Source: Lactiplantibacillus pingfangensis
GTDB lineage: Bacteria; Bacillota; Bacilli; Lactobacillales; Lactobacillaceae
Direction of reading: 5' to 3'
DNA: 64,000 nucleotides
NCBI RefSeq assembly: GCF_005404945.1
Contig: NZ_BJDG01000006.1
Coordinates: 1 to 64,000 of the forward strand
The translations under genes were made by a program, and so were the position numbers. Every line of letters starts with the position of its first letter. Within the stretch, counting starts at the first letter, position 1. Shown here one piece after another: positions 1 through 64,000 of the stretch. The notes under the pieces are model-generated. The model had not been told where the DNA came from. It searched no databases and saw only the letters and a program-made list of their open reading frames with translations.

Positions 1-5
1 TGCAA

Positions 6-65
6 ACGAAAATCAGCCCAATACCTTATCGTCTAACGACTCTAAGATATTGAGCTGATTTTCGT
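6..65. repeat. 12-bp perfect inverted repeat around the abi stop codon
   Basis: ACGAAAATCAGC (6-17) is repeated in inverted orientation at 54-65, with a 36-nt spacer that contains the abi stop codon. The adjoining CCAATA/TATTGA also nearly pairs. It may act as a 3' stem-loop on the abi transcript. There is no U-run directly behind it, so a terminator role is only possible. The window edge hides what lies beyond. Confidence 0.5.
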
Positions 66-1112
66 GAATATATTGGGATCTATTTTGCATAGAAAGCTAT
101 TCCAAGACTCCAAGTCACTAGTACGCAAGTCTTGATAAAATTTTTTCATCGCTAACAATCCCGAAAAAAAAGTATTTTGAAATTTTTCAGTTGCTTCGCT
201 TTTATTCTCAATGCCTTCAAGCAACTGAATATCTTCATCCAAAAATTTAGGGTTATATGGAAGGCTTTGTCCATATATTTTTGAACTGTGTGCCGTTGTA
301 TTCCTGAGTATTTGAACTGCAGTGATCCAGCTATTAATACCACTTGAAGTAGGTACAGTCGGGACACTAGGTAGCACTTCAGAACACCAATCTTTTAATA
401 GATCATGTCGTAACAGAGAAACAAATTTGGAAAATTGTCCAAACGTTATTTCTTCAAATAATACCCAAATTGGAATTTTGCCACCATATTTTATAACATG
501 ATGTCTAATCATATTATCTTTTGCTATTTTACCGGTTAAACTTTCGGCAAACATTGACAGCATACGCTTTACATCGATTTGACTACTTCTCTTTGTTTTA
601 TAAATATTTTCATCTAAATAGGCTTGTCCACCTGTGTACACCGAATCTTCAGACTTATACTTATCATAATTAGTTGAGATGAATCTAGCTAAGGATGTTT
701 TTAAATACACTTCAATAGCTGGCGTTAACCGACTCAAGGATTCTCTCAGATACCTATCAAACTGATACAATGTTATCAATTCAGTATAAGACATATGTCC
801 TTTTAACATATCTTTTCTTCGAAAAGCAGAAATTCGATAGTAATTAATCGCATCAAGATCTTCAGCAGCATGTACTCTTTCGTCAGCTGTAAACGTAACT
901 TCATGCATTTCTTCCAGTTGATTAATTAACTGTTCTGTCGTTAATGGTATCTTTAACGAATCATCAGAAAAAGTGGTAGCCTCCGTCAGGACGTGGTGTA
1001 TATCCTTAATCGGGAAGCTATATCCATCCCTTTCAATATTTATAGTCAATTCTTTATATGGCTTATCAAGTGCACCAATCGGTATTGTAAGCTTTAAATT
1101 ATCTTCTGTCAT
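42..1112 (-). CDS. Abi_2/AbiF-family HEPN abortive-infection protein
   Basis: This 356-residue protein has the Abi_2 (AbiD/AbiF) family landmarks in order. INYYRISAF lies at 89-97, then FDRYLRESL followed by AIEVYLKTSLARF (about 118-144), then IPIWVLFEEITFGQFSKF (213-230), and a C-terminal RNTTAH at 270-275. The last is an R-x4-H HEPN ribonuclease motif, so the predicted activity is RNA cleavage, as in phage-exclusion or toxin-like systems. The ATG is preceded by GGAGAAAAG. Directly upstream is a hairpin RNA ending in eight U residues, with its own promoter. Known family context: Abi_2 genes are often preceded by the abiF structured RNA, and recent work links AbiF proteins with small RNAs to the origin of Cas13. 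Family assignment is strong; that it is active here is inference. Confidence 0.9.
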   Translation of the reverse strand: MTEDNLKLTIPIGALDKPYKELTINIERDGYSFPIKDIHHVLTEATTFSDDSLKIPLTTEQLINQLEEMHEVTFTADERVHAAEDLDAINYYRISAFRRKDMLKGHMSYTELITLYQFDRYLRESLSRLTPAIEVYLKTSLARFISTNYDKYKSEDSVYTGGQAYLDENIYKTKRSSQIDVKRMLSMFAESLTGKIAKDNMIRHHVIKYGGKIPIWVLFEEITFGQFSKFVSLLRHDLLKDWCSEVLPSVPTVPTSSGINSWITAVQILRNTTAHSSKIYGQSLPYNPKFLDEDIQLLEGIENKSEATEKFQNTFFSGLLAMKKFYQDLRTSDLESWNSFLCKIDPNIFTKISSIS

Positions 1113-1124
1113 TTACTTTTCTCC

Positions 1125-1182
1125 AAAAAAAATGGCCAACCTAGTCTGCCCACGTGAAACGTGGAGCCTAGTTGACATCTAT
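1125..1182 (-). ncRNA. Candidate abiF-type small RNA upstream of the Abi gene
   Basis: Read on the minus strand, the stretch forms an outer stem CAACTAG / CTAGGTTG (one bulged G). It encloses a perfect 6-bp hairpin CCACGT-TTC-ACGTGG. It ends in GGCC, A and eight T residues, just before the abi ribosome-binding site. This is the layout of a short RNA ending at an intrinsic terminator. Position, size and the Abi_2 neighbour match what is known of abiF RNAs. I cannot run a covariance model to prove identity. Confidence 0.65.
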
Positions 1183-1188
1183 TAACTG

Positions 1189-1218
1189 TTATAATAACAC
1201 AAATAATAACCAAGTCAA
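1189..1218 (-). promoter_or_regulatory. Promoter for the abiF-type RNA and abi gene
   Basis: On the minus strand TTGACT (1213-1218) is followed after 18 nt by TTATAA (1189-1194). This places the transcript start near 1182, just ahead of the hairpin RNA. No other promoter-like sequence was noticed between the RNA and the Abi start codon, so read-through past the U-run is the likely source of abi mRNA. Confidence 0.55.
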
Positions 1219-1264
1219 TCTCAAAAACTTTTTATCCATAACCAGCACACCTATACCAAGTATC

Positions 1265-1390
1265 TTACCATCCTTTTAACATAAAAACAGTCTTAATAAT
1301 CGTAATTAGACCAGTAACAATGCCTCCATATTGGGCAAGTCTACAACAATATCCTGCGCCTGACTCTTGCGTGCCTATTCTTAATAGCAT
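1265..1390 (-). other. 41-codon overlapping frame, probable shifted C-terminus of the hypothetical gene
   Basis: A 41-codon frame overlaps the last 50 bases of the upstream hypothetical gene in another frame. It encodes a Gly-rich, hydrophobic segment (LAQYGGIVTGLITIIKTVF near the end). Its ATG has no visible ribosome-binding site. It reads more naturally as the C-terminal helix of the upstream gene after a frameshift in 1345-1390 than as an independent peptide, although a small membrane peptide cannot be excluded. Confidence 0.35.
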
Positions 1391-1727
1391 TTAAAAATGC
1401 TAAAATAGCTTTTTCAGCCTCATTCGACTGAACATTGCTCGTTAGAAAATCTTCGAGTTTCTTACTTAATTGCTGCTCCTCATTATTTTCAATATACACA
1501 TCCCTGATAGAAGAATAGCCATCAGCCTGAATACCATAATTTCGATTATCAATATGGTTGTTGACATTCACGCCCTGATTCTGTGTTATGGCCCTTCCAT
1601 AAATTGTAAGTCGCGGTTGAAAATGATTAAGTGTTTTTTTATTAGTTTCCTTTGTTTCACGTTTAATCACAGCATAATTCACACCATTCCAAGGAAATTC
1701 AGATAAACCTAAAATATGATTCTCCAT
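1341..1727 (-). CDS. Hypothetical protein, probably frameshifted at its 3' end
   Basis: Not recognised. The ATG at 1727 gives about 128 residues. The middle is polar and Asn/Gln-rich (QNQGVNVNNHIDNRN). A helical stretch follows (QQLSKKLEDFLTS, then EAEKAILAFLNAIKNR) and the end is abrupt and basic (RHARVRRRILL). The open frame extends upstream to a TTG at 1826 with a hydrophobic stretch, but neither start has a convincing Shine-Dalgarno. A different frame continues immediately downstream with hydrophobic, Gly-rich residues, which suggests the natural C-terminus was lost to a frameshift. It sits directly upstream of the Abi cassette, so a defence-associated accessory role is conceivable but unproven. 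Confidence 0.5.
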   Translation of the reverse strand: MENHILGLSEFPWNGVNYAVIKRETKETNKKTLNHFQPRLTIYGRAITQNQGVNVNNHIDNRNYGIQADGYSSIRDVYIENNEEQQLSKKLEDFLTSNVQSNEAEKAILAFLNAIKNRHARVRRRILL

Positions 1728-1844
1728 AGCTTGATCTTTACGTGGCTCATACAAGGGAAAAACAATCAGCCAACAATACAATATCATCTGTACTATTTTT
1801 AGTACTATTTTTAGTAATATCAGCAAACCTAAAATCTAACCAAA

Positions 1845-1887
1845 ATAATCCGAACTCTCAGAAGTCGAGAGCTCGGATTATTTTTTA
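1845..1887. terminator. Bidirectional intrinsic terminator
   Basis: AATAATCCGA-ACTCTC pairs with GAGAG-CTCGGATTATT, followed by TTTTTT on the plus strand and ATTATTTT on the minus strand. For minus-strand transcription it closes the gtrA/peptidase unit. Confidence 0.8.
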
Positions 1888-1932
1888 CTATTCAAGACGG
1901 TCAGTTATTAGGTACTTACGCCTGCGTTAAGC

Positions 1933-2388
1933 CTATGCTTTTTTGAACACTAACCATTTTGATAAAAAGTAGTTGGCGACTAACGCAATCCCGTGACCAA
2001 TCACCTTAGTCATCGTGCCATTGACTGACATCACTGAGATACCAAGCCATAAGATCACGGCTTCAATTAAGTACGTCGCAACCCGTGTACCATAAAATGT
2101 GCCGATTTCTTTGACTAAGCTCTTAGTTTCATGCTGGAACACGAACATCTTGTTCACGACAAATGAGAACAACACACTGAAGAACCAGTCAATTAAGTTC
2201 GCAATTTGATATTCAATGCCAAAGGTGTGGTACAGCAAATAGAATAAGGCCACATTAAACACAACCGTTATCACGCCCCACAGCGCATAGAGTTGTAATT
2301 CATTATTTGCCTTTTCTTCAACGGCTTCTAATTCTTCTTCAAATTCCGCCTCAGTATGTGGTACCGGACGTTGCTTATCCTTGTCCAT
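1933..2388 (-). CDS. GtrA-family membrane protein
   Basis: This 151-residue protein has a charged N-terminus (EAEFEEELEAVEEKANNEL) and then four predicted membrane helices, starting with LYALWGVITVVFNVALFYLL. It contains the family-typical INLIDWFF/SFVVNKMFVF region (reads NLIDWFFSVLFSFVVNK) and the closing ANYFLSKWLVF. GtrA-type proteins are thought to help move undecaprenyl-linked sugars across the membrane for cell-wall glycosylation. It lies 18 bp after the peptidase gene and probably shares its transcript. No glycosyltransferase partner is adjacent, so the substrate is unknown. Confidence 0.85.
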   Translation of the reverse strand: MDKDKQRPVPHTEAEFEEELEAVEEKANNELQLYALWGVITVVFNVALFYLLYHTFGIEYQIANLIDWFFSVLFSFVVNKMFVFQHETKSLVKEIGTFYGTRVATYLIEAVILWLGISVMSVNGTMTKVIGHGIALVANYFLSKWLVFKKA

Positions 2389-2406
2389 CTCTCACATAGC
2401 CCCCAC

Positions 2407-3642
2407 TTATGCTAATAATTTTGTAAATAATTGTTCATATAACTTAATAAATCGCTGATACATATCTAAATCAACATATTCATTCACTTGATGGGCTGTA
2501 ATGTTTCCTGGACCAAAAACGATGATTTCCATATTAGGGTTCTTAACGATATAAGATGAGGCATCCGTGCCACCTGGCGCCCCAAAGTATGGCAAAGCCT
2601 GCGTCAAGACTTGTTCGCCAACTTGCTTAGCTAACTGAACGAGTTTTGCTTCGGCTGGGGTATGCACAGGATAAAAGCTGTCCTGAACATCCAATGTTAG
2701 GTCGGCTCCGGCCGCATTGCAATCTGCAATCATTTTTTCCAAAGCAGCGATGATTTTATCGTTACGTAATTCTGGAATCGTCCGAATTTTAACCGACATC
2801 TCGGCACTGGCTGGCACAGTATTAATCTGTTCGCCACCCTTAATCAAGGTAACGACTGGGACCGTTGCGCCTAACACTGAATTCGTCACCGCTTTGAAAC
2901 TATCAAAGTAGGCATTTTGTTGTTGATAAAATGTCATTAACATATCAATCGCGTTTTTACCGATGGTTGGCATGGAACTATGCGCCGCAACCCCCTTGGC
3001 ACGAACGGTGTAAGTTAATGAGCCTTTATGCGCCAATTCGATAAAATGCTGTTCGGTCGTTGGATTGGCCGCCATCATTTTTTCAGCCGTGGCCGCATCA
3101 ACGCCCAACATCGCTTGAATCGGTTTTTGCGTCAACAATTGCTTATCTGCGCCACTCGGTTCACCAACAATTAAAGCGTCGATGTCATCCGCGTAACCCA
3201 AATCAACCAACTGTTCCGCGCCCAAATGACCGTCTTCTTCACCAACCGTTGCCATCAACCGTAACGTCCCGTGTAACTGTACGTTAGCTTCTTTCAAATT
3301 GATAAAAGCAAAGACGCCGGCCATTAAACCAGCCTTCATATCAGTTGCGCCGCGTCCAAACAGTCGATTATCTTTGATCGTCGCAGATAAAGCTGGCACC
3401 GCCCATTTGCTAGCATCGCCGAGCGCTACAGTATCTTCATGCCCGTCAAAACCAACAACTGGACCGTTACCATCACCGATTTCTGCCACCAAACTCGTGC
3501 GATTTGGACCGTAATCAATTAATTTTGCGTCAATCCCATGTTGTTTTAATAGGTTTGCCAAATAGTCCGCGATTGGCTTTTCGTTATCGTTGACCGTATT
3601 CATTTTGACAATATCACTTAATGCTTGGATTGTTTCAGCCAT
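2407..3642 (-). CDS. M20-family metallopeptidase (ArgE/DapE-type deacylase)
   Basis: About 411 residues, the usual size for ArgE/DapE/CPG2 deacylases. These are di-zinc enzymes that hydrolyse N-acyl amino acids or dipeptides in the cytosol. Metal-ligand motifs are visible: GHEDTV (about 67-72), GRGATDMK with its Asp near 101, GEED near 134-137, and a late ITAHQVNEY. The family's usual GHxDxV carries Glu rather than Met or Leu at x. The ATG at 3642 is preferred over the GTG nine bases upstream because GGGGTG lies at proper spacing before it and that GTG falls inside the ribosome-binding site. Substrate is uncertain: succinyl-diaminopimelate, acetylornithine and a peptide are all possible. Confidence 0.85.
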   Translation of the reverse strand: MAETIQALSDIVKMNTVNDNEKPIADYLANLLKQHGIDAKLIDYGPNRTSLVAEIGDGNGPVVGFDGHEDTVALGDASKWAVPALSATIKDNRLFGRGATDMKAGLMAGVFAFINLKEANVQLHGTLRLMATVGEEDGHLGAEQLVDLGYADDIDALIVGEPSGADKQLLTQKPIQAMLGVDAATAEKMMAANPTTEQHFIELAHKGSLTYTVRAKGVAAHSSMPTIGKNAIDMLMTFYQQQNAYFDSFKAVTNSVLGATVPVVTLIKGGEQINTVPASAEMSVKIRTIPELRNDKIIAALEKMIADCNAAGADLTLDVQDSFYPVHTPAEAKLVQLAKQVGEQVLTQALPYFGAPGGTDASSYIVKNPNMEIIVFGPGNITAHQVNEYVDLDMYQRFIKLYEQLFTKLLA

Positions 3643-3736
3643 TTCTGTCACCCCAGAGTGTGTCTAACCTGATAAACACAATTTATACTGCAAGTTGATT
3701 ACATCACTTTTTAAACCTCGGTGCAAGTGCCCACGC

Positions 3737-6313
3737 TTAATCGACTGATTTTAACGCATCGAGCATGTTGACACGTTTCAACTTTCGATGCATCATTCCC
3801 ATCACGATCAAACTGAACGCAATCGTCAGCAAGGCCGAATAAACGTAGCTCAGCGGATGAATACCTGGGGAAAACATCAGCGCATTCGTTTCAGCCGTTT
3901 GTAGAATATAGCTGTGCAACCAATTTCCTAAAAAGCAGCCTAAAATAATCCCTAAGCCGGTCAAAATGAGATTTTCACGGAAGATATACATGGTCACTTC
4001 GCCATCGTAAAAGCCTAATACCTTGATGGTTGAAAGTTCACGAATCCGTTCTGACACGTTGATATTCGTCAAATTGTACAGGACAACTAGCGCCAGTGCT
4101 CCCGCTGAAATGACAAAGATCAGCACTACCAGATTCATACTATCGAACATTTTAAAGGTCGTCTTCTTTTCAGTTGCCATCAGGGTGACATTCATGATGC
4201 CCGTTTGTTTCAACAACGTGTTCGCGTACGCATTACCTTGTTGCTCACTCGTCGTCTTAAATTGCACATAATTACTATTATAAACCGGTCGTTTGCCAAA
4301 CACAGTTTGATAATAACTCGGGCTCAAATAAACAAAATGAGCCACATAGTTTTCGGCAATGGCGGCAACTTTGACGTTTTTCGCTGGTTGACCGGCTAAT
4401 TTGAGTGGCAACGTCCCACCAACCTTAACGTGAGTCAGCTTCGCGAGTTTTTCATCAATAATGGCACCACTGTTATTGACTTGATACGGTTGATGCGACT
4501 GTCGTTGCCGCAACGTGACAAATTGATCTAACCGTTGTGTTGCCGCGGGAACCCCTAGTGTCACGGTCTGTTCAGCAAGTCCAGGCGTTTTAACTGTAGC
4601 TTGTGCCAACTTTAACGCCAAGCTCGCGTGATATCCTTTGGCCTGACGAATGGTTCGCCGTTGCGCGGCAGTTTCTGTGCCAGTGCGCGTGACAATCGCA
4701 TCATAATGCCATAACTCGTTGAACTGTTTCGTGCTAATATCACCAATCGAGTCCTTCAGGCCAAAACCCGTAATCATCATCGCCATACAGCCAGCGATAC
4801 CAAGTACCGTCATCAACAGGCGCTGTTTATATCTGAAAAGATTCCGAAAAGTGATCTTGTGATTAAAGCTCAATCGTTGCCAGAACCAGGTCCACCGTTC
4901 TAGCCAAAGCGTTTTGCCGGCCTTAGGTGATTTTGGTTGTAACAACTGTGCTGGTAAGCTGCGCAAATCGACCCGCAAGACGACTAAAGCCGTTCCTAAC
5001 GTGCATAGTAGGGCAATCACTAACGCAATGAGGATATCCAACCAAATATATTGCACGCTAATGGCTGGTAAATTGTACATGCTCCCATAGGCCTGGGCAA
5101 TAAATTGTGGAAAGAAGTTCACCCCAAACAAGACGCCAAGACCAGTGCCAATCAGAGCAGCCAGACCACCATAGATCATGAACTCACTGCCAACCGCGAC
5201 ATTGCTATATCCCAATGCCTTTAACGTCCCCATCTGTAGCCGCAACTCTTCCACCATCCGCGTCATCGTGGTCAAACAGATCAATGCCGCAATCGCAATG
5301 AAGAACAGTGGAAAGACTGTGGATAACGCCACGATCCGTTGGGTATTTTCATGGTACTCAGTATAACCCGGGTTATCAGACCGATCACTGAAAATATATG
5401 TCGGCCGTTTTATCGCCGTGACTGCGGCTTGTGCCCGGGTCAGTTGCCCTTGTAATTTAACCAACTGCGGGGTATTGGCTGGAACTTGTGCTTGTAAACT
5501 TGTCACAGCCTGCGATAATGGCGCCAATTGTTGCTGTGCTTCTCGTTGCAAGGTTTGCTGTCGCTTTTTCGCTTGTGGCGCCAACCAGCGTTTTAGTTTA
5601 GCCGTATTCTCGCGGTTCAGCCGATTATAGGTTGCCGTATAAGGCTTAACACCGACCAGATTTTTAAATTGAACGTCAATTCGTGTGAAAACCGATAATT
5701 TTAACGTTCGTGGTCGCACGTAAGCCATATAATCTAAAGTGCCTTTACCAACGGTTGTTACGCCGCGGCTCGTATTTTCCACGTAGCGTGGTGAGTTGAC
5801 GAAACCAACCACTTTAAATTGACGCCGATTAAACTTTTGGTTTACGGCGTTACTGCTCACAATCCGATAGTTCGCACCTAGTTTCAAACTAGGTTGCAGC
5901 ACTTTGGCCTGAGAATCTAAGACGATTTCAGTCGCCTTTTTAGGCAGACGACCACTCACCACTCGCAGTTGATCCAGCTTTTGTGTCGCCGGTAACTCAG
6001 CCACGCGAACTACTCGATTATTGTTAAGTTGCGTCACATCCAGATATTTCATCGGCTGATCCGTCAACACTGCCTGATGCTTTTGTAAAACTTTTGTATC
6101 GGCAGTCGTTAATCCCAAGGTTGATTGAACACTATTGGTCGCTAAGTTTTGCTTGGCAAAATAATCATCTGCTGCTTGCAGCATATCTGGTCCAGTCGCC
6201 CGAATCCCCGTGTAAAACGCCACGCCCAGAAAGATAATTAGCATAATCGAAAAGAAGCGGGCTTTTGACCGCCAAATTTCACGTCTAATTGCTCTAAAAT
6301 ACGCTTTTGTCAT
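3737..6313 (-). CDS. FtsX/MacB-type ABC transporter permease
   Basis: A large permease of about 858 residues. An N-terminal membrane anchor (FFSIMLIIFLGVAFYTGI) and a long extracytoplasmic region come first. This region includes a coiled section with repeated Gln/Leu near residues 240-300. Then come FtsX domains: three helices near 330-450, a second extracellular domain, and three C-terminal helices (LVVLIFVISAGALALVVLYN onwards). Two FtsX domains with big extracellular loops are typical of exporters or sensors of peptides and antibiotics. The ATG at 6313 has AGGTGG just upstream, overlapping the end of the ATPase gene, so the two are translationally coupled. No two-component system adjoins, so the substrate cannot be told. 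Confidence 0.88.
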   Translation of the reverse strand: MTKAYFRAIRREIWRSKARFFSIMLIIFLGVAFYTGIRATGPDMLQAADDYFAKQNLATNSVQSTLGLTTADTKVLQKHQAVLTDQPMKYLDVTQLNNNRVVRVAELPATQKLDQLRVVSGRLPKKATEIVLDSQAKVLQPSLKLGANYRIVSSNAVNQKFNRRQFKVVGFVNSPRYVENTSRGVTTVGKGTLDYMAYVRPRTLKLSVFTRIDVQFKNLVGVKPYTATYNRLNRENTAKLKRWLAPQAKKRQQTLQREAQQQLAPLSQAVTSLQAQVPANTPQLVKLQGQLTRAQAAVTAIKRPTYIFSDRSDNPGYTEYHENTQRIVALSTVFPLFFIAIAALICLTTMTRMVEELRLQMGTLKALGYSNVAVGSEFMIYGGLAALIGTGLGVLFGVNFFPQFIAQAYGSMYNLPAISVQYIWLDILIALVIALLCTLGTALVVLRVDLRSLPAQLLQPKSPKAGKTLWLERWTWFWQRLSFNHKITFRNLFRYKQRLLMTVLGIAGCMAMMITGFGLKDSIGDISTKQFNELWHYDAIVTRTGTETAAQRRTIRQAKGYHASLALKLAQATVKTPGLAEQTVTLGVPAATQRLDQFVTLRQRQSHQPYQVNNSGAIIDEKLAKLTHVKVGGTLPLKLAGQPAKNVKVAAIAENYVAHFVYLSPSYYQTVFGKRPVYNSNYVQFKTTSEQQGNAYANTLLKQTGIMNVTLMATEKKTTFKMFDSMNLVVLIFVISAGALALVVLYNLTNINVSERIRELSTIKVLGFYDGEVTMYIFRENLILTGLGIILGCFLGNWLHSYILQTAETNALMFSPGIHPLSYVYSALLTIAFSLIVMGMMHRKLKRVNMLDALKSVD

Positions 6314-6322
6314 CGTCACCAC

Positions 6323-7024
6323 CTACCATTCAATGTCGGCTAAGGGCGTCGGATGGTCATTGTAAACAACCGATTGAACCTTAGCGTCATTAATCCGAAT
6401 GACTTGGTCTCCTAGTTGGGCAATTGCACTATTATGCGTCACGATAATGACGGTCGTTTGCGTCTCGCGTGCCGCGTCTTGAATCACTTGTAAGACTTGT
6501 TTACCCGTTCGATAATCCAAGGCCCCGGTAGGTTCATCACATAATAGCAACTTAGGATTTTTCGCTACCGCTCGCGCAATCGCGACCCGTTGCTGTTCAC
6601 CACCAGATAATTGCGCTGGAAAGTTGCCTGCCCGTTCAGTTAAACCAACCAGTTTTAACGTTTCATCAACGTCACGAGCATCTTTGGTAATTTGTGACGC
6701 CAGTTCAACATTTTCTCTGGCCGTTAAATTCGGCACCAGATTGTAAAATTGAAAGACGAAGCCCACCGCTTGCCGACGATAAGTCGTCAATTGCTTGGCC
6801 GAAAACTGCGCAATATCTTCACCATCAATCAAAACTTGGCCACTGGTTGGTGTGTCCATGCCGCCTAGAATATTTAGTAATGTTGATTTGCCAGCGCCAC
6901 TCGGACCTAAAATGGTCACCACTGAGCCTTGGGCCACTTCAAATGACAGTTCTTGATTAGCCACCGTCCGCTGATTACCGTTCTGAAACTCACGGGTTTC
7001 TTTGATTACTTCAATATATGCCAT
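6323..7024 (-). CDS. ABC transporter ATP-binding protein (MacB/LolD type)
   Basis: This 233-residue ATPase partners the FtsX permease downstream. Visible motifs are Walker [10 protein letters not shown] (about 41-49), Q-loop [18 protein letters not shown], signature [14 protein letters not shown], Walker [13 protein letters not shown] and H-loop VIIVTHN. The family powers mechanotransmission or export rather than import. The stop codon lies inside the permease's ribosome-binding site. The upstream region is occupied by a structured mobile element whose end is about 130 bp from the start codon, so element insertion may have altered this operon's promoter. Confidence 0.93.
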
Positions 7025-7247
7025 GTTTCAGCCCCCTATGTATTCGGTTACATTTATATCATACCTTAAATTCCAGCTGCTCAACGCTTTTGATTAGAAA
7101 TAAAAACTAGCTAGTGCCGCTTAAACGCCGGACTAACTAGTTTCATACGTTATTGACTGAAGGTTGAAAGGACAAAAGGGCTCGTAAACACTGTCATATA
7201 GGCAACAGGAACTTCCAAATCAGTGGTGATCCCGCTCCAGCATGCAA

Positions 7248-7391
7248 AATCGCTGTGCTATGGTGGGACTGTCCCAGCCACAGTACGGTCTGGAACTTCG
7301 ATTCAAAGCCGACAAACCGCGTCTTTGAATCGCCCTGTAAGATTAGGCGGCCTAGAACGCCGGCCAATCTTACCAACACAGCACAACGATT
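7248..7391 (+). repeat. Module A of element E1: multi-stem structured unit
   Basis: The outer stem AATCGCTGTGCT (7248-7259) pairs with AGCACAACGATT (7380-7391). It encloses TGGGACTGTCCCA (a 13-nt palindrome), a GATTCAAAG/CTTTGAATC stem and a TAAGATT/AATCTTA stem with inner GGCGG/CGCC pairing. The same architecture recurs at 16865-17010 and 43161-43321. The strand is that on which the fold is described; which strand is transcribed, if any, is unknown. Confidence 0.75.
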
Positions 7392-7439
7392 CTGCCTGCT
7401 TCCGCTAAACCTAGCCTAAGAACGCTTAAACTAGCTGGA

Positions 7440-7613
7440 AGTCGCCGCTGATAGCATCGGTCGTGTTGGTGGCGTTGGGACGGCATGTTTCTTGCCGGCG
7501 TTACGCCACGGACGGTCTGGGACACTTGCGATTTGTGCAAGGGTTCCAGGCGAGGTCCAAGACGCTTCTCAGGCTTGACCCGGTCCCACGGCCGCATGTT
7601 ATCAGTGGCGACT
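7440..7613 (+). repeat. Module B of element E1: 174-nt multi-branched unit
   Basis: The outer stem AGTCGCCGCTGATA (7440-7453) pairs with TATCAGTGGCGACT (7600-7613). A second stem is CGGTCGTG/CACGGCCG. Internal hairpins include TGGCGT (7470-7475)/ACGCCA (7503-7508), CTTGC (7525-7529)/GCAAG (7537-7541), and CAAGAC.../...GGCTTG. Five copies of this module occur in the window, all 170-174 nt long. Confidence 0.78.
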
Positions 7614-7703
7614 GGAAGCGGTCACGTCAACTAATTTCCATGCCCTAATCATTGATATGGCAGTAGTTATTAGCAATTTTGGTCTTTCAACCTTTAGTTA
7701 TTG

Positions 7704-7775
7704 AGCAAAGGTTGAAGAACGAAAATCACTAATAAACGCTGTTTTACCAGCACATTGGTAACGAAAAGAGATCAA
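7704..7775 (-). repeat. End fragment of the structured element family (inverted)
   Basis: AAAGGTTGAAGAACG and the following roughly 60 bp match, in reverse complement, the right arm of the 11828-12276 copy (shared CACTAATAAA and ACATTGGTAACGAA). It abuts the TATTG target duplication of E1, so E1 apparently landed next to an older remnant. Confidence 0.55.
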
Positions 7776-7785
7776 ATTTGTTAAT

Positions 7786-8406
7786 TTACTTATCCTCACA
7801 ATCAGCATAGTAAGCAGCCTTTTGCTTCTCCCAGTAATCTCGATCTTGTGTGGTAATTTCCCGCAAGACATGACATGGATTGCCAACCGCCACGACACCG
7901 TCTGGAATATCCTTCGTCACAATTGACCCTGAACCGATAACGACATTGCTACCAATCGTGACACCGGGATTAACTACCACGTTGCCGCCAAACCAAACAT
8001 TATCCCCAATCGTGATGGGCAGGCCATATTCTAACTGTTCTGCGCGAATTTCGGCATCAATCGGGTGACCAGCCGTGTATAGACCCACTCGTGGTCCCAT
8101 GAAGACATTGTTGCCAATCGTGATTGGCGCCACATCAATAAAAATCGCATCATAATTAGCGTAAAAGTTATCCCCAATCGTGGTATTACTACCATAATCA
8201 GTATGAAATGGGGGTTCTAAATAACCATTTTGACCAATTTTATTAAATAATTGTTTTAATAGGTCGCTGCGGTACGCACCCTCGCCCTCCGTCGTTTGAC
8301 TATAGGCCCGTGCTAATCGCTTGCCCCGCCGCATTTCACGCCCTAGCTCGGGATCATCGGCGATGTATAGCTCACCAGCTAACATCCGTTCTTTTTGCGT
8401 TTTCAT
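7786..8406 (-). CDS. Maltose/galactoside O-acetyltransferase family protein
   Basis: A 206-residue left-handed beta-helix (hexapeptide repeat) acetyltransferase of the Maa/LacA type, moving acetyl from acetyl-CoA to a sugar hydroxyl. The N-terminal Mac domain is visible (KERMLAGELYIADDPEL), followed by repeats such as ITIGDNVWFGGNVVVNPGVT and VTIGSNVVIGSGSIVTKDIP. The catalytic His is in YTAGHPID. The C-terminal VVAVGNPCHVLREI is characteristic. GGAGGG lies upstream of the ATG. A second, diverged copy is found at 12870-13439. The acceptor sugar is not known. Confidence 0.9.
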   Translation of the reverse strand: MKTQKERMLAGELYIADDPELGREMRRGKRLARAYSQTTEGEGAYRSDLLKQLFNKIGQNGYLEPPFHTDYGSNTTIGDNFYANYDAIFIDVAPITIGNNVFMGPRVGLYTAGHPIDAEIRAEQLEYGLPITIGDNVWFGGNVVVNPGVTIGSNVVIGSGSIVTKDIPDGVVAVGNPCHVLREITTQDRDYWEKQKAAYYADCEDK

Positions 8407-8637
8407 AAAATAATCAGCCCTCCACTTATTACAAATTCAATACCTGTTAAAAGTTAACCACAGCGAGATAGCGATTTCAACGTTGGGTAGGCCCATTTCT
8501 AAAAGCAGTTTGGGCCGTTTTGACACCCCAAAATAATTTATGCTGACAGGTCGGTGAATCTTTTAAGTTTTTTTATCCCCCCAATCCCAGGTAGTCGTAT
8601 ATAATAAGAGTTATACACACTTAAGGGAGCGAAAGCT

Positions 8638-9258
8638 GTGAAAACATTTAAAAGTATTATGAGTTGGGTTCTGCCAATCCTGATTGGGCTCGGGTTGGCC
8701 CTATTAATCAAGCAGTTCTGGTTCACCATGGTCCGTGTCGATGGCACCTCCATGCAACCTAATCTGCAAAATAATGAACGGGTCGTCGCCTTCAAGACGA
8801 GTAAAATTAAGGCCGGATCGGTCGTTGTCTTTAATGCGTATGGCTTAGATCCAGATCAAACGTCTAAAGACGCCGTTTACGTTAAGCGGGTCATCGGCAT
8901 GCCTGGGGATACCGTTCGCTACACGAGTAACGGTAAATTATACGTCAACAACAAACTAGTTAAACAAAGCTACTTAAAAGATAATTATCAACAGACTACT
9001 GGTTCGTTTATGGCTAACAGCCATAGCAAATTCACTGGCTGGGATTTAAATAGTTTGAGCAGTAACCAAGATGGCTGGCAGACGAAAGTCACCACCAATA
9101 AAGTTCCTAAGGGCTCATACTTCGTGCTTGGTGATCATCGGAGTGTTTCCAACGATGGCCGTTATTGGGGCTTCGTTCCTAAGAGCAAAATGATTGGGGT
9201 CGTCAAAGCTTGGCCTTGGCAAAACCGCAAACAGTATATTAATAGTTTTCAACCGTAA
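8638..9258 (+). CDS. lepB: Signal peptidase I
   Basis: A type I signal peptidase of 206 residues that removes signal peptides from exported proteins at the outer face of the membrane. One N-terminal membrane helix (about 8-30) is followed by box B GTSMQP with catalytic Ser38. The general base Lys83 lies in VYVKRVIGMPGD, and box E GDHRSVSNDGRYWGFV is present. The start is GTG with AGGGAG nine bases upstream; a TATAAT-like box is at 8600. It is transcribed alone and divergently from the acetyltransferase gene. Confidence 0.93.
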   Translation: MKTFKSIMSWVLPILIGLGLALLIKQFWFTMVRVDGTSMQPNLQNNERVVAFKTSKIKAGSVVVFNAYGLDPDQTSKDAVYVKRVIGMPGDTVRYTSNGKLYVNNKLVKQSYLKDNYQQTTGSFMANSHSKFTGWDLNSLSSNQDGWQTKVTTNKVPKGSYFVLGDHRSVSNDGRYWGFVPKSKMIGVVKAWPWQNRKQYINSFQP

Positions 9259-9269
9259 TAATGACTGAT

Positions 9270-9309
9270 AAAAGCGCCGCCACAATTTAATGTGACGGCG
9301 CTTTAGTTT
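9270..9309. terminator. Bidirectional terminator between signal peptidase and membrane protein genes
   Basis: AAAGCGCCGCCACA (9271-9284) pairs with TGTGACGGCGCTTT (9291-9304), 13 of 14 positions, flanked by A- and T-rich runs. The two genes are convergent here. Confidence 0.8.
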
Positions 9310-9324
9310 ATCCACAGTGGATAA
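9308..9324. promoter_or_regulatory. Palindromic DnaA-box pair
   Basis: TTATCCAC-A-GTGGATAA is a perfect 8-bp palindrome around one base. It contains a consensus DnaA box (TTATCCACA) on the plus strand and a one-mismatch box on the minus strand. It is part of a wider run of such boxes to about 11001. Confidence 0.5.
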
Positions 9325-9333
9325 CTTTTTTAA

Positions 9334-9804
9334 TTAAACCAACTTGTTGCTTCGGTGATCCTTAACCCAAAAATAACCACAAACGATCGGACTGACCAAG
9401 ACAAAAATCACGGCCATCAAAATATTCTTGAAAAAGTTAATAAACTCATCCATAAAATCACTCTTAGCTTCTACTTGTGGTGTCAAAGCTGTTGGCACTG
9501 GTTTGGGCTTCGTTCGCTTCACTGGCGCCGACCATGTGTGCCCAGAGTCTTGAATGATTTGTTCATCATCTGGTCGCGTCGATGGTGTTTCCTTAGGCTT
9601 TCGCCGCCAAACTTGAAAGACTTTTGGCCAACGATACTTAATTATTGGGAACAACACCAGTGCACAAATAATGCTATAGATGACTAGTGGATTAAACTCT
9701 AAAATGATGCGATTGACGGTTTGACGTGCAGAAAAGAACATGATGATAAATACCGTAATGGCGCCATAAAACCAACTACTGATTAAATTACCCGCTCGCC
9801 ACAT
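9334..9804 (-). CDS. Hypothetical membrane protein, three predicted helices
   Basis: Not recognised. The 156 residues show two N-terminal membrane helices (LISSWFYGAITVFIIMFF and PLVIYSIICALVLFPII). A basic, Pro-rich cytosolic linker follows (about 66-115, with KPKETPSTRPDDEQ and KRTKPKPVPTA), then a last helix (ILMAVIFVLVSPIVCGYFWV). It is the last gene of a compact group of four minus-strand genes with nearly abutting ends. TTAGGG lies three bases before its ATG, inside the intergenic gap of five bases. Confidence 0.7.
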   Translation of the reverse strand: MWRAGNLISSWFYGAITVFIIMFFSARQTVNRIILEFNPLVIYSIICALVLFPIIKYRWPKVFQVWRRKPKETPSTRPDDEQIIQDSGHTWSAPVKRTKPKPVPTALTPQVEAKSDFMDEFINFFKNILMAVIFVLVSPIVCGYFWVKDHRSNKLV

Positions 9805-9809
9805 TTACC

Positions 9810-10268
9810 CTAACCACCCTTCACATTTTGTGCTAAGCGCACCATACTTTTACACTGAATCCCATTCTCATAAATTGGTTGTGAATAGTTATCCACAAAA
9901 TAATTCACCCAGACGGCTGATAGGTCAAAACCGGCCCGTTGATAGAGCGCTAATTGCCGCAGTGAGGAGTTACCGGTACCAATTTGAAGTTGTTCACAGC
10001 TTGGGTCCTGTTGACAACTTTTGATCACCAGTTGTAACATCGTCTTTGCAATCCCACGATGTTGATAACTTTCTGCCACGGCAATCGCCATAATTTCTTT
10101 CACACCGACTTTACGCTGTTTCAAAACCAAAACGCCGACAATTTGGTCATCTAATTGGTAACCATAAATTGTGGCGTTTTCCAAGGACTGTTGAACGCGT
10201 GACCAATCTGGATCTGCTGACAATAATAAGTCTCTCGGCGCTTGGTCAGCGCTAATCGTTATCATCAT
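9810..10268 (-). CDS. GNAT-family N-acetyltransferase
   Basis: A 152-residue single GNAT domain that transfers an acetyl group from acetyl-CoA to an amine. The acetyl-CoA loop is seen as VAESYQHRGIAKTML (motif Q/R-x-x-G-x-A, about 84-98), preceded by EIMAIAV, with LYQRAGFDLS as the closing motif. Its ATG overlaps the stop codon of the preceding membrane-protein gene (ATGA), so translation is coupled. Substrate unknown. A consensus DnaA box lies inside the coding sequence at 9889-9897. Confidence 0.85.
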   Translation of the reverse strand: MMITISADQAPRDLLLSADPDWSRVQQSLENATIYGYQLDDQIVGVLVLKQRKVGVKEIMAIAVAESYQHRGIAKTMLQLVIKSCQQDPSCEQLQIGTGNSSLRQLALYQRAGFDLSAVWVNYFVDNYSQPIYENGIQCKSMVRLAQNVKGG

Positions 10269-10522
10269 CGTGATTGCCGTTTCACGGCGCGACGTTGAAA
10301 GCCATTACCCCAGCAAACATACGGCACAACCACTGCCACAATTGCTAAGGCATAGTCCGCAACAGTCAAATTAGCCGCATTCATCACGACTAAATAAGCA
10401 AGCACGAGCGTCCAAAGAATGGGTACGATCCCACCGACCCAAAAGTAGCGACTTGCTGAAAAAACAAATTCCTCTAGGATAAAAATAACAATTGCAATAA
10501 TGCCCAGTATGATTAAGCTCAA
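10265..10522 (-). CDS. Small membrane protein
   Basis: Eighty-five residues, mostly hydrophobic, with three predicted helices (LIILGIIAIVIFILEEFVF; VGGIVPILWTLVLAYLVV; YALAIVAVVVPYVCW) and a basic tail (RRAVKRQSR). It begins with TTG, supported by TAGGAG about ten bases upstream. Its stop overlaps the start of the GNAT gene. Family not recognised. Confidence 0.75.
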   Translation of the reverse strand: MSLIILGIIAIVIFILEEFVFSASRYFWVGGIVPILWTLVLAYLVVMNAANLTVADYALAIVAVVVPYVCWGNGFQRRAVKRQSR

Positions 10523-10546
10523 AAAAATCGTCTCCTAAACCCAAAC

Positions 10547-10852
10547 TTACTTCTGTTTAAGCTGTTTTAACATATCCACAAAACGCCCAACTTGACAGTT
10601 TTCCACATCTTCAGCTGAATAATAAATAATCATCTTTTGACGTTGTGCTGTTGATAAGTTGGCTTGTGACCCAAAATAAACTAAATAAACGGCTTCATCC
10701 GTTTTAGCTAAGGTTTTACCATAATCTGTATCTAAAGTAACCGTATAATCCGTACCTAATTGTTCGCTCAACGCGCTGATAAACCCTTGGATTTCCTTAG
10801 TTGTAACTGTTTCTTGTCCAGCAACAACACTGGTGACAACATAAACTTGCAT
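10547..10852 (-). CDS. Hypothetical 101-residue protein
   Basis: Not recognised. A compact alpha/beta soluble protein with no signal or membrane segment. Strands (QVYVVTSVV, YTVTLDT, AVYLVYFG) alternate with helices (IQGFISALSEQLG, VGRFVDMLKQLKQK). The start has GGGG nearby. It is the first gene of the four-gene minus-strand cluster running down to 9334. Two near-consensus DnaA boxes fall within it (10572-10580 and 10599-10607). Confidence 0.7.
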   Translation of the reverse strand: MQVYVVTSVVAGQETVTTKEIQGFISALSEQLGTDYTVTLDTDYGKTLAKTDEAVYLVYFGSQANLSTAQRQKMIIYYSAEDVENCQVGRFVDMLKQLKQK

Positions 10853-11001
10853 GACGACAACCCCGTTATGATTAATTTTATTTTATGACTCAATTCCTTA
10901 TCCACACTATCGCAGATTTACAGCAATCGCAAGCGTAGACTTATGCACAAGGCAAAAGGCCTTCTCAACGAATTGTGAGCTTGTCCACAGTCTTGTCCAC
11001 A
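10572..11001 (+). promoter_or_regulatory. Cluster of DnaA-box sequences
   Basis: Within 430 bp, all on the plus strand, are ATATCCACA (10572), TTTTCCACA (10599), the consensus TTATCCACA (10898), TTATGCACA (10941) and two TTGTCCACA (10981 and 10993). Further consensus boxes lie at 9308 and 9889. Several are in the 112-bp gap between the 101-residue gene and the phosphatase-like gene. This could be a DnaA-binding or titration site; binding itself is inferred. Confidence 0.45.
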
Positions 11002-11594
11002 ATCGTCACTGTGCTTGGTGCCAGTTGTTCAGCGGTCGCTGGTTGTCCAGTCAATTCGAACCGCAACTTGCGTAAAATGACGGGGTCAACAATGACTAAG
11101 GCCCGTCCATGATCTGGTGTGGCGTCAGTGACTTGAGTCAACCCAGCTTGATATCGTTGCCAGAACTCATCACCGCTCTCAGCCAAACTATCAACATCAT
11201 GATCATGAATTAAATTTTGAATTTCAGTTGGGGTCTGATCTGCTTCAAAGGCCGCAACGGTTGGATAACCTAATTTTGTCGCAAACCCTGACCAAACCGC
11301 CGCCCGTTCAAAGCCTTCAAACCCGCCATAAAACGGTGCCCGTAATGCGGCACTTTGTTGCAGCTCAAGTTGGGTTGCCTGGGCGTCAAGAATCGCCCGC
11401 CCAGTTTGTGCGCTCCGACTCGTATCGCTGGCGAATGCCGTATCAAATTTAACCGTGGCTAATTGTTGTCCCAGTCCTTGACTGGCTTCCAGACCAGCCG
11501 CGGTCAAAGGTGTCCCGCTCCATCCCTGAAAGCGATCAAGTTGGTCAAAGTAAGTTGTTCCAGTCACAGCTAAATACAAAGTGATAGTTTTCAT
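10965..11594 (-). CDS. Histidine-phosphatase (phosphoglycerate-mutase) fold protein lacking catalytic residues
   Basis: A 209-residue protein clearly of the phosphoglycerate-mutase-like family: FDQLDRFQGWSGTPLTAAG, ASDTSRSAQTGRAIL and the general spacing all fit. The catalytic N-terminal motif (normally RHG in LVRHGET) reads AVTG in YLAVTGTT. The second catalytic His region (normally SHG) reads IVDPVIL. Both phosphoacceptor and second histidine are therefore missing, so it is unlikely to be a phosphatase; a binding or regulatory role is possible. Codon use looks normal and the frame is intact, so this is not simple decay. It is a lone gene whose upstream side is next to a mobile element. Confidence 0.85.
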   Translation of the reverse strand: MKTITLYLAVTGTTYFDQLDRFQGWSGTPLTAAGLEASQGLGQQLATVKFDTAFASDTSRSAQTGRAILDAQATQLELQQSAALRAPFYGGFEGFERAAVWSGFATKLGYPTVAAFEADQTPTEIQNLIHDHDVDSLAESGDEFWQRYQAGLTQVTDATPDHGRALVIVDPVILRKLRFELTGQPATAEQLAPSTVTIVDKTVDKLTIR

Positions 11595-11680
11595 GTTGTG
11601 GTCCTACTTCCGTTTATTTTATCCCCCAATCATAGCATAAAAGCGAGGCGCCCACCGGTTTCCTCGCTTTTAAATTGAAA

Positions 11681-11835
11681 ACTAAAGATGAAAACACAAA
11701 AAAATCGGAAGCACTGTCATGTCAGCAATGCACACTTTAAAATTAGAGTCATGTTAAGCGCTCCGCCAGTCCTAATTAACTGGAAGTGGTCGCCCTCAAT
11801 TAGTAACTCTCATCTTGTGACCTTTTAACTAAAAG
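11681..11835 (+). mobile_element. Short deletion form of the structured element family (E2a)
   Basis: The left end ACTAAAGATGAAAAC resembles the family terminal repeat, and the right end near ATCTTGTGACCTTTTAA resembles its reverse complement. The interior keeps the left arm (GTCAGCAATG, GCGCTCCGCCAGT) but lacks modules A and B. It is followed at once by the left end of the next copy. Confidence 0.5.
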
Positions 11836-12276
11836 GTTGCAAGATAGCTAGTGGCTATTAATCTTAGTGTAGCAGTATTCACATAAAAAATCTTACTCAC
11901 GGATAGCCAACGAAAGCATTTAGAAAGTTCATAACATTGCCGATTGGCTCAATGATTTTCAAGAATCAAATCAATTGTTTTAGTACTAGTCACTTTATAA
12001 CCATTAACCTAGCTGGAGGGCGTCGCTGATTGCATCGGACGTGGAATTCCCGTTAGAGCGGCGTTTTTTTGCCGGTCTTACGGGACGGACGGTCCGGGAT
12101 AGTTGCGATTTTTGCAACCATTCCGGGCGAAGGCCAAGACCGCTCCTCAGGCTTGGCCTGGTCCCTCGTCCGCATGTAATCAGCGACCCCCGGAAGCGAC
12201 AACTTTGACTTATCTTCGTTACCAATGTATTGATACAACAGTATTTATTAGTGATTTGTGTCTTTCAATCTTTAGA
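11828..12276 (+). mobile_element. Structured mobile element, B-only copy (E2b)
   Basis: It is bounded by ACTAAAAGGTTGCAAG on the left and CTTTCAATCTTTAG on the right. Module B occupies 12018-12191 (174 nt). Its outer stem GGGCGTCGCTGATT pairs 13/14 with AATCAGCGACCCCC. Internal stems TCCCGT (12048-12053)/ACGGGA (12080-12085) and GTTGC (12102-12106)/GCAAC (12114-12118) differ on both sides from the other copies, yet pairing is kept. No clear target duplication was found. Confidence 0.7.
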
Positions 12277-12285
12277 TCCTTAATT

Positions 12286-12341
12286 AAAAATCGACAAGGT
12301 TACCCACCAGTATCTCGCGGTAACCTTGTCGATTTTTTTTA
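12286..12341. terminator. Strong terminator downstream of the universal stress protein gene
   Basis: AAAATCGACAAGGTTACC pairs perfectly with GGTAACCTTGTCGATTTT around a 14-nt loop, with T-runs on both strands. It separates the stress-protein gene from the mobile element. Confidence 0.85.
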
Positions 12342-12782
12342 ACGAACAACTAATACTGAAATTGGTGAATGTTTAGCCATATAGGCCGCTTGGGAGCCGA
12401 AATACTTCCGAACCCCTTGCTTTGAAATTGACCCAACCACCAATAAGTCTGGTTTAATGGCTGGAATAATATCTTTAACGATCGTTTCGCCGGGATCACC
12501 CTCATCAACGATCGAATTAACGTCTTGAACGCCGAATTGTTTCGCTAATTTTTCATATTGTAAGACGTGGGCCTCTAAGTCGGAACGCTGGCCGTGAATG
12601 AAATCTTTACTCATTGCTTCATACACATTCATATTATCTTGTTCCAAAATCGAGACAATCGTCAACTTGGCATGGTCGGTTTTCGCCCGATTGATCGCAT
12701 AGCGAAAAGCCAACTGTGCATCATCCGAATCATCAACACCAACTAAAATATGTTTAAATTCCTTTGGACTCATTTCTGACAT
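12339..12782 (-). CDS. Universal stress protein (UspA family)
   Basis: A 147-residue UspA domain protein. The beta-strand HILVGVDDSDDAQLAFRYA opens the Rossmann-like fold, and the ATP-binding G-x2-G-x9-GS signature appears as VVGSISKQGVRKYFGS, with SPISVLVV closing. These cytosolic dimers bind ATP and are induced by stress or growth arrest. The ATG at 12782 is chosen because GGGGAGG lies nine bases before it; an upstream TTG would place the ribosome-binding site inside the coding sequence. It is monocistronic with its own terminator. Confidence 0.92.
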   Translation of the reverse strand: MSEMSPKEFKHILVGVDDSDDAQLAFRYAINRAKTDHAKLTIVSILEQDNMNVYEAMSKDFIHGQRSDLEAHVLQYEKLAKQFGVQDVNSIVDEGDPGETIVKDIIPAIKPDLLVVGSISKQGVRKYFGSQAAYMAKHSPISVLVVR

Positions 12783-12869
12783 AATCAATGTCCTCCCCAA
12801 TTGGTTAAAATTTAGACTGATTACTTCATGGTCAATTTCATTCTCAACGACTGCGACGCCCTTGTCAAC

Positions 12870-13439
12870 TTAGGCGCTTGGTTTGTTTTCTTTCAACACC
12901 CGTGCTGGATTACCAACCACCACGACATTATCTGGAAATGAATGCGTCACGACTGAACCAGCGCCAACCACCACATTGTTACCTAACGTGACCCCTGGTA
13001 AAATCATGGCGCTACCACCAATCCAGCAATCATTGCCGATGGTAATCGGCGCAGTCCGTTCCGCTTCTGTCCGCCGTACCGTTGGATCAAGTGGGTGAAC
13101 CGGCGTATACAGTCCAACTTTTGGACCAAATTTGCAATCATTACCGATGGTGACTTGGCCTTCATCACAAATTTCAACCCCGTGGTTCGCGTAAAAATGA
13201 TTGCCAATGGTAATATTCACACCATAACTAAACTCAAACGTTGGTTCCACGAAAAAGCGGTCGCCAACTGAATGTAACAGTGATGCCATGCCGGCATTCC
13301 GTTCGTCATTATCGGCGATTTGGTTATATTTCATAATTTTGCTGCGAACATCGTTACGCAATTTAAGTAACTTTGGTGATTCCATATATAAGTCACCGTT
13401 AATCATTTGTTGATACGCTGGGTCATTATCAATTTCCAT
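12870..13439 (-). CDS. Maltose O-acetyltransferase family protein, second paralogue
   Basis: A 189-residue hexapeptide-repeat acetyltransferase with the Mac N-terminal domain (DPAYQQMINGDLYM). Left-handed helix repeats follow (ITIGNDCWIGGSAMILPGVT; LGNNVVVGAGSVVTHSFP). A catalytic His is in YTPVHPLD, and the closing motif is VVVGNPARVLKE. AGGAAG precedes the ATG. It differs from the copy at 7786-8406 throughout, so the two are old paralogues rather than a recent duplication. Acceptor sugar unknown. Confidence 0.9.
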   Translation of the reverse strand: MEIDNDPAYQQMINGDLYMESPKLLKLRNDVRSKIMKYNQIADNDERNAGMASLLHSVGDRFFVEPTFEFSYGVNITIGNHFYANHGVEICDEGQVTIGNDCKFGPKVGLYTPVHPLDPTVRRTEAERTAPITIGNDCWIGGSAMILPGVTLGNNVVVGAGSVVTHSFPDNVVVVGNPARVLKENKPSA

Positions 13440-13569
13440 ACTGAACTTCCTTTATCAGAATTATTTAGTCCCTGAAAAATCTAAAACTGGTCACGCTTGC
13501 TATTTAAGCATACCACATTGCCCCAAGTTGCTGTATGATGACCCTATTCAATTAAGGAGAGGATTCATC

Positions 13570-14430
13570 ATGGATGAAGCAACTTTAGAACGTCAAAATC
13601 ATGACAACCATCAAAATAACATTTCTAGTGAGCAGTGGGCCGCTGAACGAACGCGTACCGAAACTTTTCAGCTGAGCTCGGGCAAGACGGCCAAGCTCTA
13701 TCTTCACGAGCCTAACTATGTGCCAGCGAAAGGTCTGGTGATTGATTTTCATGGCAGTGGCTTTGTCCATTTGCATAATGATCATGACACTTATTTCTGT
13801 AAACGACTCGCCATTGCCACCCAATATACGGTCTTAGATTTCGATTATCCGTTAGCCCCAGAACAACCGTATCCCGCCGCTTTAAATGCCTGTGATGAAC
13901 TCGTCCAGTATGTACAAGCGCATTATTCCGATTACTGTGCAGCCACGCCGCAACCAGTGATTCTAATCGGGCATAGTGCGGGCGGTAACCTCGTTGTTGG
14001 CACGCAACTGCGCGCTTTAAAGCAACAACGTCCGGTTGCCGATCTCGTCATTTTAACGTATCCGGCGCTCGATTTGGATACCAATCCTGATGATGAAGTC
14101 TTCCCAACTGGCGCCGTGATTTCACCTGAACAGGCCAAACGCTTTAATCGGTTTTATCGCGGCAATGCCCCACTTGGCAATCCAGAAATTTCACCAGTAT
14201 TGGCAACCCGTGAGGCTTTAATCGGTTTTCCAAAAACAATGATTCAGACGGCCGACCACGATACCCTAGCGCCCGAGGCCGAACGATTCGGTCAACACTT
14301 GCTTTTAGCCCACACGTCAGTCACGATGAAACGTTACGCGAACTCACTGCATGGCTTTACCGTTTCGCTGACCGGCGCCTATCAAGCCTCATTCAACGCT
14401 ATCGTGCGTCAAATTCAACAACTCATATAG
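13570..14430 (+). CDS. Alpha/beta hydrolase (HSL-type esterase)
   Basis: A serine esterase of 286 residues. The oxyanion-hole motif HGSG (61-64) replaces the usual HGGG. The nucleophile elbow is GHSAGG with Ser136, the acid is probably in QTADHDTLAPEA and the base in NSLHGFTV. It is likely cytosolic, acting on short-chain esters. The ATG at 13570 is preferred because AGGAG sits nine bases upstream; the open frame starts 42 bp earlier without such a site. It is followed 14 bp later by a HAD phosphatase gene ending at a terminator, so the two form an operon. Confidence 0.88.
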   Translation: MDEATLERQNHDNHQNNISSEQWAAERTRTETFQLSSGKTAKLYLHEPNYVPAKGLVIDFHGSGFVHLHNDHDTYFCKRLAIATQYTVLDFDYPLAPEQPYPAALNACDELVQYVQAHYSDYCAATPQPVILIGHSAGGNLVVGTQLRALKQQRPVADLVILTYPALDLDTNPDDEVFPTGAVISPEQAKRFNRFYRGNAPLGNPEISPVLATREALIGFPKTMIQTADHDTLAPEAERFGQHLLLAHTSVTMKRYANSLHGFTVSLTGAYQASFNAIVRQIQQLI

Positions 14431-14444
14431 AAAAGAGGGTTTAG

Positions 14445-15128
14445 ATGTTAAAATACGTCATTTTTGATTTAGATGATACCTTACTCGATTTCAGTCGTGG
14501 GGAACATGAAGGCCTCACTTACATGTTGAAAAAGTACGGACTCACCGATATCCAACATGGTCTACAAGTTTACCAAACGCATAATCATTGGGTTTGGACG
14601 CAAATTGAGCAAGGTGCTGACCCCCAGCCATTGCTCAATCAGCGTTTTGCGATCGCCTTTAAACAACTGGGGCTCACCGTCAACGGACCAGCACTACAAC
14701 GCGAATACAATACCATTTTGGCGCATAATTTTTATACGATCCCCGGTGCAACTCAGTTGCTAACCGATTTACAAGCGGCGGGCCTGACGTTGCTCGTTGG
14801 GACGAACGGCGTTAAAACCACCCAGTTAAGCCGAATTCAAGGCTCAGGACTCGCCCCCTATTTTCAACAAGTCTTTATTTCGGCCGACCTCGGTGTTGCC
14901 AAACCAGATCCACGCTTCTTTGACGCAATTTTCAAACAGAATCCAGCCATGACAGCTGAAAATACGGTCATGGTTGGGGATAACTTAGCCTCGGACATTT
15001 ACGGCGCAACACAAGCCCATCTTAAAAACATTTGGTACAATCCACAGCAGTTGCCAAATCCAAAGCCTTATCAACCGACTGCAACGGTGACTAACTATCA
15101 GCAACTCGAACACGACCTATTGCACTAA
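14445..15128 (+). CDS. HAD-family hydrolase (YjjG/YfnB type)
   Basis: A 227-residue HAD phosphatase. Motif I DLDDT with nucleophile Asp8 and Asp10 lies in VIFDLDDTLLDF. Motif II is VGTNG, motif III a lysine in VAKPDPRFF, and motif IV MVGDNLASDI. The cap is helical and inserted between motifs I and II. Homologues called YjjG act on pyrimidine nucleoside monophosphates and non-canonical nucleotides; that specificity is inferred here. AGAGGG precedes the ATG. It is the second gene of the esterase operon. Confidence 0.88.
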   Translation: MLKYVIFDLDDTLLDFSRGEHEGLTYMLKKYGLTDIQHGLQVYQTHNHWVWTQIEQGADPQPLLNQRFAIAFKQLGLTVNGPALQREYNTILAHNFYTIPGATQLLTDLQAAGLTLLVGTNGVKTTQLSRIQGSGLAPYFQQVFISADLGVAKPDPRFFDAIFKQNPAMTAENTVMVGDNLASDIYGATQAHLKNIWYNPQQLPNPKPYQPTATVTNYQQLEHDLLH

Positions 15129-15156
15129 AAAAGACGCTCATCAGCGTCTTTTTTTA
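15127..15156. terminator. Intrinsic terminator shared by convergent genes
   Basis: AAAGACGCT-CATC-AGCGTCTTT with flanking A and T runs ends the esterase/HAD operon. It overlaps the last codons of the convergent dehydrogenase gene. Confidence 0.85.
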
Positions 15157-16140
15157 AGCGGTTACTTGAATCACCAGTTTCCCCACATTACGACCGTTCT
15201 TGATTGTTTGTAGCGCTGTCGGAACTTGGTCAAATGGCTGAACTTCCCCAATAAACGGGTCCAATTTATCCGCGATCACTAGTTTTTCCACGGCCTCTGC
15301 CATCACCGCTAAGTCATGAATCTGCACCGGATCATTTGAGCGATAAACGCCGCCGAGGCCTGATCGAATCAGTGCTAACGCGCGGTCATCAAAGTCAAAC
15401 TGCGGTGGCATCCCATCACCAATTGCGACGATTTGACCATTGTAGGCCATTCTATCCGTATCCGCGGCCAATTCAGCACCACCAATCGTGTTCAAACTCA
15501 CATCCACACCACGACCCTCAGTGGCTTTCAGTACCGCTGCCGTCACATCTTCTTGGTGATAATCAATGATCGTGTCGGCGCCAACTTTTTCAACTAATAA
15601 TCGTTTCCGCGCAGATACCGTCGTAATCGTCCGAAGTCCAAGCTGCTTCGCCAGTTGTAACGCCGCCAGACCAACGGCCCCACCCCCGGCATGAATCAAA
15701 ATGGTTTGTGCATTAGTCAAGTTCACTTTACGCATTAACGCTTGATAGGCGGTCAAATTGGCGCACAAAATTGCGGCACCCTGAACATCGCTTAACGCGT
15801 CGGGTAATTTCGCGACGCTAGCTGCCAAGGTCACGTTGTAAGCCGCCAGCGCCCCATTGCGACGAAGATCGCTATGGTAAAAGACGCGGTCGCCGCGCTT
15901 GAAGCCAGTGACATTCGGCCCCACCGCACTAACTTCGCCGGCAACGTCGATCCCAATTATATGCGGATATTGCCAAGCCGACACCCCACTATCAATAATT
16001 TTGTAATCAACTGGATTCAAGCCGACTGCCTGAACTTTTACTTGCAACTCATCCGCTTGTGGTTCGGGAATTGCAACATCCAATAATTGTAACTGTGCCA
16101 ACCCTAATTGTGTTTGATCTTTAACGACCCATGCTTTCAA
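15154..16140 (-). CDS. Zinc-independent alcohol dehydrogenase / quinone oxidoreductase (MDR family)
   Basis: A 328-residue medium-chain dehydrogenase/reductase. It has a GroES-like N-domain (GLNPVDYKI about 50; IGIDVAGEVSAVG about 75-87; GDRVFYHSDL). The cofactor domain has ILIHAGGGAVGLAALQLAKQ (nucleotide-binding GxGxxG variant GGGAVG) and ends NGRNVGKLVIQV. No structural four-Cys zinc site is visible, so it is probably an NADPH-dependent quinone or enone reductase. The gene lies 12 bp downstream of an F420-reductase-like gene and probably shares its mRNA. Confidence 0.87.
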   Translation of the reverse strand: MKAWVVKDQTQLGLAQLQLLDVAIPEPQADELQVKVQAVGLNPVDYKIIDSGVSAWQYPHIIGIDVAGEVSAVGPNVTGFKRGDRVFYHSDLRRNGALAAYNVTLAASVAKLPDALSDVQGAAILCANLTAYQALMRKVNLTNAQTILIHAGGGAVGLAALQLAKQLGLRTITTVSARKRLLVEKVGADTIIDYHQEDVTAAVLKATEGRGVDVSLNTIGGAELAADTDRMAYNGQIVAIGDGMPPQFDFDDRALALIRSGLGGVYRSNDPVQIHDLAVMAEAVEKLVIADKLDPFIGEVQPFDQVPTALQTIKNGRNVGKLVIQVTA

Positions 16141-16152
16141 ATTATGGCCTTC

Positions 16153-16746
16153 CTATTCTTCGATTTGAACAAAGTGTGTGTTGCCTAAACCACCACCGAC
16201 TTGCATGACACTGCCACCATGTCGTAACTTACCTAAGTTGACCGGGCGAAAATTCAATGGCCGGACTAATACCGCAAATTCTTTTTTCGCCGCCACATCA
16301 TCACCGGCATAAAACAACACTCGGCGACCGTCACCGTTAACCTGACCAGTCATAAATTCTGGCGGTAACGTATTGAATGCTTTAATGACGCGGGCGTTCG
16401 TAGCCGCGGCAGCGATTACTTCACTACCCGTTAATGGCGCCGTTTTAATCTTCTTAAAATCTGCCGTAAACTGGTTCGTCACATCAACCACCAGCCGCTG
16501 CTGATAATCTGCGACTTGTCGCAAAACCGCGGGGGCTTGTTCAAATGGTACCGCAATAATAACCATCGGCTGTTGCAACGCTTCTGCAACTTCCACAAAC
16601 GTGACGTTGGTCGCAAATTCAGCACGCCGAGGCGCTAAACTCGCCGCACCACTGTGCCGACTAAGTTTAATCTGATTTTCACCGCGTGCAAATGTTTGGG
16701 CTAAAACTGTACCGACCGTGCCGGCACCAATAATACCAATTTCCAT
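16153..16746 (-). CDS. NADPH-dependent F420 reductase-like Rossmann protein
   Basis: About 197 residues with an N-terminal dinucleotide-binding motif GIIGAGTVGTVLA (residues 4-16) and a compact fold ending HGGSVMQVGGGLGNTHFVQIEE. It belongs to the NAD(P)-binding family that includes F420H2:NADP oxidoreductase. Lactobacilli are not expected to make F420, so another electron partner is likely. The ATG at 16746 is chosen because GTAGGG lies six bases before it. It is first in a two-gene unit with the dehydrogenase. Confidence 0.85.
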   Translation of the reverse strand: MEIGIIGAGTVGTVLAQTFARGENQIKLSRHSGAASLAPRRAEFATNVTFVEVAEALQQPMVIIAVPFEQAPAVLRQVADYQQRLVVDVTNQFTADFKKIKTAPLTGSEVIAAAATNARVIKAFNTLPPEFMTGQVNGDGRRVLFYAGDDVAAKKEFAVLVRPLNFRPVNLGKLRHGGSVMQVGGGLGNTHFVQIEE

Positions 16747-16771
16747 CGTCATCCCTACTTTCAATGATTTT

Positions 16772-17118
16772 ACTAAAGGTTACAAGTAAAAAAGGGACGT
16801 GAACAAATCCATGTCAGCAATGGTCACTCCTAAATTAAACTTGTAGTGAGCGCTCCGTCAGTCAGAATCGTTGTGCTATGGTGGGACAGTCCCAGCCAAA
16901 GGACGGTCTGGAACTTCGATTCAAAGCCGATAACCCACGTCTTTGAATCGCCCTGTAAGATTAGGCGGCCCAAAACGCCGTCCAATCTTACCGACACAGC
17001 ACAACGATTCAGCCTGACTCCGCTAAGCTTAATAACTAACCGTTAGGACTGAAATCTGTATAGGCCGTTTATTGAAACAGTGGGACTTACTCACAAATTT
17101 TATTCTTCAACCTTTAGT
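16772..17118 (+). mobile_element. Structured mobile element, A-only copy (E3a)
   Basis: A 347-bp copy with ends ACTAAAGGTTACAAG and CTTCAACCTTTAGT. Module A at 16865-17010 has a perfect 13-bp outer stem GAATCGTTGTGCT/AGCACAACGATTC, the palindrome TGGGACAGTCCCA, and the GATTCAAAG/CTTTGAATC and TAAGATT/AATCTTA stems. Module B is absent. Flanking pentamers (ATTTT and GCTTT) do not match, so the target duplication is lost or diverged. Confidence 0.75.
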
Positions 17119-17256
17119 GCTTTAACTGAAACGCCACAACTATCGCAAGCACTGTGAGGCTTCAACAATTTAAGTTAAGTTTAATAGAAAACACCGATGA
17201 ATGGAAATTATAAGCAAGAGCTTGCACATTATCACCGTTTTAATCCTTCAATGAGA

Positions 17257-17286
17257 CGAAAAAAAGCCCGCATCTGCGAGCTTTTA
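17257..17286 (-). terminator. Terminator-like hairpin between two element copies
   Basis: On the minus strand AAGCTCGC-AGAT-GCGGGCTT is followed by a T-run. It would end transcripts coming from malY after they cross the B-only element, placing that element in the malY 3' untranslated region. The rest of 17119-17301 shows only the short palindrome GCAAGAGCTTGC and no gene. Confidence 0.6.
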
Positions 17287-17301
17287 AGACTAATCTTTCG
17301 C

Positions 17302-17580
17302 ATTTAAAAAGGCTTGTAAGCACCACCAGATAATCAAAAATTAGAATCGTGCTAAGATATGGGACTATGCCTAGTTAATTAGCTGGAGGCTGCTACTGAT
17401 AGCATCGGTCGTGATGGTGGCGTTGAATCGGCGATTTTGGCCGATTTTACGCCACGGACGGTCCGGGACACTTGCGATTTTGGCAAGGGTTTCGGGCGAG
17501 GTCCAAGATGTCCTTGGCTTGGACCGGTCCCACGACCGCATGTTATCAGTAGCGGCCGGAAACATTAATTACTAATAAAC
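17302..17580 (+). mobile_element. Structured mobile element, B-only copy (E3b), right end eroded
   Basis: The left end ATTTAAAAAGGCTTGTAAG resembles the family end. Module B is 17388-17557 (170 nt). Its outer stem GGCTGCTACTGATA pairs with TATCAGTAGCGGCC, a different sequence from copies E1 and E5 but equally complementary. An inner hairpin ATCGGC/GCCGAT and a GGTCCAAG/CTTGGACC stem are perfect. The right terminal repeat is missing next to the malY stop codon. Confidence 0.65.
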
Positions 17581-17585
17581 AATGA

Positions 17586-18764
17586 TTAGAACTTTTCTGA
17601 ACTGGTTGCATAAGCGTCAATGCCCGCTTTCAGCCGCTGCAAGCCATCCGTCAATTCGGCCGTTGGACAAGCAACATTGATTCTTAGAAAATGTTTGCCA
17701 TTGCCACGATAGACATCGCCGGCCGATAAGAACAAGCCGGTCTCAGCCCGAATAAACGTCGCGAGTTCGTCAGCATCCGCGGCTACAGCGCTAATGTCCA
17801 ACCAAATCAGGTAAGTGGCCTGAGCCTCAATGACTTTGACCTGTGGTAAGTTAGCTCGAATAAAAGCTTGTAATTGGCGCTGATTAGCCGCAATCTTTTC
17901 CCGTAACTCAGCGACCCAAGCCTGTCCCTCCTGATAAGCAGCGAGGCTGCCTGGAATCGCAAATGAATTGGGTTCAGCTAATTCGTCGTTATTGATGGCG
18001 CGACTGACACGTTCACGAATTGCTTCATCAGGCATAATCAGTGTCGCCGCATGTAACGCTGCCACATTAAATGTTTTGCTTGGTGAAATACAACTGATAC
18101 TGTTGGCCGCCACTGGCTTGCTCAACGATGAAAATGGCGTATAGTCATGCCCATTTAAGGTTAAGTCACAATGAATCTCATCGGCTAACACTAGCACGTG
18201 ATGCTTCAAGGCAAGTTCACCAATTCGCTGTAAGTCGTCACGTGACCAGACAATCCCGATTGGATTTTGAGGATTACATAAAATCATCATGGTTGTCAGT
18301 GGTTCAGCCATTTTCTGTGCTAAGTCGTCAAAATCAATCGCATACTGACCATCACGTTCAACTAAATCACTGGACAACGTGTGTCTCCCGTTATTCTCAA
18401 TTGAATGATAGAAAATATTATAAACCGGTGCTTGAACCAACACATTGTCCCCAGCTGACGTCATTTTACGCACAATTGACGAGATTGCTGGCACGACACC
18501 GGTACAAAATAGCAACCAATCAAGTTGGGGCCGAAAATGGTGTGCCGTTGCCCACCAATCAGCGACTGCTTGATAGTAGTCAGTTGGAATCTCTTCATAC
18601 CCAAAAATCCCAAAGGCAGCGCGTTTTTTTAGTGCAGCGGTAATTTCAGGGGCAGTCTGAAAATCCATATCGGCAATCCACATAGGCAGTTCCCCAGGTT
18701 TAACGTTCCACTTGGCCGAATTGGTGTGTCGGCGATCAACGACCGTTTCAAAATCATACGGCAT
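17586..18764 (-). CDS. malY: MalY/PatB-type aminotransferase (cystathionine beta-lyase)
   Basis: A PLP enzyme of about 392 residues. The N-terminal MPYDFETVVDRRHTNSAKW and the MWIADMDFQ motif are typical of MalY/PatB. These enzymes cleave cystathionine or cysteine S-conjugates to a thiol or homocysteine, pyruvate and ammonia. The PLP lysine is in SPSKTFNVAAL, and the Asp-pyridine contact in VLADEIHCDL. FLRINVACPT near the end holds the carboxylate-binding Arg. The start overlaps the 3' end of the DUF3737 gene (ATG at 18764; a GTG at 18773 is also possible), so the pair is co-translated. Confidence 0.9.
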   Translation of the reverse strand: MPYDFETVVDRRHTNSAKWNVKPGELPMWIADMDFQTAPEITAALKKRAAFGIFGYEEIPTDYYQAVADWWATAHHFRPQLDWLLFCTGVVPAISSIVRKMTSAGDNVLVQAPVYNIFYHSIENNGRHTLSSDLVERDGQYAIDFDDLAQKMAEPLTTMMILCNPQNPIGIVWSRDDLQRIGELALKHHVLVLADEIHCDLTLNGHDYTPFSSLSKPVAANSISCISPSKTFNVAALHAATLIMPDEAIRERVSRAINNDELAEPNSFAIPGSLAAYQEGQAWVAELREKIAANQRQLQAFIRANLPQVKVIEAQATYLIWLDISAVAADADELATFIRAETGLFLSAGDVYRGNGKHFLRINVACPTAELTDGLQRLKAGIDAYATSSEKF

Positions 18765-19620
18765 GGCGCACACTGCTTTCGCTGTCCACTGAAATCACGG
18801 TCTGATTGGCATCAATTTCAGGATCATCCATAATAATTTGTTGAATGGCTTGGGCATGAATCTTGCCACTAATGGGATTCTTCACACTATCAATACTTGA
18901 AACGATGTCGGCGTCAATATTTTTGCAATATTCAAAAGCTAAATCCGTATTCAATAAGGTACAATTTTCGAGCGTCAGCCCATCCATGTAACAAAGTCCT
19001 TGATCACTTTCGATTGTACAGTTCACAAAACGCACATTCTTCGAATTCCAGCCTAAATATTCACCGATAATTTTGGAGTCATAGACCGTAACATTCTCGC
19101 AATTCCACAAAGCATCTTTCGTCATTAACGTGGCATTGTGAATTTCAATATTTTTAGCGCCATCAAACGCATAGTTGCCGACTAAATCAAAATCATGAAT
19201 TTTGATATTTTCACTATTCATGCCAAAATAGTCTCCCGCAGCCTGTACGTCATGAATCTCGATATCGCGGCTGTTCCACAAGGTTTCCTCGGCATGTGGC
19301 ATATGCACGTGGTCTAGCTTAACCCGACTTGCGCGCCGGAATAATTTAGGCGCTTGTAAGGTACTATTCGTAATCGTAATATCATCGGTATACCAAATCC
19401 CAGACCGTGACATTTCTTCGAAAATTGAGTTGTTAACCCGAATATGACGGCTATACCAAAGTGGATATTTCCATTTAAAAATTGATTGTTCCAACTCAAT
19501 ATTGCGACTTTCCTTTAATGGCGATTCACCGTCTGCAAAGGTGCTATTTTCAATATGAAGATCACGTGCTTTAAATAAAGCGCGTTCACCAGTGAGTAAT
19601 TGTTGATTAATAGTTTTCAT
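18754..19620 (-). CDS. DUF3737 family right-handed beta-helix protein
   Basis: A 288-residue protein built of roughly 20-residue repeats of the form N-S-x-h-x-h-x-N/S (ENSTFADGESP, RHIRVNNSIF, ARSKNIEIHNATL-like and NVTVYDSKIIG). They predict a pectate-lyase-like right-handed beta-helix. No signal peptide or obvious catalytic residues are visible. DUF3737 genes sit next to malY in lactobacilli, as here, where the coding sequences overlap by about 11 bp. This suggests a linked function, but none is known. Confidence 0.85.
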   Translation of the reverse strand: MKTINQQLLTGERALFKARDLHIENSTFADGESPLKESRNIELEQSIFKWKYPLWYSRHIRVNNSIFEEMSRSGIWYTDDITITNSTLQAPKLFRRASRVKLDHVHMPHAEETLWNSRDIEIHDVQAAGDYFGMNSENIKIHDFDLVGNYAFDGAKNIEIHNATLMTKDALWNCENVTVYDSKIIGEYLGWNSKNVRFVNCTIESDQGLCYMDGLTLENCTLLNTDLAFEYCKNIDADIVSSIDSVKNPISGKIHAQAIQQIIMDDPEIDANQTVISVDSESSVRHAV

Positions 19621-19730
19621 TTAATTAAAACTTCCTTTTCCAAATAACAAGACTAATTAAGCTACGAGGATCATTCTAATAGCTTCGAGTAAGTCTAAGG
19701 CAAGTAATAATCAAAAAAAGTCGCAAAAAT

Positions 19731-20912
19731 TTATTCTGGTTCTTGTTCAAGTTCACTAATCGCATGTTGTCGAAACACCACTGACACGATTCCGGTCACA
19801 AAAATCAGCCCGCCGCCTAAAACGACCAACCCCCAAGATCCCCACCAATGACTCAATTGCGGGGCTAAATAAGCGCCGAGTGCCGCTGTCCCATCCGTAA
19901 AAACTAAGGTGATCGCTAACAGCCGACTCACAAAAGGACCCGGGACGGACATCTGTAAGGTGGTATAAAACTTCAAATTAAACAAGCCACGTAGCACCCC
20001 AAGCAACCACATGCCGAGACCAAGTAAGAGTGGCAATGGCACTAACAGCCCGAGACACAATGGTAACGCATAACTCAATTGGGGCATGGTTAATTTTGGG
20101 AACCACCGTTTAATCAGCGGCGCCATGATAATCCCAGCTGCTTCAAACCCTAAATAAATACTCAGCGCAGCTTTGGCATGCCAAGTCGTTAAGACTAGCC
20201 AAGGAATAAAGACAGCCACGACGGCATCAACGAGGCAACCGATAATGGCTAAACAGGTCAGCTTAACTAAGTCCGGTCGTTGCCAAAATAGCCGCCAAGC
20301 TGGCGCTAGCTTGGGCCGTACAGCTACTTGCTGGTCTACTTGGGATCGTAATTGGAACTGATAATCTAGCCAAGCAGACAGTAAAAATGCCACGCCCATC
20401 ACAAAAATTAAGACCTGGGCCGAGACAAAAATCAACAAGCCGGCAATGATCATCGACGCACTAATAATCGCGACCTGCCGCACTTGTGTCTGAACGCCAT
20501 TGACAGTCATAATCTGATTCGGGGCAAATAATTGCGGCACAATGCTTTTATTACCAAGTTTATAAAAGACACCGATTGCCTTATTCACGACGGAGACCAC
20601 TGCTAACGTTGCGACCTGCCACGTGGGGCTGGTCATCATGGCGGCAGCACCCACAAATAGGCCGCCAGTCAATAAATCAGTCACGAACATAACCAGTTTT
20701 GGTGAGGTTCGTTCGATCAAAACCCCGGCAACTAAATTTAACACAATCGCGGGTAACATCGTCAGTGCCAAAACTTTGCCTAACAAGTTAGGACTACCCG
20801 TCGCTTCAATCAACTGAACGGAAACTAAGTACATGAACCCATAAAACCCGAAGAAAGTGATAGCCATACTCACTAAGTAGTAATTGAAGTTGTGTCCGCC
20901 CTGTACTTTCAC
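19731..20912 (-). CDS. MFS transporter, MdfA/DHA3-like
   Basis: A 393-residue major facilitator with 12 predicted helices, a first long helix YYLVSMAITFFGFYGFMYLVS, and the helix 2-3 loop VLIERTSPKLVM. The middle cytosolic loop (FQLRSQVDQQVAVRPKLAPAW) is typical of the DHA3 drug-efflux group. The start is GTG (20912) with a poor Shine-Dalgarno, so the exact start is uncertain. It is monocistronic. Substrate unknown. Confidence 0.85.
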   Translation of the reverse strand: MKVQGGHNFNYYLVSMAITFFGFYGFMYLVSVQLIEATGSPNLLGKVLALTMLPAIVLNLVAGVLIERTSPKLVMFVTDLLTGGLFVGAAAMMTSPTWQVATLAVVSVVNKAIGVFYKLGNKSIVPQLFAPNQIMTVNGVQTQVRQVAIISASMIIAGLLIFVSAQVLIFVMGVAFLLSAWLDYQFQLRSQVDQQVAVRPKLAPAWRLFWQRPDLVKLTCLAIIGCLVDAVVAVFIPWLVLTTWHAKAALSIYLGFEAAGIIMAPLIKRWFPKLTMPQLSYALPLCLGLLVPLPLLLGLGMWLLGVLRGLFNLKFYTTLQMSVPGPFVSRLLAITLVFTDGTAALGAYLAPQLSHWWGSWGLVVLGGGLIFVTGIVSVVFRQHAISELEQEPE

Positions 20913-21110
20913 CAGGTGACCACCATGTTTACAAACGGGTAATACCTTTGAAAATTTTCACTAGTCATTATCATCATCCTTAATTACCAATCTTTAGCTA
21001 GTTTGTACATGAGTGACGCAACCAACTAATTTGTCATGGCTTCATTGTACGCGTCTCATAGCATGAAAACTAGCGCGTTTATTTTTATATTTTTTCACCA
21101 GTTTGGCAAT

Positions 21111-21142
21111 AAAAAACAGCGACCAGTTTGACACAGTCGCTG
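21111..21142 (-). terminator. Minus-strand intrinsic terminator in the 20913-21299 gap
   Basis: CAGCGAC (21117-21123) pairs with GTCGCTG (21136-21142) and is followed on the minus strand by a six-T run. No gene is recognised upstream of it on that strand, so it may end an unannotated short RNA or be left from a lost gene. The rest of the 387-bp gap shows only AT-rich sequence and the start region of the antitoxin gene. Confidence 0.7.
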
Positions 21143-21299
21143 TACGAGCTTACTTCAACCCCTTTAATGTTTTGGTGTCGAGTATTCTGATATTGATTGA
21201 AAGTAAGATTTTTTAAACATATAAGATCTAACAAATACAACTATTCGATATTTTTAGGGCTATCATGCTAAGATACTTTAAAAGTTGAGGTAATCTAAC

Positions 21300-21572
21300 A
21301 TGAAAAAAGACATCCAGAATATTGAAGAACGTAACGTTGTTGCTACGGGTGGTTCGTTAGTTGTAGCGATTCCAAGTAAAATGGCAGCACAACTTAAGCT
21401 TACCAAGGAAAGTAAGGTAAAAATTGAAATGCTAACTGATGATAAACTACCGATCACGAAGGTAGAACCTAATCCATTGACAACCACTGATCCAAAGTTT
21501 TTGGCAGCAGCGCAACGCGCAAAGAATAAATATGCCGAAACGTTGAAAATGCTCGAAGAGAGTGATCAATAA
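21300..21572 (+). CDS. AbrB/MazE-type antitoxin, apparently orphan
   Basis: A 90-residue protein with a SpoVT/AbrB swapped-hairpin DNA-binding domain (RNVVATGGSLVVAIPSKMAAQLKL, about 11-34) and a helical C-terminus (AAAQRAKNKYAETLKMLEES) of the sort that wraps a partner toxin. TTGAGG precedes the ATG. No intact toxin gene follows; only a 24-codon stub is present downstream. The MazEF-type pair just beyond is on the opposite strand and has its own antitoxin. Confidence 0.85.
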   Translation: MKKDIQNIEERNVVATGGSLVVAIPSKMAAQLKLTKESKVKIEMLTDDKLPITKVEPNPLTTTDPKFLAAAQRAKNKYAETLKMLEESDQ

Positions 21573-21574
21573 AC

Positions 21575-21646
21575 TTGGCAGATCTAAACGCGTATCAGCT
21601 CATTAACCTGAACACACTGGCTCTAGGCTGTAACAGAAGCTTTTAA
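21575..21646 (+). pseudogene. Possible truncated toxin stub after the AbrB antitoxin
   Basis: A TTG-started 24-codon frame starts two bases after the antitoxin stop (MADLNAYQLINLNTLALG when read from TTG). It looks like the N-terminus of a Fic/Doc-type partner and then stops. It is too short to identify, and the interpretation as a deleted toxin is inference. Confidence 0.3.
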
Positions 21647-21675
21647 TACGTAAAAATAGCGTTGAACTATCATTT

Positions 21676-22056
21676 TTAGTCTGATTCGATTGTTTCATCT
21701 ACAAATATATTCTGAACTTGTTTTAAAATCGATTTAAATTGTCTTTCAGAATGTATGTGACCAATAATCTTACCATGCCTAGCTAAAAGATCATACGAAA
21801 GCAACTGCAACAGTAATGCATCACCATCAATTTTACTTTCAAAATCGATTATTGAAAATCTAAACGGTGAATCCCGATGAATGTGAGTAATTGCCAGACC
21901 AACTACTAAGCCCGACTTGTCACTGTAACCAGCACGACTCATAACAAGAAAAGGGCGCCGAATATTATTATTCTCTGGGTTATGACCACCCATTTCATGG
22001 CCAGCATGAGGTTCAGCATCAATCATAATTAGATCGCCTTGATGGACATTAAGCAT
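21676..22056 (-). CDS. MazF/PemK-type toxin (mRNA interferase family)
   Basis: About 126 residues with the PemK/MazF fold. QGDLIMIDAEPHAGHEMGG replaces the usual GDIxxVDFxPxxGxE. RRPFLVMSRAGYSDKSGLVVGLAIT (RPxLVxS... motif) and QLLSYDLLARHGKIIG (the DQxxxxD...R-like strand) follow. Members cleave mRNA at short motifs to arrest growth. The ATG at 22056 is preceded by AAAGGAG and overlaps the antitoxin stop by 8 bp, which fits translational coupling. Confidence 0.88.
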   Translation of the reverse strand: MLNVHQGDLIMIDAEPHAGHEMGGHNPENNNIRRPFLVMSRAGYSDKSGLVVGLAITHIHRDSPFRFSIIDFESKIDGDALLLQLLSYDLLARHGKIIGHIHSERQFKSILKQVQNIFVDETIESD

Positions 22057-22318
22057 CAGTTTTCTCCTTTCCAACCGGGGCAACCTCACGTGGATTGTAA
22101 CCTAAATCAGAAAGTTCTTGTTTTCGTAACTCATCAAAGTTAATATTTTCTAGATTTGAATCCGCCCATATATCATAACTATCTTTTTTTATTGGTTCAT
22201 AAACAATGTTACCGTCAGCATCTTGATACACATTATACTTTGTATCAGTTGGAACACTAATGCTTTTAGGAATGGTGAAAATAGTAGAATTTCCTTGACG
22301 TCTTGCTTTTACTTCCAT
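22049..22318 (-). CDS. MazE-type antitoxin
   Basis: An 89-residue antitoxin: an AbrB-like N-terminus (MEVKARRQGNSTIFTIPKSI) and an acidic C-terminal tail for toxin binding (DSYDIWADSNLENINFDELRKQELSDLG). The ATG at 22318 is chosen for AAGGAGG eight bases upstream. The promoter contains a 26-bp perfect palindrome, the likely operator for autorepression by the antitoxin-toxin complex. Confidence 0.87.
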   Translation of the reverse strand: MEVKARRQGNSTIFTIPKSISVPTDTKYNVYQDADGNIVYEPIKKDSYDIWADSNLENINFDELRKQELSDLGYNPREVAPVGKEKTDA

Positions 22319-22349
22319 ACTATCGGCCTCCTTATTATTTGTAATTGCA

Positions 22350-22381
22350 GTATACACCGTATTCACGGTGTATACAATCGA
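22350..22381 (-). promoter_or_regulatory. Promoter and palindromic operator of the mazEF-type operon
   Basis: GTATACACCGT-ATTC-ACGGTGTATAC (22350-22375) is an 11-bp perfect inverted repeat. On the minus strand it overlaps TTGTAT (-35) and TATACT (-10) at 17-bp spacing. It is an obvious site for autoregulation. Confidence 0.75.
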
Positions 22382-22439
22382 AAGAAAGGCACAGCCTTTT
22401 TTATAAATTACTTAAATAACGCGTCCTGCTAATAATCAA

Positions 22440-22530
22440 AGGTTGAAAGACGATAATCATTAACAAATGCAGTAGTACCGGCACATTAGTGACAAAAAGA
22501 AGTCAACGTTGTCGCCTCCGGACATTGCTA
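22440..22530 (-). repeat. End fragment of the structured element family
   Basis: AAAGGTTGAAAGACG and the next 80 bp match, as reverse complement, the right arm of the 11828-12276 copy (ATTAACAAAT, GGCACATTAGTGACAAA, GTTGTCGCCTCCGG). The structured modules are absent. 22531-22636 shows no gene. Confidence 0.6.
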
Positions 22531-22636
22531 GTCTAGTGGGTTATAAAGATAAATGGCTTGAAAACAGTTGATTTGATTCTAAAAAGAATGTCAACAATTA
22601 ACAATGATCCTTAAAAATTATTTTTGAGATAAATTC

Positions 22637-22680
22637 AAAAAGCATTACCAAACAATCTGACTCGATTGTCTAGTAATGCC
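22637..22680 (-). terminator. Terminator after the 44-residue membrane peptide gene
   Basis: On the minus strand GCATTAC...GTAATGC encloses ACAATC/GATTGT and is followed by TTTTT. It lies about 80 bp beyond the small gene's stop and would end the ABC exporter transcript. Confidence 0.75.
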
Positions 22681-22760
22681 TCATAAATCTGAAAAACCTA
22701 ATAGTTGATTCCACATGCTTACTGTATCCAGAAGTATCATCTATTTGGTCTTTGCAATGC

Positions 22761-22895
22761 TTACTTCAATTTAATTTTAACTTTCAACTTTTTCGGATAA
22801 GGTGGCTCCCACACACGTAAGAGCACAATCACCAAATTTAACCCACTGAGTAAACACATCAGACCAGCCGTTAAAACGCCTGACTTTCGTAACAT
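22761..22895 (-). CDS. Small membrane peptide downstream of the ABC exporter
   Basis: A 44-codon gene beginning with ATG after GAGGTGG. It encodes a short basic start (MLRKSG), one membrane helix (VLTAGLMCLLSGLNLVIVLL) and a Pro/Lys-rich basic tail (PPYPKKLKVKIKLK). It starts 41 bp after the stop of the LmrD-like exporter gene and ends before a terminator, so it is probably the third gene of that operon. It could be a regulatory subunit of the exporter. Not recognised by family. Confidence 0.6.
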   Translation of the reverse strand: MLRKSGVLTAGLMCLLSGLNLVIVLLRVWEPPYPKKLKVKIKLK

Positions 22896-22936
22896 TAGCG
22901 CCACCTCGCGTTCATTTACATCCAGCTTAACATAAT

Positions 22937-24724
22937 TTACTTGGCGTGCGCCGAATTTTGTAATTGAATCATGTCGTAATAGTAGCCTTGTTGTGCCAAT
23001 AACTCATCGTTCGTTCCACGCTCAACAATTTGTCCTTGATGTAACACTAAGATGAGATCCGCGTTTTGAATCGTGGATAACCGATGGGCAATCGCAATCG
23101 TGGTCCGATTTTGTTGAATCCGACTTAAACCGGTCTGGATCATTTCTTCGGTTTCTGTATCCACATTCGCGGTCGCTTCATCCAAAATCAGAATCTTAGG
23201 ATCGGTGACAATCGTCCGCGCAAAGGAAATCAATTGCCGTTGACCGGAAGAATAACTGGCGCCCCGTTCAATCACCCGCGATTCATAGTTTTGTGGCAAC
23301 TCGTCGATGAATTCGTCGGCGGTGACAAACTTAGCGGCCGCTTCAACTTGTTCATCAGAAATCGTGTCATCAAACATACGAATATTTGATTTGATATCGC
23401 CATAAAACATGAAAGGTTCCTGTAACACTAAGCCGAGCTTTTGCCGCAGTTCCTTAGCTGGATAGTCCCGAATATCGCGATCATCAATTAAGACTTCACC
23501 GGATTGGAACTCATAGAAGCGCATTAAAACGTTGATTGTAGACGTTTTACCACTCCCAGTTTGACCAACTAAGGCAACCGTTTGGCCCGGTTCAGCGACA
23601 AATGAGACGTCATTTAAAACTGGATGCACCCCGTCGTAAGCAAAGGTCACGTGCTTGAATTCAATCTTGCCGCGCGTAATCTTAGCAGTCGGATCAGCAT
23701 GCTGCGCTGGCGCAATCGTTTGATCGTCCATCACGCGTAACACCCGCGAACCAGCCACAACCCCATCTTGAAAATCAGACAAGTTATCCATCATTTGCGT
23801 CATCGGATTGTAAAAGTTATCTAGGTAAGTAATGAAGGCGTAAACGACCCCAGCTGCCACGTAGCCATTTAACCCCCGAACACCAAAGAATCCAAGAATC
23901 ATGACAGTTCCTAACGCGTAAAACAAGTTAATAATTGGACTCAATAATAACGAATTAGTCCGAATCATGGCCTGTCGTGTTTTAAAATAGGCATCATTCG
24001 TCTGATCAAATTCATCGTTAATGCGCCGTTCCTGTCGAAATTGTTGAATGACACTGATCCCGGTAATGGCTTCACTCAACTTAGTGTTCAATTCACTCAA
24101 CCGTTCCCGCATCCGCCGATACACCCGCGAACTATAACGTTGATAATACCAAACCGAAACAGCTAGAAATGGCATAAAGACTAGTAACCATAAGGCAATT
24201 TCATGGTCGGTAAAATACATCGCTAAAAACGACGAGATCACTGCAAAAAAGGCGGTAAACAGCGTATTAAATAAGGCCCAAAAATTTGAAAATGACATCG
24301 TGTCATTGGTCAGCCGCGATAGAATCGAGCCACCTGGCACTTGGTCAAAGTAACGCATGCCCATGCGATGTAACTTCTGAAATAGTTGGCGCCGCACATT
24401 TTCCAACATGTATTCGGCACCCATGGTACTCGTATAGTTTTGGAAAAATTGCATCGTCGCCCGCACGATCATCCCAAAAAAGTAAAGTCCAGCAAAGTAC
24501 CACATAATCGCGATCGTCGCATGACCAGTTCGCAAGTAGCGATCAATAAATAGTTGTAAGACTTTTGGCAAATAAATATTCACTAAACTAATCAAGCCGG
24601 ACAAAATAATTGTTGTGATGAAGAACCATTTGAATGGTTTGGCGTAGGGCAATAATCGCCGAATGACCGTCAGTTGTTCTTTGACCGGCATACTGCGTGC
24701 CCAAACAGATTGACGTTGTGCCAT
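22937..24724 (-). CDS. Heterodimeric ABC multidrug exporter, LmrD-like subunit
   Basis: A 595-residue half transporter with a six-helix exporter domain and a C-terminal ATPase. Walker A is GQTGSGKTST and Walker B LILDEATANVD with the catalytic Glu. The signature is YSSGQRQ rather than LSGGQ, and the H-loop is AIAHRLS. The degenerate signature pairs with the partner's degenerate Walker B, so the heterodimer has one consensus and one degenerate ATP site, as in LmrCD/TM287-288. Drugs or lipids are typical substrates. Its ATG overlaps the partner's stop codon by one base. Confidence 0.92.
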   Translation of the reverse strand: MAQRQSVWARSMPVKEQLTVIRRLLPYAKPFKWFFITTIILSGLISLVNIYLPKVLQLFIDRYLRTGHATIAIMWYFAGLYFFGMIVRATMQFFQNYTSTMGAEYMLENVRRQLFQKLHRMGMRYFDQVPGGSILSRLTNDTMSFSNFWALFNTLFTAFFAVISSFLAMYFTDHEIALWLLVFMPFLAVSVWYYQRYSSRVYRRMRERLSELNTKLSEAITGISVIQQFRQERRINDEFDQTNDAYFKTRQAMIRTNSLLLSPIINLFYALGTVMILGFFGVRGLNGYVAAGVVYAFITYLDNFYNPMTQMMDNLSDFQDGVVAGSRVLRVMDDQTIAPAQHADPTAKITRGKIEFKHVTFAYDGVHPVLNDVSFVAEPGQTVALVGQTGSGKTSTINVLMRFYEFQSGEVLIDDRDIRDYPAKELRQKLGLVLQEPFMFYGDIKSNIRMFDDTISDEQVEAAAKFVTADEFIDELPQNYESRVIERGASYSSGQRQLISFARTIVTDPKILILDEATANVDTETEEMIQTGLSRIQQNRTTIAIAHRLSTIQNADLILVLHQGQIVERGTNDELLAQQGYYYDMIQLQNSAHAK

Positions 24725-26475
24725 TATTGCACCGCCCCTTCCACTTTAGTTTCTAATTGTTGGCGCTCAAAAATTTCTTGATACCAACCATGTTGCTGCA
24801 TTAATTGGGAATGTGTCCCGCGTTCAACGATGCGACCGTCATCCATGACGATAATTTCATCCGCATTCATAACGGAACTCAACCGGTGGGCCGCAATAAT
24901 CGTCGTTTTGTCCGCCCGTTCGGCTTTCAAGTTGGCAAGAATCTCAGCTTCAGTTTCCGCATCCACGGCGGATAAGGCATCATCTAAAATCAATAGTTCA
25001 GGATTGATTAACAATGCCCGGGCAATCGCCAAACGTTGGCGCTGGCCACCAGAAAGCGAGATGCCTTGTTCGCCGACTTGAGTATCATAACCTGCCGTCA
25101 TACCGGCAATCTGACCACTCAAATCACTCTTAGCGGCCACATCTTCTACCGTTGCTTGAGAAACTTTAGGATCAGCAAAGCGGATATTCTCCCGAATCGT
25201 ATTAGAAAATAGAAAACTATCCTGCGGCACATAACCAATCGCCGGTAAATAGCTGTCGAGCGCGTAATGTTTAATATCATGGCCGCCATAATCAATCTGA
25301 CCGTCATAATTATCAAACTCTCGCAAAATCAAGCGCATAATTGTCGACTTCCCGGAACCAACTCGGCCCACAATACCTAGCGTCTGACCGGCTTTCAAGT
25401 CAAAGGTTACTTGGCTTAAACTAGTGCCCGCATCATTCGGATAATTAAATTTATCAACGGCATAATGCATACCACCGGTCGGCCGTTGTTCGAGCCCGTT
25501 TTTCCGATCAATAATCGCACTTTCTTGTGTTAATAATTCCATAACCCGGTCGTAGGAGGCATTCCCACGTTCCATCGTGTTAAATAGCATTCCGACCGCA
25601 AACATCGGCCACACCATCATGCCTAGGTATGTGATGAACGAAACCAGATTACCGATCGTGATGACATGATTCACCACATACATCCCGCCTAAGATAATCG
25701 TTGCGGCATACGACAGCGCAATAATCAACGTAATGGCTGGATCAAATAGAGAATCTAATAAGTTCACGTGGCGATTAATTTTAATCGTTTGATCAATCTG
25801 GTTGTTAAAATCAGCGACATCGGCTTTTTCTTGACCAAGCGCCTTGATAACCTTGATGCCACTAATACTTTCTTGTGCCTTATTATTTAATCGTGAAAAG
25901 GCCGCTTGTGACGAACGAAAGGCGACGTGAATTTTTTGGCCTAAATACCATGAAACAACCGCTAACAGTGGGAAAGGTACGACCGCAATCAACGTCAGGC
26001 GCCAATCAATTAACATCATCATCGCAATTAACGTTGTCCCACCAGTGATGATTGAGTCGGCAAATTGTAAAATCCCCCCACCGGCAACCCGTTCAACCGC
26101 GGTCAAATCATTGGTGGCATGGGCCATCAAGTCCCCGGTGCGGTATTTTTGATAAAAGGTCGCGTCCATTTTCATGAAATGCCAAAATAAGCGTTCCCGC
26201 AACGTTCGTTCAAGACCAGCCGCGCCGCCCCAAATGGCATTCCGCCATAAATACCGGGTCAAATATTGACCAACCGCCGCGGCCGCAATAATGGCTAAAT
26301 AAATCGTCAAGGAACGGGCCGTCAAACTGTGTTGGTTGATGCCATCCACGACATCCCCAATAATTCTTGGCGGCACAATCCCGATAACGGCCGTCAAAAT
26401 AAGACCGATAACCCCCGCTAAATACAGTTTCCATTCGCGGCGGAAATACCAGCCTAGCTTTAAAAATATACTCAA
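24724..26475 (-). CDS. Heterodimeric ABC multidrug exporter, LmrC-like subunit
   Basis: A 583-residue half transporter. Six membrane helices are followed by an ATPase with Walker A GRVGSGKST, signature ISLSGGQRQRLAIARAL and Walker B LLILDDALSAVD. There the catalytic Glu is Asp, the hallmark of the non-hydrolysing site in heterodimeric exporters. The H-loop is AAHRLS. It is first in the operon with the LmrD-like gene. No divergent regulator is adjacent. A terminator separates it from the YhgE gene. Confidence 0.92.
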   Translation of the reverse strand: MSIFLKLGWYFRREWKLYLAGVIGLILTAVIGIVPPRIIGDVVDGINQHSLTARSLTIYLAIIAAAAVGQYLTRYLWRNAIWGGAAGLERTLRERLFWHFMKMDATFYQKYRTGDLMAHATNDLTAVERVAGGGILQFADSIITGGTTLIAMMMLIDWRLTLIAVVPFPLLAVVSWYLGQKIHVAFRSSQAAFSRLNNKAQESISGIKVIKALGQEKADVADFNNQIDQTIKINRHVNLLDSLFDPAITLIIALSYAATIILGGMYVVNHVITIGNLVSFITYLGMMVWPMFAVGMLFNTMERGNASYDRVMELLTQESAIIDRKNGLEQRPTGGMHYAVDKFNYPNDAGTSLSQVTFDLKAGQTLGIVGRVGSGKSTIMRLILREFDNYDGQIDYGGHDIKHYALDSYLPAIGYVPQDSFLFSNTIRENIRFADPKVSQATVEDVAAKSDLSGQIAGMTAGYDTQVGEQGISLSGGQRQRLAIARALLINPELLILDDALSAVDAETEAEILANLKAERADKTTIIAAHRLSSVMNADEIIVMDDGRIVERGTHSQLMQQHGWYQEIFERQQLETKVEGAVQ

Positions 26476-26579
26476 AATTGCACCTCCAAAATAAGAAAAT
26501 TAAAATTCACTGTGATATCAAATAATCATAACACACTCAACGAACAAACGACTTTTTGCTGTTCGCTAGCCCCAAACTA

Positions 26580-26615
26580 AAAACGCCCTAGCAAAATTTT
26601 GCTAAGACGTTCTTG
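26580..26615 (-). terminator. Terminator of the YhgE gene
   Basis: AACG..CTAGCAAAA/TTTTGCTAAG..CGTT stem-loop just after the yhgE stop codon, with A/T-rich flanks. Confidence 0.7.
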
Positions 26616-26623
26616 GTTAAAGC

Positions 26624-29600
26624 TTATTTGCCAGCCTTCATTTTAATTGGTTCTTCGGCTAGTTCTTGCATGTTGTGTTGCTTTAAGAAAACCATTGATG
26701 CCCATAAGAGAATCAACGATACGATGGCAAAGATTGCCAAGATAACGATTGATGAGACGAACGTTCCGTTGCCCCAGCCACCCGTTAAGGATTGCCGGAA
26801 TGCCAAAATCGAGTACGTCAAAGGTAAGAATGGATGAATCACGTTGAAGAAATGGTTCGTGATTTCCATTGGGAAGGTCCCACCGGAGCCACCTAATTGG
26901 AGCATCAGTAAGACCATTGCCACAAATCGACCCGGATTATCAAATAACATCGACAAGAACATGACGATGAACATCGACGCCAGTGCAATCATAATCGCCG
27001 TGGTGAAGTAACCAGCCATGCTGATCGGCTTCAAACCAACGATGAGTAAGGCAACACATTCGATAAGTGCCATCAAGACGGCCACCGGTGCACCCACCGC
27101 AACCTTGCTCAAGAACCATTGGGTTGGCGTGCCATCATCATCAGACATCCGCCGAATTGGATAAGCGAAGTTGAAGACAATTGCGCCAACGTATAAGGCT
27201 AATGACAAGACATATGGTGCTAACGCATGACCATAGTTTGGCACATAACTATAGTTAGAATGTGTCAATTTAGAAGGCGTTGCGAACATTTGCGCATTCG
27301 AATTCTTTAATGGCGTGGCATTAACTGTGTCTGCACCACTCTTCAAAGACTTAGCCAAAGTTGCATTGCCATCTTTAATCTTCTTGTTACCACTCAACAA
27401 CTTGGCTGAGTTGGCATCTAATTGACTGGCACCATCTGCAAGTTGTTGCACACCACTTGTCAATTGACCAGTACTACCTTGTAAGGTTTGAAGACCAGTG
27501 TTTAATTGACCAGCACCAGTATCAAGTTGCTGTACACCTGTTACTAAGGCAGGTACTTTGCCATTTAAGGTTTGGAGACCACCAGTAACTTGCTTAGACC
27601 CATTGAACAATTGCGAAACACCAGAAACTAGTGTCGGCACTTGTTGATTCAATTGAGCTGTACCGGCAGCTAATTGGCTAGCACCACTCTTTAATTCTGG
27701 TGTTTTATCAGTAAGTTGCTGCGTCCCGCCGTAAAGCGTTTGGATAGCACCACTTAAGACTTTATCCAATGCGTTTACGCCAGAATCTACACCACTTGCG
27801 CCTTCGTTAAGCTTTTTAGATTTGCCAACTAGGCCGTTAGTACCAGTGACAACTTGGTCAGATACATCAGACATTGTATTAATCCCAGTAACCATTCCTG
27901 GTACTTTGGTATTTAAAACATCTAGTCCACTGCTTAAATCTTTTGCCCCTTGTTGAATGCCAGTTAAGCCTTGTTCCATCCCACTAGTTGCAGTGTTTAA
28001 TTCAGTAAGTTGTGGTTTCAGATTATCAACCTGTGTTACTAAACCTTTGACACCTTCATTGATTTCCGTTGCAATAGCAACCGAGTCAGGCGCTTTAGAA
28101 CTAGCTGTTGCCTGTGCATCCATAATCTGACTTAATTTAGTCATATCAGATTGAATTGCAGTAATTGCGGCGGTATTATCCTGAGAATTATTCTGATTTG
28201 AATTGTCATTAAGACTTGACTTTAAATCATCAACCTGTGATTGGGTTAAACCATCCTTGGCAGCAACTGCATCAATCTTTTGATTGACAGTATCACCATT
28301 CGTTGTCGTTGCGCTGGTAGTTGGTAACGATTTAATCTGTGCTTGTAAGTCAGTCATAACTTTTGCTACTTCTGTATTTGCACCATTACCAGCAGCTTTT
28401 TCAGCATTTAGCAATTCAATCAATTGGTCCATACTAGTTTGCAATTGACTGATTTGTGATTGCGCTTCTGGCAGTTTTTGTGTCATGCCAGTCACACCGG
28501 TATTTACTAAAATACTAGTCGGAGCCAACTGATCAATGATTCCAGATATTGTTGACGCACCAGTAGCCATTTGTTTTGCCTGAGTTGGTAAATCTTCGGT
28601 GCTAGTCTTCAATTGACTTAATCCACCATTAATACCGTTTGCTCCCTCATTAACTTGACTAACAACGCCAGTATAGGCGCCAACACCATCGGAAACTTGT
28701 TTCGTGCCAGATTCCAATAAGGTCACTTTTTGACGAAGTTCACCTTTAGAATCAACCATCTGAGATAACCCACTGCGTAATTCATAAACCCCGTCAGTGT
28801 ATTGAACAATCCCGACGTTCATGGACTTAGCACCGTTATTCAATTCAGTCACACCACTAGCTAAAGCGCCGGTACTGTTATTCATCGTATTTAAACCACT
28901 CGTAACTTGACCAGAACCATCTACTAGTTTTGAAACACCACTGGCTAATTCACCAGTACTGCCGTTCAAGCTATCTAAACCAGTTTTCAAGGCACTACCA
29001 CCGTTTGCTAACTTGGCAATCCCCGCTGGCAATTGTTGAACCTTGGTGTTCAGTTCAGTTGTACCATCTTTCAATGTATGGACACCAGTCGTATAAGTGG
29101 TCAAGCCATCTTGTAAGACAACCCCACCATTTTTCAACTGTTTAGCACCATCGGCAGCTTTACTAAACCCTTTACCAGCCGTTTTCACTTGTTTAAACAT
29201 TGCTAAGGCATAAGCTTTGGTCACTGAGGCCCGCACGTTTTGGTTCAGCTGGGTCGCACCAGCATCACTAATCACTTTAGCAATATAATTCAGCGACGCG
29301 TTCGTTGAGTAATGTAGCTTCATCTTTTGTGGATGTTTGCTCGTCACCGTCGTTGCGTGTTTTGAGAAATTAGCTGGAATCGTCACAACCGTATAGTACT
29401 TATGATTAGCTAAACCGGCCTGGGCTTCGTCCGCCGAAACAAAATGCCAACCGAGCTGATCATTTTTCTTGATGTTCTTGACCATCTCTTCCCCGACTGC
29501 TAACCGTTTACCCTGATAAGTTACCGGTTTATCTTCATTAACTACCGCCACCGGTAAATTTTTTGTATCCCCGTATGGATCCCAGACCGAAGTCAGGAAG

Positions 29601-29701
29601 AATACACTATACAAAAATGGAATTAAAATCATGACCGCCACTGAAATCCATAGAATCTTGCTATGGAAAATCGAGCGCCATTCCCCACGAATCATTTTCA
29701 C
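26624..29701 (-). CDS. YhgE/Pip-domain membrane protein
   Basis: A 1025-residue protein of the YhgE/Pip family (phage-infection protein of Lactococcus, related to ABC-2 permeases and ESX-type EsaA). One N-terminal membrane helix (ILWISVAVMILIPFLYSVFF) leads to a very long extracytoplasmic region. This is made of many LxxGxxxLxxG repeats (for example KQLKNGGVVLQDGL, GASQLAAGTAQLN), and at least five membrane helices close the protein. The repeats predict long helical coils outside the cell. The start is GTG 29701 or ATG 29695. A TetR-family gene lies immediately upstream in the same direction. Confidence 0.9.
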   Translation of the reverse strand: MKMIRGEWRSIFHSKILWISVAVMILIPFLYSVFFLTSVWDPYGDTKNLPVAVVNEDKPVTYQGKRLAVGEEMVKNIKKNDQLGWHFVSADEAQAGLANHKYYTVVTIPANFSKHATTVTSKHPQKMKLHYSTNASLNYIAKVISDAGATQLNQNVRASVTKAYALAMFKQVKTAGKGFSKAADGAKQLKNGGVVLQDGLTTYTTGVHTLKDGTTELNTKVQQLPAGIAKLANGGSALKTGLDSLNGSTGELASGVSKLVDGSGQVTSGLNTMNNSTGALASGVTELNNGAKSMNVGIVQYTDGVYELRSGLSQMVDSKGELRQKVTLLESGTKQVSDGVGAYTGVVSQVNEGANGINGGLSQLKTSTEDLPTQAKQMATGASTISGIIDQLAPTSILVNTGVTGMTQKLPEAQSQISQLQTSMDQLIELLNAEKAAGNGANTEVAKVMTDLQAQIKSLPTTSATTTNGDTVNQKIDAVAAKDGLTQSQVDDLKSSLNDNSNQNNSQDNTAAITAIQSDMTKLSQIMDAQATASSKAPDSVAIATEINEGVKGLVTQVDNLKPQLTELNTATSGMEQGLTGIQQGAKDLSSGLDVLNTKVPGMVTGINTMSDVSDQVVTGTNGLVGKSKKLNEGASGVDSGVNALDKVLSGAIQTLYGGTQQLTDKTPELKSGASQLAAGTAQLNQQVPTLVSGVSQLFNGSKQVTGGLQTLNGKVPALVTGVQQLDTGAGQLNTGLQTLQGSTGQLTSGVQQLADGASQLDANSAKLLSGNKKIKDGNATLAKSLKSGADTVNATPLKNSNAQMFATPSKLTHSNYSYVPNYGHALAPYVLSLALYVGAIVFNFAYPIRRMSDDDGTPTQWFLSKVAVGAPVAVLMALIECVALLIVGLKPISMAGYFTTAIMIALASMFIVMFLSMLFDNPGRFVAMVLLMLQLGGSGGTFPMEITNHFFNVIHPFLPLTYSILAFRQSLTGGWGNGTFVSSIVILAIFAIVSLILLWASMVFLKQHNMQELAEEPIKMKAGK

Positions 29702-29725
29702 AACCTGAAACCTTCCTTCAAAAAA

Positions 29726-30280
29726 TTAAATATGTTGTTCAAGTGAGAACAACGATGCTAACGTTGTCTCAATTGCTGCTTGGATCTTTGGATCACCACC
29801 GTCACGGCGATCACTGCTTAACCACTGTACGATGCTGGTGATGGCCCCACTGACGAGATACGCCGTCAAATCTGGTTGGCGCGCATTTCGAATCATGACA
29901 AACACCCGATCCATGGCACCAGCGTGCGCAATCGTCAAGAAACAGTCATTGATTACCTGTTGCGAACGCGCATTATCACCTTCAGTATTGGTCACCAACA
30001 GATGTCTTAAAACCTGTGTGTGCGTGCCAATGTACCGTGACATCACCACTGAGCCCGCGGCATCCGCTTGTTCGGCAGCCAATAACTCTTCTAAGGCCTT
30101 CATCACCATTTGCGCTAACAAATCAAACTTATCAGTGTAATAACGATAAAAACTACTGCGATGAATCAATGCTCGTTGGCAAATTTGTTCAACCGTAATC
30201 TGTGAGATTGACTGTTGTTCCAATAACTCGTACATCGCACGCTGTAGATCCAGCTCCGTCCGAATTGAAATTGCCACCAC
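29726..30280 (-). CDS. TetR/AcrR-family regulator
   Basis: A 184-residue regulator with an N-terminal HTH (ISQITVEQICQRALIHRSSFYRYYTDKFDLLAQM) and a helical ligand domain (TetR_C_7-like, SGAITSIVQWLSSD). It lies 24 bp upstream of yhgE and is probably co-transcribed with it, so it likely represses its own operon. The start is unclear: GTG codons follow AAGGG too closely. A TATTCG-N6-CGAATA palindrome just upstream is the probable operator. Confidence 0.88.
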   Translation of the reverse strand: MVAISIRTELDLQRAMYELLEQQSISQITVEQICQRALIHRSSFYRYYTDKFDLLAQMVMKALEELLAAEQADAAGSVVMSRYIGTHTQVLRHLLVTNTEGDNARSQQVINDCFLTIAHAGAMDRVFVMIRNARQPDLTAYLVSGAITSIVQWLSSDRRDGGDPKIQAAIETTLASLFSLEQHI

Positions 30281-30292
30281 CCCTTTTTATGG

Positions 30293-30310
30293 TATTCGTT
30301 CATTCGAATA
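30293..30310. promoter_or_regulatory. Probable TetR operator
   Basis: The perfect inverted repeat TATTCG-TTCATT-CGAATA sits 13 bp before the TetR gene start. It overlaps the likely promoter region on the minus strand. Confidence 0.55.
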
Positions 30311-30365
30311 TAGGAATATAATAGACCGAAAACAACGTTGCTCCCGAGGCAACGACTTTAGTCCC

Positions 30366-30695
30366 CTAATGTAAATATGGCTTTAACTTTAAGTCTTCCC
30401 GTAACGTGTGAATTAAATGTTCAACCTTGGTTAATGGGCCATCAAACGTCACACGATAATAATTACGTGTGCCTTGATGTTCCACACTGACAAAATGGTG
30501 ATCCTTCAACGTTTTCAGTTGATGGGATACCGCTGGCTGTGAAATCTGCATGATATCGGTCAATTCCCCGACCGTTAATCCTTTAGCATGCTGAGTCAGT
30601 TCGATCATAATCTGTTGCCGACGTTCATCCGCTAAGACTTCGAAAATCGGAATCGTATCACGGAATTCTTGCAAAGCTGCTTCGTTTGGATTCAT
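30366..30695 (-). CDS. ArsR-family HTH regulator
   Basis: A 109-residue winged-helix protein: EVLADERRQQIMIELTQHAKGLTVGELTDIMQISQPAVSHQLKTL-like architecture (recognition helix SQPAVSHQLKTL about 60-71) and a wing with EHQGTRNYYRVTF. No CxC metal-binding motif is present in helix 3, so it is not a typical metal sensor. A TATATTC-N8-GAATATA repeat lies just upstream, suggesting autoregulation. The divergent small membrane gene may be a target. Confidence 0.88.
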   Translation of the reverse strand: MNPNEAALQEFRDTIPIFEVLADERRQQIMIELTQHAKGLTVGELTDIMQISQPAVSHQLKTLKDHHFVSVEHQGTRNYYRVTFDGPLTKVEHLIHTLREDLKLKPYLH

Positions 30696-30715
30696 TGCGC
30701 TCCTCCTTATATTCT

Positions 30716-30737
30716 TATATTCAAATATTAGAATATA
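30716..30737. promoter_or_regulatory. Probable ArsR operator
   Basis: TATATTC (30716-30722) and GAATATA (30731-30737) form a perfect 7-bp inverted repeat with an 8-bp AT spacer, located 21 bp upstream of the ArsR start codon. Confidence 0.55.
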
Positions 30738-30877
30738 TCAATATTACAGCGATTGGACTTTTTTTGCAACACTTAGTTTAAACTGTCTGATTTTAAAACA
30801 GATTAATCTAACTGGCCTTCTGTGCCATTTGGATAGCGCTTACAATTGGCCTAACACAAACGAGGGGGCGTATTGAT

Positions 30878-31138
30878 ATGAAACCTTTAAATCAAGATGC
30901 AATTATTTTACGTTTAGGCCTAGTCACCGGTTGTTGGCTGCTTGTTCAACTTTTATTACTGCCTTCCGCGTTAACCGCGAATGCGACCGTCTTACAACTT
31001 TCCGGCATCACCTTACTCGCAATCATCGGTATGATTGGCTTGTTTGATTGTTATCGTGTTTGGAAACAACGACTGAATTGGTGCTACGCGGCGACTGATT
31101 TAGCCTTATTATTACTTGTCACAATTTTATTGTGGTAA
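30878..31138 (+). CDS. Small membrane protein, three helices
   Basis: An 86-residue membrane protein, not recognised. Hydrophobic segments are LVTGCWLLVQLLLLPSAL, LSGITLLAIIGMIGLFDCY and YAATDLALLLLVTILLW. GAGGGGG lies before the ATG. It stands alone, divergent from the ArsR gene and ended by a terminator, so it could be under ArsR control. Confidence 0.7.
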   Translation: MKPLNQDAIILRLGLVTGCWLLVQLLLLPSALTANATVLQLSGITLLAIIGMIGLFDCYRVWKQRLNWCYAATDLALLLLVTILLW

Positions 31139-31147
31139 CAACCACTC

Positions 31148-31192
31148 AAAAAGTCTGTCAGGCTAACTTAAAATAGCCCGGCAGACTTTTTT
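31148..31192. terminator. Terminator between convergent genes
   Basis: AAAAAGTCTG..CAGGCT pairs with AGCC..CAGACTTTTTT, with A and T runs on both sides. It serves the small membrane gene and the convergent XRE gene. Confidence 0.8.
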
Positions 31193-31197
31193 GTGAC

Positions 31198-31959
31198 TTA
31201 CCGATTTGATGATTGTCGATTAAAATGATTATAAATTGATTTTTGATTGACAATTAAGTCCACAATTTCATCTGCATTGATGACAGTAATCTTTTGACGA
31301 GCCAAGAAATTAATGAATTGCGGGAAAAACTGACGTAATTGTGCCGTTAACGGTAATTCAATAGTTTGTGTGGCAGTCTTCACTTGTAAAATAAACAGAT
31401 CTGGATTGAAGTCAAATGGTGAAAAACGTTGACGTCGCTTGTAAATAACCGTCGCCGTGATGATGTCCTGATAGTCAATGATGGTCGTCGTTGGCCGATT
31501 CATTAACAACTGTTTTAACTTTTCCAAGTCACGATGTTGATAACTTTTAACTTCCAGTTGTCGTTGCCCAATCAACCAGTAATCCTGAAAGACGACCGGT
31601 AAGACAATGATTACGCCTAAAAGAAACACCGCTATTGTTAGCCAAATTGGTTGCGTGCCAAATCCTGTAAAAAACGCTGTAATGAATCCCCAGACTAGCA
31701 GCGCAATGATCCCTTTGAGATAGTTATATTGATGACCAACTAAATAGGGCTTCTTAAAAAATGGACTACCTTGTATCAATTCGTCTAATGACAAGTTATA
31801 TAGATCAGATAATGCCAACAAGTTATCAATTGAAGTCATCGTTTGCCCTAGTTCACATTTTGAAACCGCTTGTGTCGACACAAACAACTGTTGCGCAACT
31901 TGGGCTTGCGTATAATGATGGTTTAGCCGTTGTATTTTAAGACTCGTTTGAATTAGCAT
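31198..31959 (-). CDS. XRE-family HTH regulator with membrane domain
   Basis: A 253-residue protein: an N-terminal HTH_3 domain (HYTQAQVAQQLFVSTQAVSKCELGQT, 15-40; then SLDELIQG) is followed by two membrane helices (GIIALLVWGFITAFFTGFG and IWLTIAVFLLGVIIVLPVVF). A C-terminal soluble region of about 110 residues includes strands EVKSYQH and TVIYKRRQRF. Membrane-tethered XRE regulators usually sense envelope signals, but the target here is unknown. It starts at ATG 31959 and is monocistronic. Confidence 0.85.
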   Translation of the reverse strand: MLIQTSLKIQRLNHHYTQAQVAQQLFVSTQAVSKCELGQTMTSIDNLLALSDLYNLSLDELIQGSPFFKKPYLVGHQYNYLKGIIALLVWGFITAFFTGFGTQPIWLTIAVFLLGVIIVLPVVFQDYWLIGQRQLEVKSYQHRDLEKLKQLLMNRPTTTIIDYQDIITATVIYKRRQRFSPFDFNPDLFILQVKTATQTIELPLTAQLRQFFPQFINFLARQKITVINADEIVDLIVNQKSIYNHFNRQSSNR

Positions 31960-32355
31960 TTGATCTACCCCATTCCTTTAACCACAGTCTATCCTTATGA
32001 CTCAAATTTGCCTATCAACTCATGGTTGACTGCCCATAACGTGCTATTTTAACCCCCTTTTTTAAGGTTCTCTGCCAGTTCGCTAAAAAACGCCTGACAA
32101 ATTGTCAGACGCTACAAGGGTCTTAATTCCAATCAGACTGATTGAATCGCAATAACAAGGTTGGGAGCCAAGTTATTTATATGGAAAATCACAGGATTCT
32201 GGGAAGGAATAACCAGTGATCAGAGTCTAATTTATAACATAACGTTACTTGCTAATTATTATTGAGAGAAAAAATTGCAATTAACGGCGGTTAAGCAACG
32301 CTATGGCATTAGTATAGCTGGTTTTAATTACTTTGCTAGCACGAAATTGCCATGG

Positions 32356-32447
32356 TTGTCGCAGAATACGACAATTTTCAAAGATTGTCCCAATTTTCAC
32401 GACCAAAGGCCTAATCGTTTGCCAATGGAAACGGTTAATGGGACAAT
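32356..32447 (+). promoter_or_regulatory. Hairpin-rich leader before the VOC gene
   Basis: Two stem-loops lie in the 527-bp gap upstream of the VOC gene. TTGTCG (32356-32361) pairs with CGACAA (32369-32374). ATTGTCCCA (32384-32392) pairs with TGGGACAAT (32439-32447) and encloses AATCGTTT/AAACGGTT. There is no U-run, so it is not a simple terminator. A 57-codon frame also crosses here but lacks clear start signals. The rest of 31960-32355 shows nothing I can name. Confidence 0.4.
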
Positions 32448-32486
32448 TTGACTGCAACTAAAGTCTATTCTGGAGATGAATTTTTT

Positions 32487-32954
32487 ATGCAAACACAATT
32501 TTATCCGTACTTAGCTTTTGATAATGCCAAAACCGCCATCGACTATTATCAACGGGTCTTCGGTGCCACCGAAGTTTATCGTCTCAGCCCTAAACCTGAA
32601 CAAGCTAAAATGTTCGGCCTTGCCGATGATGCCAACTTAGATGATCTGACAATGCATGCCGGATTTACAGTTCTAGGCGTTAAGGTTGAATGTGCTGACG
32701 ATTTTCGCCATACTGCTAAACCGACTGATCAGATTACTTTGATGATTGACATCAACAGTGAAGACGAGGCCAGCGCTAAAGCAGCTGATGAATTTTATCA
32801 ACACCTCGTTGATTCCGATGAAGTTAAGATTACCATGCCTTTTGCGGAACAATTCTGGGGTGGTAAAATGGGCCAGTTCACCGACAAGTTCGGCGTTAAC
32901 TGGAGCTTACACTCCTCACCTTGGTCCATCGCTTACGATCATCAAAACGACTAA
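32487..32954 (+). CDS. VOC-family (PhnB/glyoxalase-like) protein
   Basis: A 155-residue vicinal-oxygen-chelate protein of the PhnB/3-demethylubiquinone-methyltransferase-like subfamily. Landmarks are the opening TQFYPYLAFDNAKTAIDYYQ, VFGATEVYR, and the late WGGKMGQFTDKFGVNWSLHS. Proteins of this kind are cytosolic dimers; function is usually unassigned. The ATG at 32487 has GGAG 13 bases upstream. It is monocistronic with a terminator. Confidence 0.85.
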   Translation: MQTQFYPYLAFDNAKTAIDYYQRVFGATEVYRLSPKPEQAKMFGLADDANLDDLTMHAGFTVLGVKVECADDFRHTAKPTDQITLMIDINSEDEASAKAADEFYQHLVDSDEVKITMPFAEQFWGGKMGQFTDKFGVNWSLHSSPWSIAYDHQND

Positions 32955-32963
32955 TCATAAACA

Positions 32964-33000
32964 ACTCCCGGCTAACCATCTTAAAAGTTAGTCGGGATTT
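32964..33000. terminator. Terminator between VOC and nuclease genes
   Basis: TCCCGGCTAAC pairs with GTTAGTCGGGA across a short A-rich loop, followed by TTTATTT. Confidence 0.7.
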
Positions 33001-33005
33001 ATTTG

Positions 33006-33938
33006 TTAATTTAGCGCCTTTTTGACGGTTTTATAGCCGTATTTGATGAGTTCTCGTTCCACTTGTTTAGACGTTGTCGTACTGCTCGAATACCGACTCG
33101 CTTGGGTATTCGCTGTGCTGGTCACCTTGTCCGCGCCAGCAACTTGCATGCTGCTATCGGCCTTACCACGACCAGTTGCGTAGTCAAAGCTGACCCCGGG
33201 TTCGACGTTCCAGATGTAAACATTGAAATTAACGCTACCATCCGTTGAAACGGCCTGTGACCAATAGCCACGGGGCATCAGTTCGTTACCACGGAAAACG
33301 GTTGTGACCCGATAGATCACCTTTTTATTTTGTTCTAAAGCCGTTCGGACTTGATCTTCATAAATTTGCATCGTGCGTTGATTAGAATAAGCCGTTTGCG
33401 TTGCCAGATTTTTAGGATTATCTAAACTGCCGTCTTGCCCATTTTGAAACTGACCAGTATTCGTTAAATTAAACGAAATCGTATAGGCAATCAAATGCCC
33501 CCGATTTTGTGGAAAAACGCGCTTGCCGTTGACTGTCACTGGTTGATTATGCCAACCAGTGGGACTCCAAGTTTGGGCAGCCCGGCCCGCTGACCGGCCT
33601 AAATTAGCCTTACTCAAATAAGCCGTGTCGGTGGTCGTTCGATTCAAAGAATCCAAGTTGCCGTAGTCAATTTTCGAGTTTTTCCATAGACTAGCTTGTA
33701 ACGTACTTTTACCACTATTAACTTTAATCGCAGCCGCACTGCCCGACTGGTAAGTTTGTTTGGCCAAATTAGCGTAGGTCGTTTTGTCATCACCACTGGT
33801 GTTAGCCACCGAACTAGTCGTCGTACTCGAGCTTGAAGCCGTGTCCGAAGTGAGCTGTTTGACCGTACTACAACCACTCAGTAACGCGACTAACCCAACA
33901 ATCCCCATCAAACGCGCCAATCGCATTCGTTTCATCAT
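33006..33938 (-). CDS. Secreted DNA/RNA non-specific endonuclease (lipoprotein)
   Basis: 310 residues: a lipoprotein signal (LVALLSGC with Cys at about 23), a Ser/Thr-rich linker (SSSSTTTSSVANTS), then a beta-beta-alpha metal nuclease domain. The catalytic motif is NRGHLIAY (DRGH-type, His general base), with metal/phosphate Asn residues in NLATQTAYSNQ and a further strand VIYRVTTVF. It is anchored outside the cell and would degrade extracellular DNA or RNA, as in streptococcal EndA. GGGGCGG precedes the ATG. Confidence 0.9.
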   Translation of the reverse strand: MMKRMRLARLMGIVGLVALLSGCSTVKQLTSDTASSSSTTTSSVANTSGDDKTTYANLAKQTYQSGSAAAIKVNSGKSTLQASLWKNSKIDYGNLDSLNRTTTDTAYLSKANLGRSAGRAAQTWSPTGWHNQPVTVNGKRVFPQNRGHLIAYTISFNLTNTGQFQNGQDGSLDNPKNLATQTAYSNQRTMQIYEDQVRTALEQNKKVIYRVTTVFRGNELMPRGYWSQAVSTDGSVNFNVYIWNVEPGVSFDYATGRGKADSSMQVAGADKVTSTANTQASRYSSSTTTSKQVERELIKYGYKTVKKALN

Positions 33939-34103
33939 TTCAATTCCGCCCCATCTTCTTTAGATTACATGGTCTATGATAACGTACTTTTTGGAGGGGA
34001 ACAAATGTTTTTTTGATTAGAATTTAGCGTGTCGGCTTAACCAATCTGACCTCAAAATACCGTATTTCACTGAATCATAATACTGACCTTGCCAAAACCG
34101 CAC

Positions 34104-34565
34104 TTACGGAATCTGTGCTTCTAAATTCAAGCCAATTGCAGTAGCCAAATGCATCATGCGTGTATTTCCGGACCAAGTCGTTAGCCCTATGTGTGGCAAC
34201 GTCGTGTTGGCCATTAATAAGTGGGTCAACCACAATGTGAGTGCCTGTTGCCCAATATGCTGACCCCAATTATGATCACTGTAAATTAAAATACCGACCT
34301 CAAGCCAACGTTTCAAGTCGCCGTCCACAAAATGTTGGTTAATGCTCCCAACAATTTTGTCATCCGCGGTAATCACCCAATTTTTCGGCTGGATGAGCCA
34401 ATCGCTTGGCCCGATCACCGTCTCAAAATCACGCTGAGTCGGCAAAACATCATGAAAATATGGTCCATTCCATCGGGTCCAAGCCGCTTGCGGATCGCTA
34501 AACCCGGATTGCCAAATTTCGGTTAGCTCAGCTGGTTTTGCTGATCTGATTTTAACCGTCACCAT
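34104..34565 (-). CDS. GNAT-family N-acetyltransferase (RimJ/RimL-like)
   Basis: A 153-residue acetyltransferase: TVKIRSAKPAELTEIWQ begins the domain, VITADDKIVGSINQ is a core strand, and the acetyl-CoA loop is NWGQHIGQQALTLWLTHL, with MHLATAIGLNLEAQIP near the C-terminus. The final GNAT strand appears short. The ATG at 34565 is selected because GGGGATGAG precedes it. A structured mobile element lies just upstream. Substrate unknown. Confidence 0.82.
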   Translation of the reverse strand: MVTVKIRSAKPAELTEIWQSGFSDPQAAWTRWNGPYFHDVLPTQRDFETVIGPSDWLIQPKNWVITADDKIVGSINQHFVDGDLKRWLEVGILIYSDHNWGQHIGQQALTLWLTHLLMANTTLPHIGLTTWSGNTRMMHLATAIGLNLEAQIP

Positions 34566-34639
34566 GAACTCATCCCCATTTCTCAAGTTAAGCTAAGTAT
34601 AAAAAAGAGCCACCCTAGTAACAACTAAAGTGACCATGA

Positions 34640-34935
34640 ATTAAAGGTTACAAGTACAAAAAGAAACGTAAACGGAACGATATAAAACCCGGTTGCTCCT
34701 AAACTAAATTCGTAGTGAGCGCTCCGCCAGTTTAATCAGCTGGAGGTTGGGACTGATCACATCGGTCGTGATGGTGGCGTTACATCGGCTGTTTTTTGCC
34801 GACGTTACGCCACGGACGGACCGGGATACTTGCGCTTTTTGCAAGGATTCCGGGCGAGGGCCAAGACGCGCCTGGCTTGGACCAGTCCCACGACCGCATG
34901 TGCTCAGTCCCAATCGGAAGCAACCGCTATTTACA
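34640..34935 (+). mobile_element. Structured mobile element, B-only copy (E4)
   Basis: The left end is ATTAAAGGTTACAAGTAC with left arm GAGCGCTCCGCCAGT. Module B is 34745-34915 (171 nt). The outer stem GGTTGGGACTGATC pairs with GCTCAGTCCCAATC (one wobble, one mismatch), a third distinct sequence for this stem. TGGCGT/ACGCCA and ATCGGC/GCCGAC hairpins follow. The right terminal repeat is not recognisable before the MFS stop codon at 34942. Confidence 0.65.
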
Positions 34936-34941
34936 CTGAGG

Positions 34942-36450
34942 TTAACTCGGATGATGCGCCAACTTCGTGTGACGCTCAAAATGAACTCGTTTAGCTTGTT
35001 TCGGTCTGAACACAAAGATGTTCACTGCGACCCCGATCACCAGCAGCACAAACGCCAATGCCATGATGTGGTGCAAGCCGTTATGCAAAATAGCCCGCAT
35101 CACAGGTAACAACTTGCTTGGCAGTCCCTTAGCACTGTTCGCATCACTCAGTTGATTCATCATGTTCATCGAAATTTTACCGTCAGATTGTGCCACTCCT
35201 TGCGTTAAGGAATGGTTCAAAACGACACTATAAATGGATGACATGAACGTTTGACCGAGCATCCGCACTAACAAACTAAATGACGTCGCAATGGGCACGT
35301 CGCGGTGCGCAGCTTGTTGCTGGACACTGACTTGCAACACCGTAAAGCAAATCCCAATCCCACAGCCTTGAAAAGCACCGGCTAACAACAATAACCAGTA
35401 ATTCGTCTGCCGACCAGCAAGTGCCAACAAGCCCGCCGCAATCAACATGCCGACAAACCCAATCATCACCACGGTTCGCGTCGACCATTTACGTTCCAAG
35501 TTTGAACTCCACTGAGCACCCATAAAGTTCGTAATTGATCCGGGAATCTGAGTCACCCCGCCAATCACCGCGGTAGTCCCAAGTAGCCCCTGTGCCCACA
35601 TCGGCACGTAGACATTGAAGCCCACAAAGAAGCCATAAATTAGAAAGAACATCACGAACGAGGCCACCAAATAACGATTTTTAAATAAGCGACTCGGAAT
35701 AATCGGATCGGCGGCCCGCGATTCCGCCACTAATAAGCCAGCCAGCAACGCTAAAGCTAGGGCCATAATTGCCCCAACGCCAAGCAGTGGCAGTTTGCCA
35801 ATCATTTCAATGCCAACCAACAAACTCACTAGGCCAGTCGTCAATAAGGCGGCCCCGAGATAATCGACTTTTGACGCAGCCGCTTTAACCTTGGGCGCCT
35901 GATACAGCCACTGAATAATGGCAATTGAAGCTAAACCAATCGGCACATTGATATAAAAGACCCAGTGCCAACCAAAATTATCCACAATAAAGCCACCGAC
36001 TAATGGCCCAATAATTGCGGCGGTGCTAAAACTAGCCGTCACGTAGCCAAAAACCTTGCCTCGTTTAACCGGATCTTTATAAATTTCGGCATAGATGATA
36101 TATGGAATGGCGGTCATTCCACCACTCCCAATCCCCATAATGGTGCGCGCAATAATCAAGAAATAAATATTTGGCGCTAAGCCTTCAAACAACGCCCCTA
36201 AGACAAAAATCGTCGTTGAAATTTGATAGGCTCGTTTGTTCCCAATACGTTCACCGAGTTTGCTCCACAATGGGGTCGTCACCGCGCCGCCAAGTAAGAA
36301 CACAGCCACGATCCACCCCATCAGTTGAATCCCATGTAAATCACTAATAATTGCTGGTAACGCGGTACTAATAATCGTGCTATCTAAGCCATTCATCGCA
36401 TTTGACAGTAGCAACGCCACTGTCACGATCATGACAACTTTTTTCGACAA
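34942..36450 (-). CDS. MFS drug transporter, DHA2 (14-helix) family
   Basis: A 502-residue major facilitator of the EmrB/QacA type with about 14 helices. The helix 2-3 motif is LWSKLGERIGNKRAYQ, and motif C is GPLVGGFIVDNFGWHWVFYINVPIG. Such proteins export toxic compounds in exchange for protons. The leader at 36571-36708 contains stable hairpins and a terminator, so expression may be controlled by attenuation. A perfect TTATCCACA occurs inside the coding region. The 3' end is only a few bases from element E4. Confidence 0.9.
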   Translation of the reverse strand: MSKKVVMIVTVALLLSNAMNGLDSTIISTALPAIISDLHGIQLMGWIVAVFLLGGAVTTPLWSKLGERIGNKRAYQISTTIFVLGALFEGLAPNIYFLIIARTIMGIGSGGMTAIPYIIYAEIYKDPVKRGKVFGYVTASFSTAAIIGPLVGGFIVDNFGWHWVFYINVPIGLASIAIIQWLYQAPKVKAAASKVDYLGAALLTTGLVSLLVGIEMIGKLPLLGVGAIMALALALLAGLLVAESRAADPIIPSRLFKNRYLVASFVMFFLIYGFFVGFNVYVPMWAQGLLGTTAVIGGVTQIPGSITNFMGAQWSSNLERKWSTRTVVMIGFVGMLIAAGLLALAGRQTNYWLLLLAGAFQGCGIGICFTVLQVSVQQQAAHRDVPIATSFSLLVRMLGQTFMSSIYSVVLNHSLTQGVAQSDGKISMNMMNQLSDANSAKGLPSKLLPVMRAILHNGLHHIMALAFVLLVIGVAVNIFVFRPKQAKRVHFERHTKLAHHPS

Positions 36451-36570
36451 ACTAATTCCTCCAAATGACCACTGACTGGCTTCAATTAAAAACTAATTTT
36501 AAAATAATCGCTATCTACTAGATTACACTATTTTCTGAGACTAGCGGGGGTTATTTTCAGAAAGCGCCAC

Positions 36571-36708
36571 AAAAAAAGAGTTCTCAATCCGGCTGAAGGA
36601 CTGACAACTCCACTATTTAGGGCCATTCACGTTAAATGCAGCTTTACATTTAACGTTGAGGGGGTCTCAACGATTAAAGCATACCTTCTGGAACGCGTTT
36701 CAAGTCAA
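36571..36708 (-). promoter_or_regulatory. Hairpin leader with terminator upstream of the MFS gene
   Basis: On the minus strand a possible promoter (TTGACT 36703-36708, TATGCT 36678-36683, 19-bp spacing) leads into a leader. Hairpin 1 is CGTTGAG/CTCAACG (36654-36672), hairpin 2 is ACGTTAAATG/CATTTAACGT (36629-36656), and the third is a GAGTT...AACTC terminator with seven U residues (36571-36612). Hairpins 1 and 2 share three bases, so they may be alternatives. This looks like an attenuator; no known riboswitch was recognised. Confidence 0.5.
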
Positions 36709-37235
36709 GCACTTTTTGCCACTAACCAATCTTTTTTCGATAGCGCGTAACGCATCACATGAATCAGCTCACCATTATCTAACGTGAACGTGTGCATTTC
36801 ACCAAAATCATGCATACCCATTTTGGCCATCACCCGACCGGAGCGGGGATTAGCACTCGCATAATGGGCTTCAATTTGGTCGTAAGCCAAGGTTTCAAAC
36901 CCGTAAGCCATCAACGCCCGCCCGGCTTCGGCAACATAGCCATGTCCCCACGCACTAGGACTGAGTGCATAAGTCAACACGCCACCGTTGTCTTCAGAAT
37001 GAAATTCATAAAATCCAACTAACTGCCGGTCACTTTTTCGTTCAATCCCAAAAACAGTCGTCTGATCAGCTAAAAAATGTGTTTTGAAAATTTCGGTAAA
37101 TTGTTCAGGTGTTTGAATTGTACGGTAGCGTAAATAGGCCACCACTTGCGGGTCTAAAATCATTGCTTGCAAGGCATCGTGATCCGTTGGTTGCATTGGT
37201 CGTATGACTAAACGTTCAGTTTCAAATTGTGTCAC
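36705..37235 (-). CDS. GNAT acetyltransferase (RimJ/RimL ribosomal-protein type)
   Basis: A 176-residue Acetyltransf_3 domain. ETERLVIRPMQPTDHDAL is the typical start, YALSPSAWGHGYVAEAGRALMAYGFE contains the acetyl-CoA-binding loop, and HYASANPRSGRVMAKMGMHDFG is the family's N-x-x-S-x-x-V-x-x-K-x-G motif. It probably acetylates a protein or small amine N-terminus. The gene has no operon partner; its stop overlaps the promoter of the next leader. Confidence 0.88.
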   Translation of the reverse strand: MTQFETERLVIRPMQPTDHDALQAMILDPQVVAYLRYRTIQTPEQFTEIFKTHFLADQTTVFGIERKSDRQLVGFYEFHSEDNGGVLTYALSPSAWGHGYVAEAGRALMAYGFETLAYDQIEAHYASANPRSGRVMAKMGMHDFGEMHTFTLDNGELIHVMRYALSKKDWLVAKSA

Positions 37236-37309
37236 TCAACTCATCTCCAAAAAAGTTTTCATGAAAACAGCTTATTTCAATTGGCTCACTTTTTCAAAGA
37301 TTTTGTTTG

Positions 37310-37612
37310 CTACACACCTAACGTCAACCGAGCCGCGCGTGACATCTTTGCAATCGACCAAACCGGCGACCAAACTAAGTTAATCTCAACCGTGTTTACT
37401 TCTGGTAAGGCTGTTAGCGCCGTCGTGATCCGGTCAGCTAGCAGCTCGGTCAAGGGACAGCCCATCATCGTTAGTGTCATCGTGACAACACAATGACCGT
37501 TATCGTCATTGGTCACATCGTATATCAAGCCTAAACCGACGACATCAACCCCTAGTTCAGGATCAATGACTTGCGTCAGCGCTGCCATGCCGTCATCTTT
37601 AAAAGTTGCCAT
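37310..37612 (-). CDS. MIP18/DUF59-domain Fe-S assembly protein (SufT-like)
   Basis: A 100-residue DUF59 protein with ALTQVIDPELGVDVVGLGLIYDV and the LTMMGCPLTELLAD cysteine motif (reactive Cys in TxxGCP). Such proteins help mature Fe-S proteins. Its start codon shares a base with the sufB stop codon, so it is the last gene of the suf operon. It is shorter than stand-alone SufT, having only the DUF59 domain. It ends SRAARLTLGV. Confidence 0.9.
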   Translation of the reverse strand: MATFKDDGMAALTQVIDPELGVDVVGLGLIYDVTNDDNGHCVVTMTLTMMGCPLTELLADRITTALTALPEVNTVEINLVWSPVWSIAKMSRAARLTLGV

Positions 37613-39021
37613 TAACCAATCGATCCTTCCATTTCAAAACTAATCAGGCGATTCAATTCAACCGCATATTCCATCGGTAACTGTTTCGTAAAGGGTTCTA
37701 CAAAGCCCATAATAATCATTTCGGTCGCTTTTTGTTCCGAGATGCCGCGACTCATCAAATAATATAACTGGGCTTCAGATACCTTGGATACTTTCGCCTC
37801 GTGCTCCATCGAAACATTGCCATTCAAAATTTCATTATACGGAATCGTATCACTGGACGACTGCTCATCCATAATAATCGTGTCACATTCGACATGCGCA
37901 AACGACCCATCCGAGTGGCGACCAAACCGCACCGTCCCGCGATAGTCGACCGCCCCGCCATCTTTGGCAATTGATTTTGACACAATTGATGAGGTGGTAT
38001 TTTTCGCATTATGAATCATTCGCGCACCCGTATCCTGGTCGACGTTATGCCCAGCCACTGCGATTGACAGCATTGTGCCGTGGGCGCCTTCGCCATTCAA
38101 ATACACCGACGGATACTTCATCGTAATTTTTGAGCCTAAGTTACCGTCGACCCATTCCATCGTGGCATGTTCAAAAGCTTGTGCCCGTTTTGTTTCCAAA
38201 CTGTACACGTTATTCGACCAGTTTTGAATGGTTGTATAACGACAAGTAGCATTCGCTAGTACGTTAACTTCAACCACCGCCGCATGTAAACTGTCAGAAT
38301 CGTAATTAGGCGCCGTACAGCCTTCCACATAGTTCACACTGGCGCCCTCATCAACAATAATCAGCGTCCGTTCAAATTGCCCCGTGTTTTCAGCATTGAT
38401 CCGAAAATAGGCTTGAATTGGCGTCGTTACTTTGACGCCTTTAGGCACATAAATAAATGACCCACCAGACCAGACCGCCGCGTTCAGTGCAGCATAACTG
38501 TTCGCATCCGGTTTAACAAGTTGCCCAAACCACTTTTTGAACAGTTTGGGATATTTTTGTAGGGCCGTATCCGTATCGGTAAAAATAATGCCAGCTTGTT
38601 CAAAGGCTTGTTGCATGCGATGGTAAACGACTTCGGATTCATATTGAGCACTGGACCCCGCTAAATATTGACGCTCCGCTTCTGGAACGCCTAAACGGTC
38701 AAAAGTTTGTTTAATTTTCTCGGGGACATCAGCCCAGTCGCGATATTTTTTATCTGTCGCTTTTTGGTAATATTTCATATGGGCCAGATCCAACCCGGAT
38801 AAATCTGGACCGAACTTTGGCGCTGGTAGACTACGATAAATCGCATAAGCCTTCAACCGGTATGCCAGCATCCACGCTGGTTCATGTTTTTCAGCAGAAA
38901 TTTGCCGTACCACGTCCTCACTCAAGCCTTCACCGGTCGAATAAACGGGCACCACATCATCGTGAAACCCATAGTCATAATGTTCAGTCCCACTGACCAC
39001 TTGTTTAACTTTGTCACTCAT
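37612..39021 (-). CDS. sufB: Fe-S cluster assembly scaffold SufB
   Basis: A 469-residue SufB with [21 protein letters not shown]-type opening and the beta-helical core ([53 protein letters not shown]). The conserved core Cys is in HVECDTI. With SufC and SufD it forms the BC2D scaffold on which clusters are built from SufS/SufU sulfur. It lies in the order C-D-S-U-B-DUF59, overlapping its neighbours by a few bases. Confidence 0.97.
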
Positions 39022-39458
39022 TCGTCAATTTCCCCCAATGCTTGCGCGGCCGCGTGCCAAGCTAAAGTAGCACAGCGAATTCGGGTTGGAAATTCCGCCA
39101 CACTGCCTAACACCGCGGCTTCTCCCAACTGTTTCGTCCACTGTTCAGCCACTTTTTCACCGATCACTAACTTTGAAAACGCCTGAATTAATCGCTGGGC
39201 TTGTTCAACTGATTGGCCACTAAGCACATCTGTCATCACACTGGCCGAAGCTTGTGAAATCGTACAGCCCTGGCCGCTAAACCGAATACGGCTAATTTTT
39301 TCAGCTGTGACCTGTACTTGAACGGTAATCACATCCCCACAAGTGGGGTTGTTCAGTGTTGTCGCCGGCACATCGGCCAATTGACCATAGTGGTGCGGCG
39401 CACGCGCGTGTTCTAAAATCACCGTTTTATATAAATCGTTTAGTTTTAACAAACTCAT
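39018..39458 (-). CDS. sufU: Sulfur-transfer protein SufU
   Basis: A 146-residue IscU-like protein with zinc ligands in [20 protein letters not shown] and [11 protein letters not shown]. It carries the 18-residue insertion expected for Gram-positive SufU, which receives sulfur from SufS rather than acting as the main scaffold. It overlaps sufS and sufB by four bases on each side. Confidence 0.95.
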
Positions 39459-40678
39459 TGCTGAAAAAACTCCTTTACTGCTTGAAGCGCGGCCAAAAAC
39501 CGTGCAATATCGGCCGCCGAATTATAAAACTGGACACTGGCGCGCACGGTCGTGGGGACTTGTAAGACTTGCATTAATGGCTGCGCGCAATGATGACCCG
39601 CCCGCACTGCGACGCCGGCTAAATCCAACCCAGTCGCGACATCATGTGGATGAATGCCGTCAACGTTAAAGGCCACTACTGGGCCATGCTGGGCAACTTG
39701 CTGCGGACCATAAACGGTGACGTCAGGAAAAGTTAACAGCCCATTCAGCAGTTGCGCCGTTAATTGGCGTTCTTGCGTTTGAATGGCGGCAAAACCAAGC
39801 TGCTGAATATAAGTTAGCGCGGCCCCTAATCCAATCACCCCGCTAATATTTGGCGTCCCCGCTTCAAAGCGTTGCGGAATCGGCGCAAATTCAGTGTGTT
39901 CCCAAGTGACGTTGCTGATCATTTCACCGCCAAATTGTGCGGGTGTCAGCGTTTGTAACAACGCTAACTTACCATATAGGACGCCGACGCCAGTTGGTCC
40001 CAAGAGCTTATGACCAGAAAAAGCGTAGAAATCAGCATCTAAGGTTTGAACATTGACCGGTTGATGCGCCACCGCTTGGGCCCCATCCACGACAATGATC
40101 GCGCCATGCTGATGCGCTAACCGTGCGAGTTTTTGAATGGGACAGGTGACGCCTAAAACATTGGAACAATGGGCCACCGCGACAATTTTGGTTCGATCAG
40201 TAATTTGCTGTTGGGCGGACGCCCAATCAAGTTCACCAGTACTTGTCAACTGAATCACTTTGAGCTGAGCTTGCTTTCGTTGGGCTAATTGTTGCCACGG
40301 CACTAAATTACTGTGGTGCTCCAAAGCCGTTACGACAATTTCGTCCCCCGCTTGCAAGTTTTGTTCACCATAAGTTTGCGCGACCCAGTTCAGACTATCC
40401 GTCGTCGAACGGGTAAAGAATACACTCTCGCGTTGTGGTGCGTGAATGAACGCTGCCACTTGATCACGGACCGCTTCATACTGATCGGTTGCACGTGCCG
40501 CCAAGCTGTAGACGCCTCGGTGGACATTTGCATTATCGTGTAGATAGTACTGACTAATCGCGTCAATCACTGCCTGTGGTTTTTGGGTAGTGGCCGCATT
40601 ATCCAGATATGTTAACGGCTCACCGTTCATTTGGGTGTTCAATATTGGAAAATCGGCTCGTCGTTCACTAATGTTCAT
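39455..40678 (-). CDS. sufS: Cysteine desulfurase SufS
   Basis: A 407-residue class II PLP cysteine desulfurase. It opens ISERRADFPILNTQMNGEPLTYLDNAATTQKP. The PLP lysine is in AFSGHKLLGPTGVGVLYG, and the active-site Cys in RAGHHCAQPLM. It takes sulfur from cysteine and passes it to SufU. It sits between sufD and sufU, and its start overlaps sufD by 11 bp. Confidence 0.96.
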   Translation of the reverse strand: MNISERRADFPILNTQMNGEPLTYLDNAATTQKPQAVIDAISQYYLHDNANVHRGVYSLAARATDQYEAVRDQVAAFIHAPQRESVFFTRSTTDSLNWVAQTYGEQNLQAGDEIVVTALEHHSNLVPWQQLAQRKQAQLKVIQLTSTGELDWASAQQQITDRTKIVAVAHCSNVLGVTCPIQKLARLAHQHGAIIVVDGAQAVAHQPVNVQTLDADFYAFSGHKLLGPTGVGVLYGKLALLQTLTPAQFGGEMISNVTWEHTEFAPIPQRFEAGTPNISGVIGLGAALTYIQQLGFAAIQTQERQLTAQLLNGLLTFPDVTVYGPQQVAQHGPVVAFNVDGIHPHDVATGLDLAGVAVRAGHHCAQPLMQVLQVPTTVRASVQFYNSAADIARFLAALQAVKEFFQQ

Positions 40679-41963
40679 CCGTTAACCGCCTTTCAATCAA
40701 GCTGTTCAGTTCCGTTCGCAAGCGTTGTGAACGCAATTCCGTAATGACGCCAGCTAAAAAGCCCCGAATCACTAACCGTTCAGCAACCGGTTTGGGAATA
40801 CCACGGCTCAGTAAATAAGTCATCTGTTGCTCATCGACCCGACCCACACTAGCAGCGTGGCCGGCTTCGACATCATTTTCATCAATTAAAAGGATTGGGT
40901 CCGCATCACCACGTGCCTTGGAAGATAACATTAATAACCGATTCTCTTGATCGGCTTTAGCACCATGCGCCCCTTTGACAATATGTCCAATACCATTAAA
41001 AATCAGCGCAGCCGCATCTAAAATAATGCCACGCTGGATAATATTTGCTGTCGTTTTTTGACCATAATTAGTTACCCGGGTATCAATGCCTTGGGTCTGT
41101 TGACCAGTCGCAATCGCAATTGTTTTGACCTGCGCTTCCGAGCCACGACCTTTTAATTCTGTATCAAAATCCGCCACAACCCGGCCAGCATTCATTTCAG
41201 CCAGCTCCCAGTTCAGTCGGGCATCGGGTCCTAAAACCCCGCGTCGATTTAAATAGGCCGTCGTGTTGGCACTCAATGCATCAATTCCGGCGAAATCAAC
41301 GGTCGCATCGGCTTCAGCGATGACTTCAACGAGTAAATGCGCGATAGCCGCACCAGCCCCCAACGTTTTTAACCGTTGAATCACTTGTACACGACTGTTT
41401 TCAGCCGCAATCACTAAACTATGATTAAAAAAGTTTTGTGCCTGCCGACTATCCACATACTGCGTTATTTCAATGGGCGCTTTTAAGACCACGTTGGCTG
41501 GCACATACAGAAAAAAGCCATTAGTCATCAAAGCAGTATTCAGCGCCGTTAATTTATCATCACCGAGTTGTAGCGCTTTTTGCATTAAATAACGTTGCAC
41601 TAAGTCGCCATGGGTCTGAATGGCCGACCGCAAATCTGATAAAATGACACCTTGTTCGATTGCTTCTGTTGGCAGACTCAATTGTATGGTCGTGTCGCCA
41701 ACCGAATAGAACTGCTGGCCGGCACCTAAATCCGCGCTCGGTTCAGCACTCACTTGTTCAGTTGGTCGCGTAAAATCTTCTAATGGCCAGTCGGCATAGT
41801 TAATTTTTTCAAATTTTGGTAACGGTAAGCGCGCATAAACCGCCACGGCTTTTTCACGTAATGCCAATAGCCAGGCCGGCTCATGCTGCTGGCGAGAATA
41901 TTGCCGAACGGCAGTTAATAAGTTTGTTTGATCCAATAGTTCACACACCTCACTTAACGTCAT
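40668..41963 (-). CDS. sufD: Fe-S cluster assembly protein SufD
   Basis: A 431-residue SufD: N-terminal helical section (WLLALREKAVAVYARLPLPKFEKINY) and a beta-helix with GPDARLNWELAEMNAG, GRGSEAQVKTIAIATGQQTQGID and FNGIGHIVKGAHGAKADQENRLLMLS. It closes with the DVEAGHAASVGRVDEQQMTYLLSRGIP segment. It forms the SufBC2D scaffold with SufB and SufC. Coding sequences overlap on both sides, fitting one polycistronic mRNA. Confidence 0.95.
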   Translation of the reverse strand: MTLSEVCELLDQTNLLTAVRQYSRQQHEPAWLLALREKAVAVYARLPLPKFEKINYADWPLEDFTRPTEQVSAEPSADLGAGQQFYSVGDTTIQLSLPTEAIEQGVILSDLRSAIQTHGDLVQRYLMQKALQLGDDKLTALNTALMTNGFFLYVPANVVLKAPIEITQYVDSRQAQNFFNHSLVIAAENSRVQVIQRLKTLGAGAAIAHLLVEVIAEADATVDFAGIDALSANTTAYLNRRGVLGPDARLNWELAEMNAGRVVADFDTELKGRGSEAQVKTIAIATGQQTQGIDTRVTNYGQKTTANIIQRGIILDAAALIFNGIGHIVKGAHGAKADQENRLLMLSSKARGDADPILLIDENDVEAGHAASVGRVDEQQMTYLLSRGIPKPVAERLVIRGFLAGVITELRSQRLRTELNSLIERRLTDEH

Positions 41964-42744
41964 CGTCGGTCAACGCAACCGTTAACCCGAGTTCATCACG
42001 TAACCCAGCGTAGCCTTCTGCTTCTAGCGTCGAAGCCAATTCCGGGCCGCCAGTTTTGACGATCCGACCGTCCATCATGACATGAACATAGTCGGGCACA
42101 ATATAGTTCAATAAGCGTTGATAATGCGTAATCATTAAAGTGCCAAAATCAGGACCTTTTAACGAGTTAACCCCTTTAGCGACCACTTGTAAGGCATCAA
42201 TATCTAAGCCAGAATCAATTTCATCTAAAATCGCAAATTTCGGTTGAATCATTAGCAATTGTAAAATTTCGTTACGCTTTTTTTCACCGCCAGAAAAACC
42301 TTCATTCAAATAACGTTCAGCCATTGAATCCGACATATTTAATAAAGCTAAGTTGCGATCCAATTGCGCTAAAAATTCGGTCACCGGTTGCTGGTCATCA
42401 TCGGCACGCCGGGCGTTGATTGCCGCCCGTAGAAACTCAATATTCGTCACGCCTTTAATTTCAGCGGGATATTGCATGGCTAAAAACAAGCCTGCTCGGG
42501 CGCGTTGATCAATTGTTTGATCTAGTAAATTCACGCCATCTAATTGCACGCTACCACTAACTACCCGGTAAGCTGGATTTCCCATAATTGTTTCTGACAA
42601 GGTGGATTTACCAGTGCCGTTAGGTCCCATAATCGCGTGGGTTTCACCCGTTTTTAACGTTAAATTAACGCCTTTCAGAATCAACCGTTCCTGTTCATTT
42701 TCCGTCACAGCTACCTTTAAATCTTTAATGACTAATGTCGACAT
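41950..42744 (-). CDS. sufC: Fe-S cluster assembly ATPase SufC
   Basis: A 264-residue ABC-type ATPase, first gene of the suf operon. Walker A is MGPNGTGKST, signature GFSGGEKKRNE, Walker B FAILDEIDSGLD and H-loop MITHY. Its ATP cycle drives SufBD rearrangement. GAGGAAA precedes the ATG. A TATACT-like -10 lies at about 42835, but the -35 is not clear. The upstream gap ends in the full-length mobile element E5. Confidence 0.96.
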   Translation of the reverse strand: MSTLVIKDLKVAVTENEQERLILKGVNLTLKTGETHAIMGPNGTGKSTLSETIMGNPAYRVVSGSVQLDGVNLLDQTIDQRARAGLFLAMQYPAEIKGVTNIEFLRAAINARRADDDQQPVTEFLAQLDRNLALLNMSDSMAERYLNEGFSGGEKKRNEILQLLMIQPKFAILDEIDSGLDIDALQVVAKGVNSLKGPDFGTLMITHYQRLLNYIVPDYVHVMMDGRIVKTGGPELASTLEAEGYAGLRDELGLTVALTDDDVK

Positions 42745-43013
42745 TTAAGTTTCCTCATTTCTCACTAGACTACTTTATGTAGTTATCATTCTAGGGCCAA
42801 CCACTATCAGTGGTATTACAGCTAATAATATTAGTATACGTTATCTGCTGACTTTCCGGCGAAAGGATTGTAAACAAGTTAGTCTAGACAAACCCGCAGT
42901 TTACAGGTGTTAACATTTATAATACGACAATGAGGCGACAGCGTTTAACGACAAGTTCTGCTAGTTGCTTAGTCCAATCCTCAAGTCTGCTAACTATCTG
43001 AAAAATTTTTCAA

Positions 43014-43056
43014 ATAAAAAATGATGATTGGCAATTAGCACCATCATCATTATTTT
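43014..43056. terminator. Stem-loop terminator in the gap between sufC and element E5
   Basis: AAAAAATGATGATTGG pairs with CCATCATCATTATTTTT around a short loop. T-rich sequence occurs on both strands. It would isolate suf from transcription through the element. Confidence 0.6.
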
Positions 43057-43077
43057 TGACCAGTTAAAATTAGTAAT

Positions 43078-43606
43078 TAAAGATTGCAAGGACAAAAGAG
43101 CTTGTAAACACTGTCATATAGGCAACAGACACTTCCAAATTAGTGGTAATTCCGCTTCAGCAGGCAGAAATCGCTGTGCTATGGTGGGACAGTCGCAGCC
43201 ATAGTGCGGTCTGCAACTTCGATTTAAAGCCGATAACCCACGTCTTTGAATCGCCCTGTAAGATTAGGCGGCTAAGACCCGCCAGCCAATCTTACCGACA
43301 CAGCACAACGATTTCTGCCTGCTTCCGCTAAACCTAACCTAAAAACAGTTAAATTAGCCGGAAGTCGCCGCTGATCCCATCGGTCGTGAAGGTGGCGTTG
43401 GGTCGGCATGTTTCTTGCCGGCGTTACGCCACGGACGGTCCGGGACACTTGCGATTTGTGCAAGGGTTCTGGGCGAGGGCCAAGACGGTTCTCAGGCTTG
43501 ATCCGGTCCCACGGCCGCATGTTATCAGTGGCGACTGGAAGCGGCCCATGTCAACTAATCTTCATGCCCTAATCATTGACATGGTGGCAATGATTAGGGA
43601 TTTAGT
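43078..43606 (+). mobile_element. Structured mobile element, full copy E5 (modules A and B)
   Basis: A 529-bp copy very like E1. It is flanked by the 5-bp direct repeat TAGTA at 43073-43077 and 43607-43611. The left end is ATTAAAGATTGCAAG; the right terminal repeat is worn (GATTTAGT). Module A (43161-43321) has a 20-bp outer stem with one mismatch, CAGGCAGAAATCGCTGTGCT against AGCACAACGATTTCTGCCTG. Module B (43363-43536) is 174 nt with AGTCGCCGCTGAT/ATCAGTGGCGACT. A further solitary left end, ATTAAAGGTTGAAAG, begins at 43612. Confidence 0.78.
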
Positions 43607-43719
43607 TAGTAATTAAAGGTTGAAAGTACAGCCGGGGCAGTAGCGACCGCATAATATCATTTCCAACCAGGTACGGGGTTATCTACATATTCTGATTATT
43701 GACACTCGGTTCAGCTATT

Positions 43720-44547
43720 CTATGCAAATGGTTGCCCAATCGCGGCCAACAGCCGCTGACCAACCTTTTCAAACTGTGGATCTGGTAACTTCTGGACGTA
43801 AGTAAAAATACCGACTGCCTCAACAAAACTTAGCCAACTTGCCGCGATGTCTGGCAGTTGCCCAGTCGGACCATATCCGGTTAAGAATGCCGCAATCAAG
43901 GCAGGCTGACCGGTAAAATCTTGATAAAATAGTTTTTGAAAATCAGTTTGGGCATAGCCAATTTGCGCACGTTCAAAATCAATCAGCGCTAATTGTCCAT
44001 TGACGAACTGAAAATTACGCCGGCCAACATCACCATGCAAAACTACCCTTGATTGCCGGTTAAAAATCGCTTGAATTGTGGCCGCCGCTTGCTGGAAATT
44101 AGTCATCAAACTCACCAACTGTCGATAGTCCGGGCGAGTTGCCAGTTGGCCAACCTTGTCGGCAACGCCCTCAAAATCAAGCGCTTTAATTCTCATCGCT
44201 TGGGGTAATCTGACAGTTTGATGAAATCGCGCTAGCACGGTTCCCATCGTCTGTGCTAGCTCAGTTGTGAATTCTTTTGGCAGTGGCGTTAGTTGCAGGT
44301 CGCGCATCACTAATACCCATTCCCCAGTAGCTAATTGGCAGCTCGTCAACACGCGATCGGTCAGTTGGAGATTAATCGCGCGTTCGGTTAAAAATTTTCC
44401 CTGCCGTTCGGGCGCAAAGACTTTCACAAAAATTGGCTCCGGCCAGCGTCGACTTTGCCCCGTGTACATCTGATTAAACGACACATGGTCAATTGGCCGT
44501 AGCGTTGCTTGTAAGACTGCCATTAAGTCGTTTTGACTAGCTATCAT
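43720..44547 (-). CDS. Aminoglycoside phosphotransferase-family kinase
   Basis: A 275-residue APH/choline-kinase fold protein. The catalytic loop is VVLHGDVGRRNFQFVNG (HGDxxxxN) and the metal Asp is in ALIDFERAQIG. An N-terminal strand with EPIFVKVFA carries the ATP lysine. Such proteins phosphorylate small alcohols or amino-sugars; the substrate is unknown and drug resistance should not be presumed. The leader contains a terminator and a 16-bp palindrome, which may control it. Confidence 0.85.
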   Translation of the reverse strand: MIASQNDLMAVLQATLRPIDHVSFNQMYTGQSRRWPEPIFVKVFAPERQGKFLTERAINLQLTDRVLTSCQLATGEWVLVMRDLQLTPLPKEFTTELAQTMGTVLARFHQTVRLPQAMRIKALDFEGVADKVGQLATRPDYRQLVSLMTNFQQAAATIQAIFNRQSRVVLHGDVGRRNFQFVNGQLALIDFERAQIGYAQTDFQKLFYQDFTGQPALIAAFLTGYGPTGQLPDIAASWLSFVEAVGIFTYVQKLPDPQFEKVGQRLLAAIGQPFA

Positions 44548-44566
44548 CCGAATCCCCCCCTAAAAT

Positions 44567-44599
44567 AAAAAGACTCAGGCGTCTGCCCAAGTCTTTTTT
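44567..44599 (-). terminator. Intrinsic terminator in the leader of the phosphotransferase gene
   Basis: AAAAGACT..GGC-GTCT-GCC..AGTCTTTT with T-run on the minus strand, only about 20 bp before the start codon. It either ends a separate small RNA or acts as an attenuator. The remaining gap up to 44997 shows no coding sequence. Confidence 0.7.
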
Positions 44600-44615
44600 A
44601 ATGATCGGTTATTCG

Positions 44616-44631
44616 ACTACTAATTAGTAGT
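44616..44631. promoter_or_regulatory. 16-bp perfect palindrome
   Basis: ACTACTAATTAGTAGT is completely self-complementary. It lies just upstream of the terminator in the 450-bp gap, so it is either a protein-binding site or a hairpin of the leader RNA. Confidence 0.45.
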
Positions 44632-44997
44632 TGCTATATGTGCCCCGTCATGAATCCTGCCCATTCCGAGAGGTATTAGCTGCCGCCAAACTTAACTTGT
44701 CCCATCCGTGGTAACCGATTCAACCATCGATAGCTAAAATGTTTGGTGCAAAATATGTATAGGCCATTTTCTTACTTCACTCAGTATAACCGGCCGATGT
44801 TGCGATGTGGTGACACAAATGTTACAAACAGATTACATTCAGTATAAAACCCTTAAGAATTGGGTAAAAGGCTTGTAATCGATTGTTCGGCTATTTTCCA
44901 AACAGCTTAATCCATGAAAAAAGGCCTCACCAAGGCGAGACCACTGATCGTTTGTTAGTTATCATCCTAAACTAATACCCCTGTCACCTACTAACTG

Positions 44998-46212
44998 CTA
45001 CACTGATTGTTGCAATTGACGGTCAACCTGTGCTTGCATGACTTGTCGGCGTTTCCCCGTTAGGAAGAAAATGGTGAGGAGACCAAACACAATCACCGTA
45101 AAGCCGATTGTTTGCCATTCAAAGATATCTGGTTTACTCATACTTTGCGACCCAGAGGCCATCATACTGAAAATATCTACGCCCGCATGAATCAGCATTG
45201 GAACGAGTATACTTCCCGAGTACAAGTAGCTGACCGCTAAGAATCCGCCTAATGAGGCAGCAAAGATCATCTGCTCGACCGTGGCCGACCAAGATTGCCC
45301 CGCTAACGTATTAGTCAAATGCCATAGCCCAAAAATCGCGCTGCTCAAACCCACGGCCCAGTCCAACTGGTGGCAATGCTGGTCGAAGGCCTTCAAAAGT
45401 AGCGCCAAAATAGCAAAACGATATAACCATTCTTCCGCAATCCCTGGCTCTAAACCGCTCAGAAACATTTTCCAAGAAACGGCCTGCATCTTAAAATCAA
45501 ACTGCGTAAAAGTCGTTCGCCAAGAACTCCCAACGCCAAACGCATTCCAAATAACAAATGCCGCGCCGACAACCCCAATCGCAACAATCAACCCCCAATT
45601 GGCTTGACGATTCAAGCGCCAAGTTGGCCAACGAAAGCCCCAAGTCGTCATCAGCACACCAACTGTTAAGACAAAGCCAAAGGCCCCCAAAATACCAGTA
45701 TCACTGACCATTTTGAAAACTGCTGGCGCCGTTAAAACGGGCAACGCTAAAAAGGTTGATTGCGCACCAATCAAGCCACTGAATACAGCCATCGCTAATA
45801 AAAAGATCCGACCAATGACAGAACGAACCGGTGTCATGGTGACGATTGCAATCGGCACGAACATAAAAATCATGTAGAAAAACGCCACGGCGACCAGGCC
45901 TTGCTCATTCAAAAACGGCACTCTGCGTAGTAGATCAACTAACCCCATTAAGAAAAATGGCATAAAAATAAATTGAAAGATGGCTTGAAAATAGTGATTA
46001 AATCGCCGAAATCGTGGCCAATCCTGAGCAGTTGTCGTTGTTTCAAAAGCCGGTACTAAGCCGCCAAGCAATAACAGAATCGTCACCAGCCCACCAAATG
46101 CAAAATACGCCCCATTTTTAACAATCAACAATTCCAGTAACATCGCCCCCAGCAATACGACTAATTGACCCAAATACCAACGTCGTAGTAGTCGATCCAC
46201 CTCTGTGGTCAT
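44998..46212 (-). CDS. CPBP-family intramembrane metalloprotease
   Basis: About 404 residues with roughly ten membrane helices. The Abi/CPBP (Rce1-like) motifs are visible: EPGIAEEWLYRFAIL (EExxxR) and FGLWHLTNTLAG (FxxxH), then LYSGSILVPMLIHAGVDIF (HxxxD/N-like). It is probably a membrane protease; in lactobacilli such proteins are linked to bacteriocin immunity, but no bacteriocin gene is adjacent. The ATG at 46212 is chosen because GGGGGA lies eight bases before it. Confidence 0.88.
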   Translation of the reverse strand: MTTEVDRLLRRWYLGQLVVLLGAMLLELLIVKNGAYFAFGGLVTILLLLGGLVPAFETTTTAQDWPRFRRFNHYFQAIFQFIFMPFFLMGLVDLLRRVPFLNEQGLVAVAFFYMIFMFVPIAIVTMTPVRSVIGRIFLLAMAVFSGLIGAQSTFLALPVLTAPAVFKMVSDTGILGAFGFVLTVGVLMTTWGFRWPTWRLNRQANWGLIVAIGVVGAAFVIWNAFGVGSSWRTTFTQFDFKMQAVSWKMFLSGLEPGIAEEWLYRFAILALLLKAFDQHCHQLDWAVGLSSAIFGLWHLTNTLAGQSWSATVEQMIFAASLGGFLAVSYLYSGSILVPMLIHAGVDIFSMMASGSQSMSKPDIFEWQTIGFTVIVFGLLTIFFLTGKRRQVMQAQVDRQLQQSV

Positions 46213-46302
46213 AAAAAAATCCCCCAATCTAGTTATGTTGTAATCATAACAGATTGGCGGATTCAGTTGGTCAGGATTTGTTTAATTTAAGCCGATCCCT
46301 TA

Positions 46303-47925
46303 CTAATATAAATCTTGAACGCGGCCTTGGGTGGCTTCGTGGGCCAAATACTCGTCATAAGTCGTATCGCCGCGGTAAACGACCCCTTTGGCACTGACTT
46401 CAACAATATGGTCCGCAATCGTTTGAATAAACTCGTGGTCATGGGAGGTGAAAATAATCGCACCCTTGAAATCAATCAAACTGTCGTTCAAAGCGGTAAT
46501 GGATTCCAAATCTAAATGGTTGGTTGGGTCATCCAATAATAAGACATTAGCCCGACTCAACATCATCTTGGACAACATCCCACGGACTTTTTCGCCCCCA
46601 GATAACACGTTAACTTTCCGGGTAACGTCTTCACCAGAGAACAACATTTTCCCTAAGAACCCACGTAAGAAAGTGTTGTCACTCTCTTCCTTAGGCGCAT
46701 ACTGACGCAACCAGTCGATAATCGTTAAACTATCGTTGGTAAATTGGTCATTAATATCCCGTGGCAAATAAGTGCGTGAGGTAGTTTGTCCCCAAGTTAC
46801 CGTCCCAGAATCCGGTTCAACTGCGCCCGCAATAATTTGCATTAAAGTAGTCGTTGCTAAATCACTGCGACTAATCAACGCGGTTTTTTCATTAGGCCGT
46901 AACGTGAAACTGATATTGTCTAAAATCTTGACGCCATCAATCGTCTTCGAAACATTCTCAACCCGAACTAAATCATTCCCGATTTCCCGATCAGGCGTGA
47001 ATTTAATAAATGGATATTTACGGGATGATGGTTTGATATCATCAAGCGTAATTTTTTCCAATTGTTTTTTCCGTGAAGTCGCTTGTTTCGACTTCGAGGC
47101 GTTGGCACTAAATCGCGCCACGAATTCTTGTAATTCTTTAATTTGGTCAGCCTTTTTAGCGTTCGCATCCGTTTTTAACTTAGCGGCTAATTGGCTTGAT
47201 TCCATCCAAAAATCATAATTCCCAACAAATAACGTAATCTTACCAAAATCAACATCACACATATGCGTACAAACTTGGTTCAAGAAGTGACGGTCATGGG
47301 AAACCACGATAACGGTCTTGTTGTAGTCTGCCAAGAAATTTTCCAGCCAACTGATTGACTGAACGTCTAACCCGTTGGTCGGTTCATCCAAAAGCAGCAC
47401 ATCAGGACTACCGAATAAGGCTTGTCCCAATAAGACTTTAACCTTTTGCGGCTCCGTCAATTCACTCATTTTTTGATGTTGCATGGATTCATCAATACCT
47501 AAACTCTGTAACAATTGGTCCGCTTCAGATTCTGCGTTCCAGCCGTCCATTTCAGCGAATTCGCCTTCTAATTCCGCCGCACGAATCCCATCAGCGTCAC
47601 TAAAATCAGGCTTCGCATAAAGGGCATCCTTTTCAACCATGATGTCATAGAGCTTTTGGTAGCCACGGATAACGGTTGATAAGACTTCTTCATCTTCAAA
47701 GGCGAAATGGTTTTGGTTCAAACTCGACATCCGTTCATTTGGACCCATTGACACATTCCCAGAAGTTGGTTGGAGCTTGCCTTCCAAAATCTTCAAGAAC
47801 GTTGACTTACCGGCACCATTGGCCCCAATCACGCCATAACAGTTCCCTGGCGTAAATTTCAAATTAACTTCATCATAAAGTTTGCGAGTTGAGAACTGCA
47901 TACTGACATTACTTACGGTTAACAT
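46303..47925 (-). CDS. ABC-F ATPase (YbiT-like) with asymmetric nucleotide sites
   Basis: A 540-residue soluble ABC-F protein, probably acting on the ribosome. NBD1 has a good Walker A (GANGAGKST) and Walker B (VLLLDEPTNGLD) but a weak signature (LTEPQKVK). NBD2 has a degenerate Walker A (SRSDLATTT) but a good signature (LSGGEKVRG) and Walker B (LLLDDPTNHLD). Because ABC domains pair head to tail, one site is complete and the other is degenerate. The interdomain linker (about 240-300) is helical and basic. It has no membrane helix. Upstream is a stable three-way-junction leader that may regulate it. Confidence 0.92.
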   Translation of the reverse strand: MLTVSNVSMQFSTRKLYDEVNLKFTPGNCYGVIGANGAGKSTFLKILEGKLQPTSGNVSMGPNERMSSLNQNHFAFEDEEVLSTVIRGYQKLYDIMVEKDALYAKPDFSDADGIRAAELEGEFAEMDGWNAESEADQLLQSLGIDESMQHQKMSELTEPQKVKVLLGQALFGSPDVLLLDEPTNGLDVQSISWLENFLADYNKTVIVVSHDRHFLNQVCTHMCDVDFGKITLFVGNYDFWMESSQLAAKLKTDANAKKADQIKELQEFVARFSANASKSKQATSRKKQLEKITLDDIKPSSRKYPFIKFTPDREIGNDLVRVENVSKTIDGVKILDNISFTLRPNEKTALISRSDLATTTLMQIIAGAVEPDSGTVTWGQTTSRTYLPRDINDQFTNDSLTIIDWLRQYAPKEESDNTFLRGFLGKMLFSGEDVTRKVNVLSGGEKVRGMLSKMMLSRANVLLLDDPTNHLDLESITALNDSLIDFKGAIIFTSHDHEFIQTIADHIVEVSAKGVVYRGDTTYDEYLAHEATQGRVQDLY

Positions 47926-47947
47926 TCATATCCCTCACTTTTCAAGA

Positions 47948-48058
47948 GTGTTAGCCACACCGGTCAGCTGGTGAGCATTGGCTGAGCTACGGTTATGATG
48001 CGGGTTAGGCATCCTGACCGTAGCTTTGCCAAGCGGAACCCGCTGGTGTGGCTAACAC
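47948..48058 (-). promoter_or_regulatory. Three-way-junction leader of the ABC-F gene
   Basis: The outer 14-bp perfect stem GTGTTAGCCACACC/GGTGTGGCTAACAC encloses two hairpins. One is AGCTACGGT/ACCGTAGCT (with inner GATGC/GCATC), the other AGCGG/CCGCT. It lies 23 bp before the start codon. ABC-F genes are often controlled by drug-responsive attenuators in their leaders, but this one has no U-run and no obvious leader peptide, so its role is uncertain. Confidence 0.6.
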
Positions 48059-48213
48059 GTTTCGACCATCAAAATAAAAAACGCTCAAGCACAAACTAAA
48101 AGAGGTCAGGATATCGAATCCCAGCCTCCGTTCGTTTCCATCTAGTTGAAGTGTAGCATGGCGCAAGCCCGTTTGGCAATCAAAAGCCCGGACTATTTTC
48201 AGAAATTCACCGG

Positions 48214-49011
48214 TTATTTTCGTAAAATCTCATTTTCAATGTAACTTAAGACGCCATCTTGCTCGTTCGATTCGGTAACAGTATCGCCTTGCGTTTGCAT
48301 GTTAGCCGGCGCGTTACCCATGACGACACCTGTATCGACATACCGCAACATTTCCAAATCATTCGTGCCATCACCAAACGCGACCATTTCCGTCGACCGA
48401 ATGCCCAACCGGTTGCCTAGTAACTTGAGCGCACGTCCTTTATGCATCCCTGGTTGAATCAAATCCATACTGCCTTGACCGCCAGAAGCTGGCACGGCAA
48501 TTCCAGCTAGCTTGGGCGTTAATTCATAAACTAATTGGTCCGTCATCGCTGGCGCACAAATAATATCGAACTTGACGACTGGGTCTGTGACGGTCGTTAA
48601 GTCGGCCACAGTTTCTAATTGATAGTAATAATTTCGCATCGCCGCAATAAATCCCGGATCAGCGTGTTCCAACACATGAACGGTCTTGGTCCCACAGAGC
48701 GCAATTTGAATCTCTGGGTAGTCTGCCAAGGTCGCCAAAATTTGTTGAGTTGCTGTGGCAGAAAACGTTTCGGCCGTCAACCCAGCTTGCGTATTCATCA
48801 ATTCCGCCCCGTTACCACCAATCATCCACATTTCCGGAAAATCGTTAAAGAAATCCACTAACTCAACTGCTTGGTGACCGCTCGCAATGACGAACTGAAT
48901 TCCACGCCGTTGCAGTTCAGCGTATATTTTTTTAAACCAAGTCCGATTATATTCCCCCTGATTATTGAGAAAAGTGCCATCCATATCTGTTGCTATTAAT
49001 TTGACTGTCAT
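48214..49011 (-). CDS. Cof-type HAD-IIB phosphatase
   Basis: A 265-residue sugar/cofactor phosphatase of the Cof family. Motif I is IATDMDGTFL (nucleophile Asp), motif II VIASGHQ, motif III lysine in MHKGRALKLLG and motif IV VAFGDGTNDLEML, with the C2B cap in the middle. It dephosphorylates small phosphorylated metabolites. It is monocistronic. Confidence 0.92.
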   Translation of the reverse strand: MTVKLIATDMDGTFLNNQGEYNRTWFKKIYAELQRRGIQFVIASGHQAVELVDFFNDFPEMWMIGGNGAELMNTQAGLTAETFSATATQQILATLADYPEIQIALCGTKTVHVLEHADPGFIAAMRNYYYQLETVADLTTVTDPVVKFDIICAPAMTDQLVYELTPKLAGIAVPASGGQGSMDLIQPGMHKGRALKLLGNRLGIRSTEMVAFGDGTNDLEMLRYVDTGVVMGNAPANMQTQGDTVTESNEQDGVLSYIENEILRK

Positions 49012-49096
49012 TAGTCCTCATCCATTCGTTTCCATTTATGTAAGCCTTTACTTTCACAGCGTACCGTTAATTGGACTGGACCGCAAGTGTTTGCGT

Positions 49097-49134
49097 AAAA
49101 AAAAGAGACAATAACTCGAAAGTTACAGTCTCTA
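49097..49134 (-). terminator. Terminator of the DUF2207 gene
   Basis: AGAGAC..TAACT-TTCG-AGTTA..GTCTCT on the minus strand is followed by eight T residues, just beyond the stop codon at 49146. Confidence 0.85.
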
Positions 49135-49145
49135 AGTTGATGCTG

Positions 49146-50972
49146 TTAAAATGCGCCCCCACCGGAGCCACCGCCAAAGCCACCCGAACTACCACCCGAG
49201 AAGCCGCCGGAACCACCTGATGACGAACTTGCGTTGCTTGAAGCGTCTAATGCATTTGAAAAACTACTGCTCAATGCCCCTGACAAATCAAAATCAAAGC
49301 CATTGTTGGCGAAGAAGATTGGATAGTAAATCCCGATTCCCGCTGCCAATGCCGTGGTTCCGAAATCAACCGCCAGCTTATTTGCGACTCGCTCAGCTAA
49401 ACCAAAGGCGGCCGCATAGGGCAAAATCTGTTCCCAAAGAATTAAATCACCAATTTCAGCGGTATTAAAATGGCCAATATCTTTCAACATTTGCCGAAAG
49501 CCATTAATTTGGTTTTTCAATGCCAGACCTTCATCGGTATTAATCGTGATCCGCCGATAGTTGATAATCCCGAGTATCCAGGTCACGATTGTAACAATCG
49601 GAACGACGGTTACAGTGATGGCCCCGATTTTTGGACTAATGAACATTCCTGCAACTACCACGACGATGCCTAAAAGTGTCACGGCAACGCCCATTTTCAA
49701 CCAAACGTTGCGGATTTTGTCGTTCACTTGGTCTTGATAGACTGCAACCCCTTGGTCAATTGTTTGTTGCCACGCTTTAAACCAAGTATTTAAGCGCCCT
49801 TTTTCATCTTTTTTACCAAACGCCTGTAACTGGTCCAACCGTAATTCGTTTCGAACCGCCACTTTGTCAAAGCAGTGCGCCAAAAATGAATTCGAAATTG
49901 GGGCCAACTTTTTCATTTTGACGGTTGGCTTCCGTTTTCCTTGAATAGGTTCCAACGTAATTTCTTTGGCAGCGGCTGCCGCTAGAATTTCCGCTGCTAA
50001 CGCTTTAGTATCTGGCGAAGCCGTTCGCCATAATGACTGCGCCACTGCCGGACCAACAGTTGGCACGTCAAACGAATGGTTGATTGGGATTGGCTTCGTA
50101 TGTGACTGCGCGGGGTGCCGCCGAAGCCACCAAGCGTAACCGCCAATGGTCAAAATGAAGACCGCTACGGCCACGCCATAAAACAGCCACTGCAATAATG
50201 CTTGCCGCTGCCGTTTGCGATTTGCAGCCACAGCTAGCTTAGCTTCTTGCTTTTGGACCGTCGCTTTACGCTTCTGGGAACTTGTTCGTTGATTTAATGG
50301 CACGACAGCTGTTGGGAACAACAAGTGACTCTCAACAAATGAGTTCGCCGGATTCTGCGCAAGAATCATCGTCACGCGACCATTTTTCTTGTCGACAGTT
50401 GTTCGACCGTCTTGTGGGCCATGTGTCCAGGCTTGTAATCCCGTTACAGACTTAGCTGGTAACTGAATGGTCAAGCGCACATTTTTCAACGGCTCATCCC
50501 AGCCAGTTCCAATAATTTTCCAATTCAATTCCGCCGTGTCTTGATAATTGGTCACGACGCCTAACAGCCGATAGCGATAGGTCACACGTAATTTATCACC
50601 CGCATGCACGCCACGGTAAAGTTTAACCTGAAATTGTTTTTTAGTTTGCGTTAATTGATAAGTATTGTCTGCATCAGTCTCTGCCGCGCTGGCGGTTTTT
50701 GACATGCCACCATTCAGTCGCGTGGCGACACCTTGAAATTGTGCCCCTTGAATCCCATGTAAGTCTTGCTTATTAAAGACCCCATGATAGTCGTCATCAA
50801 AAAGATAGGTCATCCCCTGACTGACTTCTGCGCTGCCATCTTTTTGGACATCAACGTGGACATCATAATTACTAATCTTATAATCTGCGAAAGCAGTTAC
50901 TGGTCGCCAGTTGAGTGTGATGATTGCTAAGAAAACACTCGCCATGATTGGCCACCAAAGTCGTCGTTTCAT
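49146..50972 (-). CDS. DUF2207 membrane protein with Gly-rich tail
   Basis: A 608-residue protein with a signal peptide (IMASVFLAIITLNWRPVTAFA), then the extracytoplasmic DUF2207 beta domain (ISNYDVHVDVQKDGSAEVSQGMTYLF). A membrane helix near 265-285 follows, then a cytosolic helical region and two helices near 435-470. The C-terminal tail is an extreme Ser/Gly stretch (SSSSGGSGGFSGGSSGGF) ending GGGSGGGAF. The family is widespread but of unknown function. Confidence 0.88.
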   Translation of the reverse strand: MKRRLWWPIMASVFLAIITLNWRPVTAFADYKISNYDVHVDVQKDGSAEVSQGMTYLFDDDYHGVFNKQDLHGIQGAQFQGVATRLNGGMSKTASAAETDADNTYQLTQTKKQFQVKLYRGVHAGDKLRVTYRYRLLGVVTNYQDTAELNWKIIGTGWDEPLKNVRLTIQLPAKSVTGLQAWTHGPQDGRTTVDKKNGRVTMILAQNPANSFVESHLLFPTAVVPLNQRTSSQKRKATVQKQEAKLAVAANRKRQRQALLQWLFYGVAVAVFILTIGGYAWWLRRHPAQSHTKPIPINHSFDVPTVGPAVAQSLWRTASPDTKALAAEILAAAAAKEITLEPIQGKRKPTVKMKKLAPISNSFLAHCFDKVAVRNELRLDQLQAFGKKDEKGRLNTWFKAWQQTIDQGVAVYQDQVNDKIRNVWLKMGVAVTLLGIVVVVAGMFISPKIGAITVTVVPIVTIVTWILGIINYRRITINTDEGLALKNQINGFRQMLKDIGHFNTAEIGDLILWEQILPYAAAFGLAERVANKLAVDFGTTALAAGIGIYYPIFFANNGFDFDLSGALSSSFSNALDASSNASSSSGGSGGFSGGSSGGFGGGSGGGAF

Positions 50973-51073
50973 AAGCCACCCCTCATTTCCCCGATTTAGC
51001 TTAATTTTACCATATCGGTCACGGGCGACCTAATCTAACGATAAGTAACTAGCTGTCTCGCTGACCAAAATCG

Positions 51074-51385
51074 CTAGCCTAGATGTTGTTCGCGTTCATC
51101 AAGAAAAGCGGTTAATGCAGCCTCAACATCAATATCTGCCCGATCAGCCATTTCAACTAGCCACCAAATATTTTCCGCCAACTTACTAGCTAGATCAGCA
51201 CTCGAAACGGCTTCTGGCCAACTCTGCTCGTGCGCCATCACCTGACGGCCAACCAGCCCTGCATCCGTTAAAAATGCCAACGCATCTTGTTCCAAAGTCC
51301 ATGGATGACCATCCTGTTGCTGTTCTAATTGATGATAGCTGTCGCGTAATTTAACAGACCGTTGTTGTAATGCTTTAATTTCCAT
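51074..51385 (-). CDS. MazG-like protein
   Basis: A 103-residue all-alpha protein resembling MazG-like nucleotide pyrophosphohydrolases (WTLEQDALAFLTDAGLVGRQVM; ASKLAENIWWLVEMADRADIDVE). The canonical EExxE...E metal residues are only partly present (EQDALAFLTDAG in place of ExxExxD), so activity is uncertain. The A-E-x-x-W-W-L region fits the fold. It is monocistronic; the upstream gap to 51667 shows no convincing gene. Confidence 0.75.
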   Translation of the reverse strand: MEIKALQQRSVKLRDSYHQLEQQQDGHPWTLEQDALAFLTDAGLVGRQVMAHEQSWPEAVSSADLASKLAENIWWLVEMADRADIDVEAALTAFLDEREQHLG

Positions 51386-51667
51386 CTAAAAGACCTACTT
51401 TCTGCTTGTTCCATTCAGCATACCACGTTTATGGCCCATTACTGGAATAGTGACACTGCCGATTTGAATAGTGAGTTTCTAATCCAAGTTTCTCCCCCTC
51501 AAAAACAAGCTCGACACCGTGTCATTGCCCTGTTATCACTCACCACCGACAGATGTTCAACCTGCTTAGCCCCCTTAAAATCGCCTAAAATTAGAAACAA
51601 ATTTGAATTTAATGAGAACTAAGTGTATTTTTATTTGTAGACACTAATAGATGGGGTGACAGTAATC

Positions 51668-52588
51668 ATGCGTAACGTAACACGAATTTTAACACTTAAA
51701 AACGGCTACCATATTTGGACACATACGAATAACCTCGGCGGTAAAACCAAGCTGCTTTGCTTGCATGGCGGTCCTGGTGATACCCATGAAGTCTTTGAAC
51801 GGTTTGGACCAGAACTCGCCGCCCTCGACATCGAAGTCACGATGTACGATCAGCTGGGCTCTTGGTATTCGGATACGCCGGATTGGGACGATCCTGCGGT
51901 CAAGGCCGACTATCTGACTGAAGCTTATTATTTGAGTGAGGTCGATGAGGTCCGACAACTCCTTGGCTATGATCACTACTTTTTGGCGGGACATTCTTGG
52001 GGTGGCATGCTCGCAATGACTTACGCCGCCCAACATCAGGAACAGCTGGCAGGTCTAATCATTATTAGTATGATCGACAATATTCCTGATTACGTTGCGC
52101 ATATCAAGGAAATCCGGGCCGCGGAATTCTCACCCGCGGAAAATGCGTTCATGGCCGATATCGAGCGGCGCGGTCAGTGGTCGAATCTCCATTATCGCCA
52201 ACTCATCACCCACTTATATCACGGTTATGTGAATCGCCGCCAACCGGAAATGATGTCACACAACGTCGATATTCAGGCCAAGCCTGTTTACAATCATTTT
52301 CAAGGTGACAATGAGTTTGTTGTCGAAGGCGACCTCGGCAGTTGGGACTTCTCCAAGCAATTAAAAACCATTCAGCTCCCAACGTTACTGTCCTTTGCGG
52401 ATCATGAAACCATGCCACTCGCAACGGCACAGCGCATGCAACGTGATATGCCCAATGCACAACTCGTCGTGACGCCGAATAGTGGTCATAACCACATGGT
52501 CGATAATCCCGAAGTCTTCTTCACTAATTTAAAAAATTATTTCTTAGATCTCCGACACGGCACGTTCAATCAAATTAAGGGGGCTTAG
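51668..52588 (+). CDS. pip: Proline iminopeptidase-family hydrolase
   Basis: A 306-residue alpha/beta hydrolase. The HGGPG oxyanion motif is at about 33-37, DQLGSWYSD follows the typical DQLGxG pattern, and the nucleophile Ser110 is in GHSWGG. The late SGHNHMVDNPEVF holds the catalytic His. Such enzymes release N-terminal proline from peptides. GGGGTGA precedes the ATG. It is followed four bases later by an amino-acid permease gene, and the two form an operon, consistent with peptide or amino-acid use. Confidence 0.9.
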   Translation: MRNVTRILTLKNGYHIWTHTNNLGGKTKLLCLHGGPGDTHEVFERFGPELAALDIEVTMYDQLGSWYSDTPDWDDPAVKADYLTEAYYLSEVDEVRQLLGYDHYFLAGHSWGGMLAMTYAAQHQEQLAGLIIISMIDNIPDYVAHIKEIRAAEFSPAENAFMADIERRGQWSNLHYRQLITHLYHGYVNRRQPEMMSHNVDIQAKPVYNHFQGDNEFVVEGDLGSWDFSKQLKTIQLPTLLSFADHETMPLATAQRMQRDMPNAQLVVTPNSGHNHMVDNPEVFFTNLKNYFLDLRHGTFNQIKGA

Positions 52589-52591
52589 CCA

Positions 52592-53959
52592 ATGGCTGTT
52601 AATCACGTTCCGAGTACCCACGCTGCCAAGCTCAGCGACTTCGGTTATAAGCAAGAACTTGACCGCACGTTATCAGTGAAAGATTTAGTGATCTACGGCT
52701 TAATCTTTATGGTGCCAATCGCGCCAATGGGTATTTATGGCTCCGTCATCTCCGCTTCACGGGGGATGATTGCCTTGACCTACGCCATTGGGATGGTCGC
52801 AATGTTTTTCACGGCCTTAAGTTACGGTCAATTATCACAAGCCTTTCCAATCGCCGGCTCAGTCTATGCCTATGCCAAACTCGGCATCAATAAAACGACT
52901 GGCTTTCTCTCTGGCTGGATGATTATTTTAGACTATATTTTTGTTCCCGCCCTGTTGTATATTATTTCTGCCAATTCACTCAAATCATTGTTACCGGCCG
53001 TTCCCACTTGGATTTGGCTGGTCATCTTTATTAGCATTAATACTTTGATTAACGTTCGCGGGATCGAATTTACCGCCATCGCCAACCGCATTTTCTTAAT
53101 TGGTGAACTGATTGTCCTCGCGTTCTTCGTCATTATGGGCATCTATGGGGTCATGCACGGCGTTGGGAATGGCTTTACTTTAAAACCTTTCTACGATGCC
53201 AAGCAATTTAACTTAAACTTTGTCATGACCGCGACCTCTGTTGCCGTCTTGAGTTTCTTAGGCTTTGACGGCATCAGTACCTTGGCCGAAGAAACAACGG
53301 GTGGCAATAAAACGGTTGGTCAAGGTATTATGTGGTCCTTGATGATTGTCGGCGTGCTTTTTATTGCCCAAACTTATTTGGCCGCATTAATTGTGCCAAA
53401 CTGGCATTCCTTTAGTGACTTAGACACAGCCTTCTACGTGGTTGCCGGTAAAGTTGGTGGGCCATTCCTAATGTACATGACCACGATTGCGACAATCTTA
53501 TCTTGGGGTTTCGCCAACGCCTTGGCGGCCCAAGCCGCCATCTCCAGAATCCTTTTCGGGATGTCCCGTGATCATAATTTGCCAAAGGTCCTAGCCAAAG
53601 TCCATCCCAAATATAAAACGCCTTATGTCAGCACAATTTTAGTTTCGATTATTTCCTTAATCGTCGGCTTAGTTTTCATGAACAACAGTGGCGTCCTCTC
53701 AGAAATCGTCAACTGTGGCGCTTTGACCGCCTTTCTCATTATTCATGTGGCCGTCGTCAATCACTTTCTCATCAAGGGCCACTCACATGATTACTGGCAT
53801 CATTTGATCGTGCCGATTATCGGTTTCGCGGTCATCGCCTTTGTCATGATTAACTTAAACTTGCTCGCCAAAGAAATTGGTGGTATTTGGTTAGTGATTG
53901 GCCTCATTTATTACGCGATCTTAAGACTGACGCAACGAAATACCGAAATGAACTTATGA
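52592..53959 (+). CDS. APC-family amino acid permease
   Basis: A 455-residue amino acid/polyamine/organocation transporter with 12 predicted helices. The helix 1 region reads LVIYGLIFMVPIAPMGIYGSV, and the helix 6 SVAVLSFLGFDGISTLAEET motif is characteristic. Substrate is not set, though the upstream prolyl peptidase makes proline or small amino acids plausible. It ends at a strong terminator at 53990-54034. Confidence 0.9.
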   Translation: MAVNHVPSTHAAKLSDFGYKQELDRTLSVKDLVIYGLIFMVPIAPMGIYGSVISASRGMIALTYAIGMVAMFFTALSYGQLSQAFPIAGSVYAYAKLGINKTTGFLSGWMIILDYIFVPALLYIISANSLKSLLPAVPTWIWLVIFISINTLINVRGIEFTAIANRIFLIGELIVLAFFVIMGIYGVMHGVGNGFTLKPFYDAKQFNLNFVMTATSVAVLSFLGFDGISTLAEETTGGNKTVGQGIMWSLMIVGVLFIAQTYLAALIVPNWHSFSDLDTAFYVVAGKVGGPFLMYMTTIATILSWGFANALAAQAAISRILFGMSRDHNLPKVLAKVHPKYKTPYVSTILVSIISLIVGLVFMNNSGVLSEIVNCGALTAFLIIHVAVVNHFLIKGHSHDYWHHLIVPIIGFAVIAFVMINLNLLAKEIGGIWLVIGLIYYAILRLTQRNTEMNL

Positions 53960-53989
53960 GTTCAGTCAGCCTTAGAATTCTCTAAAACA

Positions 53990-54034
53990 GGCACAAAAAA
54001 AGAGCGATTTTTCGCTCTTTTTTGTGCCTGTTTA
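53990..54034. terminator. Terminator shared by permease and adhesin genes
   Basis: AGGCACAAAAAAAGAGCG-ATTTTT-CGCTCTTTTTTGTGCCT forms a long hairpin with internal A and T runs, usable in both directions for the convergent genes. Confidence 0.85.
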
Positions 54035-57000
54035 ATTGTGTCGACGTTTGCGTCCTAAACCAATGAGCCCAACAAGGCTAGTTAAAGCTAATAAGACACT
54101 GCCTAGTACTGGCATAGTTTCCGATTCAGTTTCGTCTGTTTGTGGAAGCTTTGTCGACGGCGCTAATTTAGCAGCTGATGTCAATTGCGTTTTAGCTGAC
54201 ACACTAGCTTGTGGTGTTATCTGGGTTGTTGCCTTCACGAACGTCTCGCTCGTCTGAATCCGGTCAGCAGCCGATTGATCGGTTGTTGGTGCAGTCACCA
54301 CCGGCTTAGTGGTTGGCTTGGCTGGGTCAGTCGGCGTTGTCGGTTGATTAGGATCAATCAGATCACCAGACCCAGTAGTGTCGTCAGTATCCGGTGTCGT
54401 TGCTGCGTCAACTACCGTCACTTGGGCCGTCGCGGTGAAGACGTTTCCGGCGGCATCCGTATAGTGCATCCGTATAGTGGTACGTCACTGGGTAAGTACC
54501 CGCTACGGTCATATCAACCTTACCGGTAACGGTTAATTGATCAACGGTTATTGGCTGACCATTAATATCTTTTGCAATCGCCACATTATCGCTGGCTTGC
54601 CAGTTATCACCCACTTGGACGGTACTATCGTTAGTCTTCAGGGCTGCTTGCGATGCGGCAACATGCACGGTGATCGTTTTAACATACTCGTTGCCACGGC
54701 TATCCGTAAAGTGATACGTCACCGGATAATCGCCTGGCGTTTCAGTCTGGACAGTACCTTCGACGGTGATGTTTTGCAGACTTATTGCTTGGCCATCAAC
54801 GTCTGTCGCACTGATAAAGTTATCTGCCGCTTGCCAGCTTGTTTTTGGCCCGGCAATCAGCTCAGTGTCGTGAACGTTCAAGCCAGATTGTGGCTTAGTA
54901 ACCGTGACTTGAATCGTCTTAGTCGCCACATTACCAGCACGATCCACATAGTGATAAGTGACTGAATATTGTCCCGGCGTTTGTAGGTCAACTGAGCCAT
55001 CAGACTCAACTTGATCAACGGTTAACGCATTACCGTCGGCGTCCGTTGCACTCACAAAATTATCCGCCGCTGTCCAGCTTCCCTTACCAGCAATCACAGT
55101 CGTCGCCTTAGCATCAATCGTGGCTTGCGTTGCCACAACGGTCACTAGCGTTGTCGCCGTTTGCGTGGTGCCAGTTGCATCTGTATAGCTCAACTGAACG
55201 GTATAAGTTCCTGGCTGACTCGTATCGACAGTCCCGGTCGGATCACCGTTGACACTGTCAATCTTCACCACACTATTCGTTGTTGCTAAATCAACTGCAT
55301 TGCCATTAGCATCCAAAATTTCTGTCACACTATCTTGCGGTGACCAAGTCGACTTTGGCCCAGCCACGACTGAAACGTTATCTTTAGCAACGAGCTTAGA
55401 TTGTGACGTCACTTGCCAAATATACGTTACGCCGTCTGGACCAGTCGTGCCGTTATAAAGCTGAGTTAATTCGGTACTCGTGTAGGCCGGACCGCTTGGA
55501 TTAGTTTCATCAACCCATTTACCCGTATAGACAGCGGTGGCCTTAATGTCGGGCAGCCCTACGACTGGCTGTGGATGACCAGGATTTAATTCGATTTGAT
55601 TTAAATTAACGCCAGCGCCTAATATTAATTTCTTTAAATTAGTATCACCAGAAAACATACCCCAATTTTGTTGATTGAGCGGATTTTTAAAACTGCCTAA
55701 ATCCAACGTTTCCAGTAGTGGATCAGATTGGAACAGGCCTGAGATACTGGCATTAGCGAGTTGGAAATTTGGTCCCAAGGTCAGACTAGTTAAATTAGCC
55801 ATATTAGCAAACATGTCATCAGCGCTAGTCACACTGCTGACATCAAAATTTGACACGTCTAATTTTGAAACAGCAACGCCACTAAACATACTACCCATTT
55901 GGGTCACTTTGCTCGTATTAAAACCACTCGTATCCAGCTGAGTCAATGACGTGTCCCCACTAAACATTGACTGCATGCTCGTCACACTTTCGGTATGTTG
56001 CCAAGTTGACAGATCTAATTTGCTCAACTGCGCATTGCTAGCAAAAAGATTCGTCATATTGGTGACACTGCGTGTGTCCCAATTGGCAACATCAATTTCT
56101 TCAATTGTCGACGGTGTCAGCCAGTCACCCATTGAAAATGTTTGCATCATGTTAGTCACTTTACTAACATTCAAATTATTCAAATTTAAGGTTTTCAAGC
56201 TTGGCATGTGATAAAAAGCTAAGGATAAGTCCTTGACGTTACCCGTCTTAGACCCCCAGCTACTTAAATCCAAGTTTTGGACAGCGTTATCATTTCGAAA
56301 CAAATAAGACATATCTGTCACTGCAGAAACATCGATCAGGTCCAAGCCAACAAACTCAGTCACGTTGCTCAGCTGATCAAATAGCGATGACATCGTTGGG
56401 CTGGCAATAATTGGTCCAGCAATGACCACTTTAGTGATGATGTTCGCATCAGCTACCCAAGGACTGCCGGCACCACTTGACGTGTTTTGTAAGTTGCCAC
56501 CCTGAATCGTCAAAACACCGTCAGCCGTAATCGTGTAATCAACGCCAAGTTTCGTCCCTGATTCAACGACGGCTGCTTTGGCTAAACTTGCACGTGAAAG
56601 CTTATTTTCTTGCACCGCTGCGGCGGCTAAATTGGTCGTCGTTAGTTGATTAAGCTCGCTTACAGTTGCTGAATGCGCAAGCTGATCAGTTTGCTCAGTA
56701 GTCAGATTAGTTGCAGCTGTGTCAGCCTCACTGGCCGTTATTGAATCAGTTGTCGTCGCATCACTAGCCGCTGTTGCTGTCGCAGGATCAGTTGTTGTGA
56801 CCGGTTTAATAGCGGCGGCGGTCGACGTGTCGGAACTCGTTGCTTGATTGGTTGTCTTAATCGTTTTGTTGGTGCCGTTAACTATTGGTTTAGCATTAGA
56901 CGTCGCAGTCGTTAGCTCACTAGCTGCCTTCTCTGAAGAACTAGTCGTTGGTGTCGTTGATGTGGATGCTGCGGCAGCTTGCGATGAGCTAGTCGTTGCG

Positions 57001-57284
57001 GCTTTAGTCGATTCCGTTTCAGACGCTTGTGAAACTGCCTTAGCCGTGGTCGTATCAGTTGAGCTGGTGCTAGTACTGCTCGTTAACGTCACTTGTGACT
57101 GACTGATGGCACTCGCTTTAGTTGACTCACTGGTCGTGGTTGCTGAACTCGCCTGTTCAGTTGTATCGGCGCGGCTTGTCAGCGCATTCAAATTAATCGT
57201 GACAACGGCCATACCGGCGAAAATCCAGAAACGCCCTTTTTTGTACATTTTATAAGTTAATTTGTTCGTTTGTTTTTGCTTCAT
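54032..57284 (-). pseudogene. LPXTG surface adhesin broken by a 13-bp tandem duplication
   Basis: A large cell-wall protein in two frames. From ATG 57284 (GGGGAG upstream): a KxYKxGKxW-type signal (YKMYKKGRFWIFAGMAVVTI) and a Ser/Thr-rich stretch to about residue 215. Then comes a BspA/DUF285 leucine-rich repeat region (NVTEFVGLDLIDVSAVTDMSYLF onward) and several Ig-like domains of about 75 residues (VxAGxxSWTAADNFVSATD pattern). A tandem GCATCCGTATAGT duplication at 54453-54478 shifts the frame, so translation runs out of frame. The other frame carries the sortase signal LPQTDE, a membrane helix and RKRRHN. Removing one 13-bp copy leaves exactly 1080 codons including the stop (1079 residues). 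It may be phase-variable or decayed. Confidence 0.85.
54453..54478. repeat. 13-bp tandem duplication causing the adhesin frameshift
   Basis: GCATCCGTATAGT is present twice in direct succession (54453-54465 and 54466-54478). Deletion of one copy joins the TDA...AGN residues of the two frames cleanly. Confidence 0.9.
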
Positions 57285-57699
57285 GATTCTACTCCCCATT
57301 TCAAATCTGTTTTGCAAATTTAAATAAACATAAAAAACAGCTAATTCTGATATAAATAAATTTATTCTTATGTGATTCGTTTATATGTTCTAACTAAAAT
57401 TGGCTATTCATGCTTATATAACAAGCATCTGGCAAGTCCATCCATAAGTAATATTAATAATTGCGGTTAACAGATAAACACCTTTCCTATTCATAGGATA
57501 ACACAATTAAACAAACAAAATCAATCATTTTTGTTATAGACTAATTATCAATTAATTAATTCAAAGATCATTATTTTCGGGCTTTCAACCCGCAAAATTC
57601 AGCATCCAAACAACTAGACTAATTTGTTGTTCACGTGAGTCACGATGCCATACTTCCTTTAAAACATGGCATTTAGTCATCAGACCCCAAATCGGCACT

Positions 57700-57740
57700 A
57701 GGCAAAATTTTTATTGCCTATAATGACTGACGAACGTTCG
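57700..57740 (+). promoter_or_regulatory. Promoter region of the DyP gene with two palindromes
   Basis: TATAAT (57719-57724) is preceded by AGGCAA-N8-TTGCCT (57700-57705/57714-57719), which lies between the expected -35 and -10. It is followed by the perfect palindrome CGAACGTTCG (57731-57740) near the transcript start. No clear -35 was found. The rest of the 560-bp gap shows only AT-rich sequence. Confidence 0.5.
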
Positions 57741-57846
57741 GTTGTTAACTTAACAGCAACGATCTTTTTAATAACTCATCACTTTGTTTGACGCTGCTTC
57801 ACCTAGCCGTTACGCTAACAGTATTAATCGTAATGGAGGAAATATC

Positions 57847-58803
57847 ATGCCAATCACAGCAAGCCATGCTCAAGACGTCTGGAAAGATGTCGGCGAACAC
57901 GTTCAATTCACCGTACTCAAATTGAATCGCGATGATCAACAACAAGCCCAAGCTGTCTTTCAAGAATTTGCGGATCGTTCGCAAGCCATTATTCGATCAT
58001 TGCGTATCCGCGATGCCAAACCAGAAACTGGGTCACAACTCAAAGTAAGCATCGGTCTCAGCAATTCTGCCTGGAACTACCTTTTTCCCGATGCCCCCAA
58101 GCCGAAAGAACTGACCACTTACACGACACTTGCCGGGCCAAAATATACGATGCCGGCCTCGGCCGGTGACCTATTCTTCCACATCCGTGCCAGTAATGAA
58201 GCGGTCGTCTATGAATGCCAAACCCAATTTCGGCGCGTCTTGGATCGCATTACCACTGTGTTGGATGAAACTAAAGGCTTTCGCTATTTTGAAGGCCGGG
58301 CAATCATCGGCTTTATTGACGGTACCGAAGCACCAGCCGTTGAAGATGCCGCTGATTACGCCTTAGTTGGCGATGAGGACCCGAAATTTGAAAATGGTTC
58401 TTATGCATTTGCACAGAAATGGCAACATGACATGCCGGTTTGGAATCACCTGCACACACAAGACCAAGAAAAAGCCGTTGGCCGCGAAAAATTCAGTGAT
58501 TTTGAACTTGCGGACGAAGATAAGTTCAAAAATGCGCACAACGTTGCGTCCAAATTTGAAATTGATGGCGTTGAACAAAAGATCGTACGCATGAACGTCC
58601 CATTTTCTAATCCCGCCGCCGGCAATACCGGGACTTACTTTATCGGCTACGCCCGACATTGGACCGTTACTAAGGGCATGCTACAAAACATGCTGGACCA
58701 AAACGACTTTCTACTCACTTTTTCAACTATCTTGTCCGGTCAACTCTTCTTCATCCCGTCACGCGATTTACTCACCCAAATTGCAGACGATGAGTTTCAC
58801 TAA
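57847..58803 (+). CDS. DyP-type heme peroxidase
   Basis: A dye-decolorizing peroxidase of 318 residues. The GFIDGTEAP motif (G-F-x-D-G-T) holds the catalytic Asp. A late HFxxx-like Arg in FFIPSRDLL and the heme region around GYARHWTV are visible. Such enzymes use peroxide to oxidise dyes or deferrochelatase-type substrates. No Tat or Sec signal is seen, so it is cytosolic. The ATG at 57847 has GGAGG seven bases upstream. It ends at a bidirectional terminator. Confidence 0.9.
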   Translation: MPITASHAQDVWKDVGEHVQFTVLKLNRDDQQQAQAVFQEFADRSQAIIRSLRIRDAKPETGSQLKVSIGLSNSAWNYLFPDAPKPKELTTYTTLAGPKYTMPASAGDLFFHIRASNEAVVYECQTQFRRVLDRITTVLDETKGFRYFEGRAIIGFIDGTEAPAVEDAADYALVGDEDPKFENGSYAFAQKWQHDMPVWNHLHTQDQEKAVGREKFSDFELADEDKFKNAHNVASKFEIDGVEQKIVRMNVPFSNPAAGNTGTYFIGYARHWTVTKGMLQNMLDQNDFLLTFSTILSGQLFFIPSRDLLTQIADDEFH

Positions 58804-58825
58804 TTAGAACTTAGACTGAACACAA

Positions 58826-58874
58826 AAGCGCCAATCAATCTGTCAGCGAAAACTGGCAATTGATTGGCGCTTCT
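58826..58874. terminator. Bidirectional terminator between DyP and beta-glucosidase genes
   Basis: AAGCGCCAATCAAT (58826-58839) pairs perfectly over 14 bp with ATTGATTGGCGCTT (58859-58872); flanks are A/T-rich. Confidence 0.85.
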
Positions 58875-58926
58875 ATTTAATTTATTGGCCGTTGGAACCA
58901 ACCGGAAGCGACAGCTGTTAACTTGA

Positions 58927-61300
<2,374 letters not shown>

Positions 61301-61320
61301 TTCACTGATTTCCTCCATCT

Positions 61321-61334
61321 TAAAATCGTTTTTA
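61321..61334. promoter_or_regulatory. LacI-type operator before the ROK gene
   Basis: TAAAATCGTTTTTA is a near-palindrome differing by one base from the perfect site TAAAAACGTTTTTA in front of the lacI-family gene, so the same regulator probably binds both. Confidence 0.6.
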
Positions 61335-61370
61335 TTTATTGCTACACTTCTTACTAGTCATGACACCCGA

Positions 61371-62375
61371 CTAGCGCTTCCCAGTTGACGCTCTAATCTT
61401 TAAGTCACCCGGCAAGACTTGTTGCTGTCCCCACTGTTTCGTCGTTAACAACCGAATCAGTTCCGTCACCGCCAGTTGGCCCTGTTTCGCAATCGGGTTA
61501 CGAATCGTCGTCAGCGTTGGGTCAAAATAACTGGCAATTTCAATATCATCAAACCCAATCACACTGTAATCCTTGGGAACCTGATGACCAGCGGCTTGAA
61601 TGGCCTTAATGGCACCGATCGCACTCAAGTCATTGCCGGCTAGAAAGGCAGTCACGGGTTGCGCCGTTTCGGTTGCCAAATAAGTTTTCACCGCGTCATA
61701 GGCGGCCTGCTCTTCAAATAAGCCCTTCAGGACAACCATATCTTCCAAACTTAAACCAGCCGACAGAATCGCCCGTTGAAACCCAGTAAAACGCTCGTGG
61801 TTATCCCGATTGTTATCGTACCCGGCCAGATAACCGATGCGCTGATGTCCCAATTGCAACAAGTACTGGGTAGCCAAATAACTCTCATTAAATGAATCAA
61901 ACACAATACTACTGAGATGGTCACCAGAGACCGGCCGATCCAACATGACAGCTGGAATTTCTTGACCAGCTAAATGTTCCAAGTCACGATCGTCCACCCG
62001 ATGGTCAAAAATAATCGCCCCATCACAAGTATTTCCCAGCAAACTATTCATCAACGCCGTGTGGTTATTAGCTAAAGTCACACTAAGCCCATAATTTTTA
62101 GCTGCCGCTGCCTGCGAAATGGTTTCAATTAATTGGTAAAAATAGGGTCCGGCAACACTGTCCGTGAAAACCCCAATCATATTCGTTTGCCCTGAACGTA
62201 ACTGTTTCCCCATCAAGTTGGGCGAATAATTCAATTGATGGGCCGCGCTTAATATCCGCGCCTTGGTTTGTGGTTTAACAACATTGACCCCATTTAACGC
62301 ATTCGAGACCGTTGAAATCGAGACCTTCGCCAATTGCGCAACATCTTTTATTGTTGCTTTTTTCAAATAACTCAT
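61371..62375 (-). CDS. LacI-family transcriptional regulator
   Basis: A 334-residue regulator. The N-terminal HTH is ATIKDVAQLAKVSISTVSNALNG followed by the hinge helix NYSPNLMGKQLRSGQ, and a periplasmic-binding-like sensor domain ends LKIRASTGKR. It likely represses the ROK/beta-glucosidase genes until a sugar binds. The ATG at 62375 starts right before the HTH; the frame is open for 62 codons further upstream but that part is unlikely to be translated. Its own perfect operator lies at 62382-62395. Confidence 0.9.
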   Translation of the reverse strand: MSYLKKATIKDVAQLAKVSISTVSNALNGVNVVKPQTKARILSAAHQLNYSPNLMGKQLRSGQTNMIGVFTDSVAGPYFYQLIETISQAAAAKNYGLSVTLANNHTALMNSLLGNTCDGAIIFDHRVDDRDLEHLAGQEIPAVMLDRPVSGDHLSSIVFDSFNESYLATQYLLQLGHQRIGYLAGYDNNRDNHERFTGFQRAILSAGLSLEDMVVLKGLFEEQAAYDAVKTYLATETAQPVTAFLAGNDLSAIGAIKAIQAAGHQVPKDYSVIGFDDIEIASYFDPTLTTIRNPIAKQGQLAVTELIRLLTTKQWGQQQVLPGDLKIRASTGKR

Positions 62376-62381
62376 CCTAAA

Positions 62382-62395
62382 TAAAAACGTTTTTA
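62382..62395. promoter_or_regulatory. LacI-type operator before the regulator gene
   Basis: TAAAAACGTTTTTA is a perfect 14-bp palindrome with the central CG of LacI-family sites, 7 bp before the start codon. Confidence 0.65.
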
Positions 62396-62514
62396 TAATT
62401 ATCATTGTATCCGGTTCCAGCGTTAAAAACAAGGGACGAAAATCGTCGGGATGTGTCCTACCTTTCACGGCTTTCTCTAAGTTCATCATCAAGTGGGTTG
62501 GTTTCCGCCTTACC

Positions 62515-62650
62515 GGGGGCCTCGTTTGAGGCTGGAACGCCATGAACCATTTTTGAGCCAAAAATCGGTCTCAAAAGCTGGTTTTTGACTAACCGCGGAC
62601 AAACCACCACACTAAGTCAAATGCCACGGCTGAGCCTCAAACGACCCCCC
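62515..62650. repeat. Long imperfect inverted repeat in the gap before the LacI gene
   Basis: GGGGGCCTCGTTTGAGGCT (62515-62533) pairs, apart from a small bulge, with AGCCTCAAACGACCCCCC (62633-62650), enclosing a 100-nt segment. The left arm also forms its own GCCTC-GTTT-GAGGC hairpin. No terminal repeat of the structured element family was seen. The rest of 62396-62743 shows no gene. Confidence 0.5.
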
Positions 62651-62743
62651 CTCACGGCTAAAAATGGGCATTATTTTGAATAATCAGTCAGCTAAAAAGT
62701 CTCGACCAGTTACCTGCCCACCGAGCTAATCAGCAGTCACAAC

Positions 62744-62792
62744 ACAAAAATACCCAGAATCAGACGTAATTTGCGTCATAATTCTGGGTATT
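62744..62792 (-). terminator. Terminator of the partial MFS gene
   Basis: AATACCCAGAAT..GACG-TAATTT-GCGTC..ATTCTGGGTATT, with TTTTT on the minus strand, lies about 90 bp beyond the MFS stop codon. Confidence 0.8.
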
Positions 62793-62882
62793 AGACCCGG
62801 TTAATTTCAATAACAGCACTCTGTTAAAACTGGTAGTAACAATATTCTACTATCGCTAAATCTGCGACAACTGCACTCATAT

Positions 62883-64000
62883 CTAAGCTTTACTCAAATG
62901 TGGTAACGCTAGAAAAATCACTAATCCTATCAGGAATAGGACACTCAATGATGCCGCACCAATCGTTGATTTACCAGTCATCTGCGTCACAATGCCGACT
63001 AAAACGGGGCCCATGACCGCGGAGAATTTGCCTAAAATATTATAAAAGCCAAAGAATTCGCTTCCTGATTGCTTTGGAATCAAACGCCCAAAGTACGACC
63101 GGCTCAGCGCTTGAATGCCACCCTGACTCGTTCCGACCAAGACCGCCAGAACCCAGAAATCAGTCACTGATTCTAATTTCAAAGCGTATAAGCAAATCCC
63201 TAAATAGATCACAATCCCAATTAGAATCCCCGTCCGCGTTGACGTTTTTCGGGCAATCCAGCCGTACAAAATGGAAAACGGAAAGGCCACCAGTTGCACA
63301 ACTAATAAGACAATCATCAGCGTCGTAGTTGTAATTCCCATATCCATCCCAATCGAAGTCGCCATCGTAAAGATGGTGTCGACACCATCAATATAGAAAA
63401 AGTATGCCACTAAAAACCAAGCGGCCGCTCGATAGTTTTTAAGATGTTTCAATGTGGACCAAACCCGTTTGAAGCTATCGGTCACTGGATGCGCATTCGG
63501 CTTTAGCGCATAGACTTGATGAACATTTTTCAGTAACGGAATATAAAAGATAATCCACCAAGCAGCCGCTAACACAAAACTCCAACGCGCAACGCCATAA
63601 CTCGATAACTGACCAAAACCACTCGTCAGTTGCAACACTAGGAATAAAATAAAGGCGAGCACGCCTCCCAGATAGCCGAACCCATAACCATAAGACGAAA
63701 TGCGATCCATCTGGTCATTCGGCGCCACATCCGTCAAAAAGCTATCATAAAAGAGATTACCACCCGAATACCCGATAATCGACAAAATATAAATACCGAG
63801 CAATAATTTCCAAGCGTTCGTTGGCGCCAGGCTTAACCCTAACGTCATCAACATCCCAACGACCGAAAAAATATTCAGTAATCGTTTTTTAGCCTTAGGA
63901 TAATCTGCCAAGGCGCCAAGCACTGGTGCTAAAATCGAAACGAGCAAGGTTCCCAGACTGTTCGCATACCCCCAGTAAGCCGTCGCATTCGCCGCAGCGA
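62883..64000 (-). CDS. UMF1-type MFS transporter (partial)
   Basis: The frame stays open to the window edge, so the N-terminus is missing; at least 372 residues are visible. The segment AYWGYANSLGTLLVSILAPV leading to LGALADYPKAKKRLL is the typical helix 2-3 region of UMF1/Atg22-like facilitators (MFS_22). About ten membrane helices can be counted. The substrate is unknown. It is transcribed toward the LacI locus but ends at its own terminator. Confidence 0.88.
   Translation of the reverse strand, partial: AAANATAYWGYANSLGTLLVSILAPVLGALADYPKAKKRLLNIFSVVGMLMTLGLSLAPTNAWKLLLGIYILSIIGYSGGNLFYDSFLTDVAPNDQMDRISSYGYGFGYLGGVLAFILFLVLQLTSGFGQLSSYGVARWSFVLAAAWWIIFYIPLLKNVHQVYALKPNAHPVTDSFKRVWSTLKHLKNYRAAAWFLVAYFFYIDGVDTIFTMATSIGMDMGITTTTLMIVLLVVQLVAFPFSILYGWIARKTSTRTGILIGIVIYLGICLYALKLESVTDFWVLAVLVGTSQGGIQALSRSYFGRLIPKQSGSEFFGFYNILGKFSAVMGPVLVGIVTQMTGKSTIGAASLSVLFLIGLVIFLALPHLSKA

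Follow-up and report, generated by a model that had tools for sequence, protein, structure and literature searches.

The window analyzed here, a stretch of 64,000 nt from the genome of Lactiplantibacillus pingfangensis (contig NZ_BJDG01000006.1, positions 1–64,000), contains several copies of a non-coding module with a predicted multi-helix fold. This raises the question of what has spread the module and what its fold serves. The initial annotation had described five copies of ~170–174 nt as one conserved single-strand fold of an unrecognised family, and had proposed a covariation test and a comparison with Rfam.

Modules of the window and their fold

All five modules were present at the positions claimed, with the stem variants as described; their alignment comprised 175 columns with a mean column identity of 87%. 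These are the class 1 modules of the plus strand, identified by the covariance model: 7433–7619 (also supported by structure, with P1 arms at 7440–7452 and 7601–7613), 12011–12197 (189.9 bits), 17381–17563, 34738–34921, and 43356–43542 (184.5 bits). The model scored them at 175–190 bits, which is no test because the same rows were used in building it. Three additional copies, kept out of model building, were found by the model on the minus strand with 70–76 bits and E values of 1.9e-18 to 3.9e-20: 7233–7407 (69.8 bits, E 1.9e-18), 16851–17025 (74.8 bits), and 43153–43330 (75.7 bits). They form class 2; the "module A" of the initial annotation is such a diverged opposite-strand copy, of the same family as its "module B" (class 1). 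Eight copies were thus present in the window, five on the plus and three on the minus strand, and a ninth match (55820–55891, E 0.48) was at chance level. The modules and fold of the initial annotation stood, while the kinship of module A, the copy number, and the modules' being cargo of a mobile element had escaped it.

The module is non-coding and about 143–194 nt long, typically ~186 nt. Its predicted fold comprises a long closing stem with purine-rich internal loops, often GGA/GGA, a hairpin P2, and a short helix GGAC/GTCC around hairpins P3 and P4. The foot stem is variable in sequence and keeps its pairing, the feet being conserved, and some unpaired letters within the fold are conserved as well. 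In 32 copies from 11 genomes, 41 of 51 pairs predicted by RNAalifold had changed on both sides. A named 63-pair structure, scored on the same number of sequences and genomes, had 91.2% of cells pairing (76.0% in shuffles), two-sided change in 47 pairs (27.5 in shuffles), and a covariation score of 0.445, compared with 0.159 in shuffles, none of 500 reaching it, and at most 0.103 when the structure was slid; one helix (columns 30–37/165–172) was only 67% paired. On a model-fitted alignment of 123 rows, 61 of 63 pairs showed two-sided change with a score of 0.652 vs. 0.186; such larger alignments are fitted to the structure, the analyses drew mainly on best-scoring copies, and the shuffles ignore kinship. 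A single-strand fold is conserved in this repeat family, as the initial annotation had claimed; covariation exceeded that of the kinship-ignoring shuffles.

No coding signal was found in the 123 copies: 74 of them were open in some frame, across six frames, compared with 322 of 615 shuffled sequences. Copies lying inside open frames of at least 100 codons numbered 6 of 120 in a first table of copies and 11 of 57 in genome G268. A candidate pseudoknot joining the P4 loop to the 3' tail was dropped, as both vary independently, by eye, over the 123 rows.

The module had no match in Rfam 15 at the gathering threshold, either in the window or in ten loci of relatives (a T-box and a PreQ1 riboswitch were found elsewhere in two of these), and a search up to E = 10 around one element gave solely chance-like matches, microRNA-like and similar. 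No description of this repeat family was found in the open-licence PMC papers searched, in agreement with its having been taken as unrecognised. BOX elements of Streptococcus pneumoniae are, like the module, modular structured intergenic repeats of a Gram-positive genome; their sequence, fold, and modules appear to differ. Lacto-rpoB, lactis-plasmid, and Lacto-int (PMC2864571) are likewise structured RNA candidates of the order Lactobacillales, from which the module is distinguished by its lack of a Rfam 15 match. The family would add substantially to the known structured RNAs.

Distribution and mobile element

At least 125 covariance-model matches were present in the window's genome, and modules were found in 16 of 21 Lactiplantibacillus genomes and in 49 of 251 sampled Lactobacillaceae genomes (10 of 40 genera). 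Copy number is dispersed and lineage-specific, up to more than 100 per genome, with 149 matches in G268. Together with the covariation, these counts demonstrate both the fold and the spread of the family. Two copies in genome G020 were 99% alike over 296 nt, which suggests their recent movement. No match was obtained by blastn at 1e-5 in plasmid and phage records, a set that may lack entries close to the genome of the window.

The usual unit consists of two modules head to head, with their 3' ends outward. The first table held 112 of 152 matches and the eight window copies, the rest being same-place repeats or weak shadows; in it, 34 of 37 neighbours less than 1 kb apart were head to head, the exceptions being two same-direction and one convergent. 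The proportion was 23 of 23 at 40 further loci and 15 of 16 in G268 (145 of 149 matches used); further same-direction neighbours occurred at loci L168 and L229 and a convergent one at L223. An alternative is that the modules are independently transcribed genes for small or trans-acting RNAs that transposition has spread; the modules' elaborate conserved fold and conserved unpaired letters would suit this. However, 11 of the 34 head-to-head gaps measure 20–41 nt, leaving little room for a promoter, and no conserved promoter or terminator was found in 118 flank pairs, so that such genes seem very improbable.

A complete composite element of 541 nt (7157–7697, plus strand), with the same extent in other copies, is bounded by terminal inverted repeats (TIRs) at 7157–7177 (+) and 7677–7697 (−), both with 0 mismatches to CTRAAGGTTGMAAGNNNAAAA. 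Between them lie module A on the minus strand, a 25-nt spacer, and module B on the plus strand; a target-site duplication, TTATTGA, flanks the element at 7150–7156 and 7698–7704. No frame of at least 90 codons was found in a search for a transposase inside 7157–7697. Elsewhere in the window, the element with the 12011 module has a right TIR at 12255–12275 (−, 2 mismatches), and a class 2 element has TIRs at 16773–16793 (+, 1 mismatch) and 17097–17117 (−, 3 mismatches). Left TIRs with 2 mismatches each were identified for the element with the 34738 module (34641–34661, +) and for that with the 43153/43356 pair (43077–43097, +); the right TIR was not found in either.

Ends of the CTAAAGGTTG(A/C)AAG type occur on elements of genomes G000, G016, G020, and G268 and also on insertion sequences (IS) of G000, G019, G008, G017, and one of two in G020. 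The IS with element-like ends encodes two transposase fragments, with 254 and 155 bits to NF049925 (transpos_IS4_4). Counting its own genome, 5 of 21 Lactiplantibacillus genomes had relatives of this IS, whose 21-nt ends deviated at 2–7 positions in G019, G008, G017, and one of the two relatives in G020. The IS of G019 looks intact, yet this genome had no module match. Target duplications are 7–9 bp long, exactly 8 bp at L006, L030, L036, and L229, and some of the 27 listed TIR pairs lack a clear duplication (one is the IS itself and one spans several elements). At L229, from a genus other than Lactiplantibacillus, the ends (361–965) enclose a minus-strand module (464–624) and a plus-strand module (701–886). 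In a strict pattern search of the loci, no longer element with the same ends was found.

Thus, in Lactiplantibacillus and one subfamily of genus g16, a non-autonomous IS4-type element (MITE) has the module pair as its interior. Because the ends are shared with the IS, an IS4-family transposase that recognises CTAAAGGTTG(A/C)AAG ends probably mobilised the MITE in trans. MITEs of IS4-family insertion sequences are likewise short, without transposase, and have IS4-like ends with 7–9 bp duplications; unlike them, the present element holds two multi-helix modules that are strand-specific and covary massively. A further difference concerns three other genera: up to 160 nt away from each of 26 pairs inspected there (25 in g4 and g42, one in g38), IS4-type ends were not found, yet the fold persists. 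In other genera, the IS4 protein was found in only 2 of 17 genomes searched, and G268 itself gave no match.

Other mobilisers were considered and rejected. The Y1 transposase (PF01797), present in 13 of 21 Lactiplantibacillus genomes, did not track the family: it was absent from G004, G008, G013, G016, G018, and G020, each with 25–113 module matches, and only one (L179) of the Y1 loci scanned by the model (11 of 20) contained part of a module, located at the far end of the locus. Reverse transcriptase of a group II intron or retro-element (PF00078, 9 of 21 genomes) did not track it either, being absent from G004, G007, G009, G014, G016, G017, and G018, which have from 59 to at least 125 matches. 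A signature of single-strand insertion in G268 was dropped since strand bias was absent (34 plus and 42 minus in one half of the chromosome, 34 and 35 in the other, the halves being set by contig coordinate rather than by the origin). Sites of G004 and G016 with a module in one species were also read for empty sites; the other species keeps scraps in three of four cases and the fourth was not readable, so that the absences, where readable, are deletions, and no clean empty site was found.

Strand and maintenance of the fold

Wobble cells indicate which strand folds. On the MAFFT alignment, 107 G.T and 48 A.C cells were counted; on model-fitted alignments without helix 3, the numbers were 222 vs. 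79 in 89 class 1 rows and 100 vs. 27 in 34 class 2 rows. Since G.T exceeds A.C in both classes, each module appears to fold on its own strand, which indicates that the two modules of one unit fold on opposite strands. Folding energy was not used as evidence of the strand: the plus strand was favoured in 113 of 123 copies, but equally in 117 of 123 same-base shuffles. Bacterial mobile repeats usually carry simple palindromes or are not known to be under internal constraint. Here, the conserved feature is a large, multi-helix, and apparently strand-specific fold, shared by 10 genera of a family with industrial importance, and hundreds of natural variants make its structure readable from comparison alone.

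When orthologous copies were compared (14 comparisons), differences fell on 71 of 1715 paired and 69 of 784 unpaired sites, and 25 losses or gains of pairing were counted where 37.3 were expected (range 30–44); these comparisons share branches, and the copies were chosen by model score. Twelve changed pairs were unpaired in both orthologues, compared with 5.2 expected, an excess that points to some misalignment. A search of G181 and G103 gave no IS4 relative; there, class 1 paralogues ~72% alike kept 85–91% of pairs vs. 71–72% expected. These results bear on the view that the copies are ordinary decaying MITE relics, whose fold was set by a small number of master copies, the majority of copies being neutral. 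Truncated and solo copies are common, deletions in G004 leave scraps, and copy number is largely mobile-element history, all as expected of relics; on the other hand, the rate of difference at orthologous paired sites is roughly half that at unpaired sites, pairs are broken less often than expected, and diverged paralogues retain more pairing than random change predicts. We regard this view as unlikely.

The fold could also be needed solely for mobility, as folded single-stranded DNA or an extruded cruciform recognised by the transposase; copies unable to fold would leave no offspring, and covariation would reflect selection on the transposing lineage and not on the host. The lineage-specific, dispersed high copy numbers, the nearly identical G020 copies (99% over 296 nt), the TIRs with target duplications, and a foot stem variable but paired between conserved feet all agree with this. 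Against it, IS4-type transposition (IS10, IS50) uses double-stranded ends and is not known to need an internal fold, and genes of the single-strand Y1 transposase do not track the family. Moreover, the opposite strand preference within one unit fits neither a single transferred strand nor a symmetric cruciform, and pairing is still kept in orthologous copies and diverged paralogues. A role in mobility only is possible, but somewhat doubtful.

Placement and proposed function

Among 112 copies, 43 were located between convergent genes and 9 between divergent ones; in gaps of tandem genes, 35 copies were antisense and 25 sense to their neighbours. Where a stop codon was at most 60 nt away (31 copies), a terminator-like site lay between it and the copy in 6 cases and beyond the copy in 19. 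In the window, module 17381–17563 is 22 nt off the stop codon of 17586–18773 (−), between this stop and a terminator-like hairpin, and module 34738–34921 is 20 nt off the stop codon of 34942–36450 (−).

Integron attC sites may resemble the module in having a folded strand behind genes. REP, BIME, and REPIN repeats are 20–40 bp palindromes tied to Y1 transposase. Those of enterobacteria and pseudomonads are likewise intergenic, high in copy number, arranged in inverted pairs, and rare between divergent genes; unlike them, the modules are ~186 nt long, multi-branched, and do not track Y1 genes.

We favour, with a probability of roughly 0.45, a selfish IS4-spread repeat whose module would work as a folded RNA within transcripts that read through at the 3' ends of genes. 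Its RNA-level function is inferred. Since the modules point outward, a read-through transcript from either side would contain the nearer module as its antisense and the farther one as its sense strand, and would thus carry one correctly folding module near its 3' end. There, the module may act on 3'-end stability, processing, or termination, probably via a bound protein. With such a role, as we propose, insertions behind genes would be tolerated or even be of use, and the fold would be kept after movement stopped. Several observations weigh against this reading: the merely slight antisense excess in tandem gaps, the lack of conserved flanking promoters or terminators, the 26 pairs without IS4-type ends, the rarity of the IS4 protein in other genera, the IS of G019 in a genome with no module match, the neighbours that are not head to head, the absence of a clean empty site, and the copies inside open frames. 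The family offers a direct test of the idea that gene 3' ends can receive a functional RNA domain from short mobile repeats. A bolder version, which we consider doubtful, is a transposon-delivered regulatory RNA domain, recognised by one host factor and set behind well over 100 genes per genome in several genera by an IS4-type MITE, as a genome-wide 3'-end control network kept by selection; transcripts arriving from either side would then each carry one correctly oriented module. An early idea that elements are oriented relative to their gene was abandoned, because the apparent orientation is largely explained by the outward 3' ends of the pairs.

Fold and classes of the module

The five plus-strand modules that the initial annotation had placed at 7440–7613, 12018–12191, 17388–17557, 34745–34915, and 43363–43536 (class 1) do lie at those positions, and the conserved fold proposed for them was recovered. 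Thirty-two copies from 11 genomes, collected by sequence search, were aligned with MAFFT without fitting to any structure; on this basis, RNAalifold predicted 51 pairs, 41 of which had sequences changed on both sides. All measures for the named 63-pair structure exceeded 500 of 500 shuffles and every slid version in this alignment; its weakest helix (30–37/165–172) had a pairing of 67%. In 123 rows fitted to the covariance model built from class 1 copies—an alignment biased towards the structure by construction—61 of the 63 pairs covaried. This model also detected the minus-strand module of the window (module A, class 2) with 70–76 bits, giving eight copies in the window. Mean identity was 63% among class 1 rows, 51% among class 2 rows, and 51% between classes; the two classes are one family.

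The outermost feet of the module, AGC-GGA and GGA-AGC, enclose a 13-bp stem (P1), very variable in sequence but retained in pairing, and then an internal loop, where GGA again stands against GGA in many copies. A variable inner stem follows this loop. Hairpin P2 contained an unpaired T.T; hairpins P3 and P4, linked by CGA, were surrounded by the helix GGAC/GTCC, and P4 had a bulged A and CC/GG preceding its loop. Across 118 flank pairs, the information beyond the feet was lost over roughly five bases, with TT ahead of the module and G(G/A)CAA behind it; no conserved promoter or terminator was found beside the modules. A shorter subclass of approximately 143–163 nt, scoring 42–87 bits, was present in genomes G010, G012, G091, and G171 and at loci L100 and L116 of G011; in the fitted alignment, the rows of these two loci had no normal P4 loop. 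This subclass may deserve its own model.

Distribution and genomic placement

The structured repeat family is real, and it is widespread. The genome to which the window belongs contained at least 125 model matches at E 1e-3 (all 125 scored candidates, of 1037), where E-values are rough because the calibration was short. Matches were found in 16 of 21 genomes of Lactiplantibacillus, this one included and one of them (G001) with a single weak match of 2.9e-4, and, at 1e-4, in 49 of 251 genomes and 10 of 40 genera of the family. Among 395 genomes of the order, 17 had matches: 16 of the same family and G528 of another. At least 149 matches (149 of 150 scored candidates, of 1416) were found in the near-complete genome G268 of genus g16, and further weaker ones were also detected. 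Among named records, those carrying a stretch of the consensus came from Lactiplantibacillus fabifermentans, L. daowaiensis, and a MAG labelled uncultured Lactobacillus. We failed to find an earlier description of the family in the open-licence literature searched. The single match in G528 (L266, 1362–1521; 49 bits) lies 14 nt past the 3′ end of an open frame at 1536–2966 (minus strand) and possibly represents a lateral transfer.

With genes taken from simple open-frame calls rather than annotation, and copies being mostly the best-scoring ones, 43 of 112 distinct copies flanked by a called gene on either side lay between convergent, 60 between tandem, and 9 between divergent genes; 35 of the tandem-gene copies were antisense and 25 sense to their neighbours. 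Copies within a frame of at least 100 codons numbered 6 of 120, and 11 of 57 in G268. For 31 copies not more than 60 nt from a stop codon, a terminator-like site preceded the element in 6 and lay beyond it in 19, some copies sitting between stop codon and terminator. Downstream of the gene orthologous to window gene 17586, elements were present in G000 (the window's genome), G006, and G007. At the remaining 16 of the 19 loci, the model found none there; L158 had two elements at the opposite side of this gene. A T-box leader (L067, 185–423) and a PreQ1 riboswitch (L066, 840–884), unrelated to the family, were identified near copies in two relatives.

Head-to-head units and IS4-type ends

Neighbouring modules less than 1 kb apart were head to head, 3′ ends outward, in 34 of 37 cases among 112 of 152 hits plus the eight window copies, in 23 of 23 at 40 further loci of genera g4, g42, and g38, and in 15 of 16 among 145 G268 matches, where a weaker plus copy sits between the neighbours of the one exception. 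The three exceptions among the 37 cases were two same-direction and one convergent; additional exceptions lay at L168 and L229 (same direction) and at L223 (convergent). Head-to-head pairs were present at 13 of 14 loci in g42, 9 of 20 in g4, and 1 of 6 in g38. The gaps ranged from 20 to 425 nt, some with an apparent host terminator, judged by eye.

A 20-base end pattern had 86 matches (up to 3 mismatches) in the window's genome versus none for the reversed control. Elements between such terminal inverted repeats were approximately 290–610 nt long and flanked by duplications of 7–9 bp—exactly 8 bp at L006, L030, and L036—although a clear duplication was not seen at every listed pair of ends. 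Seven compared copies of a G268 subfamily were similar over up to approximately 610 nt; six had a second module adjoining the first on the opposite strand (35–46 bits). At L229 of this genome, a module pair confirmed by the model was bounded on either side by an end of the same type, with an exact duplication of 8 bp; in most other copies, the left end was decayed. In the window's genome, an IS of 1460 bp had these ends together with two fragments of an IS4-family transposase. Its relatives were found in 5 of 21 genomes of the genus, including this one, four of which also had modules (G019 had the IS but no module match), and in 2 of 17 genomes searched outside the genus; none was found in G268. 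Thus, there is good support for IS4-type movement in part of the family, and for the remainder it is a candidate mechanism only: of 26 pairs examined from g4, g42, and g38, none had such ends within 160 nt.

A TIR-like sequence at 22436–22456 (plus strand, 3 mismatches) of the window, with no module near, is possibly a scrap of another element. Window positions 7704–7781, adjoining a complete element, contain a second stretch starting CAAAGGTTGAAG that resembles the right end of the element; an inverted match of 79% connects 7707–7781 with 12199–12273, and the stretch looks like a remnant of a neighbouring element.

Folding strand and retention of the fold

G.T exceeded A.C on the modules' own strand in the unfitted alignment and, for both classes, in the fitted one. 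One folded DNA strand fails to explain both modules of a unit, since they lie on opposite strands, while RNA read into the unit from either side would carry the far module in sense. Mainly for these reasons, own-strand folding and the far module in sense, we infer a role at the RNA level; a 3′-end RNA function is the most plausible candidate.

Fourteen comparisons at orthologous sites, sharing branches, were made for G004/G016 and three g42 species. Differing sites made up 4.1% of paired versus 8.8% of unpaired positions, and pairing was lost or gained 25 times versus 37.3 expected at random (range 30–44). Two-sided compensations numbered 3 versus 0.8 expected, with random sets reaching 4. Changed pairs unpaired in both sequences numbered 12 versus 5.2 expected, an excess possibly due to misalignment. 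Class 1 paralogues of G181, G133, and G103 kept 84–91% of pairs versus 71–77% under random change, a generous test because the copies were picked by model score. Selection on the fold after insertion is likely. At one site (G004, contig C69, ~88023; G016, C100, ~218411), the hairpin was gone in G004 and the foot alone was left, as expected for deletion at a palindrome.
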